DNA from: an uncultured Pseudodesulfovibrio sp.
Lineage (GTDB): Bacteria; Desulfobacterota; Desulfovibrionia; Desulfovibrionales; Desulfovibrionaceae
Assembly: GCF_963677845.1 (NCBI RefSeq)
Contig: NZ_OY782498.1
Location: 258,001-322,000, forward strand
DNA length: 64,000 nt
Reading direction: 5' to 3'
The notes under the pieces are model-generated. The model was given only the letters and a program-made list of their open reading frames with translations. It did not search any database and had not been told where the DNA came from. How positions within the stretch are numbered: the first letter of the stretch is position 1; every line of letters begins with the position of its first letter. This document shows positions 1 to 64,000 of this stretch, piece after piece. A program made the translations under genes and the position numbers.

Positions 1-1283
1 CAGGCGAACTGGGAATGATCTTTCTTTTGGAGCCCGGCTCCAAGCAGTATCGGTTGGCTGTGCAGTATGGTTTTCCTTTCGGGTCCAACCTACAGCCCAT
101 GGCTGACAGTGATCTTTTCATTGAAGTTGCCGAATCTGGGCGCGGTGAAATTGTCAACGATCTGGATAAGGATGCTCGATGGTCTGGGGAATTACCCGGC
201 CTTGGGGCTATGATTATTATTCCGATTGCTTCGCCCAACCGGTGTGAAGGCCTGCTTATTCTTGCCTCAGAAAACAAGGGGCTATTTGAAGCTTCTCACA
301 GCCGAAGTTTGTCAACATTGGCTTCTGTCGCCGGAATCTCAGTGAGTAACTCCTTCAATTTCGAAGGTGTGCAGAAGTTAATGAACGCCATCTTGCAGGC
401 GTTGGCAGAAGCAATTGACTCCCGAGATCCTTTTACCGCTGGACATTCCGAACGTGTGGCACACTTGGCGGTGGCTTTTGCTCAGGTTTTGAATGAAAAA
501 GGGGATTGCGCCGAGGAATCTTTCTCGGATGAAGATCTCAAGGAAATTTATTACGCAGGTATTTTGCATGATGTCGGCAAAATTGGCATCAAGGAAGACG
601 TGCTTACAAAACGCACTCGATTGACTCCTCGGCATATGGATGTTGTCAAAGCCCGTTTCCAACTTCTTGGTCAATTCAGCGATTTTGATTGGTCGTCAGC
701 GTATGAGACAGTCAGTTCTGTGAACAAGGCAATGACTCCAGAAGAGGATGATTTGAAGTTTGTTAAGGAGTTGGGTGACAAAGTCTTTCACGAAGGCGGA
801 GCGCGTCTGTCATATCTATACGATGATGAATTGGAACATCTCCTTTTGAAATATGGCAATTTGACTTCAGAGGAACGCAAAGAAATTCAGCGTCATCCAG
901 CTGAGAGCGAACGAATCCTTCAGCATATTCCCATGCACGGCAATTATAACAACATGCTGGCCATTATTCGACAGCATCATGAACGCCTTGATGGTTCAGG
1001 GTATCCAGATGGCTTGAAGGCGGATGAAATTATTATCCAGAGTCGTATGATGGCGATTGTGGATATTTATGACGCAGTGACTCAAGAACGTCACTACAAG
1101 CCTGCGTATACACGCAGCGAAGCCGTGAAGATCTTGAAAAAGGATGCGGAAGCGGGAAGGTTGGATAACGATTTGACTACCTGTTTTCTGGAGAATCTTG
1201 AACGGATCGAGGCTTTGTCTGAGCGGGTCAAGATCACTCGTGTTAGCCATCTTTCGGAAATCGGAAATTTCTCTACGCTTTAG
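1..1283 (+). CDS. GAF and HD-GYP domain protein, 5' end missing
   Basis: The reading frame is open from the window edge, so the N-terminus lies upstream; the first ATG inside the window is at 15. The first ~115 visible residues resemble the end of a GAF sensor domain. An HD-GYP domain follows: HD in 'HDVGKIG' (residues 185-191 counted from the ATG at 15) and HH plus 'GSGYP' at 321-331. HD-GYP proteins are usually cyclic-di-GMP phosphodiesterases, so the likely role is turnover of that messenger in response to a ligand bound by the GAF domain. Oddity: about 65 extra residues (roughly 215-280) separate the HD motif from the helix that leads into HHE, where family members normally run on directly. 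It converges on the minus-strand DUF885 gene with no clear terminator between them. Confidence 0.88.
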   Translation, partial: GELGMIFLLEPGSKQYRLAVQYGFPFGSNLQPMADSDLFIEVAESGRGEIVNDLDKDARWSGELPGLGAMIIIPIASPNRCEGLLILASENKGLFEASHSRSLSTLASVAGISVSNSFNFEGVQKLMNAILQALAEAIDSRDPFTAGHSERVAHLAVAFAQVLNEKGDCAEESFSDEDLKEIYYAGILHDVGKIGIKEDVLTKRTRLTPRHMDVVKARFQLLGQFSDFDWSSAYETVSSVNKAMTPEEDDLKFVKELGDKVFHEGGARLSYLYDDELEHLLLKYGNLTSEERKEIQRHPAESERILQHIPMHGNYNNMLAIIRQHHERLDGSGYPDGLKADEIIIQSRMMAIVDIYDAVTQERHYKPAYTRSEAVKILKKDAEAGRLDNDLTTCFLENLERIEALSERVKITRVSHLSEIGNFSTL

Positions 1284-1320
1284 CTAATTCCCGCCAATTT
1301 TACAGAGGTGACTCTAGCAA

Positions 1321-2931
1321 TCAGCCGCACATCTGTTGTTCGATGTGTGCAAAGGGAAGCTGTCCTCCTGCGAACAGGGCCGTACAGAATGGGCCAATTT
1401 TCAGTCGTGATTTTTTTCTGAGCCGGGTTATTTCGTAGAGACCCAGAATCGGCATGGCTCTGCGTGATGGTGTTAAGCGGATGTTGCGAACGTGGTTTAA
1501 TCCTTCGTCCTGTGAAAATCCGGCTTCGTCCAGAATGGACAGGCATCGATTCTGGTCCATCGAGCCTACGGCCAGCCCTGCGTCGATCATTGCCAGTGCT
1601 GCGCGGCCCAGACCTCGCTTATGGTGAGTGAGGCGGTCGAGTGGCGTTTCAAGATACCCCAGTTCATCCATGAGATTTTCGGCGAAGGCGAGCCATCCCG
1701 CCATGAAGAGTGGGTTGGTTATCTGTGCCATCGGAGAATCCCCCAAGGCGCGCCTTTGAGAATTTAGCAAATGACGACCGGGATAGGTTTGCATGGCCGT
1801 CATGAAAGGAAATTCTTTGCGTGCGCGGGCTAAACGAACCGGGTCATCACGAAATCCCCTGCCTGTGAAGAGATGGGCACTGACATAACAGTGTGAAGGG
1901 TCGTTTTCCCATGCGCCGAGGGCCGGGGCGAGATGAATGGGGCGCAGAGAAGACGCCATATGCAACGGTTGGGGATCAATGCGTAATCCCGTGTCGGCAA
2001 AGACTTTTGCCAATGGAGATTCCTGCATGAATGCGCGGAGGCGATGGATTTCACGGACAACAAGATCCACTGCCTCAAGATTGTCTGTGGGCGGCCCTTG
2101 GTATTCGTCGTACAGTTCTCGCCAGTTCTTACCGTTGCCGATTTCCGATTCAAACCAGTGCAAAGATTCCAAACGTTTATTGTATTCTTCTTCTGCGATA
2201 GAAAATATTTCGTCAGGACTTCGTTTTGAACCAAGGACGTTTTCCGTCATGATGGAAAATGATGGCCCGAGATCATCTGGAATTTCCGGTCTGGACGTGA
2301 CGAATCGGTCGAAATCCTTGAGGCTGGAGAGGGCTTCGTTGAGAAATTTTGGTGCCTTGCCTGTCTGACCAAGTTCGCTGGTGCCTAAATCGGTCAGATA
2401 CCGTGCGCAGTCTCGAATCATGGTTTGAGAGTCTCCACGGCTGGATGCACTGATAGCTTCGATGTTGATGGGCGCCTGTGCCAACAGATTGGGGATATCC
2501 CTCAGCCGTTTAATAAACCTTTTTTGTCGGGTGCGTTCATTTTTGGCAGGCATGGTTACTGCCTGCTCAAGCCCCGTGAAGGCTATTTGTAAATAGAGTT
2601 CTGGGGCTTTTTCCCATGTACGGATGCTGTCCAACTCCGTGATGACACCACTTGCACTCAAGGCAAAGGCCTGCGCCTGTGCGGCTGAATCGGGCGTATC
2701 CGCTTTGGATGCTGCGGTGAGGAAATCGTTTTTGAATCGTTTGAGTGCGGCGCTGTGTTTTGAGATGCTCTTGCGAGACAAGTCGTCCAGTCGGTCGAGC
2801 CACTTTGCGGACTCTGTTGCAGGCGGCAGCAGGGAGAAAGTTCCTGATGCACACATTACAGGGAAGTGTTTAGCCAAATATGCGAAATATTTTTTTGCGA
2901 GTTTGATTTTCATGAATGTGCGCTCATGCAC
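1321..2931 (-). CDS. DUF885-family protein with degenerate metal site
   Basis: A 536-residue protein whose C-terminal half matches the DUF885 pattern: 'GWLAFAE' at 412-418, followed by the conserved 'LDRL' helix and 'AALAMIDAGL'. Active DUF885 proteins are thought to be metallopeptidases carrying an HE..PGHH motif. Here the aligned stretch is 'MQTYPGRHL' (380-388), so the first His and the Glu are replaced by Met and Gln. Catalysis by the usual mechanism therefore looks unlikely. The start is uncertain: GTG at 2931 gives 536 residues and ATG at 2913 gives 'MKIKLAKK'; neither has a good ribosome site. It begins about 12 bases after the cheV stop and is probably cotranscribed with it. Its function is unknown. 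Confidence 0.7.
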   Translation of the reverse strand: MHERTFMKIKLAKKYFAYLAKHFPVMCASGTFSLLPPATESAKWLDRLDDLSRKSISKHSAALKRFKNDFLTAASKADTPDSAAQAQAFALSASGVITELDSIRTWEKAPELYLQIAFTGLEQAVTMPAKNERTRQKRFIKRLRDIPNLLAQAPINIEAISASSRGDSQTMIRDCARYLTDLGTSELGQTGKAPKFLNEALSSLKDFDRFVTSRPEIPDDLGPSFSIMTENVLGSKRSPDEIFSIAEEEYNKRLESLHWFESEIGNGKNWRELYDEYQGPPTDNLEAVDLVVREIHRLRAFMQESPLAKVFADTGLRIDPQPLHMASSLRPIHLAPALGAWENDPSHCYVSAHLFTGRGFRDDPVRLARARKEFPFMTAMQTYPGRHLLNSQRRALGDSPMAQITNPLFMAGWLAFAENLMDELGYLETPLDRLTHHKRGLGRAALAMIDAGLAVGSMDQNRCLSILDEAGFSQDEGLNHVRNIRLTPSRRAMPILGLYEITRLRKKSRLKIGPFCTALFAGGQLPFAHIEQQMCG

Positions 2932-2943
2932 GGTATGGTTCTG

Positions 2944-3900
2944 TTAACCTTCAATGTCCGTTTTGAGCAGGTTGTATACTCTGGGAGCGAGTTCTCCCAG
3001 TTCAGCCTTGGAAACCTGATCGTCGGCACCGACGGCGATACCTTTGTGGTGCAAAGTTTCCGTAATGATGGAAGAGCACAGGACAACAGGCAGATCTTTA
3101 AGAAGAGTATCATCTTTGATGGCTCGTGTCAGGCTGTGGCCGTCCATGGCGGGCATTTCAATATCCGAGATCACGGCGTTTACATAGTTTGTCAGCGGTT
3201 GTCTCTCATTTTCTGCTTTGGCTTTGATTGATTGGAGATACCGCCATGCAAGGTCACCGTTTTCTTCGGTGTGCACTTTGAATCCTGATTCGGAAAGGAT
3301 TTTGGCAATCATCTTTCGGGCCATACTGGAGTCGTCGACCAACAGAACTCGTTGTTCCTCGCTGGAGATTTGTTCTTTGACGGCCTTGGCAACTTCGTTG
3401 ACCGGGGTGGCGCCGGGGTTTAACTCCATGCATATTTTTTCCATGTCCAAAATGAAAATGATACGGTCAGTGAATTTGACGACACCAGTGATGGAGTTCG
3501 CGGTTAGCGAGGAAACATAGTTGGTGGGAGCTTCGACTTCTTTCCAGTTGATCCTGTGAATACGGGTCACACCGGAAACGAGGAAAGCACTTTTTGTGCG
3601 GTTGAATTCCGTGACAATGACCTTGGGAGCCTCGGATGGAACGCGATTTTTGCCGAGCCAGTTTGCTAAATCGATGAGTGGAATGATTTCATTACGCAGA
3701 TTGAAGGCCCCCATCACGGATTCGTGAGCCACGTCGGGCATTTCCGTTAATTCGGGCATCTGAATGATTTCCAGAACCTTGGCAACGTTAATTCCGTAGA
3801 AGCCGCGATAGGTGCTGTTCGGCCGCTCGTCATCGAGAAAGAACTCAACAATTTCAAGTTCATTGGTGCCTGATTCAAGCAGGATATTGGTCTCACTCAT
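2944..3900 (-). CDS. cheV: Chemotaxis protein CheV (CheW-receiver fusion)
   Basis: The first ~165 residues are a CheW-like coupling domain ('GAFNLRNEIIPLIDL', 'TGVVKFTDRIIFILDMEKI'). After a short linker comes a receiver domain with 'LLVDDSSMARKM', the phospho-acceptor Asp in 'AVISDIEMPAMDG' and the conserved Lys in 'VSKAELGEL'. CheV couples chemoreceptors to CheA and adapts the signal through phosphorylation. The ATG at 3900 ('MSETNILLES') was preferred over the upstream one at 3924 because a GGAG sits about 9 bases before it. A second chemotaxis gene, the receptor at 27806-29794, lies elsewhere in the window; cheA and cheY are not present here. Confidence 0.85.
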   Translation of the reverse strand: MSETNILLESGTNELEIVEFFLDDERPNSTYRGFYGINVAKVLEIIQMPELTEMPDVAHESVMGAFNLRNEIIPLIDLANWLGKNRVPSEAPKVIVTEFNRTKSAFLVSGVTRIHRINWKEVEAPTNYVSSLTANSITGVVKFTDRIIFILDMEKICMELNPGATPVNEVAKAVKEQISSEEQRVLLVDDSSMARKMIAKILSESGFKVHTEENGDLAWRYLQSIKAKAENERQPLTNYVNAVISDIEMPAMDGHSLTRAIKDDTLLKDLPVVLCSSIITETLHHKGIAVGADDQVSKAELGELAPRVYNLLKTDIEG

Positions 3901-4009
3901 GCGAGGTATCTCCAGAGTCTCCAAGGTTTGGCAAATTCGAACCCTTTACATATACTAAGGGGTTCGCTGGATGCAAGCCCGGCAAAGGGTCAAACCCAAA
4001 AAAGACAGA

Positions 4010-5362
4010 CTATTCTTCAATGCCGTATTTTTTGATTTTGTAGTGGATTGCCCTGCGGCTTATGCCCAGCCTGTCGGCAGCATTCTTTTTGACTCCCCCA
4101 GTCGCTTTCAAAGCGCGGACAATAGTTTCCCGTTCATTGTCTTCAAGCGACAGACTTGATCCCTGAAGGACCGGAGAATCAGCTGGAGGTTCTTCGATTT
4201 GTAAATCCTGACTCGTAATGGTTTCGTCGCCACAGAAGACGAGTGCTGCTTCGATGGTGTTCTTCAGTTCGCGTACATTACCCGGCCATGCGTGGCCGAT
4301 CATTCTGTCCATGGCTTCCTTTTCAATGGACAAGAGGGGGCGATCCTGAGCGGAACACAACTCGTCGAGGAATCCTGTGACCAGGAGCGGAATATCTTCC
4401 TTACGTTCACGAAGTGGCGGGATGGTCAGGGTGACAACTTTCAGCCGGTAGTACAAGTCCTCGCGAAAATCTCCGTTTGCCACCATTCGAGGGAGGTCGG
4501 CATTGGTGGCGGCTATGACTCGACAGGAAATCTTTCGTTCGGTGTTGTCGCCAACTCTGCGTATTGTGCCTTCCTGAAGAAAGCGGAGAAGGCGAGTTTG
4601 CATGTCAGGGGAAATGTTACCTATTTCATCCAGAAACAGGGTGCCTTCATCGGCCTCTTCAATGAGTCCTTTTTTGTCCTTCATGGCATGGGTAAATGAG
4701 CCTTTGACGTGACCGAAAAGTTCACTTTCAAGCAGTGTTGGCTGGGTGGAACCGCAGTCCACCACCACGAAGGGCCCTTTGGCACGAGGGCTGGCGTCGT
4801 GGAGTATTCGTGCTGCTTTTTCCTTGCCCGTGCCGGATTCGCCAAAGAGGAGGACCGTGGCCGTGGATCGGGCGACCCGTTCGAGTAACTCCAGAAAACG
4901 GGCCATTGTCGGGGCTGTGCCGCCCAGTAATCCCTCATGAGAGAAGTGTGTGGTTGAAGGCTTCCGTATTTGAGCTGGAGGGGTGCCGGTTTCCAGTTTT
5001 GATCTGATAAGTCGTACCAGTTCTTTGCCGTCGAACGGTTTGGTCAGGTAGTCTGCTGCCCCGGCCTGTATGGCATCTACTGCCCCCGGAATGGTCCCAT
5101 GGGCAGTGAGCATGATGATGGGGATATGCGGCCAGTTTTCAAGGACCTCCTTGAGCAGGCCATGTCCTCCCATCCCCGGCATTTTGACATCGGAAACGAT
5201 CAGGTCCACCGGCTCATTTGCCAGCATTTCAAGGGCAGTTTCAGCTCTGTCTGCGAGTAACGGTGTCAAGCCGGAAGAAAGCAGGCGCGCTTCCAGTACT
5301 TGCAGGATGTTTTCGTCGTCATCCACCACGAGAATGGTCGGTATGTTGATAGTCGTGTTCAT
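4010..5362 (-). CDS. NtrC-family response regulator with variant GAFTGA loop
   Basis: 450 residues in three domains: receiver (1-120, phospho-acceptor Asp58 in 'LIVSDVKMPG'), AAA+ (about 145-380, Walker A 'GESGTGKE' at 174-181, Walker B 'GTLFLDEIGN') and a Fis-type helix-turn-helix at the C-terminus ('KKNAADRLGISRRAIHYKI'). Proteins of this layout activate sigma-54 RNA polymerase. The loop that contacts sigma-54, normally GAFTGA, reads 'GSFTHA' (221-226): the Phe and Thr are kept but Ala is Ser and the second Gly is His. It lies 13 bases downstream of the histidine kinase gene, so the two form a cognate pair. Whether it still works with sigma-54 cannot be told from sequence. Confidence 0.85.
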   Translation of the reverse strand: MNTTINIPTILVVDDDENILQVLEARLLSSGLTPLLADRAETALEMLANEPVDLIVSDVKMPGMGGHGLLKEVLENWPHIPIIMLTAHGTIPGAVDAIQAGAADYLTKPFDGKELVRLIRSKLETGTPPAQIRKPSTTHFSHEGLLGGTAPTMARFLELLERVARSTATVLLFGESGTGKEKAARILHDASPRAKGPFVVVDCGSTQPTLLESELFGHVKGSFTHAMKDKKGLIEEADEGTLFLDEIGNISPDMQTRLLRFLQEGTIRRVGDNTERKISCRVIAATNADLPRMVANGDFREDLYYRLKVVTLTIPPLRERKEDIPLLVTGFLDELCSAQDRPLLSIEKEAMDRMIGHAWPGNVRELKNTIEAALVFCGDETITSQDLQIEEPPADSPVLQGSSLSLEDNERETIVRALKATGGVKKNAADRLGISRRAIHYKIKKYGIEE

Positions 5363-5375
5363 GATGTGTCCTTGT

Positions 5376-6788
5376 TCATGCCTTGGCGGGCAGGGAAAAA
5401 CAGAATGTCGAGCCGTGTCCGGGGTTGCTGGTCAGCCAGATGCGGCCTTCGTGAGCCAGAATAATGCGTTTGGATATAGCCAGTCCGAGCCCCGCTCCAT
5501 CCACGCTGTCGCGGACTTCGGGCTCTCGGTAATATTTTTGAAAAACTCGGTCCTGTTCTTCTTCCGGGATACCAGGGCCAGTGTCTTGTACGCAGAAGAT
5601 GACTTCGTCGGGTGTGGTTGAACTGGTAACGGTCACCGTGCCGCTTCGCGGGGTGAATTTGATGGCGTTACCCACCAGATTCATGAGGACCTGTCTAATG
5701 TGTTCCGAGTCGGCCATAAATGTTGTGGGCGTGGTTTTTGAAATAAGTGTGATGCCGTTGGCCTCGGCGGCGAGAGTTAGCCGTTCGACGGTGGAGGAGA
5801 CAAGCCATTCTCCATCGGTTTCCTGTTTGTGAAGATCGAGTGTCTCGGATTCCATGCGGGAGACCGAAAGCAGTCTGGTCAGGAGTTCGGAAAGGCGTGT
5901 GGATTCTTTTTCCGCGATACGGAGGAATTTTTTTTGTTTTTCGTTAACTTCACCAAAAGCACCGGATTCAACAAGATCAACGGCTTCACGAACCGACGTC
6001 ATGGGCGTCCTGATTTCGTGGGAAAGCATGGCAATGAAATCTGACCGCATCTGTTCTTCGCGTCGCAGTCGTGCAGCCATGGCGTTGAATGCCAGTGCAA
6101 GTTCTCCCAGTTCATCGCCGGAAAGAATTCGTACATCTCGAGGAGTGGCTCCGGTTCCAAGGTCTCGGATGCCTCGTCGTACTTCGGTCAGCGAACGATT
6201 CAGGAACCAAGCCAGGATCAAGCCGCCTCCCACGCCGAGAGCGAGACACGCCAGTAATCCGTATAAGCCGATGTCGGCAGCCCTTTGTCCTGCATCGTGA
6301 AGCATGGTCAATCGGGTTTCCATGTCCGCCACATTGTCGAACAGGCTTTGTTCTAGAATATCAGTCCATTCGCGGACGGTAACGTTGGGAGCTAGATTAT
6401 CATCTGTGGTTTCCCCGGGGTCGAGTGTTATTTCGTACTCTTTGGTCAACTCTTCCCATTCTTCGGTGTAGGTCGGATGCTTTTTTAGCGTTTCGTCTAA
6501 AATTTCACCAAAGCGGGTCAGGTCTTCCACGATAAATCCCACAGCGGCCTCATCTCCACCTAGCAGACGGTAGCGTCGGATGTTGTCCTGCACGCTATAC
6601 AAGCGTTCCAACATGCGTTGGATGGCAGAGTCCAAATCGTGATTTTCAGCTACGATCTGACTTGACACTTCCGCGTCTTGTCGGACTTGCCAGAACAGGA
6701 AGGCTGTGGTGGTGAAAAAGATGATAATTAACGCACTCGCCCAGATGAGGAGCTTGGCGGCAATGGAAAGATGGCGAACCTTAGGCAT
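5376..6788 (-). CDS. Membrane sensor histidine kinase
   Basis: 470 residues. A transmembrane helix lies at about 10-32. A helical periplasmic sensor region (about 35-165) carries none of the PAS/Cache motifs recognised here and resembles four-helix-bundle sensors. A second membrane helix (about 172-194) is followed by a HAMP linker ('GDELGELALAFNAMAARL'), HisKA with the phospho-acceptor His in 'AMLSHEIRTPMTSV', and HATPase_c with 'NLVGNAIKFTPRSG', 'DTGPGIPEEEQ' and 'GAGLGLAISKRI'. It is first in a minus-strand operon with the NtrC-like regulator and probably phosphorylates it. The input signal is unknown. Confidence 0.87.
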   Translation of the reverse strand: MPKVRHLSIAAKLLIWASALIIIFFTTTAFLFWQVRQDAEVSSQIVAENHDLDSAIQRMLERLYSVQDNIRRYRLLGGDEAAVGFIVEDLTRFGEILDETLKKHPTYTEEWEELTKEYEITLDPGETTDDNLAPNVTVREWTDILEQSLFDNVADMETRLTMLHDAGQRAADIGLYGLLACLALGVGGGLILAWFLNRSLTEVRRGIRDLGTGATPRDVRILSGDELGELALAFNAMAARLRREEQMRSDFIAMLSHEIRTPMTSVREAVDLVESGAFGEVNEKQKKFLRIAEKESTRLSELLTRLLSVSRMESETLDLHKQETDGEWLVSSTVERLTLAAEANGITLISKTTPTTFMADSEHIRQVLMNLVGNAIKFTPRSGTVTVTSSTTPDEVIFCVQDTGPGIPEEEQDRVFQKYYREPEVRDSVDGAGLGLAISKRIILAHEGRIWLTSNPGHGSTFCFSLPAKA

Positions 6789-6859
6789 GACTTACTCTTT
6801 AGAGTATTCGCGGTGACAGGGCAATAAACCTTTAACTCTCTATGGCCTTTTTGAGCTAA

Positions 6860-6904
6860 AAAAAAGGCCATCTTTTGTTGTAATGATGGCCTGAGTTTTT
6901 TTTT
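6860..6904 (-). terminator. Intrinsic terminator after acylphosphatase-like gene
   Basis: Inverted repeat GGCCATC (6866-6872) / GATGGCC (6885-6891), with an A-run on the left and a T-run on the right. It can therefore stop transcription from either strand. In context it ends the minus-strand gene 6934-7206. Confidence 0.75.
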
Positions 6905-6933
6905 GACGGCAATCCGTCAAGATGGTTAATGAA

Positions 6934-7206
6934 TTAACCTCGGGTTTCAAAGGTCTTGTATTCCTTGTCGTAATCAAGAGCGGAACAGGACACGTTGTTT
7001 TTGCCGACGGCCGGTGATTCGGTCATAAGCCGTTCCCGGAACAATGCATAGGTTTCTGCATCTCCTTGAACCAGAATTTCCGCTTTTTTGTCCGCTACGC
7101 TGCGAACCCAGCCGGTTAGTTTCAACTGTTCTGCTGCCTTGCGAACCCAAGACTGGAAAGGCCCTCCAGCCACTTCCCCTTCAACGATACATTTGTAACT
7201 TTTCAT
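6934..7206 (-). CDS. Acylphosphatase-fold protein lacking catalytic residues
   Basis: A 90-residue protein matching the acylphosphatase family in length and pattern: 'CIVEGEVAGGPFQSWVRKAA', then 'LKLTGWVRSVADKKAEILVQGD'. Acylphosphatases hydrolyse carboxyl-phosphate bonds using an Arg in the phosphate loop and an Asn after GWVR. Here the Arg position is Gln18 and the Asn position is Ser36. The fold is probably kept while classical catalysis is lost, which suggests a binding or regulatory role. It is monocistronic and is followed by the terminator at 6860-6904. Confidence 0.72.
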   Translation of the reverse strand: MKSYKCIVEGEVAGGPFQSWVRKAAEQLKLTGWVRSVADKKAEILVQGDAETYALFRERLMTESPAVGKNNVSCSALDYDKEYKTFETRG

Positions 7207-7377
7207 GGCGAACCTCCGAATAGGGATTTATTTGTACTCAGAGCGTACGTGATTTTATGTTTTATGAAAAGAGGGAGGCAGAGAATTTGTCGAGGTCTGG
7301 GGTTGTCATTTGTTGAGTACAACGATACTGTCTCTCCCTGCTCTGACCGCTTCTCAATCGTGAAGCAGAGGATTCCC

Positions 7378-7968
7378 ATGTGTAAAATTAGTATTATTGC
7401 CACCCTGTGTGCGTTCTTTTTGTGCGTGTCACCCGCAGCGGCCTCTTTGCCTCATTATAATTCCGACATCGGCTACACCATTTGGCTGCCGAAGCACTGG
7501 ACCGTGGCCTCGAACAGTGATTTGGAAATTGCTGAAGGGGCGTGCAAGCCGCTGCCTGTACAGGGGTTGATGTCTAACTGGGAGGCCGGTTATATCAACT
7601 CTGAAAGTGGTCGAGAATGCCGACTTTTGGTGGAGGCAAAGCCTGGCCGGAAAATGCGTCCGGCAGATATTTCCAACTTTAACAATTTTATAGTCCGGTC
7701 ATTGAAACAATCCCCTTTGTATGAAGTGAAGAATCCGGGATGTGTGACCCTGAAGACTGCTACGTACTTCGAAGACAAGAAAGTGTTGAGGCTTGTAACG
7801 GAGATGGGTCGCGGCGAACACGCCATGGTCGGATTGACGTACATAGTCTACACCCGCAAGGGCATGTTGACGTTTGTCGGGTATCTTGATCCGGCTGACG
7901 ATCAGACGCAGAAAGCCATTGATAAGGCCATGCTTTCTCTCTATCTGGATGATGGTATCCGTTATTAA
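7378..7968 (+). CDS. Secreted protein of unknown function
   Basis: 196 residues from the ATG at 7378, which is preceded by AGAGG about 7 bases upstream and opens a clear signal peptide ('IIATLCAFFLCVSPAAA'). The mature part is a compact domain with four Cys residues (at 'EGACKPL', 'GRECRLL', 'NPGCVTL' and in the leader region) and a hydrophobic central strand. No family was recognised; it may be a periplasmic domain of the kind seen as conserved hypotheticals in Desulfovibrio. A longer frame upstream of 7378 lacks the signal peptide at its start and was not used. Confidence 0.68.
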   Translation: MCKISIIATLCAFFLCVSPAAASLPHYNSDIGYTIWLPKHWTVASNSDLEIAEGACKPLPVQGLMSNWEAGYINSESGRECRLLVEAKPGRKMRPADISNFNNFIVRSLKQSPLYEVKNPGCVTLKTATYFEDKKVLRLVTEMGRGEHAMVGLTYIVYTRKGMLTFVGYLDPADDQTQKAIDKAMLSLYLDDGIRY

Positions 7969-7974
7969 GCGTTG

Positions 7975-8004
7975 TTGACACTATTTGGGTAGGGTGGATA
8001 TCTT
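7975..8004 (+). promoter_or_regulatory. Candidate sigma-70 promoter
   Basis: TTGACA at 7975-7980 and TATCTT at 7999-8004, an 18-base spacing. It lies about 130 bases before the small secreted protein at 8136. The -35 matches the consensus and the -10 is weak. Confidence 0.35.
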
Positions 8005-8135
8005 TTGATTATGGGCAACCATGGTTCGCACTGTGCATTATTTGTAGGCACGGCGCGTTTGTTTTATATTTAGGTGAATAATGGTGAGTGTTTGCCATAG
8101 GCACACTCCTTGCTCAAGAGTCACTGGAGGCTCGA

Positions 8136-8354
8136 GTGAAGAAAATTATATTGGGAACAGTCCTCTCTCTTATGATGTTTTCACCATCTCTGGCAGTGGA
8201 TGGCCACTCTCAGACGGATTCTTGGCTCGTGGCCTCCAATCAGCCACAGCGTCCAGCCCCGGAGCCGCCCCGGAAGATCATCATCAAGGGGAAGGGGGGT
8301 AAAGTAACCGGCGTGGAACAGGGGACAGGTAAGAAACCCAAAGAAAAGAAATAA
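8136..8354 (+). CDS. Small secreted basic protein
   Basis: A 72-residue protein starting at GTG 8136, with GGAGG six bases upstream (8125-8129). The N-terminus is a signal peptide ('KKIILGTVLSLMMFSPSLA') and the mature part is Pro-rich then Lys/Gly-rich, ending 'KPKEKK'. A longer frame from GTG 8088 would bury the signal peptide and lacks a ribosome site. No family was recognised. It ends before the shared terminator at 8375-8409. Confidence 0.6.
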   Translation: MKKIILGTVLSLMMFSPSLAVDGHSQTDSWLVASNQPQRPAPEPPRKIIIKGKGGKVTGVEQGTGKKPKEKK

Positions 8355-8374
8355 TGTATCCTTGGATATATAAG

Positions 8375-8409
8375 AAAGCCCCCGCAACCATTTGGTCGCG
8401 GGGGCTTTT
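8375..8409. terminator. Bidirectional terminator between convergent genes
   Basis: Stem AAAGCCCCCGC (8376-8386) pairs with GCGGGGGCTTT (about 8398-8408) around a 12-base loop. It serves the plus gene ending at 8354 and the minus gene ending at 8428. Confidence 0.8.
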
Positions 8410-8427
8410 ACGTGTTTTGTCTTGAAA

Positions 8428-8931
8428 CTACTGCGTGGTGTCGCAGGTCGGGAACTGCGGGTCTGTGCCGCTTTCCAGAAGTTTGGTACGGTATTCCGTT
8501 ACTTCGTCCAGCTCATTCCATTCGCTGTACATTTCCATCCATTCTTCAAAATCCATGTACTTTTCGTCTAAGTGCTGCTCATGCATTTTGAGCCAGACAT
8601 TGAAGATGTACATTTCCACTTTGAATGTGGCGTTATCGAACACCTGTGGAAGGACTGTGGCCTCGTACTTCTGGCCGTCCAGCCGGGAAGCCACGTAGGA
8701 ACAGACATTTTCCTGGGATCGCTTGTAGTCGGTGACTGCATTGTTTACCATATCGGCAAAACGATGCAGTTCGGGGCGGTTCTCTTTGATCTTGGCCAAC
8801 TCTTCGTCAGGCATCTCAATTCGGAGTTCTTCGCCTTTCTCCACCACGAAGTAGAACCTGAGCCATTGGTCGAATTGGAAAACCTCAAGGGCGTCCTTGA
8901 CCGCATTTTTCACACTCACGCTTCGAATCAT
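8428..8931 (-). CDS. Conserved-looking hypothetical protein
   Basis: A 167-residue acidic, soluble protein with no signal peptide or membrane helix. It is rich in Glu and aromatic residues ('FEEWMEMYSEWNELDEVTEY'), suggesting a helical domain. No catalytic motif was seen and the family was not recognised. It ends at the shared terminator and has about 175 bases of non-coding sequence upstream. Confidence 0.6.
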   Translation of the reverse strand: MIRSVSVKNAVKDALEVFQFDQWLRFYFVVEKGEELRIEMPDEELAKIKENRPELHRFADMVNNAVTDYKRSQENVCSYVASRLDGQKYEATVLPQVFDNATFKVEMYIFNVWLKMHEQHLDEKYMDFEEWMEMYSEWNELDEVTEYRTKLLESGTDPQFPTCDTTQ

Positions 8932-9106
8932 TACTATAATCCTTCATTGGGTTAATGTCTTGGATGGGGAATATGGACATCCTTGTGGGTCGAGTCAAGG
9001 GAAAATCGAGGTTGGTGGGGGTAGACAAAGCGTTGATGATTGGTATATGAAGTGCGGCTCGCAATAAAGAAAAGCCCTTATCGGCTGAAATATCAAGGAG
9101 ACCACA

Positions 9107-9217
9107 ATGGCACGCCACAAGAAGCACGAACGTATGAAAGAATTGGATCGTAAACGTCAACGTCGTAAGAAAGCCCTCAAGGCAGCAGTTAAGGAAGCCA
9201 AGGCCGCTAAAGCCTAG
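9107..9217 (+). CDS. 36-residue basic protein
   Basis: ATG at 9107 with an ideal ribosome site (AAGGAG seven bases upstream) and a stop at 9215-9217. The peptide begins 'MARHKKHERMKELDRKRQRR' and continues as an Ala/Lys helix. About half the residues are Lys, Arg or His, so it should be a highly charged single helix that could bind RNA or the ribosome. That role is inferred from composition only. Confidence 0.6.
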   Translation: MARHKKHERMKELDRKRQRRKKALKAAVKEAKAAKA

Positions 9218-9379
9218 TTCGACTGTTTTTTTGACGGTACCAACTGTCGTGTTGACACCGTGAAGTTCCATCGGCGAAGTCCTTTTTCGTTTGTGGTGCC
9301 TTTACGGGTGTCGACTCACGTCTGGCACCCACCTGTAGAGACCTTTTATTTCATTCACAATTTTTCAAGAATTCGCACC

Positions 9380-9694
9380 ATGCCTATTTACGAGTATCAA
9401 TGTCAGTCTTGTCAGTCCGTTTTCGAGGAATGGCAATCAGGTTTCGAGGATAAGGAATTTCCATGTCCCGAGTGTGGGGGGGCGTCCAAGCGACTCATCT
9501 CTCACAGTTCTTTTCACTTGAAAGGGTCTGGCTGGTATGCCGATGGATATGGTGCCACGAAGTCCGGGTGTAAGCCTGGTGAGGCGCAAAAGCCCTCAAG
9601 TGGCGGCGACAGTGAGTCTTCGACCAAGGCCGAATCGGCCCCGGCTTCGAAGTGTCCTGCTGCGGACACGTCTTCTGCAGGTTCCGCATCCTGA
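9380..9694 (+). CDS. FmdB-type zinc ribbon protein
   Basis: A 104-residue protein. The first 45 residues are the FmdB/CxxC regulatory-protein zinc ribbon: 'MPIYEYQCQSCQSVFEEW' followed by 'CPECGG' and 'KRLIS', which supply four Cys for zinc. The rest is a low-complexity Ser/Ala/Lys tail ending in two Cys-containing segments. FmdB proteins are widespread; some are linked to formamidase regulation but most have no proven role. The ATG at 9380 was chosen because the domain begins exactly there. A terminator follows at 9705. Confidence 0.85.
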   Translation: MPIYEYQCQSCQSVFEEWQSGFEDKEFPCPECGGASKRLISHSSFHLKGSGWYADGYGATKSGCKPGEAQKPSSGGDSESSTKAESAPASKCPAADTSSAGSAS

Positions 9695-9704
9695 TGTATG
9701 CATA

Positions 9705-9728
9705 AGGCAGCTACGGCTGCCTTTTTTT
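9705..9728 (+). terminator. Intrinsic terminator after the FmdB-type gene
   Basis: AGGCAGC (9705-9711), a four-base loop, GCTGCCT (9716-9722) and a T-run to 9728. Confidence 0.85.
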
Positions 9729-9743
9729 ATGGCTTTTCCGGCC

Positions 9744-9773
9744 TTGAAATTTGGTGCCGCATTGCCATAGTAT
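9744..9773 (+). promoter_or_regulatory. Candidate sigma-70 promoter of purB
   Basis: TTGAAA at 9744-9749 and TAGTAT at 9768-9773, an 18-base spacing, directly after a terminator and 43 bases before the purB start. Confidence 0.4.
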
Positions 9774-9815
9774 GCTGATGCACAATTACGCACATTCAAC
9801 GAAGCGAGAAATATC

Positions 9816-11114
9816 ATGCTTGAACGGTATTCCCGACCCGGGATGAGAGAGTTATGGACCCTTGAAAACAAGTTCAGGGTATGGCTCGAAGTAGAGTTGG
9901 CCGTGACCAAGGGCTGGGCCGAACTCGGTCAGGTCCCTCAGGACGCCTGCGATGAAATTCATGAAAAGGCAGACTTTGATCTGGATCGTATCCTTGAGAT
10001 CGAAGAAACCACTAAGCATGACGTCATTGCCTTTTTGTCTGCCGTAGAAGAGAAAGTCGGTCCCAGTTCCCGGTATATCCATCTGGGCTGTACCTCCTCT
10101 GATATAGTGGATACGGCGAATGGCGTGCTCCTGCTCAGGGCGGGAAAGATCCTCGCGGAAGGCGTGGACCGTATCCTGAAAGTTCTTGATGAACTTGCCC
10201 ACAAACACAAAGGGTTGATCTGTATGGGGCGGACCCACGGTATTCATGCAGAGCCGACCACCTACGGACTTAAATTTACCGGTTTCTATGCCGAATTCAT
10301 GCGCCACAAGGAACGTTTCGATGCGGCTCGTGAAAATATTCGTGTCGGCAAACTGTCCGGCGCTGTGGGGACGTTTGCTCATCTCAGCCCGGATCTGGAA
10401 GAACGTGCTTGCGCCATTCTCGGTCTCAAGGTTGATCCGCATTCTACGCAAATTGTTCAGCGTGACAGGTATGCACAGTTCTTCACCGCATTGGCCATGA
10501 TGGCAGGTGGCATTGAACGTCTTGGTCTGGAACTCAGGCACTTGCAGCGTACTGAAGTCTCCGAAGTGGAGGAAGGGTTCTCCAAGGGCCAGAAAGGTTC
10601 TTCTGCCATGCCGCATAAAAAGAATCCCATTTCCGCAGAAAATTTGTGTGGTCTGGCGCGGCTTATTCGTTCCAATTCCATGGCAGCCATGGAAAATCAG
10701 GCTCTCTGGCACGAACGTGACATCTCTCACTCCTCTGTGGAACGCATGATCATGCCCGACACCACTGCTCTTATGGATTACATGCTGCATCGTATGTCCG
10801 GTGTGTTGGAACGTCTTGTGGTTAAGGAAGAGAGTATTCAACGAAATCTTATGGGTTCGTTTGGCCTTTTCTATTCCCAGCGTATTCTTAATAAATTGAT
10901 TGCTACCGGCCTGAAACGGCAGGAAGCCTATGAGATGGTTCAGAAGGTAGCCCTGCGTTGCTGGGAGAATCGTATCCAGTTTGAAGATGAAATCCGTGTG
11001 GATGCGGAAGTAAATAAGCATCTTGCGGCTAACGACCTTGACGAAGCCTTCGACCCTTCGTATTACAAACGATATGAGGATGTGGTCTTTGGCCGTGTCT
11101 TTGAGGGAAAATAG
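9816..11114 (+). CDS. purB: Adenylosuccinate lyase
   Basis: A 432-residue member of the fumarase/aspartase superfamily. The signature loop 'GSSAMPHKKNP' lies near residue 265 and the catalytic-region 'TSSDIVDTA' near residue 90; 'GRTHGIHAEP' is the His-containing substrate segment. The enzyme splits adenylosuccinate to AMP and SAICAR to AICAR in purine synthesis. It starts a plus-strand run with pyrE (one base between stop and start) and the three cell-wall genes, so purine, pyrimidine and wall-editing genes share a transcription unit. Confidence 0.96.
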   Translation: MLERYSRPGMRELWTLENKFRVWLEVELAVTKGWAELGQVPQDACDEIHEKADFDLDRILEIEETTKHDVIAFLSAVEEKVGPSSRYIHLGCTSSDIVDTANGVLLLRAGKILAEGVDRILKVLDELAHKHKGLICMGRTHGIHAEPTTYGLKFTGFYAEFMRHKERFDAARENIRVGKLSGAVGTFAHLSPDLEERACAILGLKVDPHSTQIVQRDRYAQFFTALAMMAGGIERLGLELRHLQRTEVSEVEEGFSKGQKGSSAMPHKKNPISAENLCGLARLIRSNSMAAMENQALWHERDISHSSVERMIMPDTTALMDYMLHRMSGVLERLVVKEESIQRNLMGSFGLFYSQRILNKLIATGLKRQEAYEMVQKVALRCWENRIQFEDEIRVDAEVNKHLAANDLDEAFDPSYYKRYEDVVFGRVFEGK

Positions 11115-11115
11115 T

Positions 11116-11673
11116 ATGAATGAATTGAAATCCAAGCTTGCCAAGTTGCTGTTGAAACTCTCTTACAAAGAGGGCGATTTCACGCTGACTTCAGGCAAAA
11201 AAAGTGAATATTATTTTGACTGTAAGCAGACTGCTCTTCACGCCGAGGGCGGGTATCTCATCGGACGTTTGTTCTTTGAAATGCTTAAGGACTTTGATGT
11301 CCATGGTGTGGGAGGCATGACTCTCGGAGCCGATCCTCTGATTTCCAGCGTAACTGTGGTATCCCATCTGGAAGGGCGTCCTTTGCCAGGATTTATTATT
11401 CGCAAGAAGTCCAAGGGGCATGGTACCAATCAGTATCTCGAAGGGCTGGCTAACTTCAGCGAAGGCGACAAAGTGGTCTTGCTGGAAGATGTTTGTACTA
11501 CAGGTGGTACGCTGGCAACAGCAGCAGAACGTGTTCGAGATGCCGGATTGGAAATTGTCGGTGTACTCGCTGTTTTGGACAGAGAAGAGGGTGGACGGGA
11601 AAGACTTAAGGAGGCAGGGCTTGAATTAAGCGCTATCTTCACCCGTCAGGAGTTGTTGGCCGCAGGTAAATAA
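11116..11673 (+). CDS. pyrE: Orotate phosphoribosyltransferase
   Basis: 185 residues from the ATG at 11116, one base after the purB stop. The PRPP-binding signature 'VVLLEDVCTTGGT' is intact, as are the N-terminal 'FTLTSGKKSEYYFDCK' and the 'GGMTLGADPL' loop. It converts orotate and PRPP to OMP in pyrimidine synthesis. The frame is open further upstream inside purB, but the family begins at this ATG. Confidence 0.95.
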   Translation: MNELKSKLAKLLLKLSYKEGDFTLTSGKKSEYYFDCKQTALHAEGGYLIGRLFFEMLKDFDVHGVGGMTLGADPLISSVTVVSHLEGRPLPGFIIRKKSKGHGTNQYLEGLANFSEGDKVVLLEDVCTTGGTLATAAERVRDAGLEIVGVLAVLDREEGGRERLKEAGLELSAIFTRQELLAAGK

Positions 11674-11694
11674 TTTGACCCGTCGGGGAAGTGT

Positions 11695-12993
11695 ATGGTT
11701 CGGGGAAACCGTGGGGGGATTGGGTATACTTTCATGCGCGTAGCTGTTGTTGTTTTGACATTGGTCATGTCTGTAAGCATGGCGTTTGCCGAAGGGTGGA
11801 CGCCTACCCTTTCATCGCACTCGTTTAGCCCCGAGCGTATCATTGCCGTGGACAAGGCTTCGCAGGAATTGATCGTGTTGGAACATAAGAGTCCTTTGCA
11901 TGAGGTTTTTCGCTTTCCCTGTACAACGGGACAGTCCTCCGGTGACAAGTCGGTGGAAGGAGATTTGCGTACCCCCGAAGGAGTGTATTTTGTCGGGCAT
12001 CGCATCAATCGTAAGTTGGACTGGGACCTTTACGGCGACATCGCTTACTCCTTGAATTACCCAAACCCTATTGATCGTATTCACGGTAAGACCGGTGGTG
12101 GCATCTGGTTGCATGGTCGGGGCAAGACTTTTGTCCCTCGTGACACCCTCGGTTGCGTGGCTCTCAAAGTTCCTGACATGAAGAATGTGGCTCAGGAGTC
12201 AGATTATGGGACTCCAGTGGTCATCGCGAGTGACCTTGAGTGGACGGCGGAATCGGGTGAAAATGACGTTATCGCGCTGACTTTGGGGCATGAACTTGAT
12301 GCTTGGGCTAATGATTGGCAGCGTCGAGATGAGGGCTTTTTTGATCATTACAACGCTGATCTCATGACCGCGAGTGAAGGAATAGATTTTTCCCGATTCG
12401 TCACGCATAAACAGGGTATTTTCTCTCGTCAGCCGTGGATTCAGGTTATGGTTGATAATGTTCGTGCCATTCCAGGTCCTGATTATTGGGTGACGTGGTT
12501 TGATCAATATTATCGTGCACCCGGCATGGCTTCGACCACCGGCAAGCGATTCTATTGGCAGAAGGACGATACCGGACAGTGGCGTATTGTTGGTCGAGAA
12601 TATGTCCCGGCCTCAGAGAATCTGGAAGCCAAATACCTTGCTTCGAAAAACGGCGAAGTGCTGGAACTGGTGAAAGCCTGGCGTGCTGCCTGGTTGGCCA
12701 CAGATCTTGATACTTACGTGGGATTTTATGCATCCCGAGCCGTGCAGGGTAGGCGAAAGGGGATCGTGTCCATTGCCGACTACAAAAAGACGTTGTGGGC
12801 TACCAAAGCACCTGTTAAGGTTGAAATTGACGGTTTGACCGTGACTCAACATCCGAAAGGTCTTGAAGTTGCGTTCAAGCAGATGTTTGAGAGCGCGGAC
12901 GGGTATAGCGACGTCGGACTGAAGACCATGGTTCTGACCCCGAACGGGAACACATGGAAAATTGACAGCGAGCAATGGAGACGGGGTAGATGA
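11695..12993 (+). CDS. Csd6-like L,D-carboxypeptidase/transpeptidase (YkuD domain)
   Basis: A 432-residue exported protein. A signal peptide ends near 'SMAFA'. The YkuD catalytic domain (about 45-180) has 'GIWLHGRG' with His140 and 'LGCVAL' with the nucleophile Cys154. The C-terminal ~130 residues look like an NTF2-like domain ('VKAWRAAWLATDLDTYVGFY'). This architecture matches Helicobacter Csd6, Campylobacter Pgp2 and Bdellovibrio Bd1075, which trim peptidoglycan stem peptides and set helical or curved shape. ATG 11695 has GGGGAAG upstream; ATG 11734 would leave the signal peptide intact and is possible. It overlaps the next gene by four bases (ATGA). Confidence 0.85.
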   Translation: MVRGNRGGIGYTFMRVAVVVLTLVMSVSMAFAEGWTPTLSSHSFSPERIIAVDKASQELIVLEHKSPLHEVFRFPCTTGQSSGDKSVEGDLRTPEGVYFVGHRINRKLDWDLYGDIAYSLNYPNPIDRIHGKTGGGIWLHGRGKTFVPRDTLGCVALKVPDMKNVAQESDYGTPVVIASDLEWTAESGENDVIALTLGHELDAWANDWQRRDEGFFDHYNADLMTASEGIDFSRFVTHKQGIFSRQPWIQVMVDNVRAIPGPDYWVTWFDQYYRAPGMASTTGKRFYWQKDDTGQWRIVGREYVPASENLEAKYLASKNGEVLELVKAWRAAWLATDLDTYVGFYASRAVQGRRKGIVSIADYKKTLWATKAPVKVEIDGLTVTQHPKGLEVAFKQMFESADGYSDVGLKTMVLTPNGNTWKIDSEQWRRGR

Positions 12994-13697
12994 TCGATTC
13001 GAAATACAGCGTCCTTTTTATGCGCGATGATCGAGATGTGACTCGGTATCGCGTCAGCCCGTTTTGGCTCAGGATGTTTATCTTCAGTCAGATATTCTTG
13101 TTTCTTTTTGCGGCGGGCGGCATTTACATGGGCGTGCGTGGATTCAAGATTAACGCCGACCTTCATTCTGAAAAGAAAGAACTTGAACAACGTCTGGTGG
13201 ATGCCGAGGTTCGTTTGGAACGACTCGGGAATATGGAAAAGATTCTTGAATCTTATGATCCCACCGAGCTGCAATCCCTGCTTTCCGCAGCCACCTCCCC
13301 CGAAGTGGAAGAGCCTGTGCAGCAGGTCGAGATTAATCTCAATGATATTTTTGTTCGCGCTGATACACAACAGGTTGGCGTGGAAAATCTTCAGGCAAAG
13401 CTTTCCAAGCGGAAGCTTTCTATTACTTTTGAATTGAACAACCTTCAGGCTTCCAAGCCCATGGCAGGACAGGCCGATTTCATTTTCGTCAAGCGGGATG
13501 GAACGTCGGTAGCAGCCAAGACCAATAAAAATGATCTTGGATTCCAGATTCAACGATTCAAGCGTATTCAAACTACTTTCCTGCTCCCCGATGGTATGGA
13601 CAAGGATGATTTGTTTGGTTTGCGTTTGGAAATCAAAGGGAAGGGTGGAGATGTCATCTTTGCCGAGACGTATCCTCTCTACCACATTCTCGCTTAG
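12990..13697 (+). CDS. Single-pass membrane coiled-coil protein in cell-shape operon
   Basis: 235 residues with a short cytoplasmic N-terminus, one transmembrane helix at about 26-48, a coiled coil at about 55-85 ('SEKKELEQRLVDAEVRLERL') and a C-terminal beta-rich domain (about 120-235). No family was recognised. It overlaps the Csd6-like gene by four bases and the Csd4-like gene by 47. This tight coupling suggests that it anchors or localises the two peptidoglycan hydrolases at the membrane; that role is inferred from context and topology only. Confidence 0.75.
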   Translation: MIDSKYSVLFMRDDRDVTRYRVSPFWLRMFIFSQIFLFLFAAGGIYMGVRGFKINADLHSEKKELEQRLVDAEVRLERLGNMEKILESYDPTELQSLLSAATSPEVEEPVQQVEINLNDIFVRADTQQVGVENLQAKLSKRKLSITFELNNLQASKPMAGQADFIFVKRDGTSVAAKTNKNDLGFQIQRFKRIQTTFLLPDGMDKDDLFGLRLEIKGKGGDVIFAETYPLYHILA

Positions 13698-15411
13698 CCT
13701 GATTGTGATGCTTTTTGTGTCCCACGCCCAAGCCGGGTCGTGGGAGCACTCCTTTTTTGCGGGTACACAATATCCGTTGAAAGTGGTTTTTCTTCAGGGT
13801 GAAGAGGATGGCCCGACAATCATGGTGCAGGGTGGTATCCAGGGGGATGAGACCTCCGGTTTTGTCACTGCTCAATTATTGACTCAGGCCAAAGTTACAC
13901 GGGGTAATGTTATTATCCTGCCACGCGCCAATGTGCCGTCCATCAATCTGCATAAACGGCAGATCAACGTGGATATGAACCGGCGTTTTGATCAGAATTA
14001 CAATCGATTTTATGAAGACAGGGTGGCACGCGTCATTCGGTTTCTCTTGGCGCAGAGTGATGCCTTTATTCATCTGCATGAAGGAAGCGGATTTTATAAT
14101 CCAACCTATGTGGATAATCTGCGCAACCCCAAGCGGTATGGGCAATCCATTATTGTGGACACGCTTATTTTCGACAAGATCGATTTGGCACATACTGTGA
14201 ATTCTGTACTGGACGAGCTGAATGGCAGCATTCGCACCCGCGATTACCAATTCAAACTTTTCAATACCAAGACCTTTGACAAAGGCACGGCGTATCCCGA
14301 GATGCGTAAATCCCTGACCTGTTATGCTTTGGCAGAACATGGCATCCCGGCAATGGCCGTGGAGGTCAGTAAATCCATTCGCCAAATCGGTTGGAAGGTG
14401 CGGCAACAGTTGGCTGCAACGATTATGTTGTTGCGTCGTTTCGGTATAAGCGTCGTTCCTCCCGAATTTACTGATCAGGATGTGCGAGCTTATGCACGCA
14501 AGGGTGTCAGTGTCAGCGTTAATGGCCGTCCGCTTCGTTCTGGAGGGGTGATTAATCTCGTTCCCGGATCAACACTGGCAGTGGAGCCGCTTGATAGTGG
14601 TCCAAGTGAGTTTGCCCCCGAACTGGCGTTGTTCGCTTCTGACCGTCCCGGTGTGAATCTGATTAACGCTCGACGTATGGTTTTGGAACCATTTTCCGAG
14701 CTGGAGTTGCGCTCTGACGGAAAGCGTATTGCCAAGGCTCATGTTAAATGGACCGGCAAAATGCCACAGTCTCCGGGCGAAGATAAGCCTGTGTTTGTTT
14801 GTTGGCTCAACGGCAATCCGGTGTTTGTTCGTGACGGTGAAGTTTTGCATGCTGTGCTGGGAGATCAGTTGATCATGGAAGGACTGTGGGGCAGTGACCT
14901 CAAAGAGATTGTGAATCTCAAGGGGTTCGTGGCTATCCCGTGGGCCAACAATGGACAGGATCTTGGATGGGAAGTTATTCTTGATCCTGACAACTTTATT
15001 GGTCGGTATGCTGTGAAATCGGGTAACTCCGATGTGACCCGGTTTAGAGTTGTTCGAGAAACTCCCGGTGCTCCCAAAGCGGGGTTTTATGTGGATATTG
15101 CACCGCGTACAGTGCACGCACTCAAACTGTCCGATGAGCGTGGGCAGACATTGCTTGTCCCGTGGATGGCCGGTTTGAATTATCGGTTGCCTGAGGGACG
15201 GTATGTGCTGGAAGCAGCATGGAGTAATGGTGCTAATGACAAGTTGATCACGACTACCAAAAATATGCCGCTTGATAAGGGTGAAGCTTTTTCCGTGGAG
15301 ATTGGCAAGCCGTTGCCGTTGACGGTACGACAGGCGACAACTTTTGGTGATCTTGGGACGATGACTTTTACTGCAGGGAGTTTTGCTGGGCTTTCTCCTG
15401 CAACGAACTAA
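13651..15411 (+). CDS. Csd4-like M14 family peptidoglycan carboxypeptidase
   Basis: 586 residues from the ATG at 13651, which gives a clean signal peptide ending 'SHAQA'. The M14 zinc carboxypeptidase domain has 'GGIQGDE' (Gln64, Glu67) where classical members have His..Glu, the zinc-His segment 'FIHLHEGS' (141-143) and the catalytic Glu in 'AVEVS' (Glu238). A Gln as zinc ligand is the known hallmark of Helicobacter Csd4, a D,L-carboxypeptidase that cuts tripeptides to dipeptides. The last ~280 residues are beta-rich and may bind wall. Together with the upstream Csd6-like enzyme it gives a two-step trimming route. A terminator follows. Confidence 0.85.
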   Translation: MSSLPRRILSTTFSLSLIVMLFVSHAQAGSWEHSFFAGTQYPLKVVFLQGEEDGPTIMVQGGIQGDETSGFVTAQLLTQAKVTRGNVIILPRANVPSINLHKRQINVDMNRRFDQNYNRFYEDRVARVIRFLLAQSDAFIHLHEGSGFYNPTYVDNLRNPKRYGQSIIVDTLIFDKIDLAHTVNSVLDELNGSIRTRDYQFKLFNTKTFDKGTAYPEMRKSLTCYALAEHGIPAMAVEVSKSIRQIGWKVRQQLAATIMLLRRFGISVVPPEFTDQDVRAYARKGVSVSVNGRPLRSGGVINLVPGSTLAVEPLDSGPSEFAPELALFASDRPGVNLINARRMVLEPFSELELRSDGKRIAKAHVKWTGKMPQSPGEDKPVFVCWLNGNPVFVRDGEVLHAVLGDQLIMEGLWGSDLKEIVNLKGFVAIPWANNGQDLGWEVILDPDNFIGRYAVKSGNSDVTRFRVVRETPGAPKAGFYVDIAPRTVHALKLSDERGQTLLVPWMAGLNYRLPEGRYVLEAAWSNGANDKLITTTKNMPLDKGEAFSVEIGKPLPLTVRQATTFGDLGTMTFTAGSFAGLSPATN

Positions 15412-15436
15412 TTTTATTATTTATAATGTTTTTTTA

Positions 15437-15461
15437 AATCCGCCTTTTGGCGGATTTTTTT
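15437..15461 (+). terminator. Terminator of the purB to csd4-like operon
   Basis: AATCCGCC (15437-15444), loop TTTT, GGCGGATT (15449-15456) and a T-run to 15461. Confidence 0.9.
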
Positions 15462-15468
15462 GTTGTAG

Positions 15469-15775
15469 GCATTGCGTGCATCCGCAGTGAGAGTGCAAAC
15501 GGCATTATTACAAAGGTTTCGCCTTTACGGCGACCTGCTTTTTTGGGGGCAAAAAAAAAGGAGGCAACAAACGCCTTTTCGGTGTGCGCCTGATAGCGGA
15601 CCTAAGAGCCTGTACGCGGCTTCGCTGCCCGACAGGATTGTCTGTGGTACAGACTTGGTCGGGCTACGCTTCGCCGCGCGTGACAGGCTCTAAGGTTCGC
15701 TATCAATTGTCCGTCGCTGCAAGGGGTTTTTCGGGGTAGGTGATCATCTTTGGTTCTAGGCTCTTCGATAATCAT
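15469..15775 (+). repeat. Repeat R1, copy a
   Basis: About 305 bases, copied at 15861-16170 and, inverted, at 43054-43361 and 43500-43806. It holds a short hairpin around 'AAGGTTTCGCC', a tract of A and G, and a 113-base imperfect hairpin at 15592-15704 whose arms begin GATAGCG and end CGCTATC. The inner tip is GTCTGT-GGT-ACAGAC. Short frames run through it but differ between copies, so it is not judged coding. Confidence 0.85.
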
Positions 15776-15860
15776 AAATAGTTTTCATTTGAAATGAGTT
15801 AGCTGCTGACTGTGAGGAAAAGTAATGAGGAAAGAGAAAAGAGGGATTTCTTTTTTTGTT

Positions 15861-16170
15861 GGGCGTTGCGTGCTTTCGCAGTGAGGGTGCAAACTGTATT
15901 ATTTCAAAGGTTTCGCCTTTACGGCGACCTGCTTTTTTCGAGGCGGAAAAAAGGAGGCAAAAAACGCCTTTTGGGTGTGCGCCTGATAGCGGACCTAAGA
16001 GCCTGTACGCGGCTTCGCTGCCCGACAGGATTGTCTAGTGGTATAGACTCGGTCAGGCTACGCTTCGCCGCGCGGGACAGGCTCTAAGGTTCGCTATCAA
16101 TTGTCCGTCAATGTAAGGGGGCGCTCGGTGTAGGTGATCATTTTTGATTTGAGGTTCTTCGATAAACTCA
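15861..16170 (+). repeat. Repeat R1, copy b
   Basis: Second copy in the same orientation, roughly 85-90% alike to copy a by eye. The 114-base hairpin is at 15985-16098. Its tip reads GTCTA...TAGAC and its second stem has one mismatch relative to copy a. Confidence 0.85.
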
Positions 16171-16277
16171 AATGATTTTGGAGTGTTAACGCTTCAATGT
16201 TTTTTATTTAAAGGTGTTTTTTTTCAACCAGCCGGGAAAAGCAGTGAAGCGAGAAAAAAGGGACTTCGTTTTTTTGT

Positions 16278-16300
16278 GGGCGTTGCGTGCATCCACAGTA
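16278..16300 (+). repeat. Truncated R1 fragment
   Basis: Only the first ~23 bases of R1 (starting GGGCGTTGCGTGC) are present before the sequence diverges. A corresponding partial copy occurs in the right-hand block at 43826-43910. Confidence 0.5.
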
Positions 16301-16368
16301 ATACATAACTTTAAATTTTACATTTCATCGCTATAAATTCGTTCTCGGTGAAGATGTCTATCTTGATT

Positions 16369-16774
16369 AAGGCTCTTCGTTATCCATAAAGGGCCTTGGG
16401 GTGCTCCAGCACCCCAACACCGCTCTCTCTCCGAAGACGATCTCTTTCCCGCCCAACCAGACGAAGACGGGACTCAGCCCTTGATCGGCGGCTTAGAAGC
16501 TGACCAATCGAAGGAGGCGGCTTTCGTCAGGGGATCAGGTAATTTGTCTTAAACTGAAGTCTCACGGGAGAGTTAGGGCTTATACTTTTAATAGGGTGGA
16601 GCCGACTCGATTGGATCAGATTTTTGCCGTCAATCATGGGGGCGGCCAAGCTAGCGCAAGCGACCTTTTTTGCTCCTTTTTTGGGCGCTGCCAAAAAAGG
16701 AGGCCCGCCCGGCAGGGCATGGAAAACGTTGGGTGCTTCAGCACCCAACAATGACTCTCGCCAAAGGCGCATCA
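16369..16774 (+). repeat. Repeat R2, left copy
   Basis: About 405 bases that align over their whole length with the reverse complement of 42521-42930. Hairpins of the form GGGTGCT-xx-AGCACCC lie near both ends (about 16395-16416 and 16729-16750). One frame, beginning near 'GAPAPQHRS' and stopping at the same place in both copies, looks protein-like. However, most differences between the copies change the residue, so it does not look like a protein under selection. Confidence 0.8.
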
Positions 16775-16929
16775 TTTTACAAAATGGAAGGTACAAACTA
16801 ACCCGTCAAAACAGGAGTTTATGGCTGTCAGAATACGAAATTTCTTTAAAAACCATAACTCATTGGTATTCATGAATCGAAGCTCATTTTAACCAACGTA
16901 ATTACCGAGTTTTTGGCGGTTCTATGACG

Positions 16930-17157
16930 TTATTTGTTTCGTCCTCTTCGACCCTTTCCCCTTCCTTGACCTCCTTGCCTCATATTTATGCCTGTAAACG
17001 GTGAACGAACAGACTGACCAGTCACCATTTTAAATAAGTACATGAGAAAAATAACAGGCCAAAAAAATGCCAATCCGACACTACTACCTACCGAGATGTT
17101 GCGGCTGTTTATATAGTATATAAAAACAGCTACTGCGATGACTAAATACAATATCAT
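16930..17157 (-). CDS. Small membrane protein
   Basis: A 75-residue protein with an AAAGGA ribosome site seven bases before the ATG at 17157. It has two hydrophobic helices (about 2-18 and 26-45) and a Gly/Arg/Lys-rich tail ('GQGRGKGRRGRNK'). No family was recognised. It stands alone between the R2 repeat and the ABC transporter operon. Confidence 0.6.
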   Translation of the reverse strand: MILYLVIAVAVFIYYINSRNISVGSSVGLAFFWPVIFLMYLFKMVTGQSVRSPFTGINMRQGGQGRGKGRRGRNK

Positions 17158-17410
17158 TATTCGTTCCTTTAATTTTCAGAAGGTCTTTTTTTGAATATAA
17201 TCATACCGCAAATAAGTGGACTTATCTTCGAAGAGACTTCCTTTTTTAAGGCTTTTTCCCATATGTGTTTCGATATTTAATTTGATTGTGCTCGTTCGAA
17301 GGAACTAAAAGCAAGATAAATTTCTGAAATGATAGAACACGAATTATGTGGGGAGGGGGGGGCTGAATATTGAGCGTTATGAACCACAGTTTTTTGGCGG
17401 ATAGGTTCTC
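17158..17410. other. Non-coding stretch, AT-rich
   Basis: No gene, hairpin or clear promoter was recognised here. It separates the small membrane protein from the terminator of the ABC transporter operon. Confidence 0.5.
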
Positions 17411-17450
17411 AAAAAAAAGCCTCCCGCAGAGGCAGGAGGCTTTTTTAATT
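17411..17450 (-). terminator. Terminator of the ABC transporter operon
   Basis: AAAAAGCCTCC and GGAGGCTTTTT flank a 10-base loop. On the minus strand the T-run follows the stem, 16 bases after the permease gene ends at 17466. Confidence 0.85.
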
Positions 17451-17465
17451 TCTCAGGTACAAATA

Positions 17466-18134
17466 CTACAACTTCATTTCTCCGGTAGAGAATTTCTTTT
17501 CCAATATGTTGGAAAGCTGAATCAACGGATAACACACTACAAAGTATAATATCCCAACAAGCCCAAAGACCATAATCCCTTCTGGCACGCGTTGGACAGT
17601 GAGCCATCCGGCACGGGTGATATCTGTCAATCCGATAACTGAGACGATGGAGGAATCCTTGATGAGCAATACATACTGCCCGACAAGAGCTGGTAATGCC
17701 ATGCGTAATGCCTGTGGCAACACCACGAGAATCATCGCCTGGTTTCGCGTGTGCCCCAGAGAGCGGCAGGCCTCTTCCTGACCTGACGGAACAGCTTGAA
17801 TGGACGCAGACACGATCTCACAGATGTAGGACCCTGCATAGATGGTCAGACTGACCACCGCCGCAGTGAGGGCTTCCATCTGCAATCCGAATTCCGGCAG
17901 GATGAAGAAGATGATGAATAGTTGGACAAGGAATGGTGTTCCGCGCATAAAATCAACATAGATTGAAAGAATGCGCGACATGAATGTGCCTTCGTTGGAA
18001 CGCAGGATACCGGTGATGACACCAATAATGGTGCCGCCGACAAGACTGAGCGCCGACACTGCTACAGTAACACCCATGCCTTTGTAAAACATGGGCATAC
18101 TGTTCATGAGTTGGTCGAAGTAAAATCCCCACAT
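17466..18134 (-). CDS. Polar amino-acid ABC transporter permease
   Basis: A 222-residue HisM/GlnP-type inner-membrane permease. The ATPase-docking EAA loop is present as 'QEEACRSLGHTRNQAMILVVLPQA' and about five membrane helices are visible. It pairs with the permease immediately upstream (18138-18806) to form a heterodimeric channel for the binding protein at 18871-19665. No ATP-binding subunit is encoded next to them. Confidence 0.92.
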   Translation of the reverse strand: MWGFYFDQLMNSMPMFYKGMGVTVAVSALSLVGGTIIGVITGILRSNEGTFMSRILSIYVDFMRGTPFLVQLFIIFFILPEFGLQMEALTAAVVSLTIYAGSYICEIVSASIQAVPSGQEEACRSLGHTRNQAMILVVLPQALRMALPALVGQYVLLIKDSSIVSVIGLTDITRAGWLTVQRVPEGIMVFGLVGILYFVVCYPLIQLSNILEKKFSTGEMKL

Positions 18135-18137
18135 GGC

Positions 18138-18806
18138 TTATGCGCTCCTGAAGCGCGTCATGCGCATTTGGTAGTATTTGGTCAGTCCCTTGAGCACATA
18201 GTAGACGAGCAGGTAGAGGACGGCCACAGTCAGGAAGGCTTCGGACGGCATGAATCGCTCGGAGTTGAGCATCTGCCCGGCGCGAGTCAGTTCCATCACC
18301 GAGATGAGGGATAACACAGCGGAGTCCTTGACCAACACGATGGCCTGCCCGAGCATCGGAGGCAATGTGTTGGCAAGAGCCTGAGGCAGAATGACGTAGA
18401 AAAACCGTTGATAGACGTTGAACCCTTGTCCCATGGCGGCTTCAACCTGTCCGGCTGGAATACCCTTGATTCCGGCTCGGAGGATTTCAGCCACGTACGC
18501 TCCGGAGTTGAAGGAGAGAGCCACGATGCCGGTTGTCAGTTCATTGACCTGAATACCGAGGGAAGGAAGTCCGAAGTAAAGAAAATAAAGTTGAGCCAGC
18601 AGGGGAGTGGACCGGATGACTTCGATGAAGGCAATGGCCGGGGCTGCAAGCAATTTGATTCCTGAAATTCTGCAGGAACAGGCAATCATGCCCACGATGA
18701 GTGAGCCAATGATGCCGACCAACGAAATCCAGGCAGTATGGTACAGCCCCTCCATGAACAGGGGCATGTACTCCCAGATGATGCGGAAGTTGAAATATTC
18801 GAGCAT
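18138..18806 (-). CDS. Polar amino-acid ABC transporter permease
   Basis: 222 residues when started at ATG 18806 ('MLEYFNFRII'), chosen because it gives the same N-terminal length as its partner permease; TTG 18863 and ATG 18836 are in-frame alternatives and none has a strong ribosome site. The EAA loop reads 'QVEAAMGQGFNVYQRFFYVILPQA'. It is translated from the same message as the binding protein and the second permease. Confidence 0.9.
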   Translation of the reverse strand: MLEYFNFRIIWEYMPLFMEGLYHTAWISLVGIIGSLIVGMIACSCRISGIKLLAAPAIAFIEVIRSTPLLAQLYFLYFGLPSLGIQVNELTTGIVALSFNSGAYVAEILRAGIKGIPAGQVEAAMGQGFNVYQRFFYVILPQALANTLPPMLGQAIVLVKDSAVLSLISVMELTRAGQMLNSERFMPSEAFLTVAVLYLLVYYVLKGLTKYYQMRMTRFRSA

Positions 18807-18870
18807 GTGCGACGAATCCGTATGAAGATGCGCCATGCCTCGTGAAGAGACATGGCGCAGCAATTACGGT

Positions 18871-19665
18871 CTAGTGATCTTTTTCCCAGGCCTTGGAATC
18901 GACCCAGTACTTGATGTTTTCGTCGTAGCGGCCATCGGACTTGACCCAACCGAAGAAGAGGTTGACCCACTGGCGCAGTGTTTCGTCTTCATGACGGACG
19001 GCGAAGGCCAGAGGCTGCTTGGACATGATGTCACCCACGAAGTGCGTGGAGTTCGGGGGGAAGGAAGCCAGGCTGCCGGAGATGGAAGTCTTGTCGTTGA
19101 CAGCCACGTCAGCCTTACCAGCCATGATGGCATTTAGGAGCATTGGGCCGCCACCTTTGTAAGACTTGATCTCAGCCTTGGGGAAGAGGCGCTTGGCATC
19201 AGCTTCGCCAGTACCACCGAGCAGGACGGCGACTTTCATGCCTTCCTTGTTGATCTGGTCCCAGCTTGTGATCTTTGAATCGGCTTTGGCAACGGCGACA
19301 GAACCTGTGTAGTAGAATGCATCGGTGAAGGACACTTTGAGTGCACGCTGAAGGTTGGCGGTCATATCTGCGGCCAGCATGTCTGCTTTACCAGACAGCA
19401 GGGCAGGAATCAGGCCGTCCCAGTCGTAATCCAGAAATTTGATTTTGACGCCCATTTCTTTGGCCATCAGGCGGCAGAATTCGACTGAAGAACCGGTACG
19501 GTCACCATTTTTGTCCAGAAAACTGAACGGGGGACATTGGGTTTGGACGGCAACGCGAAGTTCGCCGCGCTTGACGATTTCAGCCAGTGCATCTGCAGAT
19601 GCGGTAGAAGCTACGGCCAGCATCATGGACAGCATGAGTGCCAGGCAAATTGAAAGACGTTTCAT
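18871..19665 (-). CDS. Periplasmic amino-acid-binding protein
   Basis: 264 residues from ATG 19665, which has a near-perfect AGGAGG five bases upstream. A signal peptide ends 'ASTASA'. The SBP family 3 fold shows in 'RGELRVAVQTQCPPFSF', 'GSSVEFCRLMAKEMG', 'DWDGLIPALLSGKADM' and 'MNAIMAGKADVAVNDK'-like segments. It captures a polar amino acid for the two permeases downstream. First gene of the operon; the exact substrate cannot be read from sequence. Confidence 0.92.
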   Translation of the reverse strand: MKRLSICLALMLSMMLAVASTASADALAEIVKRGELRVAVQTQCPPFSFLDKNGDRTGSSVEFCRLMAKEMGVKIKFLDYDWDGLIPALLSGKADMLAADMTANLQRALKVSFTDAFYYTGSVAVAKADSKITSWDQINKEGMKVAVLLGGTGEADAKRLFPKAEIKSYKGGGPMLLNAIMAGKADVAVNDKTSISGSLASFPPNSTHFVGDIMSKQPLAFAVRHEDETLRQWVNLFFGWVKSDGRYDENIKYWVDSKAWEKDH

Positions 19666-19873
19666 TATTCCTCCTATAATGTTCAATAAAAAGTCTGATC
19701 TAATCCGAATATGAGCGAATTGCGGTCAGTGCCATAGTAAGGTCGGGTTTAGCCGTTCCTGCGGTCGCAGGTTCGGCCATCGGGAACGCTACTGGATGTA
19801 CTTGGCTTTTGCAAGAGCGTGTCGTTATTTTCTCGGCGTGAGAGTGAGGATTATCAGGAGGTTGGAGAAACGG

Positions 19874-19909
19874 AAAAAGCCTCTGACAACATATGTTGTC
19901 AGAGGCTAT
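19874..19909 (-). terminator. Terminator of tRNA-Arg
   Basis: GCCTCTGACAAC and GTTGTCAGAGGC form a 12-bp stem with an ATAT loop. Read on the minus strand it is followed by TTTTT and begins within about ten bases of the tRNA 3' end. Confidence 0.85.
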
Positions 19910-19915
19910 ATTCTC

Positions 19916-19992
19916 TGGTGCGCCCGGCACGATTCGAACGTGCGACCTTTCGGTTCGTAGCCGAATGCTCTATCCAGCTGAGCCACGGGCGC
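19916..19992 (-). tRNA. tRNA-Arg (anticodon ACG)
   Basis: Read on the minus strand the gene begins GCGCCCG, with D-arm 'GCTCAGCTGGATAGAGC', anticodon stem-loop TTCGG-CTACGAA-CCGAA (anticodon ACG, wobble A likely edited to inosine), T-loop 'GTTCGAATC' and an acceptor end closing with CGGGCGC-A-CCA. The 3' CCA is encoded. Confidence 0.96.
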
Positions 19993-20043
19993 GTCGTGGA
20001 AAGACTGTTTATGCTTAGGGGGCGTTATACGTCAAGCACTTTT

Positions 20044-20475
20044 TTAGAAATTTATTAATTTAGTGGAAAAAACATCAGAAAAACCCTCAACAAGTTCAGC
20101 TGATTTTCCTTCTATGCGTATCAATTCAGTGTCGGGATGCTCCGCAAAGTCCTTCATGTGCGGGCTTTTCAGGAGAAATAGTTTGATAATGGCGTTCACT
20201 GTTTGTTGTTTTTTGATGGGCGAGTACACTCCGGTGATGGACAGGGCGCTATTTTCATCCCGTCGGTCGATGAGTATGCTGACATGTGGATTCTTTTTAA
20301 GGTTTTTGCTTTTTTTTGATGTCTTGGATGACAGAAAGTAAAATTTCATGACTGCATGGTCTGCAAAGTAGTTCATCAGGGACGTGTGAGGCGTGTTGCC
20401 ATCGGAAGTGGCCAGCACACAGATATCCTTACCCTTGACCATGTCTTCAATGAGTTTCATTTTTTGCTTGCTCAT
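20044..20475 (-). CDS. Pyridoxamine 5'-phosphate oxidase-like flavin-binding protein
   Basis: A 143-residue split-barrel protein: 'DICVLATSDGNTPHTSLMNY' opens the FMN-binding barrel, followed by 'FYFLSSKTSKKSKNLKKNPHVSILI'. Such proteins bind FMN, F420 or haem and often act as small reductases or stress proteins. The specific substrate is unknown. It is transcribed divergently from the PAPS-reductase-family gene at 20538. Confidence 0.82.
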   Translation of the reverse strand: MSKQKMKLIEDMVKGKDICVLATSDGNTPHTSLMNYFADHAVMKFYFLSSKTSKKSKNLKKNPHVSILIDRRDENSALSITGVYSPIKKQQTVNAIIKLFLLKSPHMKDFAEHPDTELIRIEGKSAELVEGFSDVFSTKLINF

Positions 20476-20537
20476 ACGAGGGATACTACAGCACTCTTCC
20501 TCGCAGGGCCATTATATAATGAATAGGAAAATGCCGT

Positions 20538-21215
20538 ATGCTTACCCTCGATGAAAAAATAGCCGGGACTGAGTCCCTTCTGCAGACATTGGTTGAAAAT
20601 GTTGACCTTGAACGAGTGCGCGTAGCCTGGACTGGCGGTAAGGACTCTACTGTTGTCCTTTTTATCTGGAAGGCGGTGCTCGACAATATAGGGGGAGGGC
20701 CTATCCATGCTATTAATTTGGATACCGGTTGCAAATTCCCTGAAGTCATGGCCTTTCGTGATGCTTTGACCGCAGAATGGGGTGTTGATTTGTATATTGC
20801 CCGTCCGAAAATCACATTGGACGGCTACCCGCTGGCAAAAGATCCACTTTCCTGTTGTCGTGAATTGAAAGTTGAACCGCTCAAACAGGCTGTTATCGAG
20901 ACCGGAGCCTCACATGTTTTGAGTGGTATTCGTTTCGATGAACATCCAGATCGCGCCGAGCGAAGTGCAGAAGAACAACGGGACGATCCTCCTCATTATA
21001 TGATTAACCCTATCCTTGATTGGACTGAAATAGATATTTGGGCTTTTCATGACCGTTTCAATCTTCCGCATTGTGAACTCTATGACAAAGGGTATCGATC
21101 ATTAGGATGTATGCCGTGTACACAGCGGCCAACGGACGGGGATGGCGAACGGTCTGGGCGTGCAGCTTCCAAGGAAGCTATTTTACCGACTTTGACCAGT
21201 CTTGGTTACTTCTAA
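20538..21215 (+). CDS. Phosphoadenosine phosphosulfate reductase family protein
   Basis: 225 residues with the PP-loop 'AWTGGKDSTVV' near residue 30, the CysH-type segment 'PLSCCRELKVEPLKQ' and a C-terminal 'GYRSLGCMPCTQRP'. The Cys pairs resemble those holding the iron-sulfur cluster of APS-type assimilatory reductases. In a sulfate reducer this could serve assimilation or sulfur transfer rather than respiration. The exact substrate (APS or PAPS) is not certain. No cysD/cysN gene is adjacent. Confidence 0.82.
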   Translation: MLTLDEKIAGTESLLQTLVENVDLERVRVAWTGGKDSTVVLFIWKAVLDNIGGGPIHAINLDTGCKFPEVMAFRDALTAEWGVDLYIARPKITLDGYPLAKDPLSCCRELKVEPLKQAVIETGASHVLSGIRFDEHPDRAERSAEEQRDDPPHYMINPILDWTEIDIWAFHDRFNLPHCELYDKGYRSLGCMPCTQRPTDGDGERSGRAASKEAILPTLTSLGYF

Positions 21216-21547
21216 TTTTCACATGAAAAAGTCCTGATTTGTTTGTTTGGATGGTATTTACTGTTTTTGTTTGAGATTTTTTTCACAAAATTCCACCCTT
21301 TTTTGTATCTATTTATATGGGTCTATGTACCGGAAGCCTTTTATTCCAATATATCAGACGATTATTGGTTTGTTTTTGTATGGCTTTTTTTAGGGTTTGG
21401 GTCTTGACCAAACAGTATTCTTCCCATAAGACCTCATGGTTACTAGGCTAAGGGTAAAGTGCATTCGCACTGAAATTCGGTTGGAGGTGAACCGGATTTT
21501 CACGTGTCTGTTGTACTCGTTCTCCATTCTTTTGAAACGAGGTCTTC
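21216..21547 (+). promoter_or_regulatory. Leader region of the ech operon with candidate promoter
   Basis: 332 bases without a gene. A plausible sigma-70 promoter is TTGACC (21404-21409) with a 17-base spacer and TAAGAC (21427-21432), about 115 bases before echA. A small inverted repeat TTTGG/CCAAA overlaps the -35 (about 21396-21413) and could be an operator. The first ~180 bases are T-rich with nothing recognisable. Confidence 0.4.
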
Positions 21548-23446
21548 ATGTCGAATTTGCTACTGCTTCTCATTCTCCTGCCAGTGGTTTCAGCATTGGT
21601 CTGCTATTTCGTTCGGTCTTCCGCCGTTCGAAAGCTGACAGTGCTTGGTACTGCTGTGGTCCTGACGCTTGCGTCTGTGGGACTGCTTATGCAGGGGACT
21701 TTTGAGCCGATTGCAGTCGGTTCATTCCTCGGCATCAGCAGCGATTTCCTGATTACGGTTCTGGATTTCGCATTGTTGGGTGTCATTTTTTATCTCGGTC
21801 TCAAACACAAGAGCTTACTGATTCAGGGTTTTACTCTGGCTCAGGCTGCACTGCTCGTTTGGTTTGAAGTTGTTGTGCTTGAGCACGACGCCGTTCCCGC
21901 TCTTGTGGGTGATCAGCTCGCTCTGATTATGGTTCTGGTGATTTCTATCATTGGTTCCCTGATCTGCGTGTTTGCCATTCCTTATATGAAGGAACACGAA
22001 GAGCATCTGCACCTGAAGAAGTCTCGCCAGCCGCGATTCTTCTTCTATCTGGTGTTGTTCCTTGGCGCCATGAACGGTTTGGTTCTGTCCAATAATATTC
22101 TGTGGATGTATTTCTTCTTTGAAGTCACCACGTTGTGTTCCTTTATGCTGATCGGTCATGATGCCACCGAGATTGCTACCAAGAACGCTGTCCGCGCATT
22201 GTGGATGAACGCTCTTGGCGGTCTGGCTTTCGTTGTCGGCATGATGCTGGTCTACATGAAGGCTGGAACTCTGGACATCTCTGCAATTCTTGCTGCCGGC
22301 CCTCAGGGCGCGCTCATGATTACTGGTGTTGGCTTTCTGTGTCTCGCCGGTTTCACCAAAGCCGCTCAGGTACCGTTCCAGAGTTGGTTGCTTGGTGCCA
22401 TGGTCGCTCCGACCCCGGTTTCCGCTCTCTTGCACTCTTCCACCATGGTCAAGGCCGGTGTTTTCGTGGTTCTGCGTTTCGCCCCCGCGTATGTTGGCAC
22501 CTTCCTTTCCACTGGTGTTGCCATCTGTGGCGCATTCACTTTCGTGACTTGCGCAGCGTTGGCCATCGGTCAGTCCAATGGTAAGAAAATCCTGGCGTAT
22601 TCCACTATCTCCAACCTCGGTTTGATCATTTGCTGTGCGGGTATCAATACTCCGCTGGCATTGACCGCCGCTGCCATGTTGATCGTGTTCCACGCCGTTT
22701 CCAAGTCTTTGCTGTTCCTCTGTGTCGGCACGATCGAGCAGGCCATCGGCTCTCGTGACATCGAAGATATGCGCGGCTTGTATGCCAAACTTCCCCGTAC
22801 CGCTTTGATCACCGTGATCGGTATCCTGACCATGCTCCTGCCGCCGTTTGGTGTGCTCATGTGCAAGTGGATGGCTATCGAAGCCGGTGCTGATACCAAC
22901 ATCTTCATTGTGACCATGCTCGCATTGGGTTCCGCATTGACGGTTGTTTACTGGGCTCGTTGGGGTGGTTCCATGATGAGTTCCCGCGAACAGGATACCC
23001 GGACTGAATCCCAGCCCATGCTCACCAGCCTGCCGCTGATGTTGCTGTGCGGGGGTGCCATTGTCCTGTCTCTGGCTTCTCCCTGGATCTATAATTCTAT
23101 GCTGGCTCCCTGGCTCGGCACAGCTCCGTTCACTGTGAGCTTCGGCTCCTTGAACTCCGCCACCGGCTCCTTTGCTGTGGTTCCGCTGTTCCTTGCTTTG
23201 GGTCTGGGCGTGCTTTTCGCTGCCAAGGCCGCTGCAGGTTTCCGCAAGGTCAAGATTATGCCGCCTTATTTGGGTGGCGCGAATTCATCTACAGATGGTA
23301 CTTACATCGGCCCCATGAATGGCGATGTACCGTTTGCAGCTGGCAACATGTATCTGGGCGAGCTGTTCGCTGAAGGGAAGCTGACGCCTATCTTCAACGC
23401 ACTCGCGATCGCTTTGATTGTGCTTATGCTGGGAGGGGCGATCTAA
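21548..23446 (+). CDS. echA: Ech hydrogenase subunit EchA (ion-translocating antiporter-like)
   Basis: A 632-residue integral membrane protein with about 16 hydrophobic helices, homologous to the NuoL/MrpA-type subunits of complex I. The conserved Glu/Lys ion-path segments include 'MYFFFEVTTLCSFMLIG' and 'GFTKAAQVPFQSWLLGAM', with 'PTPVSALLHSSTMVKAG' following. It is the likely proton or sodium pump of the energy-converting [NiFe] hydrogenase. GAGG lies seven bases before the ATG. First gene of echABCDEF; the stop overlaps the echB start by one base. Confidence 0.95.
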   Translation: MSNLLLLLILLPVVSALVCYFVRSSAVRKLTVLGTAVVLTLASVGLLMQGTFEPIAVGSFLGISSDFLITVLDFALLGVIFYLGLKHKSLLIQGFTLAQAALLVWFEVVVLEHDAVPALVGDQLALIMVLVISIIGSLICVFAIPYMKEHEEHLHLKKSRQPRFFFYLVLFLGAMNGLVLSNNILWMYFFFEVTTLCSFMLIGHDATEIATKNAVRALWMNALGGLAFVVGMMLVYMKAGTLDISAILAAGPQGALMITGVGFLCLAGFTKAAQVPFQSWLLGAMVAPTPVSALLHSSTMVKAGVFVVLRFAPAYVGTFLSTGVAICGAFTFVTCAALAIGQSNGKKILAYSTISNLGLIICCAGINTPLALTAAAMLIVFHAVSKSLLFLCVGTIEQAIGSRDIEDMRGLYAKLPRTALITVIGILTMLLPPFGVLMCKWMAIEAGADTNIFIVTMLALGSALTVVYWARWGGSMMSSREQDTRTESQPMLTSLPLMLLCGGAIVLSLASPWIYNSMLAPWLGTAPFTVSFGSLNSATGSFAVVPLFLALGLGVLFAAKAAAGFRKVKIMPPYLGGANSSTDGTYIGPMNGDVPFAAGNMYLGELFAEGKLTPIFNALAIALIVLMLGGAI

Positions 23447-24294
23447 TGGATACTCTTATTCTCGTTATCATCGGACTCATTGCCGGACCACTTTTGGGTG
23501 GTCTCATCGCAGGGCTGGACAGGCGCGTCACTGCGTGGTTCCAGTCTCGTCAGGGTCCTCCGATCACACAGGCCTTCTATGATGTGGCCAAACTGTTCGG
23601 TAAGGAAAAAGTAGTGGTCAACCAGTGGCAGATTCTCTGCGCCTGGGTATACATGATCGCTGCTGCCATCTCTTTGGCACTGTTCTTTGCTCAGAGTGAT
23701 CTCCTGCTCATCTTCTTTGTGCAGGCTGTCGGTGCGGTCTTCTTGGTCATGGGTGCCATGGCTACCAAGTCCCCGTATTCTCAAGTGGGCGCACAGCGCG
23801 AATTGATGCAGATTCTTGCTTACGAGCCGGTTTTGATTATGGTCTTTGTCGGCTTTTACATGGTCACTGGTTCCTTCTCTCTGGACGCTGTCTGGTCTCA
23901 GGAAATGCCGCTCATCTCCAAGATGCCGCTGCTTTATCTGGCTCTGGGCTATGCCTTGACCATCAAATTGAGAAAGTCTCCGTTTGACTTCTCCACATCC
24001 CATCACGGCCATCAGGAATTGGTTAAAGGTGTGCTCACCGAATATTCCGGTCCCTATTTGGCTCTGGTAGAAATCGCCCACTGGTACGAGACCATTTTGG
24101 TTCTCGGTTTGTGCGCCGTCTTCTGGCATACCAATGTCATCTGGATGGCTGTTCTGCTGGTGGTCACATACATGCTTGAAATCTTGGTGGACAACACCAT
24201 GGCTCGCATGACCTGGCGCTGGATGCTCAAGCGTGTCTGGCTGCTCGGTATGGGCCTGTCCATCGTCAATCTCATCTGGCTGTACGCGAGGTAA
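23446..24294 (+). CDS. echB: Ech hydrogenase subunit EchB (membrane anchor)
   Basis: 282 residues, NuoH-like, with about eight membrane helices and the conserved loop 'GPPITQAFYDVAKLFGKE' that contacts the hydrogenase module. The segment 'SPFDFSTSHHGHQELVKG' is typical of EchB and its homologues. It joins the soluble catalytic part to the EchA pump. Confidence 0.95.
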   Translation: MDTLILVIIGLIAGPLLGGLIAGLDRRVTAWFQSRQGPPITQAFYDVAKLFGKEKVVVNQWQILCAWVYMIAAAISLALFFAQSDLLLIFFVQAVGAVFLVMGAMATKSPYSQVGAQRELMQILAYEPVLIMVFVGFYMVTGSFSLDAVWSQEMPLISKMPLLYLALGYALTIKLRKSPFDFSTSHHGHQELVKGVLTEYSGPYLALVEIAHWYETILVLGLCAVFWHTNVIWMAVLLVVTYMLEILVDNTMARMTWRWMLKRVWLLGMGLSIVNLIWLYAR

Positions 24295-24297
24295 ATC

Positions 24298-24741
24298 ATG
24301 TTTGGATCATTCATCAAGAAATCTCGCGCCAAGTCTCCGTGGATCATGCATTTTGACTGCGGTAGCTGTAACGGCTGCGACATCGAGGTTCTGGCTTGCC
24401 TGACACCACTGTACGATGTGGAGCGGTTCGGCATTATCAACGTCGGTAACCCCAAGCACGCTGATGTGCTGCTGGTTACCGGTACTGTTAACCATCGGAA
24501 TAAGAAGGTGCTCAAGAATCTGTATGATCAGATGCCTGAGCCCAAGGCTGTCATCGCTATCGGCGCATGCGGCAATACTGGTGGTGTGTTCCGCGAGGCC
24601 TACAATGTTGTCGGCGGCGTGGACAAGGTCATCCCGGTGGACGTGTATGTTCCCGGTTGTCCGGCAAAACCCGAAGCCATCATCGACGGTGTTGTCGCAG
24701 GGCTGGCCAAGTTTGCGCAAAAAGTGGAAGAAGCCGAATAG
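24298..24741 (+). CDS. echC: Ech hydrogenase small subunit EchC
   Basis: 147 residues, NuoB-like. The Cys ligands of the proximal [4Fe-4S] cluster are in 'FDCGSCNGCDIEV', 'IGACGNTGG' and 'VPGCPAKPEAI'. It passes electrons from EchF to the Ni-Fe site in EchE. It starts three bases after the echB stop. Confidence 0.96.
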   Translation: MFGSFIKKSRAKSPWIMHFDCGSCNGCDIEVLACLTPLYDVERFGIINVGNPKHADVLLVTGTVNHRNKKVLKNLYDQMPEPKAVIAIGACGNTGGVFREAYNVVGGVDKVIPVDVYVPGCPAKPEAIIDGVVAGLAKFAQKVEEAE

Positions 24742-24762
24742 GCGTGTCCACAGAGGTATAAT

Positions 24763-25131
24763 ATGAAAGGTACTATAATTGACGTGACCATCGACAATGT
24801 TGTCGGCGAGGTCATGAATATGAAGAACGACGGCCAACGGTTCGTCACGCTTTCCACTTATCAGGAAGGCGAGGGCAGGCTCGGTATCCTTTATCACTTC
24901 GATAAGGAGTATGAGGATACCCATCTGCGGATGACTGTCGATATGAAAAAGCCCATTCCCAGCGTTTCCGGTGTCTATTTTGGCGCCATGCTGGTGGAAA
25001 ATGAAATCCGTGACCAGTGGGACGTGAAGTTCGACGGCATGGTTCTTGACTTTAACCGTACACTCCTTCTTGATCCCGAGGTCACACAGGTTCCCCTGGT
25101 GTCCAACGTCAAGATCGAGCCGAAAAAATAG
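24763..25131 (+). CDS. echD: Ech hydrogenase subunit EchD
   Basis: 122 residues, related to the NuoC/HycE N-terminal family. No metal motif; pattern 'GQRFVTLSTYQEGEGRLGILYHF' is recognisable. It is a small structural subunit whose gene sits between echC and echE, as in known ech operons. Confidence 0.9.
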   Translation: MKGTIIDVTIDNVVGEVMNMKNDGQRFVTLSTYQEGEGRLGILYHFDKEYEDTHLRMTVDMKKPIPSVSGVYFGAMLVENEIRDQWDVKFDGMVLDFNRTLLLDPEVTQVPLVSNVKIEPKK

Positions 25132-25140
25132 GGGGCTGAA

Positions 25141-26220
25141 ATGGCTACTACCGTAATTCCCTTCGGCCCGCAGCATCCCGTTCTCCCCGAGCCGATTCAT
25201 TTGACGCTCAAGGTTGAGGACGAAATCGTCAAAGAAGCTGTCCCGGCACTGGGCTACGTTCACCGTGGTCTGGAAAAGCTGGCAGATATCCGCGACTTCC
25301 ATCAGATGATCACCGTGTGCGAACGCGTGTGCGGCATCTGCTCCATGATTCACGGTACCTGCTATTCGCAGTGCATCGAAGAACTCATGGAACTTGAAGT
25401 CCCGGCCCGCGCTAAAATGTTGCGCGTTATCTGGAGTGAGCTTCACCGTATGCATTCTCATCTGCTTTGGCTGGGTCTGTTCGCCGATGCTTTCGGCTTT
25501 GAGTCCCTGTTCATGCAGTTCTGGAAGGTGCGTGAGCGCATCATGGACATCAACGAGGCCACTGCTGGTAGCCGCGTTATCGTGTCCGTCAACGTTATTG
25601 GTGGCGTTCGTGCCGACCTTTCTCCCGAGCAGATCCGCTGGATTCTTTCCGAGCTGGAAATCGTGGAGAAAGAAGTCAAGGCCATGCAAGACACCATCAT
25701 GAACGACTACTCGGTCAAGTCTCGTACCGTTGGTATCGGCTACATGTCCAAAGAGGACGCTTATGTCCTTGGTGCTGCCGGTCCGACCCTGCGTGGTTCC
25801 GGTGTCGCATCTGACATGCGCATGATCGGTTACGGCGCATACTCCGAGTTGGATTTCGAGCCTGTTATTGAAACTTCCGGTGACTGCTGGGCTCGTTCCA
25901 CGGTTCGTTTCCGTGAAGTAATTCAGTCCATTGATCTGGTCCGTCAGGCCGTCAGCAAGTTGCCTGAGGGTGACATTGCCACCAAGGTCAAGGGCAACCC
26001 GCCGGAAGGCGAAGTTTACATGCGCGTGGAACAACCGCGCGGTGAGTGCGTCTATTACATTAAGGGCAATGGTACCAAGCATCTGGATCGGTTGCGTATC
26101 CGCACACCGACATTTGCCAATATCCCGCCGCTCCTGCACATGTTGCCGGGTTGTGAACTGGCCGATGTGCCGGTTATCGTCCTGGCCATTGACCCGTGCA
26201 TCAGCTGCACCGAACGCTAG
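25141..26220 (+). CDS. echE: Ech hydrogenase large subunit EchE
   Basis: 359 residues with the two Ni-Fe-binding motifs of energy-converting hydrogenases: 'CERVCGICSMIHG' near residue 60 and 'DPCISCTER' at the very C-terminus. Ending there means no maturation peptide is visible, as is usual for group 4 enzymes of this type. It is the catalytic subunit that interconverts H2 with protons and electrons from ferredoxin. Confidence 0.96.
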   Translation: MATTVIPFGPQHPVLPEPIHLTLKVEDEIVKEAVPALGYVHRGLEKLADIRDFHQMITVCERVCGICSMIHGTCYSQCIEELMELEVPARAKMLRVIWSELHRMHSHLLWLGLFADAFGFESLFMQFWKVRERIMDINEATAGSRVIVSVNVIGGVRADLSPEQIRWILSELEIVEKEVKAMQDTIMNDYSVKSRTVGIGYMSKEDAYVLGAAGPTLRGSGVASDMRMIGYGAYSELDFEPVIETSGDCWARSTVRFREVIQSIDLVRQAVSKLPEGDIATKVKGNPPEGEVYMRVEQPRGECVYYIKGNGTKHLDRLRIRTPTFANIPPLLHMLPGCELADVPVIVLAIDPCISCTER

Positions 26221-26230
26221 GAGAGTTGAC

Positions 26231-26680
26231 ATGCTGTTTACACCTACAGTCGTCAAGAATCTGTTGAAGAAACCCGCCACCCGTAACTATCCGTTCGTGG
26301 TGCGCGATCCGTTTCCCAAGTATCGCGGTGAGCTTGTTATTGACATCGATAAGTGCATCTTCTGCGGCATGTGCTCACGCAAATGCCCTTGTCAGTGCAT
26401 TACGGTTGATAAAACCACGGGTACTTGGTCCTGCGATCCTCATGAATGCATTACTTGTGGTTATTGCGTCGATGCATGCCCGACCAAATGCCTGACCATG
26501 AAAGACACGCATCGCAAGCCCACGACCGAGAAGGTCACTTGGGTCGAGCATGGCACTCCGCCCAAGCCGAAAAAGAAGAAAGCCGCTCCCGCTACGGAAG
26601 CCGCTCCCGCTACGGAAGCCGCTCCCAAGGTGGAAAAGGCTGAAAAGAAGCCTGAAGCCAAGAAGGCCGACAAAAAATAG
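26231..26680 (+). CDS. echF: Ech hydrogenase ferredoxin subunit EchF with repeat tail
   Basis: 149 residues from ATG 26231. Two [4Fe-4S] motifs, 'CIFCGMCSRKCPCQC' and 'CITCGYCVDACPTKC', carry electrons from ferredoxin to EchC. After residue ~100 comes a charged tail absent from minimal EchF, with a tandem 18-base DNA repeat encoding 'AAPATE' twice, then Lys/Glu/Ala residues to the end. A longer frame upstream inside echE was discarded. A terminator follows at 26702. Confidence 0.93.
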   Translation: MLFTPTVVKNLLKKPATRNYPFVVRDPFPKYRGELVIDIDKCIFCGMCSRKCPCQCITVDKTTGTWSCDPHECITCGYCVDACPTKCLTMKDTHRKPTTEKVTWVEHGTPPKPKKKKAAPATEAAPATEAAPKVEKAEKKPEAKKADKK

Positions 26681-26701
26681 GTCTTCATCAGCGACAATTA
26701 G

Positions 26702-26734
26702 AAAAACCCCGGCTCATGAGTCGGGGTTTTTTTG
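26702..26734 (+). terminator. Terminator of the ech operon
   Basis: AAAAACCCCGGCTC and GAGTCGGGGTTTTTTT form a strong stem with a short loop and a T-run, 22 bases after echF. Confidence 0.92.
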
Positions 26735-26864
26735 TGGGATGTGATTACACGGGGGCCGTTGAATTCTCGTGTTGCTTAATTGAGAGAGCCTCTTTACCTT
26801 CTCAGAAAATGTGGATGAAATTTTTCGTCCATTCACTTGAACTTGAGGGTCTCACTGAATAATC

Positions 26865-27731
26865 ATGCAGGAACTTCCCTTTCTTCTTGTCATTCTTTCC
26901 TCCATCGCACATGGATATTGGAATTTTCTTCTGAAACGGGCACAGAATAAAGATGCCTTTCTCGGCCTGAGTAAAATGGCTGAACCGGTCATATATGCAA
27001 TCCCGTTTGCCATAGCGGTGAGTGTATGGGGGCTTGATCCGGCATCTCTTTGGTATGCGGGGGTGGGAACGTTGCTTTCTGTGGTGAATTATTTTTGTCT
27101 CGCCAACAGTTATAAGCGACTTGATCTATCTATTGCGTATCCCGTGTCGCGTTCCAGCACTCTGTTTCTCCCGTTTCTGGCATACCTTGTTTTTCAGGAA
27201 AGCATTGACGTCATAGGCTGGTGTTCAGTCTTTTTTGTCACAGTTGGTGTCCTTGTCGTTCAATTGAAGGATTTACGTTTTCCTTCCATCTCATGGAATC
27301 GTCAGGGTAGCAATTCAGGTTTGTTGTTTGCCCTTTTTGCGGCTTTTACCGTGGCATTGTATACTTTGTGGGGCAAAGAAGCTGTTCGGCATATTCATCC
27401 GTTTATTTACATGTATTGCTACACGCTGGCTTCGTGTGCGTATTTTCTACCTTCCTTGCGACGGCTTGATCGGCTTGTTGTCAAGGAGGAGTGGAGACGG
27501 AATAAATGGAGCATCCTTACTGTTTCTGTGCTGAATACACTTTCATTTGTTCTCATGCTGATGGCTTTGAACATGGGAAAGGTTACCTATGTCGGGGCAT
27601 TGCGGCAACTCAGTCTTGTGGTCGGTGTCGGGCTGGGATGGTTGGTTCTGCGTGAATCTTTATCACTGCCACGCGTGCTCGGTGTCTCTCTCATTATAGT
27701 AGGGGCATGTCTGACGTATATTGCGACATAA
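26865..27731 (+). CDS. EamA/DMT-family transporter
   Basis: 288 residues with about ten membrane helices in two related halves, each an EamA-type unit ('SYKRLDLSIAYPVSRSS' in the first, 'MGKVTYVGALRQLSLVVG' in the second). Members of this family export or import small metabolites; the substrate is not known here. It stands alone, starting about 130 bases after the ech terminator with only a weak ribosome site. Confidence 0.85.
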   Translation: MQELPFLLVILSSIAHGYWNFLLKRAQNKDAFLGLSKMAEPVIYAIPFAIAVSVWGLDPASLWYAGVGTLLSVVNYFCLANSYKRLDLSIAYPVSRSSTLFLPFLAYLVFQESIDVIGWCSVFFVTVGVLVVQLKDLRFPSISWNRQGSNSGLLFALFAAFTVALYTLWGKEAVRHIHPFIYMYCYTLASCAYFLPSLRRLDRLVVKEEWRRNKWSILTVSVLNTLSFVLMLMALNMGKVTYVGALRQLSLVVGVGLGWLVLRESLSLPRVLGVSLIIVGACLTYIAT

Positions 27732-27750
27732 GAAGGCATTGTCTTGAGTA

Positions 27751-27788
27751 AAAACGGCCCTGTTCATGAAGAAACAGGGCCGTTTTTA
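27751..27788. terminator. Bidirectional terminator between convergent genes
   Basis: AAAACGGCCCTGTT and AACAGGGCCGTTTTT form a long stem between the EamA gene and the minus-strand chemoreceptor. Confidence 0.88.
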
Positions 27789-27805
27789 TTGTGTGTTTAT
27801 GCGGG

Positions 27806-29794
27806 TTAGAATCGTTCGAAGTCACCGTCATCCCGCTCATTCATGGCCAAGTCTATTCCGCCTGTTGTGGCGGGTGCTGGTGTTGCCTGGGGTAATTGTT
27901 TGGTTGGCTGCTGTTTCTTCACAGTGACTTTTGGCTGATGGAATGATGTTCCGCCTTGCTGCACCTTGAAGAAGGATATGATTTGTTGCAATCCGTGAGC
28001 CTGAGTGGCCAGATCCGTGGATGTCGCGGCCATTTCCTCTGAGGCTGCGGCATTTTGCTGAACTACATGGTCCAGTTGCTGGAGTGCCGTATTGATTTGT
28101 TCGGCTCCGGTGTTTTGTTCGTTGCTGGCAACGGATATTTCTTGAATGAGTTCGGCTGTTTTTTCGATGTCCGGTACCATTTCCTTGAGCATTTCCCCGG
28201 CTTTGACCGCCACTTCCACGCTGGAGGAGGATAATTCACTGATTTCGGCGGCAGACTGACCGCTTCGTTCCGCCAGTTTGCGGACTTCGGCGGCAACCAC
28301 GGCGAATCCTTTACCATGTTCTCCGGCGCGGGCTGCTTCAATCGCAGCATTCAGAGCGAGAAGATTGGTTTGCCGTGCAATGTCTTCAATAATGGATATT
28401 TTTTCTGCGATTTCCTGCATTGCCGTCACTGTTTCCGTCACAGCCGCACCGCCTATACGGGCATTGTCCGATGCCCTGCTGGCAATGGATTCAGTTTCTC
28501 GAGCGTTATGGGCGTTGGCTCGGATGTTGGACGCCATTTCTTCCATGGAGGAGGAAACTTCTTCTAGTGAAGCAGCTTGTTCAGTGGCTCCCTGTGACAA
28601 TGATTGGGATGTGCCGGACAGTTCTTCGCTGCCGGAAGCAACTTTGGAACTGCCGTCAACAACTTGTCCTACAACATCGGAAAGCTTGTCGGACATGGTG
28701 TTCAGGGCGTTGAAAATATCACCGACGTCATCCTTGCGATCGGCCTTGACCCTGAGAGTGTAGTCGCCGCCTGAAGCGTGGGTCAGGACGTTGACGATTT
28801 CGGCCAGTGGCTTGATGAGCAGGCCGTTCATGTAAAACCATATGACTGCAGCGATGACAACCAAAGTCAGGAGTGAAAGGATTGTTGTATTAATGGCATT
28901 GGACCAGACCGGCGCCATGATCTCATCGGTTTCGATGAGAGCGATGAATTTCCATTTGAGGACAGGAGAAGTATGGACAATAGCCATATACTGAGTCCCG
29001 TTGATGGCTCCTTCGGTGTCCCCATTTCCCAGAGCAAAAGCGTCTGTGTAAAGGGGGGCACCGAGTTCATTAATGTTTTTGAAGTTGTTATCTGAGTTCT
29101 TGGGGTCGGCGATGACGACGCCGTCATCCTGTATCATCATAACATAGCCGGTCTCGCCAATTTTGACCTGCTCGATGAGTTTGGTGAGTTGCGACAGAGA
29201 AAGATCCATGGCAGCTACGCCCAGAATTTTGCCATTTTCCTGAACGGCTTTTCCTGTACTGACCATGGCTTCACCAGTGGTAGAAACATATGCTTTGGAA
29301 ATGGTGGGTTTATCAGGAGTGGCCGCAGCGGTTTTGTACCAGGGCCGTTGACGAGGATCATATCCAGCTGGAAGCGGATCGCTGCCGCCAATGATGAAAG
29401 CCCCGTTGCTGGTGCCGATGTAACAGTCCTTATAGCTTTTGTGGGACGTGAGGATCATTTTGTAGAAGCCGCGAATTTCCTTGCCGAGAATATCTTCAGG
29501 TATGGGGTCGACCGTGGGATATTCTTTGGTTTTGTCCAAATAGTTAGTCAGTATTTCATCCACACGGTGTGTGCGTGTATCTTCGGCCATCATAACAGTA
29601 TTGTTGAGTGTCTCCTGCATGTACATGGAGATTGTGCCGTCAATGTGTTCAAGCTGTCCTGAAGCTGATGTTGTACTGTAATCTACAGAGTCATTGTAAA
29701 TAGATGTGAGGCTTACTGTCAGGATTGCAGCACACAAAAGAATAAGGGATACGACAAAGGAAAGAAGAATTTTAGTTCTTACATTGATTTTCAT
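27806..29794 (-). CDS. Methyl-accepting chemotaxis protein
   Basis: 662 residues: transmembrane helix (about 8-30), a periplasmic double-Cache sensor (about 35-290, '[19 protein letters not shown]' is the classic dCache segment), a second helix (about 300-322), HAMP and a methyl-accepting signalling domain with the hairpin tip '[20 protein letters not shown]'. The protein ends 'DGDFERF', which fits the aromatic-x-x-aromatic tether seen on some receptors for CheR or CheB. dCache domains usually sense amino acids or organic acids. AAGGTGG precedes the ATG. Confidence 0.92.
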
Positions 29795-29944
29795 AGACCA
29801 CCTTCATTGTCTTAACTGAATATGCTTATTGTGCCTGAATAAATATAGAGAGGTAAAATATTCTGCTATTATAATAATACGATATTATTCTTTATATCAA
29901 TCTTCGATTGAGGGTGCTTGGCTTGCCGGGGGAAATTGCGTAAC

Positions 29945-31027
29945 GTGCCAATCCTTATGCAACGAAAGCAAACACGAGTCTTGAATGTAGGTGCGGTGGG
30001 CATTGGCGGAGACAACCCTGTTCGTGTCCAATCCATGTGCAACACCGATACCCGCGATGTTATCACCACGGTGATACAAATTAATCAATTGGCCGACGCC
30101 GGGTGCGAGTTAGTGCGTTTGGCCGTACCCGATGATAAGGCCGCTGCAGCGCTCAAGGATATTCGCGAGCAATCTCCCGTACCCCTTATAGCGGACATTC
30201 ATTTTGATTATCGGTTGGCTCTGGCTGCCGTGGAGGCTGGGTTTGAAGGATTGCGTATCAATCCCGGCAACATCGGTGACGAGCAGAAGGTGGACATCGT
30301 GGTTCGTGCAGCCATGGCGAACAATGTGCCCATTCGTATCGGTGTCAATGGCGGGTCGCTGGAAAAAGATTTGCTTCGGCAATTTGGTGGCCCTACCCCC
30401 GAAGCCATGGTTGAATCTGGCTTGCGTCATGTTGCCATGCTGGAAAAGCGTGGCTTTTACGATACTAAAATTTCACTCAAAACCTCATCGGTTTTGAATA
30501 CCGTTGCCGCTTACCGACTTATGAGCGAGAAGGTGGACTATCCGCTACACATAGGTATTACCGAAGCCGGGACATTGGTGCGCGGGGCGGTCAAGTCCGC
30601 CGTTGGACTGGGAATTTTGTTGTCCGAGGGCATCGGCGATACCATGCGCGTGTCGCTCACCCATGATCCTGTCACCGAGATAGGGGTGGCCTACGAAATC
30701 CTGCGTAGCTTGGGCTTGCGTGAACGCGGCCCGGAGATTATATCCTGTCCGACCTGTGGGCGTACCGAGATTAAACTGATCGAGTTGGCTGAAAAGGTGG
30801 AAGAGGCTCTGCGAGGAGTGGAGGACGTCTTTACCGTGGCGGTCATGGGGTGCGTGGTCAATGGCCCCGGCGAAGCCCGGGAAGCTGACATCGGCATAGC
30901 CGGAGGCCGTGATTTGGGCATTATCTTCCGTAAGGGAGAAGTTGTGCGCAAGGTCAAGGGTAATGAAAATTTACTGCCTGAATTTATGAAAGAAATTAAT
31001 ATGTTCCTGGAAGAAAGGAGAAAATAG
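29945..31027 (+). CDS. ispG: 4-hydroxy-3-methylbut-2-en-1-yl diphosphate synthase
   Basis: About 360 residues. The fingerprint is clear: '[18 protein letters not shown]' at the N-terminus and the [4Fe-4S] Cys residues in '[10 protein letters not shown]' and '[11 protein letters not shown]' at the C-terminus. It makes HMBPP from MEcPP, the sixth step of the MEP isoprenoid route. GTG 29945 has GGGGGAA about ten bases upstream; ATG 29957 begins at the usual family start and is also possible. The next gene, proS, begins four bases after the stop. Confidence 0.93.
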
Positions 31028-31031
31028 AAAT

Positions 31032-32774
31032 ATGCGTCTTTCCCGTTACTACATCCCGACTCTCAAAGAGGACCCGGCTGACGCCGAGGTTGTCTCTCAC
31101 AAGCTTTTGATGCGTGCGGGTATGATCCGCAAACTCACCAGCGGTATTTACAATTACCTGCCGCTCGGTCTGCGCTCCATCAACAAGGTCGCCGCTATTG
31201 TGCGCGAGGAAATGGACCGCGCCGGAGCCATGGAAGTACTCATGCCCATGGTGCAGCCTGCCGACCTATGGGTTGAGACTGGCCGTTGGGATTACTACGG
31301 CAAAGAATTGCTGCGTTTGAATGACCGTAATGGTCGTGATTACTGTCTTGGACCCACGCACGAAGAAGTCATCACTGATTTGGTGCGTGGCGAAATCAGT
31401 TCTTATAAGCAGTTGCCGGTCAATTTGTATCAGATTCAGACCAAGTTCCGCGACGAGATTCGTCCTCGCTTTGGTCTCATGCGTGGCCGTGAGTTCATCA
31501 TGAAAGACGCTTATTCCTTTGATAAAGACGAGGAAGGCGCAGAGAAATCCTATTTTGAGATGTTCGAAGCCTATAAAAAGGCCTTTTCCCGCATCGGTCT
31601 TCGGTTCAAGCCGGTTCAGGCTGACTCCGGGGCCATTGGCGGCGATTTCTCTCATGAATTTATGGTGCTCGCCGAGACCGGCGAGGATACCATTGCATCG
31701 TGTTTGTCCTGCGAATTCGGTGCAAATCTGGAAAAAGCCAAGGTTACCGCACCTGCTGGCGAGGATATGACCAACGCTGATTGTCCAGCCATGGAAGAAG
31801 TGGACACTCCCGGGCAGCATACCGTGGAAGAAGTCTGCAATTTCCTTGGTGTGGACCCGAGTAAGCTGGTCAAGACGCTACTGTTCGTTGTGGACGGCGA
31901 GCCCGTCGCCGCATTGGTGCGTGGTGATCGTGAACTTAACGATATCAAGCTGCGCAACCTTGTTGGTGGTAATGAGATTGAGCTGGCCGACGAGGAATTG
32001 GTTAAGAAACTGACCAACGCACCTGTTGGTTTTGCCGGTCCTTCCGGTTTGGACAAAGACGTGCCCATTTACGCTGACCATGAATTGTGTGCAGCCACAG
32101 ATTGGGTGGCCGGAGCCAACAAGGGTGACACACATGTGAAGCATCTGTCTCTTGGTCGCGACTGCACCATTGAGAAATTTGCTGATTTGCGTGTGATCGA
32201 GCCGACTGATCCGTGCCCTGAGTGCAGTGGTAAGATCGAGTTCACCAAGGGCATTGAAGTGGGGCATGTGTTTAAACTCGGCGTGAAATATTCCGAGAAG
32301 ATGGAAGCCACTTTCCTCGACGAAAACGGTAAGCCCAAGCCCATGATCATGGGGTGTTACGGCATCGGCGTGTCTCGTGTTGTGGCTTCTGCCATTGAAC
32401 AGAACAATGACGAAAACGGTTGTTGTTTCCCGCCGTCCATTGCTCCTTTCGAGGTTTGCTTGATTGCTCTCGGCGGCAAGGATCAGGCCGTGACTGACAA
32501 GGCCGAGGAGTTGTATACCGCGATCAAGGGACTTGGTGTGGATGCCGCTTACGATGATCGCAAGGAGCGTCCGGGTGTCAAGTTTGCCGAGGCTGATCTC
32601 ATTGGTTATCCCATGCAGCTTGTTCTCGGTGGCAAAGGCCTCAAAAATGGTATTGTGGAAGCCAAGGATCGCAAGACTGGCGAGAAGATCGAATTGCCGC
32701 TCGATGGTTTTGTCGAAGCCTTTACCGCATGGCGTAAGGAAATCTGGAATAATTGGGGCCTTGAAGTGAAATAG
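31032..32774 (+). CDS. proS: Prolyl-tRNA synthetase
   Basis: 580 residues, bacterial type. Class II motifs are seen as '[14 protein letters not shown]', '[16 protein letters not shown]' and '[17 protein letters not shown]'. An INS editing domain (about 235-385) is inserted between motifs 2 and 3, and an anticodon-binding domain closes the protein. It charges tRNA-Pro. It is cotranscribed with ispG and ends at a strong terminator. Confidence 0.97.
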
Positions 32775-32797
32775 GTTCTGATCGCATATATGGCTAC

Positions 32798-32835
32798 AAG
32801 CCCGGCGCGGAATCTCTGCGCTGGGCTTTCTTTTT
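32798..32835 (+). terminator. Terminator of ispG-proS
   Basis: AAGCCCGGCGC (32798-32808) and GCGCTGGGCTT (32818-32828) with T-rich sequence to 32835. Confidence 0.88.
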
Positions 32836-32961
32836 GGGTGCCTCCGGCGGCTGGGGGAAGGGGAAGAGGGACAACCCTTTGGAAAGGGTTGTCCCTCTTC
32901 CCCTTCCCCCAGACCCCCATCCCTATCTCCTTTCCTAAACTTTTTGTGTGCGCTTCGCGCA
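32836..32961 (-). repeat. Hairpin repeat R3, copy a (inverted)
   Basis: Contains a perfect 30-bp stem with a two-base loop at 32851-32912, flanked by GCCTCCGGCGGC and by a segment 'TTTTTGTGTGCGCTTCGCGC'. Reversed, this matches the pattern of R3 copies b and c. Confidence 0.75.
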
Positions 32962-32982
32962 GGGGAGGAGATTGTTTAGTTT

Positions 32983-33080
32983 TGAAGAGCCTCGCCGAAG
33001 GCGCGATAAAAAGTTCTGGAAGGGGAGTCCAGAGGGGGAACCTCTTTCAAGAGGTTCCCCCTCTGGTCGCCGAAGGCATC
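32983..33080 (+). repeat. Hairpin repeat R3, copy b
   Basis: Forward copy. The stem CCAGAGGGGGAACCTC / GAGGTTCCCCCTCTGG lies at 33029-33066 and the copy ends 'CGCCGAAGGCATC'. Together with copy a it fills the 403-base gap between proS and the exporter; nothing coding was seen in the gap. Confidence 0.75.
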
Positions 33081-33177
33081 TTGTTCCCTTCGGGGGATGC
33101 GTTCCTTTTTTATTGGCTGTCTGGTCCATGGGGTGATATGCACTGTATGGCCGGATATATGGAAACGGAGAGAGAAA

Positions 33178-33789
33178 ATGACGATTGAAAGTGGAATTGC
33201 CTTGGCATTCGCCACCTTTGTTTTTGCGAGTATTCCGGGACCGGGAGTTTCTGCTCTTGTGGCCCAATCCTTGTCTCGTGGTTTCAAGGCCGGAGTCGGA
33301 TACGCCGCTGGTTTGGCGTGCGGTGATTTGGTATATTTGCTCACAGCCTTGTTTGGTCTTGGGTGGGTTTCATCACAGATCGGCCCGTGGTTTGCGGTTC
33401 TCAAATGGGTGGGCGTGGCCTATTTGGTCTATATGGGTGTCAGGGCTTGGATGGCTAAACCGCCAACAGAACAGGATTCGGCCTGTGTTCCGATTCGCGG
33501 TAGACGCAGCTTCTTGGCAGGCCTGTGCGTTTCTCTTGGCAACCCTAAGGTTATTGCTTTTTATTGCGGCTTCCTGCCCGGATTCGTCCACATGTCTGAA
33601 TTGAAAACCGTGGATATCATCATGGTCGTTTCCATCATTATCCCCACGGTTTTCACGGTCCTTGCCACCTACGCATGGCTGGCCGGTCGAGGGCGTACAG
33701 CAATACGTTCAACCCGCGTCTGGAAAATAGCCAACCGTACCGCCGGTTCCATCATGATAGGCGCAGGCGCGGCTATTGCTGCGGAATAA
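33178..33789 (+). CDS. LysE/RhtB-family exporter
   Basis: 203 residues from ATG 33178, which has GGAGAGAG upstream. About six membrane helices with the family pattern 'ASIPGPGVSALVAQSLSRG' near the N-terminus and 'GNPKVIAFY' in the middle. Members export amino acids such as homoserine, threonine or lysine. It has its own ribosome site but no recognised promoter, and lies between R3 repeats. It may be an insertion into the older proS-xseA interval. Confidence 0.88.
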   Translation: MTIESGIALAFATFVFASIPGPGVSALVAQSLSRGFKAGVGYAAGLACGDLVYLLTALFGLGWVSSQIGPWFAVLKWVGVAYLVYMGVRAWMAKPPTEQDSACVPIRGRRSFLAGLCVSLGNPKVIAFYCGFLPGFVHMSELKTVDIIMVVSIIIPTVFTVLATYAWLAGRGRTAIRSTRVWKIANRTAGSIMIGAGAAIAAE

Positions 33790-33823
33790 AAAAATTGGCT
33801 GACGAATATAACACGTCGTAACA

Positions 33824-33916
33824 CCTTGCGCGAAGCGCACACACAAAGTTTAGGAGAGTCCAGAGAACCTTTTTCAAAGGGTTCTCTGGTCCCCCCGAAG
33901 GGGCCGCCGGAGGCAT
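33824..33916 (+). repeat. Hairpin repeat R3, copy c, supplying the xseA ribosome site
   Basis: Forward copy with stem CCAGAGAACC / GGTTCTCTGG (33860-33889) and the segment 'GCCGCCGGAGGCATC' at its end. The GGAGG inside that segment (33909-33913) lies six bases before the TTG start of xseA and is the only ribosome site there. Confidence 0.75.
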
Positions 33917-33919
33917 CCA

Positions 33920-35338
33920 TTGTCCAATATTCTTTCAGTCAGTGAATTTACAAAATCCGTCAAGGCGCTTCTTGAGGCGGAATTTCCGTTTGTCTGGGTG
34001 CGTGGTCAGGTGACGAATTTGGCGCGTCCGGCCAGTGGACATGTGTATTTTACGTTGACCGATGGCGACGCGGCCTTGTCTGTGGTCTGGTTCAAATCTT
34101 CGCAACGGTCTGCCGAGCCGGTGAATCGTGGTGAGGAACGGGTCAATCCGCTTACGGGCGAGATCGAAGAAGAGCAGGGCGCGACTGCCTTGATCGGGAG
34201 TGGACTGGAGGACGGCATGGAAGTGCTGTGCGCAGGTCGAGTCAATGTATATGAACCGCGTGGTCAGTATCAATTGGTGGCCGAGTTGGTACAGGATCAG
34301 GGCGTGGGCGATCTGGCCGTGGCCTTTGAGGCGTTGAAACGGAAACTTGCCGATAAGGGATATTTTGATGAGGACCGCAAAATCGCGGTGCCGAAGAATC
34401 CCCGGCGGGTGGCGGTTATTACGTCGCCATCAGGCGCGGCTATTCGGGATTTCCTGCGCATTGCCGATACGCGTGGAACGGGTGCGGAGATACGAATTTA
34501 TCCTTCACTAGTGCAGGGCGATCAGGCCCCGGAACAGATCGCGGCGGCACTGGATGCGGCAGATGCGGATGACTGGGCCGAGGTCGTTGTGCTTATTCGC
34601 GGCGGTGGATCGTTGGAAGATTTGTGGGCTTTTAATACCGAGCCGGTGGCGGATGCCATCTATCGCGCCAGACTGCCGGTGGTGTCCGGTGTGGGGCATG
34701 AACCGGATGTGTCCATAGCCGATTTTGTAGCGGATAAACGGGTGGCCACCCCGAGCCATGCGGCGCAGGAATTGTGGCCCCAACGTGAAACATTGGTGCA
34801 GAAATTGGACGTGCTCGATATGGGGCTGGGCCGAGCGTATGCGAATTGGCTGCTTGGGAAGGGCAAGGATTTTGAACATTTGCGCAAGGCCCTTGTGTGG
34901 CTGTCGCCCGAACGGCGGCTGGAGCGCATGGAAGATCAGTTTACGGCGTTGTCGGCCCGACTTCAGGGTGCGGGATTGGATAATTTTTATGATCATGTTG
35001 ATGACGCTGTGCGGACAACAGACCGGTTAAACCGGGCCTTTGGCACGGTGCAGGTTGATGGGCTGGCCGCTGAAGTGGCAGGATTGGCGCATCGTTTGAC
35101 TCAAGGGGCGCAACGGTTCAGTGAAGGCAAGGCACAGGACTTTGAGCTGTTACAGACTGCTTTGCATGGACTTGATCCCGAAGGACCGCTTGAGCGGGGA
35201 TATGCATTGGTGCGCATTAATCGGACTGGAGAGTTTTTACGTGATCCGAAAGGGGTGACGAAGGGCGACGGGCTTGATATCAGAGTGCAAGGCGGCTCAG
35301 TGGCCGCCGTTGTAACCGACGAGACTTCATCAGACTAA
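33920..35338 (+). CDS. xseA: Exodeoxyribonuclease VII large subunit
   Basis: 472 residues starting at TTG 33920. N-terminal OB fold ('FPFVWVRGQVTNLARPASGHVYFTL'), then the nuclease core ('RRVAVITSPSGAAIRDFL', 'IRGGGSLEDLWAFN', 'VVSGVGHEPDVSIADFVADKRVATPSHAAQ') and a coiled-coil region for binding XseB. The enzyme degrades single-stranded DNA and acts in repair. The start is inside or next to the R3 repeat, which provides the ribosome site. xseB is five genes along. Confidence 0.94.
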   Translation: MSNILSVSEFTKSVKALLEAEFPFVWVRGQVTNLARPASGHVYFTLTDGDAALSVVWFKSSQRSAEPVNRGEERVNPLTGEIEEEQGATALIGSGLEDGMEVLCAGRVNVYEPRGQYQLVAELVQDQGVGDLAVAFEALKRKLADKGYFDEDRKIAVPKNPRRVAVITSPSGAAIRDFLRIADTRGTGAEIRIYPSLVQGDQAPEQIAAALDAADADDWAEVVVLIRGGGSLEDLWAFNTEPVADAIYRARLPVVSGVGHEPDVSIADFVADKRVATPSHAAQELWPQRETLVQKLDVLDMGLGRAYANWLLGKGKDFEHLRKALVWLSPERRLERMEDQFTALSARLQGAGLDNFYDHVDDAVRTTDRLNRAFGTVQVDGLAAEVAGLAHRLTQGAQRFSEGKAQDFELLQTALHGLDPEGPLERGYALVRINRTGEFLRDPKGVTKGDGLDIRVQGGSVAAVVTDETSSD

Positions 35339-35349
35339 TAGGTATATTT

Positions 35350-36333
35350 ATGAAACGGATTTTCCTTCTCCTGTTCCTGGTTATTGCCATGACACTTCCT
35401 TTTTCCCCTGTTTCCGTGACAGCTCAGGATTTTGGGCTTGAAGAAGGCGACGGTGTGTTTGTCTTGCCCAAAGATGCTGGCGCTGCCGAGCAAGTGGCAC
35501 CGGTGAATAACGGGTCTGCTTTGGTGCTGGCCGCCCCTGCCCGTGTGGGCGTTGGGCAACCTTTTTTGGTGCGTCTGACTTCTGATCAACCGTTGGACTC
35601 CGTGTCCGTGTATTGGTTGGGCAAGGAGGTCGAGCCGTCCATTTCTGTCTGGAACAACCGACATGTGGCGTTGGTTATGCTTGGCTCCGATGTGTTGGAC
35701 ACAAAAGCAGGCAAGCAGGACTTGTCTGTTATTGCATCGGTGGACGGCAAGGAGAACACTCTGCGCCGTACTGTTCAGGTCACGAGCAAGGAATACCCCA
35801 AGCAGGAATTGACGCTGCCGCCGTCCATGGTCACGCCGCCTCAGGATGTCTATGATCGTATTTCCGAGGAGCGCAAACAGACAACAGCAGCCAAGAATAC
35901 AATTACTCCGAAACGGCTCTGGCGTCTGCCTTTGCAGCGTCCGGTGGATGGCGAGATTTCCAGCACCTATGGTTTGCGTCGTGTTCTTAATGGCAAATCG
36001 AAAAATCCACACCGAGGGCAGGACATGCGTTCTCCCATGGGGAACCCTGTGAAGTCGGTGGCTGACGGTGTGGTTGTATTGGTGGGAGACCATTATTACG
36101 CAGGCAATTCTGTGTATATCGACCACGGCAACGGCGTTGTAAGCATGTATTTTCATCTGTCCAAGCCCATTGTTAAAGAGGGCGACAAGATTCAGCGAGG
36201 TCAGGCAATCGGATTGTCTGGTATGTCCGGGCGCGCCACAGGCCCACATCTGCATTTTTCCTTGTCAGTCCTTGGTGAACTGGTTGATCCCCAACCGCTT
36301 TTTGATAACAGCGCTGATAAGTTGTTGAATTAG
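35350..36333 (+). CDS. Secreted M23 (LytM-type) peptidase
   Basis: 327 residues. Signal peptide near the start ending 'SVTAQ', a beta domain (about 50-160) and a LytM metallopeptidase domain with 'HRGQDMRSP' (HxxxD) and 'GPHLHFSLSVLG' (HxH). These cut peptide cross-links in peptidoglycan. It is followed by a paralogue of the same layout (36346-37281), with 12 bases between them. Confidence 0.9.
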   Translation: MKRIFLLLFLVIAMTLPFSPVSVTAQDFGLEEGDGVFVLPKDAGAAEQVAPVNNGSALVLAAPARVGVGQPFLVRLTSDQPLDSVSVYWLGKEVEPSISVWNNRHVALVMLGSDVLDTKAGKQDLSVIASVDGKENTLRRTVQVTSKEYPKQELTLPPSMVTPPQDVYDRISEERKQTTAAKNTITPKRLWRLPLQRPVDGEISSTYGLRRVLNGKSKNPHRGQDMRSPMGNPVKSVADGVVVLVGDHYYAGNSVYIDHGNGVVSMYFHLSKPIVKEGDKIQRGQAIGLSGMSGRATGPHLHFSLSVLGELVDPQPLFDNSADKLLN

Positions 36334-36345
36334 GTTCCAGATTTC

Positions 36346-37281
36346 ATGAAAAATATATCCGTCTTGTTGCGTGGGCTCTGCCTGCCGATTGTTGTTGTGT
36401 GCTTGTTGCTGCCCGCTTTTGCCGGTGCTGCCGGAATGGTCGAAATCGAGTCCCCGGACACTATTGGCGTGGGTAAACCGCTCCTTGTCAACGTGACCTC
36501 CTGGTATCCGCTTGATGATGTCCTTGTGCAGTGGGCTGGTCGAGAAGTCCGACCGACCATCACTCAAAGTGGTGGGAAATATCATGCGCTGGTGTATCTC
36601 GGGATTCGTTTGCGTGGAGAGCTTGGCGTGTACCCTATTAATGTGACAGCATCCTTTTGGGGCCACACATATACGTTCACCAAAGATATCAACGTGGTCG
36701 AGTCAGCGTGGGGCAAGGAAACTCTGTCGGTTCCGCCGAAGATGGTTAAACCGCCCAAGGAGGCATTGATACGGATTGCGAAAGAACGAGAACGTATCAA
36801 GGCCGTAATCAATACGGTTTCCCCTGAGCGGTATTGGAAGCTGCCATTTTCCAGACCTGCCAAGGGGAAGATGCTCAGTCGTTTCGGGCTTTACAGAATT
36901 TTCAACGGTGACACGGCGAGTCGTCACACAGGGTTGGATTTTCGTGCCTGGGAAGGTACTCCTCTGTATGTCATGGCTGCCGGAAAAGTTGTTTTGAAGG
37001 GGAACTTTTACTATGCTGGTAATTGCATATATGTAGACCATGGAAATGGTTTCGTTTCCATGTACGCTCACATGTCCAAAGTATTGGTCAATGAAGGGGA
37101 TATGCTGACATCAGGCCAGAAAATAGGCCTGTCCGGTGCTACGGGCAGAGTGAATGGGGCACATCTTCATTTGGGAACTTTTGTTCAGGGACAGGTCGTT
37201 GATCCTGAACCGTTGTTCTCTATAAATGCTGATACAATGCCGCAGTTGGGATGGATTGATGGCATACACACCGCTCAATAG
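36346..37281 (+). CDS. Secreted M23 (LytM-type) peptidase, paralogue
   Basis: 311 residues, aligning with the previous gene along its length: signal peptide ending 'AGAAG', a beta domain with 'VQWAGREVRPTI', and a LytM domain with 'HTGLDFRAW' and 'GAHLHLGTF'. All four zinc residues are present, so both copies are probably active. Its stop lies inside the next gene. Confidence 0.9.
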   Translation: MKNISVLLRGLCLPIVVVCLLLPAFAGAAGMVEIESPDTIGVGKPLLVNVTSWYPLDDVLVQWAGREVRPTITQSGGKYHALVYLGIRLRGELGVYPINVTASFWGHTYTFTKDINVVESAWGKETLSVPPKMVKPPKEALIRIAKERERIKAVINTVSPERYWKLPFSRPAKGKMLSRFGLYRIFNGDTASRHTGLDFRAWEGTPLYVMAAGKVVLKGNFYYAGNCIYVDHGNGFVSMYAHMSKVLVNEGDMLTSGQKIGLSGATGRVNGAHLHLGTFVQGQVVDPEPLFSINADTMPQLGWIDGIHTAQ

Positions 37282-37846
37282 AATACTGCTTGGCGCAGTC
37301 GCTCCGATAGCCATTTATTATATCGGGCGCGAACTCGATATGGCGTTGGTTGGAGCCGTGGCTGCGTCTCTTTGGGGTTTAGGCGTATTGGGTTGGTTTT
37401 GGGTCACGACAGGTGAGGCCGACGGGTTTTCCGGGATTGGTGCAGCCTATGCGCTTTCAGAATTGGCCGGAGTGCTGGTCATGCGTGACCCGGACTGGTA
37501 TTTGATGTCTCCCATCGTGTCGGATTGGGTGCTGGGTGGAATATTCCTCGCGTCCATGGGCGCGCGCAGGCCGCTGATTCAGATATTGGCTGAACAAATG
37601 GCTGGCATCGACGCCTTTCCAGAGGAGATCAGGACGGGCAAATATTATCGTCCGCTTTGGCTCCGACTGAGCTTTTTTTGGGGCGGCGCGTATGTGCTTA
37701 AGGGCGCGGTAGCGTGGGGTATTATGAACTCCATGTCTGTAGAAATTTATTTGGCGGCAAGGTTTGTCCTTGGCTGGCCGGTCGTGGTCGGTCTGATCGC
37801 TTTGAGCTACTGGTATCCCCGGCGATATTGGCAGCGTGTCATGTGA
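37259..37846 (+). CDS. VC0807-like integral membrane protein
   Basis: 195 residues from ATG 37259, which overlaps the M23 stop. About five to six membrane helices. 'FGSDWVLGGIF'-type and 'LWLRLSFFWGGAYVL' segments resemble the family of septation-A-like or VC0807 membrane proteins. The biochemical role is unknown. It sits between the wall peptidases and xseB. Confidence 0.6.
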   Translation: MAYTPLNRILLGAVAPIAIYYIGRELDMALVGAVAASLWGLGVLGWFWVTTGEADGFSGIGAAYALSELAGVLVMRDPDWYLMSPIVSDWVLGGIFLASMGARRPLIQILAEQMAGIDAFPEEIRTGKYYRPLWLRLSFFWGGAYVLKGAVAWGIMNSMSVEIYLAARFVLGWPVVVGLIALSYWYPRRYWQRVM

Positions 37847-37863
37847 CCTGAATGGAGTTGAAT

Positions 37864-38103
37864 ATGGCAAAAGATACGTTTGAAAAGAAATTGGAAAGGC
37901 TCAAGGAAGTGGTCGATAAGCTGGAACGCGGCGATCAGCCTTTGGAAGAAGGTGTGGCCTTGTACAAAGAAGGTCTTGAATTGGTCAAAGGGTGTGGCTC
38001 CCAGTTGGAGAACGCTCGCAATGAAGTCAGGATCGTGTCCGAAGGGCTGATCAAGGAATTCGATGCACTGAGTGAACTCGGTGATGATGCGGAGGAAGCA
38101 TAG
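37864..38103 (+). CDS. xseB: Exodeoxyribonuclease VII small subunit
   Basis: 79 residues from ATG 37864 (GGAG seven bases upstream; a start at 37852 is less likely). Typical XseB pattern: 'FEKKLERLKEVVDKLERGDQ' and 'LEEGVALYKEGLEL'. It forms the coiled-coil partner of XseA. The stop overlaps the GTG start of ispA by one base. Confidence 0.93.
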   Translation: MAKDTFEKKLERLKEVVDKLERGDQPLEEGVALYKEGLELVKGCGSQLENARNEVRIVSEGLIKEFDALSELGDDAEEA

Positions 38104-39008
38104 TGACCGTCAAGGAACAGTTGGCACAGCGTGCCGAAACCGTTGAATCGTTTCTTTCCGGGTGCATGAAGGACCGTGGCATTCCGGCTCGTCTGCTCAA
38201 GTCTATGGAATACTCTCTGCTGGCTGGTGGCAAGCGATTGCGGCCAGTATTGGTCCTGTCATGGGCTACAATGTTGGCTCCTGATGATGCGGACATGGGG
38301 GATAAGGTCATGCCCTTTGCGGCATCCCTTGAGTGTATCCATACCTATTCGCTTATTCACGACGATTTGCCTGCCATGGATGATGATGACCTGCGTCGAG
38401 GCAAGCCTTCCAATCACAAACAATTTGATGAAGCTACTGCTATTTTGGCTGGTGACGGCCTGCTTACTGAAGCCTTCGGGCTGATGAGTGCGGCCTCTAT
38501 CGTCAAGGGATTGCCTGCCGATCGTGTTTTACGCGCTATTTATGTGCTGGCCACTGCGGCTGGTTCCGGTGGTATGGTCGGTGGTCAGGTTGTCGATATG
38601 GAGTTTACAGGTCGGGATGACGTGCCGCTTGAAGAGTTGCGCGAGATGCATGCCATGAAGACCGGTGCGCTTATTACCGCAGCCTGCGAGTGTGGGGCTA
38701 TCCTGTCCGGCGCGGATGAATCGGACATCGACAATGCCCGTGAATTCGGCAAGTCAGTTGGCGTTGCGTTCCAGATTGTGGACGACGTACTCGATGTTGT
38801 CAGCGACACGGAAACATTGGGTAAACCAGCTGGCAGCGATGAAGAAATGGGTAAGTCGACCTACCCGTCACTCATAGGCCTTGAGAAGAGTAAGCAGTTG
38901 GCATCACAGTATATCGATGCTGCCTTGAAACACCTTTCGAATTGTACTGGATCTGAAAAAGAATTTCTTGAACACCTCGCCCGCTACATAGTGGACAGGG
39001 TTTACTGA
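38103..39008 (+). CDS. ispA: Farnesyl/geranyl diphosphate synthase
   Basis: 301 residues from GTG 38103, with GGAGGAAG upstream. Two Asp-rich motifs are present: 'HDDLPAMDDDDLRRG' (first) and 'QIVDDVLDV' (second). It joins IPP and DMAPP into C10/C15 prenyl diphosphates. xseB, ispA and dxs are adjacent as in many proteobacteria. Confidence 0.95.
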   Translation: MTVKEQLAQRAETVESFLSGCMKDRGIPARLLKSMEYSLLAGGKRLRPVLVLSWATMLAPDDADMGDKVMPFAASLECIHTYSLIHDDLPAMDDDDLRRGKPSNHKQFDEATAILAGDGLLTEAFGLMSAASIVKGLPADRVLRAIYVLATAAGSGGMVGGQVVDMEFTGRDDVPLEELREMHAMKTGALITAACECGAILSGADESDIDNAREFGKSVGVAFQIVDDVLDVVSDTETLGKPAGSDEEMGKSTYPSLIGLEKSKQLASQYIDAALKHLSNCTGSEKEFLEHLARYIVDRVY

Positions 39009-39029
39009 TTGGAATAAAGTTTATCCCTT

Positions 39030-40928
39030 ATGATAAAAGACCCCATGAAGACAGAGATTCTGTCTAAAATAAATAAGCCCAATGATGTTCACGGTTTGGA
39101 AGGTGACGAACTTGATGTTCTCGCCCACGAATTGCGTGACATTATCATCAGTCAGGTGTCCGACCACGGTGGACATCTTGCGCCTTGTCTTGGTGTTGTT
39201 GAACTGACTCTTGCTTTGTTCAAGTCATACGACCTTGATAAAGACAAACTGGTCTGGGACGTCGGGCATCAGGCCTACGCTCATAAATTGCTTACCGGAC
39301 GGCTCAAGGAATTTTCGACGCTGCGTCAAAAGGACGGTCTCAGCGGGTTTCCCCGTATGGCCGAGTCCGAGTATGATCATTTTGGCGTGGGCCATTCCTC
39401 CACATCCATATCTGCTGCACTTGGTATGGCCATGGCGCGTGACCTCAAGGGTGATGATAACGAAGTTATCGCGGTTATTGGGGATGGTTCTCTCACAGCC
39501 GGATTGGCTTTTGAGGGGTTGAATCAGGCGGGTGATCTTGGTCGCAAGATGGTTGTGGTTCTCAATGATAACGAGATGTCCATTTCAAAAAACGTGGGTG
39601 CATTATCCCAGTTCCTGAGCCGCAAGATGACCACGCCGTTTTTGCAGCGGTTGAAGAGCGATGTGGAAGGACTGCTCGCAACTATTCCCAAGATTGGTGA
39701 TGATCTGGCTGGATACGCCAAGCGCTATGGCGATTCCGTGAAGTCTTTCTTTACTCCCGGTATCCTTTTTGAAGCATTTCATTTTACCTATGTCGGTCCC
39801 ATTGACGGGCACGATACGGCCAAGATGGTCAAGGTTTTTGAAGAGATCAAGAAGCTCGACAAGCCTGTGCTCGTGCACGTCATGACCAAGAAGGGCAAAG
39901 GATATGAACCGGCGGAGTCTGACCCCTCCCACTATCACGGGGTTGGCAAATTTATTCCTGAAACCGGTCTGGCTCGTAAATTTTCTGGCTCTGGACTGCC
40001 ATCATATACGTCCATTTTTGGGTCCACGCTGTGCGCTTTGGCAGAGAAGGATGAGTCCATCATGGCCATCACCGCCGCCATGCCCGAAGGCACTGGTACC
40101 GAATGTTTTCATGAGCAGTTCCCGGAGCGTTTCGTGGACGTGGGAATCTGTGAACAGCACGCGGTCACGTTCGCGGCTGGGTTGGCGACGCAGGGATTCA
40201 AGCCTGCGGTAGCGATCTATTCCACTTTCCTGCAACGGGCCTATGATCAAATTATTCACGATGTTTGTTTGCAGAATCTGAATGTGAATTTCTTTCTTGA
40301 TCGTGGTGGGCTTGTTGGCGAAGACGGTGCCACACATCACGGTGCATTTGACATGAGTTTTTTGCGACAGGTCCCGAATCTTGTGGTTATGGCTCCCAAG
40401 GATGAGGCGGAGCTTGCCCAGATGATGGCTACGGCCTTTGCGTATGACGGCCCGTGTGCCATGCGGTATCCACGCGGTACCGGCGTTGGGGCAAAGGTGT
40501 CCAAGACTCCCCGTAAAATTGCCATAGGCAAAGGGGAACTCATGCACGATGGAAAGGATGCAATCATCATTACCATCGGTTCACGTGTCTATCCTGCTGT
40601 GGAAGCGGCTATGGAGTTGGCAGACGATGGCTTGGACGTGGCGGTTTTCAATAGTCGGTTCGTTAAGCCTCTGCCTGAAAAACAGTTGCTGGAGTTGGCG
40701 GAACGGTTTGATCGTATCTTGCTGGTGGAGGAAAATGCTGAGGCTGGCGGTTTTGGTTCTGCTGTTCTTGAATTATTAGCCAGACATGATATTCTGAAAG
40801 ACAAAGTGGTCCGTCAACTTGGTATACCCGATGAGTTCGTTGAGCATGGTACGCAAAAAGAATTGCGCTCCATGCTTGGCATAGACAAAGCTGGTATAAA
40901 GAGGGCCATGGGTACTTTATGTAGCTAA
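39030..40928 (+). CDS. dxs: 1-deoxy-D-xylulose-5-phosphate synthase
   Basis: 632 residues, thiamine-diphosphate enzyme. The TPP/Mg motif 'GDGSLTAGLAFEGLNQAG', the 'GHSSTSISAALGMAMA' segment, the pyrimidine domain 'DVGICEQHAVTFAAGLA' and the C-terminal 'VENAEAGGFGSAV' are all intact. It makes DXP, the first step of the MEP route. ATG 39030 was used; ATG 39045 is also possible and neither has a strong ribosome site. Confidence 0.96.
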   Translation: MIKDPMKTEILSKINKPNDVHGLEGDELDVLAHELRDIIISQVSDHGGHLAPCLGVVELTLALFKSYDLDKDKLVWDVGHQAYAHKLLTGRLKEFSTLRQKDGLSGFPRMAESEYDHFGVGHSSTSISAALGMAMARDLKGDDNEVIAVIGDGSLTAGLAFEGLNQAGDLGRKMVVVLNDNEMSISKNVGALSQFLSRKMTTPFLQRLKSDVEGLLATIPKIGDDLAGYAKRYGDSVKSFFTPGILFEAFHFTYVGPIDGHDTAKMVKVFEEIKKLDKPVLVHVMTKKGKGYEPAESDPSHYHGVGKFIPETGLARKFSGSGLPSYTSIFGSTLCALAEKDESIMAITAAMPEGTGTECFHEQFPERFVDVGICEQHAVTFAAGLATQGFKPAVAIYSTFLQRAYDQIIHDVCLQNLNVNFFLDRGGLVGEDGATHHGAFDMSFLRQVPNLVVMAPKDEAELAQMMATAFAYDGPCAMRYPRGTGVGAKVSKTPRKIAIGKGELMHDGKDAIIITIGSRVYPAVEAAMELADDGLDVAVFNSRFVKPLPEKQLLELAERFDRILLVEENAEAGGFGSAVLELLARHDILKDKVVRQLGIPDEFVEHGTQKELRSMLGIDKAGIKRAMGTLCS

Positions 40929-40947
40929 TTCAACAAGGAGACATTCC

Positions 40948-41856
40948 ATGCCCCACACGGTCGCTTTTCGTGATTATCAGGAACGACATAAGGGGGTTCT
41001 CCGGAAGTCGCGACGGTTTGTACGGGCTGTTGCCACTGTTTGGCACTGGATGGGATGGGGTGGCCGAAAATTAGGTTTTTATATTCCGTACCGTTGGGCA
41101 GGTTCTCTGTCCGGGATCACTGAAAAAGATACATATCATTGGTTGAAAAATCTTTGGGATAGTGATCGTTCCGCTTTTCAGCTTTCGTTGGCGCATATTG
41201 AACGTTATCTTGACCGGTTGGGCGAATTCTCGATGGAATGCCCGGAGGATCGGGACAGGCCTCGTTTTGATCAGAGTTGGTGTCCGGGATTGGACGGGGC
41301 TGCAGCCTATTCGTTTGTCCGAGAGTTGCAACCAGCTACCATCATCGAAATAGGTTCGGGGCATTCTTCGCGATTCATGGCAAAGGCTATCGTTGATGGT
41401 GGCCTTTCTACCCATTTTATATCGATTGATCCTCAACCACGGCGCGGAATCGACCATCTGTGCTCAGAAGTTTTTCGTCAGACCGTGGATCAGGTTGATC
41501 TATCGTTATTTTCGTGTCTTGAATCAGATGATATTTTGTATTTTGACGGAAGTCATATAGCCATGCCCGGTTCGGATGTGGATATGCTGATCAATCAGAT
41601 ATTGCCACTGTTGAAGTCCGGCGTATGGGTCCATTTCCATGACATTTTCTTGCCTCATGGGTACCCGGACATATGGCAATGGCGGGGATATAACGAACAG
41701 AACGTGGTTGCAGCTTTGCTCGCCGGGGGGAGTGGTTTTAACGTTCGCTTCGCGAGTGCGTACGTGCGTCGGTATATGTCCGACGAGATAGCTGGTTGGC
41801 CCATTCCGATGCCGGAAAAGGCCTTTGAATCCAGCCTATGGCTTTCGGTCGTTTAG
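40948..41856 (+). CDS. Class I SAM methyltransferase (Methyltransferase_24 type)
   Basis: 302 residues. The SAM-binding motif is 'IIEIGSGHSSRFMAKA' near residue 132, followed by 'ISIDPQPRRGID' and 'LYFDGSHIAMPGSDVD'. The first ~90 residues are a family-specific region with no known domain. The methyl acceptor is unknown; relatives modify small molecules or glycans. It begins 19 bases after dxs and ends one base before the convergent ychJ-like gene. Confidence 0.75.
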   Translation: MPHTVAFRDYQERHKGVLRKSRRFVRAVATVWHWMGWGGRKLGFYIPYRWAGSLSGITEKDTYHWLKNLWDSDRSAFQLSLAHIERYLDRLGEFSMECPEDRDRPRFDQSWCPGLDGAAAYSFVRELQPATIIEIGSGHSSRFMAKAIVDGGLSTHFISIDPQPRRGIDHLCSEVFRQTVDQVDLSLFSCLESDDILYFDGSHIAMPGSDVDMLINQILPLLKSGVWVHFHDIFLPHGYPDIWQWRGYNEQNVVAALLAGGSGFNVRFASAYVRRYMSDEIAGWPIPMPEKAFESSLWLSVV

Positions 41857-41857
41857 A

Positions 41858-42346
41858 TTAACGACCGCAGCATTTTTTGTATTTTTTGCCGGAACCGCAT
41901 GGGCAAGGCTCATTGCGTCCGATTTTGGGTTCTTTGCGGACCGGTGGTCCGGAGACCATATCTCCATCCACATAATACCATTTGCCGTCATCCTTGCGGA
42001 AGTGACTGCGTTCACGGTGAGAAAGTTCTTCTCCGTCGATAGCGTAGTTGGCGGAAAATTCCACGATGCCGTCGGTGTCTTCTTCAAGACCGGCCCAAGT
42101 GTCATGGACAGTCAGGCCAAGCCATTCGGCTTTTTCAGACCATTCGCGAACAGATTCCTCGTCGTGTCCTTTCAGAGTTTCGGGCGCGAGGCTCACCTTG
42201 AGGTAATCAAGTTCGTTGAGCACGTATGCGGAATACCTGGCGCGCATGAGCGCTTCGGCTGTGGGCGCGTCGGCCTCACCGGAAATATAGGGGGTGCAGC
42301 ATTGGGCAGTTTCTTTGCCGGAGCCACATGGGCATTTTTGAGACAT
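41858..42346 (-). CDS. YchJ-family protein with SEC-C motifs
   Basis: 162 residues from ATG 42346 (GAGGGAAG upstream). Zinc-binding SEC-C motifs lie at both ends: '[14 protein letters not shown]' and '[16 protein letters not shown]'. The middle is an NTF2-like YchJ domain ('[14 protein letters not shown]'). YchJ proteins have no settled function. A longer frame reaching 42565 runs into repeat R2 and was not used. Confidence 0.85.
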
Positions 42347-42487
42347 ATTGCTTCCCTCGGTTTGAGTTTGGTTCGCGGATTGTAGAGATTTGTTGGTGTG
42401 TGTCAATGAGTAATGATTGAGTCGCTTCGAGCAGCGAGCCTGAAGTAGTCGGGGTTTAAAGTCTGATGGGAAATAATAAGCAAGGAT

Positions 42488-42512
42488 GGCCGCTTTGGAA
42501 GCGGCCTTTTTT
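42488..42512 (+). terminator. Plus-strand terminator beyond ychJ-like gene
   Basis: GGCCGCT (42488-42494), a five-base loop, AGCGGCC (42500-42506) and a T-run. No plus-strand gene ends nearby. It could stop read-through from the dxs operon, which would run antisense across the ychJ-like gene. Confidence 0.7.
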
Positions 42513-42520
42513 ATTGGAAA

Positions 42521-42930
42521 GATGCGCCTTCGGCGAGAGTCATTGTTGGGTGCTGAAGCACCCAAGGCTTTCCATGCCCTGCGCGGGCGGCGGATCTTTT
42601 TGGCTGAGCCGCCCCAAAAAGAACCAAAAAACTCGGCTCACGAGCTTGGCCGCCCCCATGATCGGCGGTAAGAATCTGATCCAATCGAGTCGGCTCCACC
42701 CTATTAAAAGTATAAGCTTTGCCTTTCACCTCATCCTTCAGTTTAAGACAAATTGCCTGATTCCCTGACGAGAGCCGCCTCCTTCGATTGGTCAGCTTTT
42801 AAGCCGTCGATCAAGGGCTGGGTCCCGTCTTCGTCTGGTTTGGCGGGGAAGAAATCTTCTTCGGAGGGAGAGCGGTGTTGGGGTGCTGGAGCACCCCAAG
42901 GCCCTCTATGGTGAGCGAAGAGCTGATTAA
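42521..42930 (-). repeat. Repeat R2, right copy (inverted)
   Basis: Reverse complement aligns end to end with 16369-16774, with the same terminal GGGTGCT/AGCACCC hairpins (about 42547-42566 and 42875-42896) and many shared blocks. Identity by eye is about 80-85%. Confidence 0.8.
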
Positions 42931-43053
42931 GTTTGTGTTTGATTGGGAGAAAGAACCTTTGAGGGAAAGATAGCATTGAAATGTTAATTGTTCATGGTTG
43001 TCGAAGAGTCCGAGTTAAAAAAGGGGATGAAGTAAGATTCAAAAATTAAGTAT

Positions 43054-43361
43054 GATTATCGAAGAACTTTGAATCAAAGATGAGCACCTACAACGAGAAG
43101 CCCCTTACATCGACGGATAATTGATAGCGAGCCTTAGAGCCTGTCCCGCGCGGCGAAGCGTAGCCCGACCGAGTCTATACCACAGACAATCCTGTCGGGC
43201 AGTAAAGCCGCGTACAGGCTCTTGGGTTCGCTATCAGGCTCACAGCGAAGAAGGCGTTTTTTGCCTCCTTTTTTTCGCCTCAAAAAAAGCAGGTCGCCGT
43301 AAAGGCGAAACCTTTGAAGCAATACCGTTTGCATCCTCACTGCGAAAGCACGCAACGCCCA
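43054..43361 (-). repeat. Repeat R1, copy c (inverted)
   Basis: Inverted copy of R1. The hairpin lies at 43123-43235. Its tip, read in R1 orientation, is GTCTGT-GGT-ATAGAC with one G-U pair where copies a and d have G-C. Confidence 0.82.
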
Positions 43362-43499
43362 TCAAAAATATTAACCCCTCTTTTTTTTTCTTCATTGCTC
43401 TTTTTCCCCTGTCAGTCTTAAAATTTTCTGTTTGTTGGCAAAAAAAGTACCTTTGGAGGTAAAATGCTGTTGAGGCGTTAACTTTTCAAAATTATGTAT

Positions 43500-43806
43500 G
43501 ATTATCGAAGAACTTTGAATCAAAGATGAGCACCTACAACGACAAGCCCCTTACATCGACGAACAATTGATAGCGAGCCTTAGAGCCTGTCTCGCGCGGC
43601 GAAGCGTAGCCCGACCGAGTCTGTAGCACAGACAATTCTGTCGGGCGGTGAAACCGCGTACAGGCTCTTGGGTTCGCTATCAGGCTCACAGCGAAGAAGG
43701 CGTTTTTTGCCTCCTTTTTTTCGCCTCAAAAAAAGCAGGTCGCCGTAAAGGCGAAACCTTTGAAACAATGCCGTTTGTATCCTCATTGCGAAGCACGCAA
43801 CGCCCA
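43500..43806 (-). repeat. Repeat R1, copy d (inverted)
   Basis: Inverted copy of R1. The hairpin lies at 43569-43681; its tip is GTCTGT-GCT-ACAGAC in R1 orientation. It is followed at 43826-43910 by a diverged, truncated third copy that keeps only the first third of the element. Confidence 0.82.
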
Positions 43807-43825
43807 CCAAAATAAAAGTCCCTGC

Positions 43826-43910
43826 TTCCTCCCCGAAAGGAGCAAGTCACTGTAAAGGCGTAACCTCTGCAATAATATAGGTTGCCACCTCACTGCGAAA
43901 GCACGCAAGA
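43826..43910 (-). repeat. Diverged truncated R1 copy
   Basis: Keeps the end of R1 that carries 'AAAGGCG' and 'GCGAAAGCACGCAA' but not the 113-base hairpin. It corresponds to the fragment at 16278-16300. The remaining bases up to arfB hold a small stem AATCCGG/CCGGATT at about 43937-43956 without a T-run. Confidence 0.6.
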
Positions 43911-44025
43911 CAGTCCATAACAATAAGGAGATGACCAATCCGGCAAAGGCCGGATTGGGAGACGTCCACATTCCTCAAACAAAAGAAACTTGCACCCCAA
44001 AGCCCACCGTGGCAGGCTCCCCTCC

Positions 44026-44454
44026 ATGTTGCGCATTACTGAGAAAATAATCATCCCTTATGAAGAAATACGGTTTATCACCAGTCGAAGTTCCGGCCCG
44101 GGCGGGCAACATGTGAACACGGCTGATACGCGGGTAACACTGCTTTTCAATGTGGATAAATCTTCAAGCTTGACCCAATTGCAGAAGGTGGCGGTCAAGG
44201 GGAAGCTTCGTCGACGGGTGGATAAACGGGGTGTTTTACGTGTGACCAGCCAAAAGTTTCGTAGCCAGAAATCCAACAAGGATTCTGCTATTGAACGGTT
44301 TATTGAGCTGATGCAATGGGCGCTCAAACCTGTGATTCCCCGGAGAAAAACGGCGGTTCCAAAGTCGTCCAAGCGGCGGCGGTTAGAGCGAAAGCAACAA
44401 ACCAGTCAGCGGAAAAAACAGAGAAAGATGCCGAACTTGAACGGCGAATATTGA
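44026..44454 (+). CDS. arfB: ArfB-type peptidyl-tRNA hydrolase
   Basis: 142 residues from ATG 44026. The catalytic GGQ is in 'SGPGGQHVNTADTRV' and the C-terminus is a Lys/Arg-rich tail ('KSSKRRRLERKQQ') used by ArfB (YaeJ) to read an empty mRNA channel. It frees stalled ribosomes when no stop codon is present. A longer frame from 43990 lacks conserved residues. It stands alone and ends close to the convergent glycosyltransferase gene. Confidence 0.9.
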   Translation: MLRITEKIIIPYEEIRFITSRSSGPGGQHVNTADTRVTLLFNVDKSSSLTQLQKVAVKGKLRRRVDKRGVLRVTSQKFRSQKSNKDSAIERFIELMQWALKPVIPRRKTAVPKSSKRRRLERKQQTSQRKKQRKMPNLNGEY

Positions 44455-44461
44455 AAGCGGC

Positions 44462-45451
44462 CTATTTTATCAGGGCCGCTTTCAAGTATGCGTTGCCGAG
44501 TTTCGTGTCCGTATAGGCTTCGGCCAGATGCAGGTAGAGCAGTTTGAGATATTTGGCGTGGATATATTTGGTGTTTTCAAGTCGATTCTGGACAGTCTTG
44601 TTCGGGATGGAGTCCATGGCATCCATGAGCGTTTCGAATCGGTGCGTTGGGCGATGTTTCGTATTTACTTCATCAAATCCAGCCTTGGCTATTGCTTCTC
44701 TGCGTGCGTCATCATTCAGTAGTTCACAGACCGTTTGAATGAGTTGATCCATGTCATCAGCGGGGTATGTCACGAGATGCTCACCGTTTGTGAACAGGAG
44801 TGATTGTCCGTGTCCGACTTCTGGTGTGATTAGGCAGGCTCCTGTTGCCAGAGCCTCAAATACGCGGAAATTCAGATCGCCATGTTCGGCGATATTCAAG
44901 ACGACCTTGGCACGCGGGAAGAGTTCTCCAAAAGTCCCTTGGCGGACTTCAAGGTTGGGAAAACGTGCCTTAAGTTCCTTGAGGAATTCGTATCGAGCCG
45001 GAGTTGTCTCCTTGTCCACATTTCCTGCAAACAATAAATCCCAGTCCTTTTTGGGCGGCTGAGACGGTGGTTGTTCTTCTCGTATGGGATATGGCGGTAG
45101 CCAAAGGACTTGATCGTCGGTCAATCTTTGACGGAAACGAGGCATGTGGTCACGCAGGCTGACTATCGCAAGATCAAAGGCCTGCGCATACATGGGGTAC
45201 CATGAATGGATATGTGAATCGATGGCATAAAAAGCCGTAGGACATGGAAATCTCTCAATACCGAGCAGGGGCGGCGGCACACTTCGATCCGCATACAGCA
45301 ATATATCCGGTTTGCCATTGCAATGGTCGAGGATCGTATCCCAAGTCATTGTCGTGGGATCGGTAATGGGGATGTTGATGACATCCACACCCCGTTTTTC
45401 GGCATTATGGGGTCTGAAGTAATATCCACCGACCCAGGCTATGCGCTTCAC
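44462..45451 (-). CDS. Glycosyltransferase, CgeB-like
   Basis: 329 residues from a GTG start. The C-terminal half has the GT-B pattern: '[19 protein letters not shown]', '[32 protein letters not shown]' and a long helix at the end. It has no signal peptide. Its start overlaps the stop of the upstream kinase-methyltransferase gene by four bases (GTGA), so the two proteins are made from one message and probably act on one pathway, perhaps a surface sugar. Donor and acceptor are unknown. Confidence 0.75.
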
Positions 45452-46662
45452 TTCCTACCCTCTTGGCGAACCATGTGTAACACTCTTCGAGGTCCGATGC
45501 AGGACTGTTGTCTATGGGACGAAATATTTCGCTTGAGTTTGAATCCCTGCCGGGTGCCTTCACCGATGATGATCGGTAACTGCGATTCTCCCACCTCAAG
45601 GATGCATTCATTGCAGTGTTCGAACATGATTTCAGTGGTCAGTTCGAACTTTCCCGTCCTATGCAAGACGTTTAAAGCGAGAATGATGTCGTACTTCTGG
45701 TTGAGTGGAGTGGTGATGTCGTAAACCATGAAATGGCAGTCCGACTGCTTGACCGAAGCCAGATAGTTGGACAAGTCAACAGCCCCTTGATCCATATCTA
45801 CGCCAACACCCATCGCACCCGCTTCCTCAGCCTTGAACGTGTAATAGCCGTGCATACAGCCATAGTCGCACAGACTTTTGCCCTGAAAATTAACGCCGAG
45901 CTTGAGGATGTTCTGCCAAGCCAGTGGAGAGAGAGTAAAGCCGGGAACAAGGGTGCGTCCGTTGTACTCAATTGTCTGATAAAAAGGATTGAAGGATTTG
46001 GCCTCGGCAACCGTTTTGAAAACGTTTCGATCATTCTCGGGGACTCCGGGGTGGATAACATCCTGATTATCGATAGCCCATTGGGTGATGGCCTCGGAAT
46101 CTTCGATCTCGGAGAAAGAGGGGAGGACTGGCTCCAGCATGTCGCAAAAAACCTGCGAGGTGTTCGCGTTTGGGGTGCCACCCTTGATTGCCTGTTTGGC
46201 CTGTCGGATTTTACGCAGGAGGAATCGCTCCATGCGAACTTCTCTGGAAGGATTTAGATAGAAATTTTGAACAATGGTATACGGCGAATATATGTCGTGC
46301 AAAGCATCCATAAATCCTTGATGGATATGAGGGTGGCTCATACGACAGCCTTCAAGAACAATGTTTTGATACCGATTTCTTCTTAGGAGCTGGGCGAAGT
46401 GATCCTTGAAGTCCTGATAAGTACCAGGCTGGCGAACTGTTTCAATATCGCCTCCGTATTTGTTGGCAACCAGCGGTGTGATGGCATCCAATCGTAACAA
46501 TGCATAGCCGTAATTTTCGGCAAGGAGTTTGGCCGCATAACTTTTCCCGCCAGCAGGGGGGCCGGCAATGACGACAACCTTGGGGCTGAATTGATAGGTC
46601 AACCCATGGACAGCCTGAGAACTTTTGGTGGTGTCCGGGGCGGGGCTATTTTGCTGTTTCAT
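45448..46662 (-). CDS. P-loop kinase fused to SAM methyltransferase
   Basis: 404 residues in two parts. The N-terminal part (about 28-180) is a P-loop kinase of the AAA_33/zeta-like type with Walker A 'GPPAGGKS' (34-41), '[10 protein letters not shown]' and '[11 protein letters not shown]'. The C-terminal part (about 235-400) is a class I methyltransferase with '[13 protein letters not shown]' as motif I and '[13 protein letters not shown]' as the next strand. A linker of roughly 50 residues joins them. No such fusion was recognised. It is translationally coupled to the CgeB-like glycosyltransferase. The substrate could be a sugar, nucleotide or RNA end. Confidence 0.78.
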
Positions 46663-46843
46663 GAAAACAATCCAATGTATTCAGGTTGATGCGTTTTGAT
46701 TGTTATTGTGGCCTGTCATAAAAATGGCAAGCTGAGGGTATGATTTACCCACCTGAAGAAAGATTGCACGTAATATGCCAGAGTCCTTCTCGAATACTTG
46801 AAGGGAGGTGTTTTGCGGAGAGTGAGACGAAACGAAGTGAAGA

Positions 46844-47458
46844 TTAGGTCAGGCCCAATTCATCCAAAGCGACATAGAGTTCCCGGCTGATCCAGGCATC
46901 GGTGGCCGCATAGTTGACCTGTTGCGGCGTGAGTTTTTCTTTGGCCCAGTTGGAACATTGTGCGGATTTGGAGATACGGAATCCAAGGAGATTGGCAGCC
47001 ATATTGCGCAAGCCGTGCGTTTGCATTCTGGCTTTGGCGGATACATCGGACAGGTCTATGAATCCACTTGGCTTGAATTTGGCGAGGCGTTGCAGGCCCA
47101 AAATGTCATCACGGACGGCAACACCGGTCTTGATGATGTTTTTGTTGGCCAACAGATCGCATAGGCCATCATCCATGGGAAGGATGTTGATCTGAAAGAC
47201 ATAGGCGCAGTCCGCTGTCGCCAATTGAAGAAGGGACGGTGGCCCTGGTTTTTTGCCTTTTTTGAACACGGGACGTGTTTCAGTGTCGAAACCAAGGAGA
47301 TCATATCTTGTCATTTCTTTCAGGGCTTGGGCACGTTGCTTTTCCGTGCGGATAACCTTGATTTCTCCTTCGTATCGGCGAAGGGGCATGGCGTTGATCT
47401 CGTCCTTTGTAAAGGCGCGGAGGTATTCCGGCGATATGTCTGTGGCGTCCGTGGTCAT
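46844..47458 (-). CDS. DEDDy-type 3'-5' exonuclease (RNase D-like)
   Basis: 204 residues. Three exonuclease motifs are seen: 'GFDTETRP' (DxE), 'IKTGVAVRDDILGL' and 'QVNYAATDAWIS' (Y..xD). The single-domain size without HRDC domains fits small ribonuclease D-like or WRN-like exonucleases that trim RNA or DNA ends. No neighbour suggests a specific partner. Confidence 0.85.
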   Translation of the reverse strand: MTTDATDISPEYLRAFTKDEINAMPLRRYEGEIKVIRTEKQRAQALKEMTRYDLLGFDTETRPVFKKGKKPGPPSLLQLATADCAYVFQINILPMDDGLCDLLANKNIIKTGVAVRDDILGLQRLAKFKPSGFIDLSDVSAKARMQTHGLRNMAANLLGFRISKSAQCSNWAKEKLTPQQVNYAATDAWISRELYVALDELGLT

Positions 47459-47561
47459 TTGTGCAGTACTTTGCTGTTTGAAGTTGCGCGATGGTTGTAC
47501 ATTACAGCCCGTTCGTCAAGCCTTGGTTCCGCTTAATATGATTTTCAATAGGTGTTTGTTG

Positions 47562-48224
47562 TTAATCAGACACGATGCCTGAAGAGTGACATGGCGCCAT
47601 GTTTCTGCGCCACCAGTATGCGCCGTTGCAGCGTTCGGCGGTCAGGCCAACATCTCTGGGACTGTTGTTTCGGCTGATGTTTTCAATGAACTGTTTTTGT
47701 GTGGCGGCATCCAGCGCGTCAGCCACGTCGTCGAGAGTTGTCTTACCCGTTTCCAAAGATTTGATTTGCAATGATGCGGCATCGCTTATGATTCGTTGGG
47801 AGGAAAGGGCTGTGACAAAGGTTTGTAATGTCTTGACCGTGTTTTCGGAATCTCCAAGCCGGGCGTATGACAAGGCCGTATAGAGGGCGGGTTCCCACAT
47901 GCGCTTGTCTCTGGTCAGTGTGATTTTCATGGTGTCTATGCATTCCTGATAGCGCTTTGCAGAATAAAAGGAGATGCCAGCTTTGGCCAGAGTAGAAGGG
48001 AAGCGGGTTGTTCTGCTCGGAGGATCAGCTTTGAGGGCGTCGCCATATGCATCTGCCGCCCTGACAAAATACCCTTCAGCCTTGGCTGTCTGTTGGGTTG
48101 TGTAAGTACGCCATGCGCGTTCGAAATTTTTGTCACCGTTCTGGACCGACCTCCAGCCCTGTGCTGAGGCAACGGTGGCGAACAACAGGATTGCAGTCAG
48201 AGTGATTATGGAAATTCTATGCAT
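47562..48224 (-). CDS. Secreted TPR-like protein
   Basis: 220 residues. A signal peptide ends 'ATVASAQ' and AAAAGGAG precedes the ATG at 48224. The middle (about 50-150) looks like TPR helices ('AEGYFVRAADAYGDALKAD', 'PALYTALSYARLGDSENTVKTL'). The C-terminus has a Cys-rich short region. It probably mediates protein contacts in the periplasm. It is followed upstream by the hypothetical at 48242. Confidence 0.7.
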   Translation of the reverse strand: MHRISIITLTAILLFATVASAQGWRSVQNGDKNFERAWRTYTTQQTAKAEGYFVRAADAYGDALKADPPSRTTRFPSTLAKAGISFYSAKRYQECIDTMKITLTRDKRMWEPALYTALSYARLGDSENTVKTLQTFVTALSSQRIISDAASLQIKSLETGKTTLDDVADALDAATQKQFIENISRNNSPRDVGLTAERCNGAYWWRRNMAPCHSSGIVSD

Positions 48225-48241
48225 ATAGTACTCCTTTTGGG

Positions 48242-48988
48242 TCAGGGCATATATGCCCTAGCTATGCGGAAAATGTCGTCGTAAGCATATTTGTTACGTA
48301 TTGCGAGGGCCATTTCCATGGCCATGTCCATCTTGCGTCCTGTTTCCACCAGCACTCGATCTCTGATACCTTTCATGTGGTAGGTCAGAAAGTCCGCTTC
48401 GAAATTGTCGATGGCCAGAGACACGCCTTCGGAAAAGAATCGAGACCCCGTGTGTGGAATGAATTGTTCCAGATTTTGTCGGCCTTCGCGCCGTGCGAAC
48501 ATGACAAAGAACAGCAACTTCACCAACAATCTGTCAGCCTGGAGTTTGTGGTCCACGGACAACAGTGTGTCGAGATTGACGCCTCTTGGCCTGATGGCGT
48601 CAAACATGGCGGTGGCCATGTCGAAGGCTCGGTCTTCGGTCATGAGCGGGTGGGCGAATTTGGAATCCATCCGTACCAATGTTATACGTGGATTCTCGCC
48701 GGATGCGATGGCATATATGGCGAGACGCATAAGATCTATTTTAGTGCGATAATCGTCGAGCTGAATTTCTCGTTTGGCCTGGGTCAGACGGCGGATCAAT
48801 GGAATGTCGAGATTGGAAAATGCCGTTTCAAGCAGATGCAGAATGAACGGCTCAACAGTGTTGGCGATCTCTTCATCCAGAATGGCACGGCCTTTTTTGG
48901 CATCCATTATCTTTTTAATGGACAACCAATAGGCGGCCAATCCCTCGACGGGCATCTCCAGTATATCAAGTTCCTGAGGCTTTTCCAT
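48242..48988 (-). CDS. Hypothetical protein
   Basis: 248 residues, soluble and mostly helical, without motifs I recognise. It begins 'MEKPQELDILEMP', uses ATG 48988 and lacks a strong ribosome site. It lies 17 bases upstream of the TPR-like gene on the same strand and the two are probably one unit. The lgt gene diverges from it. Confidence 0.65.
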   Translation of the reverse strand: MEKPQELDILEMPVEGLAAYWLSIKKIMDAKKGRAILDEEIANTVEPFILHLLETAFSNLDIPLIRRLTQAKREIQLDDYRTKIDLMRLAIYAIASGENPRITLVRMDSKFAHPLMTEDRAFDMATAMFDAIRPRGVNLDTLLSVDHKLQADRLLVKLLFFVMFARREGRQNLEQFIPHTGSRFFSEGVSLAIDNFEADFLTYHMKGIRDRVLVETGRKMDMAMEMALAIRNKYAYDDIFRIARAYMP

Positions 48989-49107
48989 GGTGGTACGCTT
49001 TTGGGTTGACGGGGCGATAAAAAAAGAGACACCCTGTCGATTGCACGCGAGTGTACCTGAATTTCAGAAGAAAACAAAGAGACATACCGCATACGGAGAG
49101 CACATTT

Positions 49108-49890
49108 ATGCTGGAATATCCACAATTCGATCCGACCATGGTGTCCATAGGGCCGCTTGAGCTTCGCTGGTATGGCATGATGTATGTCTTCGGCATCCTG
49201 TCCGGCTGGCTGCTCGGTCGATACAGAGCGACCAAACCGTGGAACAAAATGACGCCCAAGCTTATGGATGATTTTATCACTTGGGCCATACTTGGTGTCG
49301 TACTCGGTGGGCGTATCGGTTATGTTTTGTTTTACAACGGGAGTTTCTATTTTTCCAATCCACTCAAGATTTTTGCGGTATGGGAAGGCGGTATGTCATT
49401 TCATGGCGGTATGCTTGGTGTGCTGGTGGCCATATGGTTGTTTGGTCGCGCCAATAACATGACCTTTATGGAATTGGGTGATTTCGTGTCCCCATTGGTG
49501 CCTCCCGGGCTTTTCTTTGGACGTATCGGTAATTTCATTAATGCTGAATTGTGGGGCCGCTATACAGATTTGCCTTGGGCTATGCCTTTTCCCGGCGCGG
49601 GAGGATTGCCTCGTCACCCTTCACAGCTTTATGAAGCAGCTCTCGAAGGACTCGTCCTTTTTGCTGTGGTCTGGTGGTATTCTTCCAAGCCGCGTCCCAA
49701 GGGATGCGTTGGGGCGTTGTTTCTGCTCGGTTACGGGTGTTTCCGCTTCCTTGTGGAATTCGCGCGCGAACCTGACAGACATCTCGGTTTTATCGCCTTA
49801 AACTGGATGTCCATGGGGCAGTTGTTGTGTATGCCCATGATCCTTTTCGGTGTTGGTTGGATATGGTGGTCCTATCGGAAGGTTGTGTAA
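49108..49890 (+). CDS. lgt: Prolipoprotein diacylglyceryl transferase
   Basis: 260 residues from ATG 49108 (GGAGAG eight bases upstream). Seven membrane helices and the lgt signature 'GRIGNFINAELWGR' are intact, with 'HGGMLGV' and 'HPSQLYEA' nearby. It adds diacylglyceryl to the lipobox Cys of lipoproteins, such as that encoded at 58314-59534. Confidence 0.97.
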   Translation: MLEYPQFDPTMVSIGPLELRWYGMMYVFGILSGWLLGRYRATKPWNKMTPKLMDDFITWAILGVVLGGRIGYVLFYNGSFYFSNPLKIFAVWEGGMSFHGGMLGVLVAIWLFGRANNMTFMELGDFVSPLVPPGLFFGRIGNFINAELWGRYTDLPWAMPFPGAGGLPRHPSQLYEAALEGLVLFAVVWWYSSKPRPKGCVGALFLLGYGCFRFLVEFAREPDRHLGFIALNWMSMGQLLCMPMILFGVGWIWWSYRKVV

Positions 49891-49905
49891 TTCGGCTTTC
49901 GATAG

Positions 49906-50012
49906 CGGCATATCTTCGTGGTTGGAAAGGTTGCGTCTGTCCTCGCCGTACTGGAGTACGGCTGTGGGAAACGTAAACCTTTTCGTCGAGGGCCTGCATC
50001 ACTCTTACAAAC
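49906..50012. other. Candidate structured element after lgt
   Basis: A perfect 8-bp stem GCCGTACT-GG-AGTACGGC (49945-49962) lies inside weaker outer pairs AAAGGTT (about 49926) and AACCTTT (about 49977). No T-run follows, so it is not a standard terminator. Function unknown. Confidence 0.4.
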
Positions 50013-50054
50013 TTCACGACAAGTTTTTATGATGCCGTTAGCGGGCGGTCTCTT

Positions 50055-50831
50055 TTAGAATTTTGGGATTTCAATCTCAAATAATTTATTCCAATGCTTG
50101 CCCGTGACGTACAGTCGACCTGTTTGCGCGTTGAAGGCAATACCGTTGGCTACACCGCTGTCTTCTGAAAGTCGTTCTCGCAGGGGGGACAGATCGATTC
50201 GTCCTTGAACCAGACCCGATTTCGGGTCGATGATTACCATTATGTCGGATTTCCATATGTTCGCGTAGAGTAATCCGTTTACGTACTCAAGCTCATTGAG
50301 GAGTCTGACCGGCATGTTGTTATCTGTGACGGTGACTGTCTTTGTCAGGGTGAAGTCTTTAGGTGCATGAAAGCGCAAGGTGTCTGTACCGGAAGAAAGG
50401 ATGAAGTGTGTCCCGTCAAAGGCCAGCCCCCATCCCTCTGTCATTTCTGATTGTTTTCGATAGGTGAAAGACGTGCGTTTTTTCATGTCTTTCAGTCCAT
50501 AAATAAACCCTGTGCCTGAGCGCCATGTGAGCAAACGGAACGAGTCTTCAAACGGGGCCATGCCCTCGGCGAAGTACGTTTTTTTTAACGGGACGGTTTG
50601 CAGATGGCGCCCTGTTTTTAGATCGACTTTTGCCAGAAAAGACCGCCCATAGCCCCCAGATGACTCATAGAGTGTCCCTTCATGAAAAAAAAGTCCTTGC
50701 GTCGATGCAGCCGGATTGTGTGGGAATTCCATAATGAGTGTGCAAGGGAGAGTTTCTGTTTCGGCGTAGACTATTGTCGTGCAGACCAGAAAGGATAAAA
50801 AGAAGAAGAGTATGAAAGTCGCTTTGCGCAT
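50055..50831 (-). CDS. Secreted glutamine cyclotransferase-family protein
   Basis: 258 residues from ATG 50831. Signal peptide ('ILFFFLSFLVCTTIVYA'), then a beta-propeller of the glutaminyl-peptide cyclotransferase type: 'HNPAASTQGLFFHEGTLYESSGG', 'NELEYVNGLLYANIWKSD' and 'VANGIAFNAQTGRLYVTGKHWNKL'. The family turns N-terminal Gln into pyroglutamate. The exported location suggests action on secreted proteins. A longer frame upstream is not used. Confidence 0.85.
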   Translation of the reverse strand: MRKATFILFFFLSFLVCTTIVYAETETLPCTLIMEFPHNPAASTQGLFFHEGTLYESSGGYGRSFLAKVDLKTGRHLQTVPLKKTYFAEGMAPFEDSFRLLTWRSGTGFIYGLKDMKKRTSFTYRKQSEMTEGWGLAFDGTHFILSSGTDTLRFHAPKDFTLTKTVTVTDNNMPVRLLNELEYVNGLLYANIWKSDIMVIIDPKSGLVQGRIDLSPLRERLSEDSGVANGIAFNAQTGRLYVTGKHWNKLFEIEIPKF

Positions 50832-50964
50832 TGAATAGTCATCCTTGCGAATGGCAGGTCGGAAAGAAACATCAAGGGATGTGTCTTTCCGACCTGGGGG
50901 AAAGGAGGCAGGAAGTCGGGTCTCGTAGTGGGAGGGTGGACCCGGAAGGCTGCTTCCTAACGTG

Positions 50965-51591
50965 CTATTGCTTGACGGCATTGATGCCGCCGAGTGAGAA
51001 TTTAACGACATGGTCAATAAATGCGTCGATGTTTTCGTCCATGCTTGGCCGGTTCGGCGTCAACCGTTCCAAAATAGGCTGGATGAGCAATTGGTCGAGT
51101 ATTAAGGCCCAGACGTTGGCACTGCAAAATGCCATAGTCATTTCAGGGGTGTCAGGGCCCATGATGTCTTTCATAATCTGGCGTAGTTCGTTGGCGCGCG
51201 CTTGAACCTGTCGGCGGACGATGAAGTCGAGATGTTTACTCGGTTTGGCCATTTCCCGCAGAAAAATCGACCATCTGTGTGAGGTCATACCATTGCCCAT
51301 TCGGTATATTTCTGCAATGAGACCTCGAACGAATTCATGCAGTCTTTCTTCGGGTTGCAAAGAATCACTACTTATCTTTTCCCAATCTTCACCTTTGGGG
51401 AAGATTTCTTCCAACACAGCAGCATATAGGCCGTTTTTGCTACCATAATGATAATTGACTGCGGCGACATTGGCTTTGGCGCGGCCGCATATGTCTCGTA
51501 CGGTTGCCGAGTCGAAGCCTTTGTCTGCAAAAACTTCAATGGCTGCGGACAAAAGTGCTGCTTTGGTGTTGACGTCTTGTGGTTCGTTCAT
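50965..51591 (-). CDS. TetR-family transcriptional regulator (CecR-like)
   Basis: 208 residues from ATG 51591. N-terminal HTH: 'LLSAAIEVFADKGFDSATVRDICGRAKANVAAVNYHYGSKNGLY'. The C-terminal ligand domain ('SHRWSIFLREMAKPSKHLD') resembles CecR (YbiH). Its targets are unknown; the nearest gene on its strand is the cyclotransferase downstream. Confidence 0.87.
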   Translation of the reverse strand: MNEPQDVNTKAALLSAAIEVFADKGFDSATVRDICGRAKANVAAVNYHYGSKNGLYAAVLEEIFPKGEDWEKISSDSLQPEERLHEFVRGLIAEIYRMGNGMTSHRWSIFLREMAKPSKHLDFIVRRQVQARANELRQIMKDIMGPDTPEMTMAFCSANVWALILDQLLIQPILERLTPNRPSMDENIDAFIDHVVKFSLGGINAVKQ

Positions 51592-51737
51592 ATCTTTATT
51601 ATCTGTTTGACGAATTTGAGTTCGGATTGCTTGAAACAGTTGTTTTAATTTCCATAGCAAATACAGGGTGTAAGTCAAGAGTATTTTGCCGACGAGATTG
51701 TGTCGGATGCAGCATATTGTGAGTCAAGGAGTAGATT

Positions 51738-52586
51738 GTGGACGTTGTTTTGGCTGAAACAGCCGGTTTCTGTATGGGAGTGGATCTCGCGTTGACGCGG
51801 TTGGATGATTTGATTGCCAATGCGGATGGGCGCCCCATCTATATTTTGGGGCCTATTATCCATAATCCTCAGGTGCTCAAGCAGTACGCCGAAAAAGGTG
51901 TGGTCATGGTGGATACTCCCGAGGAAGTCCCCAGTGGCGCATATGTTGTCATTCGCGCTCACGGCATTACTCGGCAGGTCGAGGAAGGACTCAAGGCCCG
52001 CGATGTACATATCAAGGACGCCACATGCCCTCGGGTCAAAAAAGCGCAATTGCTTATAGCGCGTCATACAGATGAGGATTCTATTCTTCTGTTGTATGGT
52101 GAAGCAGATCACGCAGAAGTCGCCGGCTTGGTCAGTTATGCAGGCAACGGACATTTTGTATTTGGTTCTCCTGAAGAACTTGAGCAGTACGAGCTGGCTA
52201 AAGATAAAAAATATGTTTTGGCCGCACAGACCACACAAGATAGGGTGTTGTTTGACCAAATAGCTGAACGGTTATCTTCGGATGAAGATGTCGAAGTGAC
52301 CGTACTCAGTACTATTTGTGACGCTACCAAACTCAGGCAGGCTGAAGCCAAAAAACTCGCTTCCGAAGTTGATTTCATGGTTGTCGTCGGTGGATACAAC
52401 AGTGGCAATACTCGTCGATTGGCTCAGGTTGTTTCCGATGCGGGGACTCCGTGCAAGCACGTCGAAATATTCAGTGAACTGCCGTTAAAGGATTTGGCGG
52501 GCTATTCCCGGGTAGGAGTTACTGCTGGAGCATCCACTCCGCGAGTTCTTATTGATGAGGTGCTCAGCGGCCTTGGGTCTTTGTAA
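51738..52586 (+). CDS. ispH: 4-hydroxy-3-methylbut-2-enyl diphosphate reductase
   Basis: 282 residues from GTG 51738 with AAGGAG nine bases upstream. Three conserved Cys that hold the [3Fe-4S]/[4Fe-4S] cluster are seen in 'AGFCMGV', 'DATCPRVKK' and 'STICDATKLRQ'. It makes IPP and DMAPP, the last MEP step. With ispG, dxs and ispA in this window, half of the prenyl route is nearby. Confidence 0.96.
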   Translation: MDVVLAETAGFCMGVDLALTRLDDLIANADGRPIYILGPIIHNPQVLKQYAEKGVVMVDTPEEVPSGAYVVIRAHGITRQVEEGLKARDVHIKDATCPRVKKAQLLIARHTDEDSILLLYGEADHAEVAGLVSYAGNGHFVFGSPEELEQYELAKDKKYVLAAQTTQDRVLFDQIAERLSSDEDVEVTVLSTICDATKLRQAEAKKLASEVDFMVVVGGYNSGNTRRLAQVVSDAGTPCKHVEIFSELPLKDLAGYSRVGVTAGASTPRVLIDEVLSGLGSL

Positions 52587-52800
52587 TTGGTTTGAATAGA
52601 AAGTTTTTTTGATGAGTAAAAAGCAGGGACCAGGCGGTCCCGGATGGAAAGAGTTTTCCGGAAGCTGACCCTGGTCCCATGCCCCATGCCACAGCCACAT
52701 CAAGCTGTCCTTTTTTGTCGACCAGGGCAGTGGAGGGCGTTGGTCGGGACCGCACTGGTCGCGGTCGTGAGGATGCAGCAGTGACGGCTCCGATGAGAAA
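52587..52800 (+). other. Structured non-coding stretch after ispH
   Basis: A nested hairpin at 52626-52678 has outer arms GGGACCAGG and CCTGGTCCC and an inner stem GGAAA/TTTCC. A short T-run follows about 30 bases later, so a weak terminator is possible. A 19-codon frame at 52612-52668 lacks a ribosome site. Confidence 0.4.
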
Positions 52801-52975
52801 AAACGGTATGCGGTGAAATTTTATCGCATGCTGTATGTATACGCTTTTCCTTTCGTGCTGGTATTATTTTTATCCCTTTAAAGGGTACGGTGTCTGACCG
52901 GGGGTAAAAGGAAATGCCTTGTGGTCAAAGGCCGCAAGGCATACCGTCGCGAAGAGAACATCCTATGATCAAAAA
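52800..52975 (+). promoter_or_regulatory. Candidate riboswitch-like leader of moaE-like/moaA
   Basis: A multi-stem segment between the ispH hairpin and the MoaE-like gene: ACGGT (about 52886) can pair with ACCGT (about 52943), enclosing GCCTTG...CAAGGC (52915-52940). Gene context and the 'TGGTCAAAGGCC' loop recall the Moco-sensing leaders before moaA in many bacteria. The match was made from memory of the motif and is tentative. Confidence 0.35.
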
Positions 52976-52986
52976 AGGAGTATGCC

Positions 52987-53349
52987 ATGGATATTAACAA
53001 AGCACTTGAAGATCTGAAAAAAGAACCCGGTTTTGCCGATAACGTGGGAATGGTACTCGTTCATAACGGTATTGTGCGCGGCTGGTCTCGTAAGGATCGG
53101 AGTGAAGTGACAGCCATTGAAGTGACACCTGATCTGGAAAAGATTGAGGAAATTCGTACGGCAATCGAAGCCTACGAAGGTATCTTTAGAGCGAAGGCAT
53201 TCGCCTTGTCGGGCCGTATGCAGCCCGGTGACGATGTACTGTTTTTGATCGTGGCCGGTGATATTCGTGAAAACGTGAAAGCAGCCCTCGCTGACTTCCT
53301 TGATAGGGTCAAGGCAGAAGCTGTTACCAAGAAAGAGATTTTTGCCTGA
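52987..53349 (+). CDS. MoaE-like molybdopterin synthase large subunit
   Basis: 120 residues with AGGAG seven bases before the ATG. Alignment to MoaE: 'VHNGIVRGWSRKDR' matches the substrate loop, 'LSGRMQPGDDVLFLIVAGD' matches the central strand and 'VTKKEIF' keeps the catalytic Lys region. The usual 'AHR' segment is reduced to 'DIRENV'. It is shorter than typical MoaE (about 145). MoaE makes molybdopterin from cyclic pyranopterin. The small subunit moaD is not nearby. Confidence 0.7.
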   Translation: MDINKALEDLKKEPGFADNVGMVLVHNGIVRGWSRKDRSEVTAIEVTPDLEKIEEIRTAIEAYEGIFRAKAFALSGRMQPGDDVLFLIVAGDIRENVKAALADFLDRVKAEAVTKKEIFA

Positions 53350-53358
53350 GGAAATTCC

Positions 53359-54363
53359 ATGCACGCTCCCATTCAAGACAGTCATGGCCGTACGGCCAGC
53401 TACATGCGCATCAGTGTCACGGACCGTTGTAATCTTCGGTGTACCTATTGCGCCGGGGAAGGAATGGAATTCATTCCTCATCCCGACATCCTGCGATACG
53501 AAGAGATTCTGGATCTCATTTCATTGGCCGAGGAATTTGGCGTTGAAAAGGTTCGTTTTACCGGTGGCGAACCGTTTGTCAGAAAAGGTTTCGCGGAATT
53601 CATGATGAAAGCGGCCCAGCGTTTTCCCGAGGTCGACATGTGCGTGACAACTAACGCCACATTGATCGGTGATCATGTTGAGCACCTTGCCAAGGCCGGT
53701 GTGAAACGGATGAATATCTCTCTGGACACCATGGATCGGGCTAAATACGAGAAAATTACTGGTCGGGACGAGTATCATACGGTTCGAGAAAATATTGATC
53801 GCTGTCTGGACGCAGGAATGACCGTCAAGGTTAACAGTGTGGCCATGAAGGGAGTTAATGACAATGAATTGCCGGGATTCGTGGAATTTGCTTCGGAGCG
53901 AAATCTTGATTTTCGGTTTATCGAATTTATGCCTGTGGGTACGGAAACGGGCTGGAAAGATGACCTTGTCTGGACCGCAGACGAAATTTTAAATGAAGCC
54001 AGTGAACTGACCGAATTGCGACCATCCGTTAATGGAAGCAAGCATGGGCATGGACCTGCACGGATGTATGACATCGTGAATGGTAAGGGGCGTATTGGCT
54101 TGATTTCGCCTTACACCAATCATTTTTGTGCCACCTGCAACCGATTGCGTATCACTTCGGACGGGTTGCTCAGGACCTGTCTTTTTTCGGACAAGGTCTA
54201 TAACCTTCGTCCGGCTCTTCGTAATTCCAAACTCGGTGTCGAGTTCGTGGAGCGTATTATCCGTGCTGCGAATCGAAGCAAACCCATTGGGCATGAATTA
54301 CTTAAAAAAATGCCCGCAGGGCAAGGGGTCTGTCAAACTCGTATGGCTTCCATCGGTGGGTAG
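53359..54363 (+). CDS. moaA: GTP 3',8-cyclase
   Basis: 334 residues. N-terminal radical-SAM motif 'CNLRCTYCAG', a second Cys group 'CATCNRLRITSDGLLRTC' for the C-terminal cluster, and the conserved Gly-Gly end ('SIGG'). It rearranges GTP to 3',8-cH2GTP, first step of molybdopterin synthesis. It starts nine bases after the MoaE-like gene, with GAGGAAA six bases upstream. The terminator at 54436 closes the operon. Confidence 0.96.
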   Translation: MHAPIQDSHGRTASYMRISVTDRCNLRCTYCAGEGMEFIPHPDILRYEEILDLISLAEEFGVEKVRFTGGEPFVRKGFAEFMMKAAQRFPEVDMCVTTNATLIGDHVEHLAKAGVKRMNISLDTMDRAKYEKITGRDEYHTVRENIDRCLDAGMTVKVNSVAMKGVNDNELPGFVEFASERNLDFRFIEFMPVGTETGWKDDLVWTADEILNEASELTELRPSVNGSKHGHGPARMYDIVNGKGRIGLISPYTNHFCATCNRLRITSDGLLRTCLFSDKVYNLRPALRNSKLGVEFVERIIRAANRSKPIGHELLKKMPAGQGVCQTRMASIGG

Positions 54364-54435
54364 ATTTCACCATGTGACAGTTGACCAGAGAGGAGCGTTT
54401 TAGTTTATAATTCCTCTTGGATATTAATGATAAGG

Positions 54436-54470
54436 AAAGGCCTGCTTTTATGTAAAAGCAGGCCTTTTTA
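54436..54470. terminator. Bidirectional terminator after moaA
   Basis: AAAGGCCTGCTTTTA and TAAAAGCAGGCCTTTTT form a 15-bp stem with a two-base loop. It lies between convergent moaA and the DUF748 gene and can end both. Confidence 0.92.
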
Positions 54471-54490
54471 TGTACTCGATAGTCGATAGG

Positions 54491-57400
54491 TTAATTGATG
54501 CCGAGGTCCGCCCTATGGGCCGGGACGCCTGTTTTCCCTTTGGCATCGTCCTTTCGGTCGAGAAGAAAGACGCGTTCTTTCAAGGCAGGCTGTTTTTCAA
54601 TGATGTACCCTTTAACGGTGTTGGCTCGGGCCATGGCGAGTTCATGGAGTAGTTCATCGGTGATTATTATGCGGTCACGAATGAATTTTTCCATGACATC
54701 GACAGGCTGTCGGTCGGTCATGAAGAGCGTGGTCGGTTTGATATCTTCTTCGTCCGGTTCGTCGGCATACGCTTCAAACAGAAGGTCTTCATATTCTTCA
54801 GGGGCTATGACCATGTCTGCCACGTTCTTTTCTGCCTGTTCAGATCGGGACAGCGTGTCGTATTTTTGTTGTTTGATTTTGTCTTCGAAAATGACCTCAA
54901 TAAGGCCGGTTTTGTCTGCGATCGGATCAATGACGCCGTCCACTTCCAATGTAAGTTTCTCACGTTCGCTTAATGCCTTAATTATGGTCTCCATTTTTTC
55001 AATTCCGCCTGTATCCAATTCGTGTCTGCCGGGTTCAAAGACGACGAAATCCATATTTTCACCACCGCCGAACATGGAGCCGATCAAGGTGAATGGTGAT
55101 GCCAGAGCTTTGAATAACAGACTGACAATGGCCTTGAATACAATACCGCCGATGCGGAAATCCGGGTCGTTCAGTTCACCACGGATGGGCAGGTTCAACT
55201 CCATGTTGCCGTTGCCATCCTGAAGCAGGGACAGTCCGAACTCTACAGGGACGTTGGGGGCATCAGGACGTTTATCCTTGGCGCCCAGTACAAGTTGTTC
55301 AATGTAGAATTTGTTTTCAGCGTTTAGCACCCAGTTTTCTGTTTTGAAGGTCACATCCGCATAAAGCCGTCCCTTCTCAATGGGATAGGCAAGGCTTTTG
55401 AGTGTGTATGGTGTGAGTGGCACGAGTTCCATGCCATTGATGGAAATTGCCAGGTCCGAATAAATCGGCGAAATGACTGGGTTGACCACACCCGAGATCG
55501 ACATGGGGGTGGGGCCTATGTTGGCTTTGAACTCCATCTTGGGCCTTGCTTCAGGCGATTGGTCGATTTCTGTAAGGCGGAGGTTCATGCCGGTCAACTC
55601 GGTGGAGAAGTCCGGCTGTACGCTTTCATCTTTAAAAGCAACAGCGCCCTTGGTCATGTTGATTTTTCCGATTTTGACGGATTGGAAAAATGGCGCCTTT
55701 TTTATGCTTTCCGCAGGTTGAGTGGTTTCTTCCGGTAATGTTTTGGGGGTGGTTTGTTCAGCCTTTTCCCCTTCCACTACTGGCGGTGGTTGGGGAACAC
55801 GCAAGACTCGTAGAATGTTCATGCGTCCTTTTTCATCGAAATGAATGAGTCCGCGAGGTTCGTTCAGTTTGATTTCGCCGATGGAAAGCGTGTTCGGTTC
55901 GTTGGCAAAGGCTATTGAATTTATTTCAAATTTATTGATGCCAGCCACTTCATTTTTGCTCAGGGTGTCTTTGATGGAGACTGCGCCGAGTGCGGTATCC
56001 CCTGTGATGGTGAGTTTTGGCTTTTTGCCACCTTTGAATGAATATTTCAGGTTGGCAAAAGCCGCGCCCTTGGCAATGAGCAGGTCCGTGTATTCAGCCA
56101 GATAACCATCAAATGGCCGTAGCCCAACGCCGTTGACGCGAATGGTTCCGTCGGACCAGAGTGGGGTAATGGAGGCTTTTCCCTGTCCTGAAAATGATCC
56201 ATTGCCTGTCCATGTTCCGCTCAGAGAATAAGGCATGGTGGCATTCTTTTGTGTAGAAAGGGCTTGCAGGTCCAATGTGAATTCTTTGATACCCAGATTG
56301 GCCGGATGTTTGAGTGATTGATTCAGAAAATCGGCAGCACCATCTTTAACAAGAATGCGTCCGAATTCTGCATGCCATCCTCCGGCCCAGGTTTTTTCTA
56401 CAGTTTCGACGACCTCTGTCTTACTCAGTATCTCTTCTTCTTTTATTAGAAGTTTGCCCAGATCAAGTTGACCATCTTTTCCCATGACGACTTTGGCAAA
56501 TGGGCCTGTAATCGTGACGTCCGCCACGGTCACAGTCTTGTTTTTCAGGCTCATGGCAGCACCGGATACATCCAATGCAGTCAGTCCGAGACTTGGCTTC
56601 TTGGCATCCGGTTTGCGGATAGAAATATCTCGCAACGAGGCTGTCCCTTCTGTGACATCCAGAGAAGGGGTGTCATCTTCCATTTTAAAGTCGATGTTGG
56701 CCGAAAAGCCTGCAACACCTGTGTCCACAATGAGTGGTTGCGCATGATTGATATAGGATTTGTAAGCCGGGATCGGGAGATTCTTTCCGGTCACAGAAAG
56801 GGAGGCTGCAAGGGGTTGTACTGTGGCTATGCCTTCTATTGTTATGATACCCTGAGCCTTGCCTGCCGTAGCTTTTATGTGACTAGGCCTGTCTCCTGCT
56901 GTTGTAATTTCCGTTCCTGTGAACGAAAGAGGAGCAAAGGTTCGTTTAAAGCCGTTTTTTACATGGCGGTCTTCCCAATCTACAGCGCCTTCAATGATAT
57001 CTATTTTTCGAATATCCAGAACAAAGGCTGAATCCGTTTCTGATTCGGTTTTGACCTTTGGGCCGGCTTCACTCATTTTTGAGCCGGGGAAATAGTGTGC
57101 CCAATTGATGCTGTTGTCTTTGTTGCGGATAACTTTGAAGTAGGGGTTCTCCAAGCTTATGCTGGTGAGGATTAAGGCCCGGTCTCCCAAAGAAAACCGT
57201 TCCATTTCAAAAGCGAGTTCTTTTACCGAGAGCACTGATTTCTCGTTGGGATCAGTCAATTCCATATTGGTCAGCTTGCCACCACCACCGAGGAATAGAT
57301 TGAGTCGTTGCGCATCAGGCCGTTCAAAAAAGAGAGAAATATCCGAGGTGAATTTACCGTCTTTCAGTTGAAGCGGTGTTTTGATTGGTACATATTGCCA

Positions 57401-58138
57401 GTATTGATTGAGATCAATGTCCACGGCCCCAAGTTCAAATTCTGTGAGCAGGGTTTCGTCAAAAGGAAGCGTCCTGCCTTTCAGTTCGACTGGATCGCCA
57501 TTGATTACAGCGGTGAATTTAGGTTGGGTAAATTCTTTCTTCATGCTCGTAAAAGATGAGGTGAAGGGAACACGAAGGAAGAGGTCGGAAATGATGTGTT
57601 TCTTGTTGTGTGGTCGATCATCGAAAGTGATTTTCGAATTGGTCATTTCAAACCCATAGAGCGCGAAGGGGAAAATGGCCGTTTCTGCTGGCGGCGTGTC
57701 TGGGGTTTCTTCGGCCACGGCATCCGGTGTGCCAAGAAGGTCTGAGATGGAATATTTCCCGTTGCCGAAGAATGTGATGTCCAACTGAAGATTGTCGAGG
57801 TGCAGGTAGGCTATGACAGGGGCGAAATTCCAGAGTGTGGAGATACCCGGAGCAGCTACGGCTTTACCCACGGAAAGAAGATCGCCTTCACCCTCAAGCT
57901 TGTTGACCTTGAGGTTGGTGATTTCGAAATGGTAGGTGAAGGGGTTGAAATAAATTTCTTCGATTTGGGCAGGTCGTTTCAACCCATCATCGATTTGGTC
58001 CATGATCACACTCTTCAATATAGGCGGTACAGCGAAGAAGCCGAATAGGGTGTACGCAATGAAGGATGTCAAAATCCAAAAGGCGACACGACGCATTTTG
58101 GGTGAGCCATAGGGGACTTTATCGATAAATGACAGCAT
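54491..58138 (-). CDS. AsmA-like/DUF748 giant envelope protein
   Basis: 1215 residues. One N-terminal membrane helix (about 16-38), then the DUF748 pattern 'SVIMDQIDDGLKRPAQIEEI', 'NPFTYHFEITNLKV', repeated beta-strand blocks over ~900 residues and a C-terminal region near 1000-1100 ('KAIVSLLFKALASPFTLIGS'). These proteins belong to the AsmA-like group thought to bridge the inner and outer membranes for lipid transfer. It is read alone from ATG 58138, with 175 non-coding bases before it. The C-terminal ~100 residues are charged and may be soluble. Confidence 0.85.
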   Translation of the reverse strand: MLSFIDKVPYGSPKMRRVAFWILTSFIAYTLFGFFAVPPILKSVIMDQIDDGLKRPAQIEEIYFNPFTYHFEITNLKVNKLEGEGDLLSVGKAVAAPGISTLWNFAPVIAYLHLDNLQLDITFFGNGKYSISDLLGTPDAVAEETPDTPPAETAIFPFALYGFEMTNSKITFDDRPHNKKHIISDLFLRVPFTSSFTSMKKEFTQPKFTAVINGDPVELKGRTLPFDETLLTEFELGAVDIDLNQYWQYVPIKTPLQLKDGKFTSDISLFFERPDAQRLNLFLGGGGKLTNMELTDPNEKSVLSVKELAFEMERFSLGDRALILTSISLENPYFKVIRNKDNSINWAHYFPGSKMSEAGPKVKTESETDSAFVLDIRKIDIIEGAVDWEDRHVKNGFKRTFAPLSFTGTEITTAGDRPSHIKATAGKAQGIITIEGIATVQPLAASLSVTGKNLPIPAYKSYINHAQPLIVDTGVAGFSANIDFKMEDDTPSLDVTEGTASLRDISIRKPDAKKPSLGLTALDVSGAAMSLKNKTVTVADVTITGPFAKVVMGKDGQLDLGKLLIKEEEILSKTEVVETVEKTWAGGWHAEFGRILVKDGAADFLNQSLKHPANLGIKEFTLDLQALSTQKNATMPYSLSGTWTGNGSFSGQGKASITPLWSDGTIRVNGVGLRPFDGYLAEYTDLLIAKGAAFANLKYSFKGGKKPKLTITGDTALGAVSIKDTLSKNEVAGINKFEINSIAFANEPNTLSIGEIKLNEPRGLIHFDEKGRMNILRVLRVPQPPPVVEGEKAEQTTPKTLPEETTQPAESIKKAPFFQSVKIGKINMTKGAVAFKDESVQPDFSTELTGMNLRLTEIDQSPEARPKMEFKANIGPTPMSISGVVNPVISPIYSDLAISINGMELVPLTPYTLKSLAYPIEKGRLYADVTFKTENWVLNAENKFYIEQLVLGAKDKRPDAPNVPVEFGLSLLQDGNGNMELNLPIRGELNDPDFRIGGIVFKAIVSLLFKALASPFTLIGSMFGGGENMDFVVFEPGRHELDTGGIEKMETIIKALSEREKLTLEVDGVIDPIADKTGLIEVIFEDKIKQQKYDTLSRSEQAEKNVADMVIAPEEYEDLLFEAYADEPDEEDIKPTTLFMTDRQPVDVMEKFIRDRIIITDELLHELAMARANTVKGYIIEKQPALKERVFLLDRKDDAKGKTGVPAHRADLGIN

Positions 58139-58313
58139 GTTCGACCTGCTTGCTGAAAGAGGTTGACCGGAAGTCTATTACCTTACCCGAAATTGTTTTC
58201 ATTATCTATGTTTCAGACGTGTCGAATCAAGGATATTGTTTGGCCGTATACAGGCACAATGTAAGACTTGATTTGGAGAGCGGCAAAAAAGAGAATCAGT
58301 AAGCGGTTGGGAA

Positions 58314-59534
58314 TTATCTTCTTCCAACCATTCCAACGATGAATATCCTGTACAAGGTTAACAATACAAAGAAGATGACAATGAGCATGACGCCGAGCAT
58401 AAATGCGTGGTTCAACATTTCTTCCATTTCGCCACTGCTCTGGTCGACTAGTTCGTCGACTCTGTCAAACAGAACATCCTGTTGTTTGATCAGCCCAGCC
58501 ATGGCTTGACTGATTGCTGCTTCGCGTTCTACGGAAACACTGAGCATGACATCGTGAATTACGTCGTCCTGCCATGTCGTCATGCCAACTAAGGCTTTGT
58601 TTAGGGTTTCATCTCGTTGTTTGGAGAGGTTAACAAAGAGTTGGTTGATGAGCTTGGAGGCTTCCGCGCTCATCTCACCGGGGAGATTTTCGGCGATATC
58701 GGCATATCGTTCGGACAGGCCGACCATCTTTTCCGTTGAGGTGATGAGACCGTTTGCTTCCGGTTGGAAGACCATTTCGAGATAGGCCAGTCTGATTTGG
58801 AAATTGATCAGAAGCTGCATACGGGAGACGAGATAAAAAGCTCGGTCAATAGCTAGTTTCATGTCTTGAGCTACCCGTGCGGCTTCTTCGACACTGGCAA
58901 AAAGGCCCCCTGGTGCGATGAGTTTACGCATGGAGGGCTTGAGACCGAGCTCGCCAAAGTCCTCAAAGCGGACGTAGTTGACGCTGATTTTGTTCGGGTA
59001 TTTTGTACGCCACGCCATGATGACTCGTTTGAGTTCTTCTCTTTGCGCGGGTGTCATTATCCGTTCGGCCACTTCCCAAATGTCTTTTTCAGCTTCTTTA
59101 ATGATAGCCAAAGCCGGCTTCCCTTCTTCTCCGAAAATTTGGGGAATCCAGAAGTCTTCCCATACCATTCGTCGAAGCGTGGCAACGACAGTCATGTCGA
59201 GTAAGGAAACTCCCGGATAAGGACCGGATGCTATTTCTGTATTGCTGGAAAGATTGAAAACCAACATTCGGGCTGCGGTTAGCCTTGCTTGTGGTGTGCC
59301 AATTGCGTTTATGATCGCAGCGGCTTCACCCATAAGCGTATTGGTTGTGTCAGCGTATGCCATGACGGCAGCCTGAAGTTCCTGTGGCCCCATGTGTTCT
59401 GGATTTTCGATTTCTTTGGTCGTTTTTGTTACAAAGAAAGGCTTGGGGGTCTGGGGGCTGCTAGCGCTTCTTCCCCCACCACATCCGAAAAGGAGAATCA
59501 GTGTTATGAGCAGGATCGGCAGATGTAATTTCAT
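58314..59534 (-). CDS. Lipoprotein with C-terminal membrane helix
   Basis: 406 residues from ATG 59534, chosen because it opens a lipoprotein signal ('LLITLILLFGC'). Then come long helices (about 30-380), some with coiled-coil character, and one membrane segment near the C-terminus ('GVMLIVIFFVLLTLYRIFIVG'). A lipid anchor and a membrane helix in the same protein is unusual. No family was recognised. In-frame ATGs upstream lack a signal peptide start. Confidence 0.7.
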   Translation of the reverse strand: MKLHLPILLITLILLFGCGGGRSASSPQTPKPFFVTKTTKEIENPEHMGPQELQAAVMAYADTTNTLMGEAAAIINAIGTPQARLTAARMLVFNLSSNTEIASGPYPGVSLLDMTVVATLRRMVWEDFWIPQIFGEEGKPALAIIKEAEKDIWEVAERIMTPAQREELKRVIMAWRTKYPNKISVNYVRFEDFGELGLKPSMRKLIAPGGLFASVEEAARVAQDMKLAIDRAFYLVSRMQLLINFQIRLAYLEMVFQPEANGLITSTEKMVGLSERYADIAENLPGEMSAEASKLINQLFVNLSKQRDETLNKALVGMTTWQDDVIHDVMLSVSVEREAAISQAMAGLIKQQDVLFDRVDELVDQSSGEMEEMLNHAFMLGVMLIVIFFVLLTLYRIFIVGMVGRR

Positions 59535-59883
59535 GGCGAATGTCCGTATGCTTTGCTCTGAATGATATGTTTTTATGAGTATATTCATCATGCAATAGGA
59601 AATATGCAACCATTATTTGATATTTTTTAAACATATATTTGAGTATTTGTCTGTTCAAAAAGCCGTATTTTCTTTCTGTGTACCCATTTTTTATTATTTA
59701 TCAGCTTGATTTTGTATTTCCGAGTAAGGGACGCTGGTTTTGTGTGAAAAAAGCGGGGGTTGTTGATTTATGGGGTGAAATGGTTTTATAATGCACCTAA
59801 GTGAAGGAATCTATGTGGCGTTTTGAGTGTTCTCATGTGGTTCTTCTACCCCCTGTGGCGTTTCCCCGTGATTCGGAGTGAGA
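59535..59883 (+). promoter_or_regulatory. Divergent intergenic region with promoter for the kinase operon
   Basis: 349 bases, AT-rich. A candidate plus-strand promoter is TTGATT (59763-59768) and TATAAT (59787-59792), 18 bases apart, giving a leader of about 85 bases before the histidine kinase. GGAG lies six bases before ATG 59884. No clear minus-strand promoter was found for the lipoprotein gene. Confidence 0.45.
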
Positions 59884-61617
59884 ATGTCTGATACGCATTA
59901 TTACCATGGGTTGGCCAAGAGCATGATGTTTACCATCATACTCGTTTCTTTTGCTCCACTTCTGTGCATAGTTCTTATCGCAGGCTACCAATACAGTGTC
60001 GTTTATGAAGAAAAAGTCGAAGCTCATTTACGAGAGCTGGTGTTGAAGCACGATCAGTCGGTGGATTCATACCTTGAAGAAAAGGTCGCTGAGATTCAGG
60101 TTCTTGCCGAAATCATTGAATTGGGAAAATTGCATGATCCTGCCAGCCTTCAAGCCTTACATGATGCACTTGTTCGTGGGCATGGCAGCGATTTTGTGGA
60201 TTTGGGTATGGTCAACAGTGAAGGAATTCAGGTTGCGTATGCCGGGCCATATAAGCTTCAAGGCGTGAATTATTCCGAAGAGGAGTGGTTCAAGGCTGCT
60301 AGGAAGCGCAAGGTTCATGTTAGTGACGTGGGGTTGGGGCTTCGCGGAGTCCCTCATTTTACTATTGCTCTTTTGCTTGATGAAAATGGGCAGGAATGGG
60401 TCTTGCGGACCACCCTTGATTTTATTGCTTTCAACAAGCTGGTTGAAGATATCCGTATCGGCGAAACCGGTTTGGCCTATATCATTAATAGACAAGCAGA
60501 GTTTCAAACTACCCCGCGTCGGGATATGACTGCTGAGGTCCCTTTCTTGCGCCAGATGGCTGTCGCCATGACGAAGCGATCCGGCATGGTGCGAGGTCGG
60601 GCTGCCATGACCATCGAGACCAATCCTGCCACAGGGCGTGAGACCATATTTGTGACCAGTCCAATCAAGAATGGTGATTGGATCATGGTGTATCAACAGG
60701 ACGTGGCGGATGCCATGTCTGATTTGAACCGTTCCAGAAATCTTGCATTGGTGGTTTTGTTGATTGGTGGAATTTCCATTGGGGTTATGGCGTACCTTAT
60801 GAGCAAGCGCATGGCCCGTAAGGTTGCTCGGGCAGATGCGGCAAAGGATATCATGAATGAACAAGTGATCGAGGCTGGCAAGCTCGCATCTGTCGGAGAA
60901 TTGGCCGCAGGTATTGCCCACGAAATCAACAATCCGGTGGCAATCATGGTGGAAGAAGCCGGGTGGATTCAGGATTTATTGGAAGAAGGATTAGCCAAGG
61001 ATGACAATGAGCGTGAAGTGCAACGCGCTTTGAACCAGATCCGGACTCAGGGAGGGCGATGCAAGGAAATTACCCATAAATTGCTCAGCTTCGCCCGGAA
61101 GATTGATCCTACGGTTAAGTCTGTCTGTCTTAACGAGTTGGTTCTGGAAATAGTTCAACTTTCCGAGCAGCGGGCCAAGTATGCCAATGTGATCATTGAG
61201 ACGAGCCTTGGGGATAGTATCCCTCCGGTAGAAGCCAGCCCGTCAGAGATGCAACAGGTTTTCCTTAATCTGGTCAACAATGCTATTGATGCTATGGACC
61301 CGGGCGGTGGAAATCTCGACATCATGACTCGTGTGGAAGACGATACCGTGATGGTTTCCATTGCCGACACGGGGTGTGGGATTCCGCAGGCCAATCTGTC
61401 GCGAATTTTTGATCCTTTTTTTACGACAAAGCCCGTGGGTAAGGGGACAGGCCTTGGACTGTCCATAATATACGGTATTATCAACAAGATGGACGGCACC
61501 ATTGCGGTGAACTCTGCTGTGGATCAAGGGACGAAATTTACCATCCGACTGCCTGTGCCCGAAGGTGAGGATGGTGGTGCGTGTGATTTTAAAGCGAATG
61601 AACATGGGGCTTCATGA
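59884..61617 (+). CDS. dCache sensor histidine kinase
   Basis: 577 residues from ATG 59884. A membrane helix (about 15-37), a periplasmic dCache sensor (about 40-290, with 'EEWFKAARKRKVHVSDVGLG' and 'FTIALLLDENGQEWVLRTTLDF'), a second helix, HisKA with the phospho-acceptor in 'ELAAGIAHEINNPVAIM' and HATPase_c ('NLVNNAIDAMDPGGG', 'DTGCGIPQANL', 'GTGLGLSI'). It leads three single-domain receivers in the same operon. The sensor type suggests a small-molecule signal. Confidence 0.92.
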   Translation: MSDTHYYHGLAKSMMFTIILVSFAPLLCIVLIAGYQYSVVYEEKVEAHLRELVLKHDQSVDSYLEEKVAEIQVLAEIIELGKLHDPASLQALHDALVRGHGSDFVDLGMVNSEGIQVAYAGPYKLQGVNYSEEEWFKAARKRKVHVSDVGLGLRGVPHFTIALLLDENGQEWVLRTTLDFIAFNKLVEDIRIGETGLAYIINRQAEFQTTPRRDMTAEVPFLRQMAVAMTKRSGMVRGRAAMTIETNPATGRETIFVTSPIKNGDWIMVYQQDVADAMSDLNRSRNLALVVLLIGGISIGVMAYLMSKRMARKVARADAAKDIMNEQVIEAGKLASVGELAAGIAHEINNPVAIMVEEAGWIQDLLEEGLAKDDNEREVQRALNQIRTQGGRCKEITHKLLSFARKIDPTVKSVCLNELVLEIVQLSEQRAKYANVIIETSLGDSIPPVEASPSEMQQVFLNLVNNAIDAMDPGGGNLDIMTRVEDDTVMVSIADTGCGIPQANLSRIFDPFFTTKPVGKGTGLGLSIIYGIINKMDGTIAVNSAVDQGTKFTIRLPVPEGEDGGACDFKANEHGAS

Positions 61618-61646
61618 TGAAGTCCCAGTGAATCAGGAGGAAACAT

Positions 61647-62078
61647 ATGCCTGCGAATATTCTTCTCGTCGACGATGAACAGGGTTTTGTTGACACCATG
61701 GCCAAGCGGCTGGACAATCGTGGCCTGACGGTCACCACTGCCTATAGTGGGCAAGAGGGTATCGATGCCTTAGCTGCTAATCATTTCATTGATGTGGTGG
61801 TCATGGACGTCAAGATGCCCGGTATGGATGGAAACGAAGCGTTGAAGGTGGTCAAGGCGGAATATCCATTGGTGGAAGTCATCATGTTGACCGGGCATGC
61901 AACGGTGGAATCCGCCATTGAAGGCATGAAATCAGGCGCTTTCGACTACATGATGAAGCCATGTGACCTTGAAGAATTGTTGGTCAAAGTTGATGAGGCC
62001 TATGACAAGAAGCAGGCTCAGGAGACCAAGATTCTTGAGGCCCGGGCCAGACATATTGTCCTGCGAAGGGGCGATTAG
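61647..62078 (+). CDS. Single-domain response regulator 1
   Basis: 143 residues from ATG 61647 (AGGAGG upstream). A receiver with 'ILLVDDEQGFVDT', the phospho-acceptor in 'VVMDVKMPGMDG' and the Lys in 'YMMKPCDL'. The end is a short basic helix rather than an output domain. It is the first of three receivers after the kinase and may relay phosphoryl groups. Confidence 0.92.
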   Translation: MPANILLVDDEQGFVDTMAKRLDNRGLTVTTAYSGQEGIDALAANHFIDVVVMDVKMPGMDGNEALKVVKAEYPLVEVIMLTGHATVESAIEGMKSGAFDYMMKPCDLEELLVKVDEAYDKKQAQETKILEARARHIVLRRGD

Positions 62079-62090
62079 GAGGAATGTTTA

Positions 62091-62465
62091 ATGAGTGACG
62101 CGCCCATTCGTCTTTTCTTGGTGGATGATGAAGTCGGTTTTCTGGAAGTTTTACAGAAACGTCTGGGAAAGCGTGGACTTGATGTGACCATCGCCATCAG
62201 TGGGGCCGAAGCCATACAAATTTTGAGAGGTAAAGATTTCGATGTGGCTGTTCTTGACCTCAAGTTGGAGGACATGGACGGTATTGAAGTTTTGCAGATA
62301 TTCAAGAAGATGGTTCCTGATTTGCCAGTCATTATGTTGACCGGTCACGGGAGTGAACAGGCGGCACGGGAAGGTGTTGCCTATGGCGCATTCGACTACA
62401 TGCTCAAGCCGTGCGATCTTGATGATTTGTTGAAAAAAATTCGCCAGGCCGTGGATCAGGCATAA
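62091..62465 (+). CDS. Single-domain response regulator 2
   Basis: 124 residues with GGAGGAA before ATG 62091. The receiver pattern is intact: 'LFLVDDEVGFLEV', 'VAVLDLKLEDMDG' and 'YMLKPCDL'. It has no output domain. It begins 12 bases after regulator 1 and is clearly its paralogue. Confidence 0.92.
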   Translation: MSDAPIRLFLVDDEVGFLEVLQKRLGKRGLDVTIAISGAEAIQILRGKDFDVAVLDLKLEDMDGIEVLQIFKKMVPDLPVIMLTGHGSEQAAREGVAYGAFDYMLKPCDLDDLLKKIRQAVDQA

Positions 62466-62488
62466 CTGGCAACTGACGGAGAGTGTAT

Positions 62489-62899
62489 ATGGCAGACATC
62501 AAGGTACTTTTGGTGGATGACGAAGCTGGTTTTCGCAAGACGCTGGGCAAACGGCTCGGCAGGCGCGGAATGATTGTTGAGGAGGCAGATTCGGGCGAAA
62601 AGGCCCTTGAGATTGTTGAATCCTTTGAGCCGGAGGTTGTTCTGCTTGATGTCAAAATGCCCGGTATGGATGGTCTGACAACTCTGCACAAAATCAAACT
62701 TATCAATCCTTTGATTGAAGTGGTTATGCTTACCGGGCACGCCAGTATGGATATTGCCATCAATGGTATGGAGTTGGGAGCCTTTGATTACTTGATGAAG
62801 CCGGTCGAGTTCGAAGAGTTGCTGTACAAGTTGGAAGATGCTTCTACCCGTAAGCGGCATCATGAAGAGAAAATTACGGCCAAGGAACACAGTCAATAG
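62489..62899 (+). CDS. Single-domain response regulator 3
   Basis: 136 residues from ATG 62489 (GGAGAG about six bases upstream; GTG 62483 is less likely). Receiver residues 'LLVDDEAGFRKT', 'VVLLDVKMPGMDG' and 'YLMKPVEF' are all kept. The C-terminal ~15 residues are charged. The PEP-synthase-like gene follows after about 60 bases, so the set ends with a phosphotransfer-type enzyme. Confidence 0.9.
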   Translation: MADIKVLLVDDEAGFRKTLGKRLGRRGMIVEEADSGEKALEIVESFEPEVVLLDVKMPGMDGLTTLHKIKLINPLIEVVMLTGHASMDIAINGMELGAFDYLMKPVEFEELLYKLEDASTRKRHHEEKITAKEHSQ

Positions 62900-62956
62900 T
62901 GGCCAATCATGATTTATTTTCCTGTGAAAAAACATTTTCTGTGTCGATGGAGGCCG

Positions 62957-64000
62957 TATGGGCTTTCTTGACTGGTTGCCGTGGAGGGCGCGAAAGAAAA
63001 CTCCCGAGGAACTGGCGGAAATCCGTCGGGTCTTTGCTGCGCGGTATGATCATTTTCGGCTTTTGATTCAGGCTAATACGCGCGCTCATGAATTGATTGG
63101 CGAACTGGAGGAGGCCCTGCGCGGGTTTACTCCTTACGGTATGGAGTATGTCAACACTCTGTGCACTCGGCTTTCTACATCCATTTTTCAAATGGTCCGT
63201 CACTTGGGTGAACTGGATCGTTTAGGGCATGACGAGCTTGTGGCTTCCATGGAATCCATCAACGAGCGCATCATGACTGCGCTTGCACCTGAAGAACATG
63301 TGGTGAGTGGCGAGTTCGTGTTTGATCTGTCGGAGGTTGGACGGGATCATGCTGATCTGTGCGGCCCCAAGATGGCCATGCTTGGTGAAGCCGGGAGCAG
63401 CCTCGGGTTGAAGATTCCTGCTGGATTTGTGGTTACCGTGGCAGCGTATAGGCGTTTCGTAGAGGCCGGTGGACTGCGGCCTGAGGTCGCGCGGCTCATT
63501 CAGGCTACAGATAGGAACGACAGGGAGGCCTTGTTTCGGACTTCGTCGGATATAATGCAATTGGTCATGGAGACCCGACTTCCTGACGATTTGGCTGAAA
63601 CGATTTTGGCTGCTTATGATCGGTTGAGCGAACAACTTGGCGAACCGCCGGACTTGGCTGTCCGTTCCAGTGCTTTGGGTGAGGACGTGGAAGGTTCATC
63701 CTATGCCGGACAGTATCGATCCGTGCTTAATGTGGACCGAGGGGCGTTGCTCGATTCCTACAAGGAAGTACTGGCCTCAAAGTTTACACGACAAGCTATG
63801 GCTTACCGCATGAATCGTGGCATTAGGGACGAAGATGTCGCCATGAGTGTGGGATGTATGACCATGGTTGATGCCATGTCCGGGGGGGTGGCCTATTCCC
63901 GAAATCCGGTTAATGTGCGGGATGAGTCCGTGTCCATTCATTCTGTTTGGGGGTTGCCCAAGCCTGTAGTGGATGGGACGGCTGAGACGGACGTGTTTTT
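62957..64000 (+). CDS. PEP synthase/pyruvate phosphate dikinase-like protein, 3' end missing
   Basis: The frame opens at ATG 62957 (GGAGG six bases upstream) and runs off the window, with 348 codons visible. The first ~130 residues are a helical region; then comes the ATP-grasp N-terminal domain of the PPDK/PEPS family, with 'AVRSSALGEDVEGSSYAGQ' and 'GVAYSRNPV'. Known members phosphorylate a swivelling His domain from ATP. In Desulfovibrio such proteins sit with two-component genes and may be signalling rather than metabolic enzymes. The rest, including the His domain, lies outside. Confidence 0.8.

Follow-up and report, generated by a model that had tools for sequence, protein, structure and literature searches.

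A dispersed non-coding repeat family round the origin of Pseudodesulfovibrio and its probable role in chromosomal inversion

We find, in a Pseudodesulfovibrio chromosome, a family of repeats with a fixed order of modules, with flanks that have been exchanged between copies and with symmetry about the replication origin. The stretch analysed, called the window here, comprises 64,000 nucleotides of the source genome G000, a single contig of 3,701,887 bases (G000:C1:258001-322000), and the two opposed repeat blocks that it contains are, very probably, members of this dispersed, non-coding R1n-R2 family lying round the origin and serving inversion by crossing-over. Namely, blocks of R1 (usually one to three copies), R2 and often a terminator-like tail would be spread round the Pseudodesulfovibrio origin, and opposed copies would supply the homology for crossing-over, upon which the DNA between them would flip. 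Where the two copies lie on either side of the origin, megabase inversions would result in which the replichores stay equal, and it is presumably for this reason that such inversions survive; neighbouring copies on one side would give small flips. The crossing-over itself is likely to be homologous recombination of the RecA type.

Composition of the blocks and spread of the family

The features of the window are the following (window positions, strand, description):

15461-16775, plus: left block, whole (R1, R1, 23-nt scrap, R2)
15461-15785, plus: R1, left block, first copy (BLAST against the R1 unit, 88% over 326 nt)
15591-15705, plus: long hairpin of R1, first left copy (arms found; aligned and folded)
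15857-16250, plus: R1, left block, second copy (unit spacing 393-394 nt; served as query)
15984-16099, plus: long hairpin of R1, second left copy (DNA fold z-scores -6.0 and -7.5 for the two strands)
16277-16299, plus: 23-nt scrap of the R1 start (R1 positions 4-26), between the second R1 and R2
16350-16775, plus: R2, left block (BLAST)
42443-42520, minus: R3, a terminator-like tail, 3' of the right-block R2 in the block direction
42521-43908, minus: right block, whole (R2, R1, R1, 83-nt scrap in coordinate order)
42521-42923, minus: R2, right block (87% to the left R2)
42924-43957, no strand: stretch that must contain the reciprocal exchange with its partner block, genome 2538-2539 kb (inferred from flanks)
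43033-43364, minus: R1, right block, inner copy (BLAST)
43440-43809, minus: R1, right block, outer copy (BLAST)
43826-43908, minus: 83-nt scrap of R1 (R1 positions 10-92), outer end of the right block

Sequence comparison confirms what an earlier note on this DNA had read from the letters, that the blocks are opposed in orientation and that their inner edges lie about 25.7 kb apart. The two R2 copies agree at 87% over 407 nt (E 1e-139, far above chance), and the blocks as a whole are 84-87% identical, with a longest exact run of 45 bp. The further claim that one block is the same set in reverse holds for the opposed R1-R1-R2 sets and fails for the scraps: the truncated third R1 supposed to be common to both is in fact two different pieces of R1 at different places, and the blocks are therefore not exact mirror images. 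Among the housekeeping genes said to be enclosed, ispG, proS and dxs score above the NCBIfam cut-offs, whereas the tested 'ech' genes match NuoL/NuoD-type models below the cut-off.

The left and right blocks are no special pair, as G000 carries 20 blocks whose R2 is 300 nt or longer, plus a few shorter pieces. The plan is R1n followed by R2 in a single orientation, R1 being present in one to three copies in 19 of these blocks and missing from one. The R1 unit measures about 393 nt, some 310 nt of which form its core, and R2 about 400-430 nt (328 nt in one G000 block). In many copies a third module, with a hairpin like that of an intrinsic terminator, lies 3' of R2; one such tail has 14 matches in G000, 12 of them at an R2 end, and the R3 of the right block (G000 300443-300527) matches the 3' flank of the 119-kb block. 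As inferred from lists of open reading frames, the blocks look intergenic. The orientation of neighbouring genes, taken from the longest open reading frame up to 1.5 kb away, was left out of account, since it seems to be wrong for the right block at least. R1 precedes R2 also in the loci read from G029, G002, G010, G007 and G023; those read from G006 and G022 hold R1 only.

With six candidates scored per genome, the left block has matches in 31 of 36 genomes of the genus, G000 included, and in none of 24 genomes from other families of the order, so that the repeat seems to be a feature of the genus. An R1 model search of G015 gave no match; the DNA query did match there. An exact 30-base R1 pattern was found in nine stretches of a species collection (one that may exclude G000 or genomes near it), all from one Pseudodesulfovibrio MAG, isolate OB3. 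Among the matches listed, no description of the R1-R2 repeat was found in openly licensed PMC papers. We regard R1-R2 as a new repeat family, and the process, inversion via repeats, as one of a known kind.

What kind of element is it? A coding sequence was rejected, there being no frame that stays open along the whole of every copy (shortest stop-free runs of 19-66 aa; 35 R1 and 20 R2 copies). Searches of Rfam gave only a tRNA in the window and, in the region of the left block, four weak matches far below the gathering threshold. Within R1, about 119 nt form an imperfect palindrome, for which 30 R1 copies, hand-chosen from nine genomes, were aligned. Of its 29 predicted pairs, 16 are compensated, with both sides changed and pairing kept; pairing cells amount to 97.3%, whereas shuffles reach 85.2% and a shift of the partner by one to three columns leaves 30-39%. 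In four of five measures the alignment lies above every one of the 500 shuffles, but not in the fifth, the count of further pair types (25, with a shuffle mean of 26.8); in all of these statistics relatedness is ignored, and many copies carry inherited changes, so that events are fewer than cells. This speaks for the structure of the R1 hairpin being maintained, whether at the level of DNA or of RNA.

The REP, BIME and REPIN elements of enterobacteria and pseudomonads are intergenic, modular and dispersed, and consist of palindromic units of 20-40 nt. The present family resembles them in being intergenic, palindromic, modular and dispersed, with a conserved hairpin, but differs in its units of 310-430 nt, in its R1n-R2 order and in that no RAYT-type Y1 transposase gene was found in G000 or G025; a REP/RAYT system was rejected on the size of the units and on this lack of a Y1 transposase. 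The BOX elements of Streptococcus pneumoniae are likewise intergenic modules, one of them in variable number. The likeness extends to modularity, to the variable count of one module and to intergenic position; the two are set apart, by description, by the module sizes and by the lack of an Rfam match here.

A possible reading, although one we consider doubtful, is that the repeats are non-autonomous, MITE-like elements that are still spreading, some of the apparent rearrangements being new insertions. Indeed, the right block is present in G000 and G026 and has no match at its place in G029, G006, G002 and G010, and the left block is absent from G026. Yet the two ends of a block differ: in 20 blocks inspected by eye, the 5' end is the start of R1, the 3' end is R2 with its tail, and no inverted ends in common were seen. 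No target duplication is readable, since alignment of the unoccupied sites (in G026, G029, G006, G002 and G010) is not exact to the base near the blocks. What is more, plasmid and phage collections gave no match at the blastn level, and the Y1 transposase family PF01797 has no match in G000 or G025, compared with one in G026, one in G029 and three in G010. Finally, swaps of flanks such as those described below would not be produced by insertion alone.

Placement about the replication origin

Two DnaA-C homologues were found in each of 14 genomes searched. In the pieces fetched, the GC skew changes sign at 2989-3291 kb in G000 and at about 2251-2558 kb in G025, and a DnaA homologue of 436 aa, at 3268.7 kb and 2537.5 kb, respectively, fits this change. 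The other DnaA homologue, at which the G025 and G029 records begin, was rejected as the site of the origin in G000 and G025 because the skew changes sign near the 436-aa gene. For the position analysis the origin was taken, in six of eight genomes, as the matching DnaA gene, and in G000 and G025 as the 436-aa gene that the skew supports.

Counted from the origin, the block loci of G000 span -731 to +1018 kb, and those of G025, G026, G029, G002, G006, G010 and G033 lie within comparable limits. In all eight genomes the mean distance between block and origin is below the uniform expectation (chance at most 2e-3 per genome), with the proviso that the genomes are not independent, block positions being partly inherited, that the loci counted for the seven relatives fall short of the full set, being those among the matches listed from a limited number of scored candidates, and in G025 and G026 come from fetched stretches and include scraps, and that the length of G033 was rounded to 4.0 Mb. 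A common direction of the blocks relative to the origin was considered and rejected: 11 of 20 point towards it in G000, and G002 and G033 are mixed. G010 departs from this, with eight of nine loci pointing to the origin.

One could go further and see in the R1-R2 blocks landmarks with a function in the origin half of the chromosome, whose conserved, compensated hairpins would be held within about 0.5-1.0 Mb of the origin on both arms and whose opposed copies would be licensed for mainly replichore-balancing inversions. To this idea we assign a rather low probability.

Inversions at opposed copies

The preferred explanation, a dispersed family that serves inversion, draws most directly on flanks that have changed partners. 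The right block of the window (at 301 kb) and the block at 2538 kb lie 1.5 Mb apart across the origin, at +734 and -731 kb from it, and in G025 their flanks are reciprocally swapped: the inside flank of the right block joins the left flank of the G000 2538-kb block, and its outside flank joins the right flank. Both products retain an ordered R1-R2 block, and both junctions recur in G035, a separate assembly. In G026 the two sites are whole, as in G000. Given that G026 is the less similar genome (79-84% identity in long alignments, compared with 87-93% between G000 and G025), the G000 order is the older at this pair. A second reciprocal exchange, seen in G026 relative to G000 and G025, involves the blocks at 237 kb (about +671 kb from the origin) and 2627 kb (about -643 kb); in G000 the former is reduced to a remnant of 167 nt, and of the G026 products one has only a 57-nt R1 match.

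Small flips are seen as well. The mirror pair at 110 kb (minus) and 118 kb (plus) encloses 7.4 kb that are reversed in G025, and the single readable junction in G026 agrees with G025, so that by parsimony G000 would be the changed genome. The two blocks of G000 have an exact match of 689 bases, which no other of the 171 pairs attains, as would be expected after a recent exchange. Similarly, 12.2 kb (G000 2678.6-2690.8 kb) lie between opposed repeats in both G025 and G026 and are reversed between them. In three exchanges (2538 x 301, 2627 x 237 and 118 x 110 kb) the copies are oppositely oriented and the flanks reciprocal, and it is inverted copies with reciprocal flanks by which repeats used for inversion by homologous recombination are recognised. 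rRNA operons and insertion sequences are the familiar mediators of origin-symmetric inversions. The present case shares with them inverted homology at both ends and symmetry about the origin, but here the homology comes from a non-coding repeat which, for its part, clusters about the origin. Origin-symmetric inversions are the subject of two papers (PMC9584773, PMC12863080).

Breakpoints were counted for G025 against G026 and for G000 against G025, in sampled stretches only. Within these stretches, most breakpoints lie at R1-R2 repeats, in a biased sample that takes in only part of each genome and leans towards the blocks because the stretches were chosen partly where a block flank was missing. 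Between G025 and G026, each of the eight breakpoints has a repeat no more than about 130 bp away in one or both genomes, though for one of them this holds on a single side. Between G000 and G025, six of ten fall in full G000 blocks and nine of ten at a repeat in one or both genomes, scraps of 77-121 nt included. In 451 kb of near-gapless G000 sequence (broken by 4 kb missing at 113-117 kb and by holes of 100 bases), five of nine breakpoints fall in blocks covering 3.3% of it, with a chance of 4e-6. It should be noted that some breakpoints touch scraps only, or a repeat on one side only, and that the 237-kb block of G000 is no more than a remnant, all of which speaks against the explanation that we prefer.

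It could be argued that the blocks are mere bystanders, breaks being tolerated in the gene-poor gaps in which they sit. Their apparently intergenic position would suit this, as would a nearly origin-symmetric pair of breakpoints, 58.9 kb and 2763.6 kb, at whose junction in G025 no repeat was found; this pair speaks against our preferred explanation too. Nevertheless, we judge it improbable: tolerance of breaks does not sit well with reciprocal exchange of flanks between opposed copies in three exchanges, with an ordered R1-R2 in both products at the right block, or with the closely spaced flipped pair at 110 and 118 kb being the most identical pair.

Has the 25.7-kb segment itself been flipped? 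The earlier note proposed that inverted repeats of this length drive a reversible inversion, and for the family the exchanged flanks and the 110/118-kb pair bear out inversion as such. For the left and right blocks no such event is seen: comparison of gene order, which had been suggested as a check, found the segment flipped at these blocks in none of the relatives read. In G025 and G035, which both carry the left block, the left flank, the left block and the inner segment follow one another in the G000 arrangement, and from there the segment continues in the same orientation to a block at the right-hand site. G026, with the right block only, and G029, G006, G002 and G010, with no match to either block there, are collinear for the aligned parts. 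Only in G023 is part of the segment inverted (window about 27-41.5 kb), with breakpoints off the block sites and no block match at them.

It is accordingly most unlikely that the two blocks form a dedicated switch with both forms present in the population, in spite of their opposed orientation, of more than 1 kb of homology on each side and of the flip inside another mirror pair of the family, at 110/118 kb, since the orientation of the segment to the left flank is kept in G025, G035, G026, G029, G006, G002 and G010, the G023 inversion breaks away from the block sites, the 45-bp exact run ranks 166th among the 171 pairs formed by the 19 G000 blocks longer than 500 nt, and the GC skew stays positive through the whole window. 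Site-specific invertible switches rely on a dedicated recombinase and short identical sites; the likeness to them consists in inverted repeats round a flippable segment, whereas the ends here are long and diverged. We infer that the pair could flip yet has not detectably done so. The reading of the earlier note is supported in part: the feature is real and the process the right one, but it was assigned to the wrong pair.

Meaning for the chromosome

Desulfovibrio piezophilus is a species now placed in Pseudodesulfovibrio. A paper on its genome reports very few insertion sequences, read there as a sign of few rearrangements, and suggests that a low number of them may mark its group (PMC3559428). 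In such genomes, with the scarcity of insertion sequences taken from D. piezophilus, the R1-R2 repeats would offer another route to inversions both large and small. What is more, their concentration near the origin in eight genomes links the repeat family to the architecture of the chromosome. Insertion bias, loss elsewhere or function may lie behind this gathering, and the concentration makes it testable which of insertion, loss, selection and function fixes where the blocks lie.

Breakpoints and the origin of replication

Two DnaA homologues are encoded in the source genome (G000), 1.2 Mb apart at G000:C1:770334 and 3268687, and the origin was assigned, following GC skew, to the second of these, a protein of 436 aa. 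The records of the relatives G025 and G029 begin at the other homologue. Symmetric about the origin lie:

G000:C1:58863-58897 and 2763575-2763665, a pair of breakpoints

No repeat was found at the G025 junction of this pair. The region matching approximately 27-41.5 kb of the window is inverted in G023, with its parts more than 100 kb apart (350.5-370 kb in locus L074 and 218-228 kb in locus L078), and no match to the R1-R2 block was found at its breaks in these two loci.

Surroundings of the blocks

Amino-acid ABC transporter genes (window 17466-19686) adjoin the site of the left block in G000, G025, G035 and G026; they have no match at the corresponding place in G029, G006, G002 and G010. 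Separately, window 32840-33027 holds a GC-rich palindromic repeat, distinct from R1-R2, with matches also in G002 and G023 loci.

A 5-kb segment adjoining a repeat differs in location between G025 (C1:2930851-2936054) and G026 (C1:2293004-2297608), as if it had been transferred from repeat to repeat. In G010, loci L080, L191 and L192 carry longer arrays, in which R1 occurs as many as four times and R2 two or three times in succession.

A candidate for ongoing inversion

One further pair of blocks should be noted:

G000:C1:110165-119605 (locus L181), opposed strands, mirror pair with 689 identical bases common to both blocks and 7.4 kb enclosed

The enclosed ORFs resemble, as judged by eye, leuS and ribBA. 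It is this pair that we consider the best candidate for ongoing inversion in G000.
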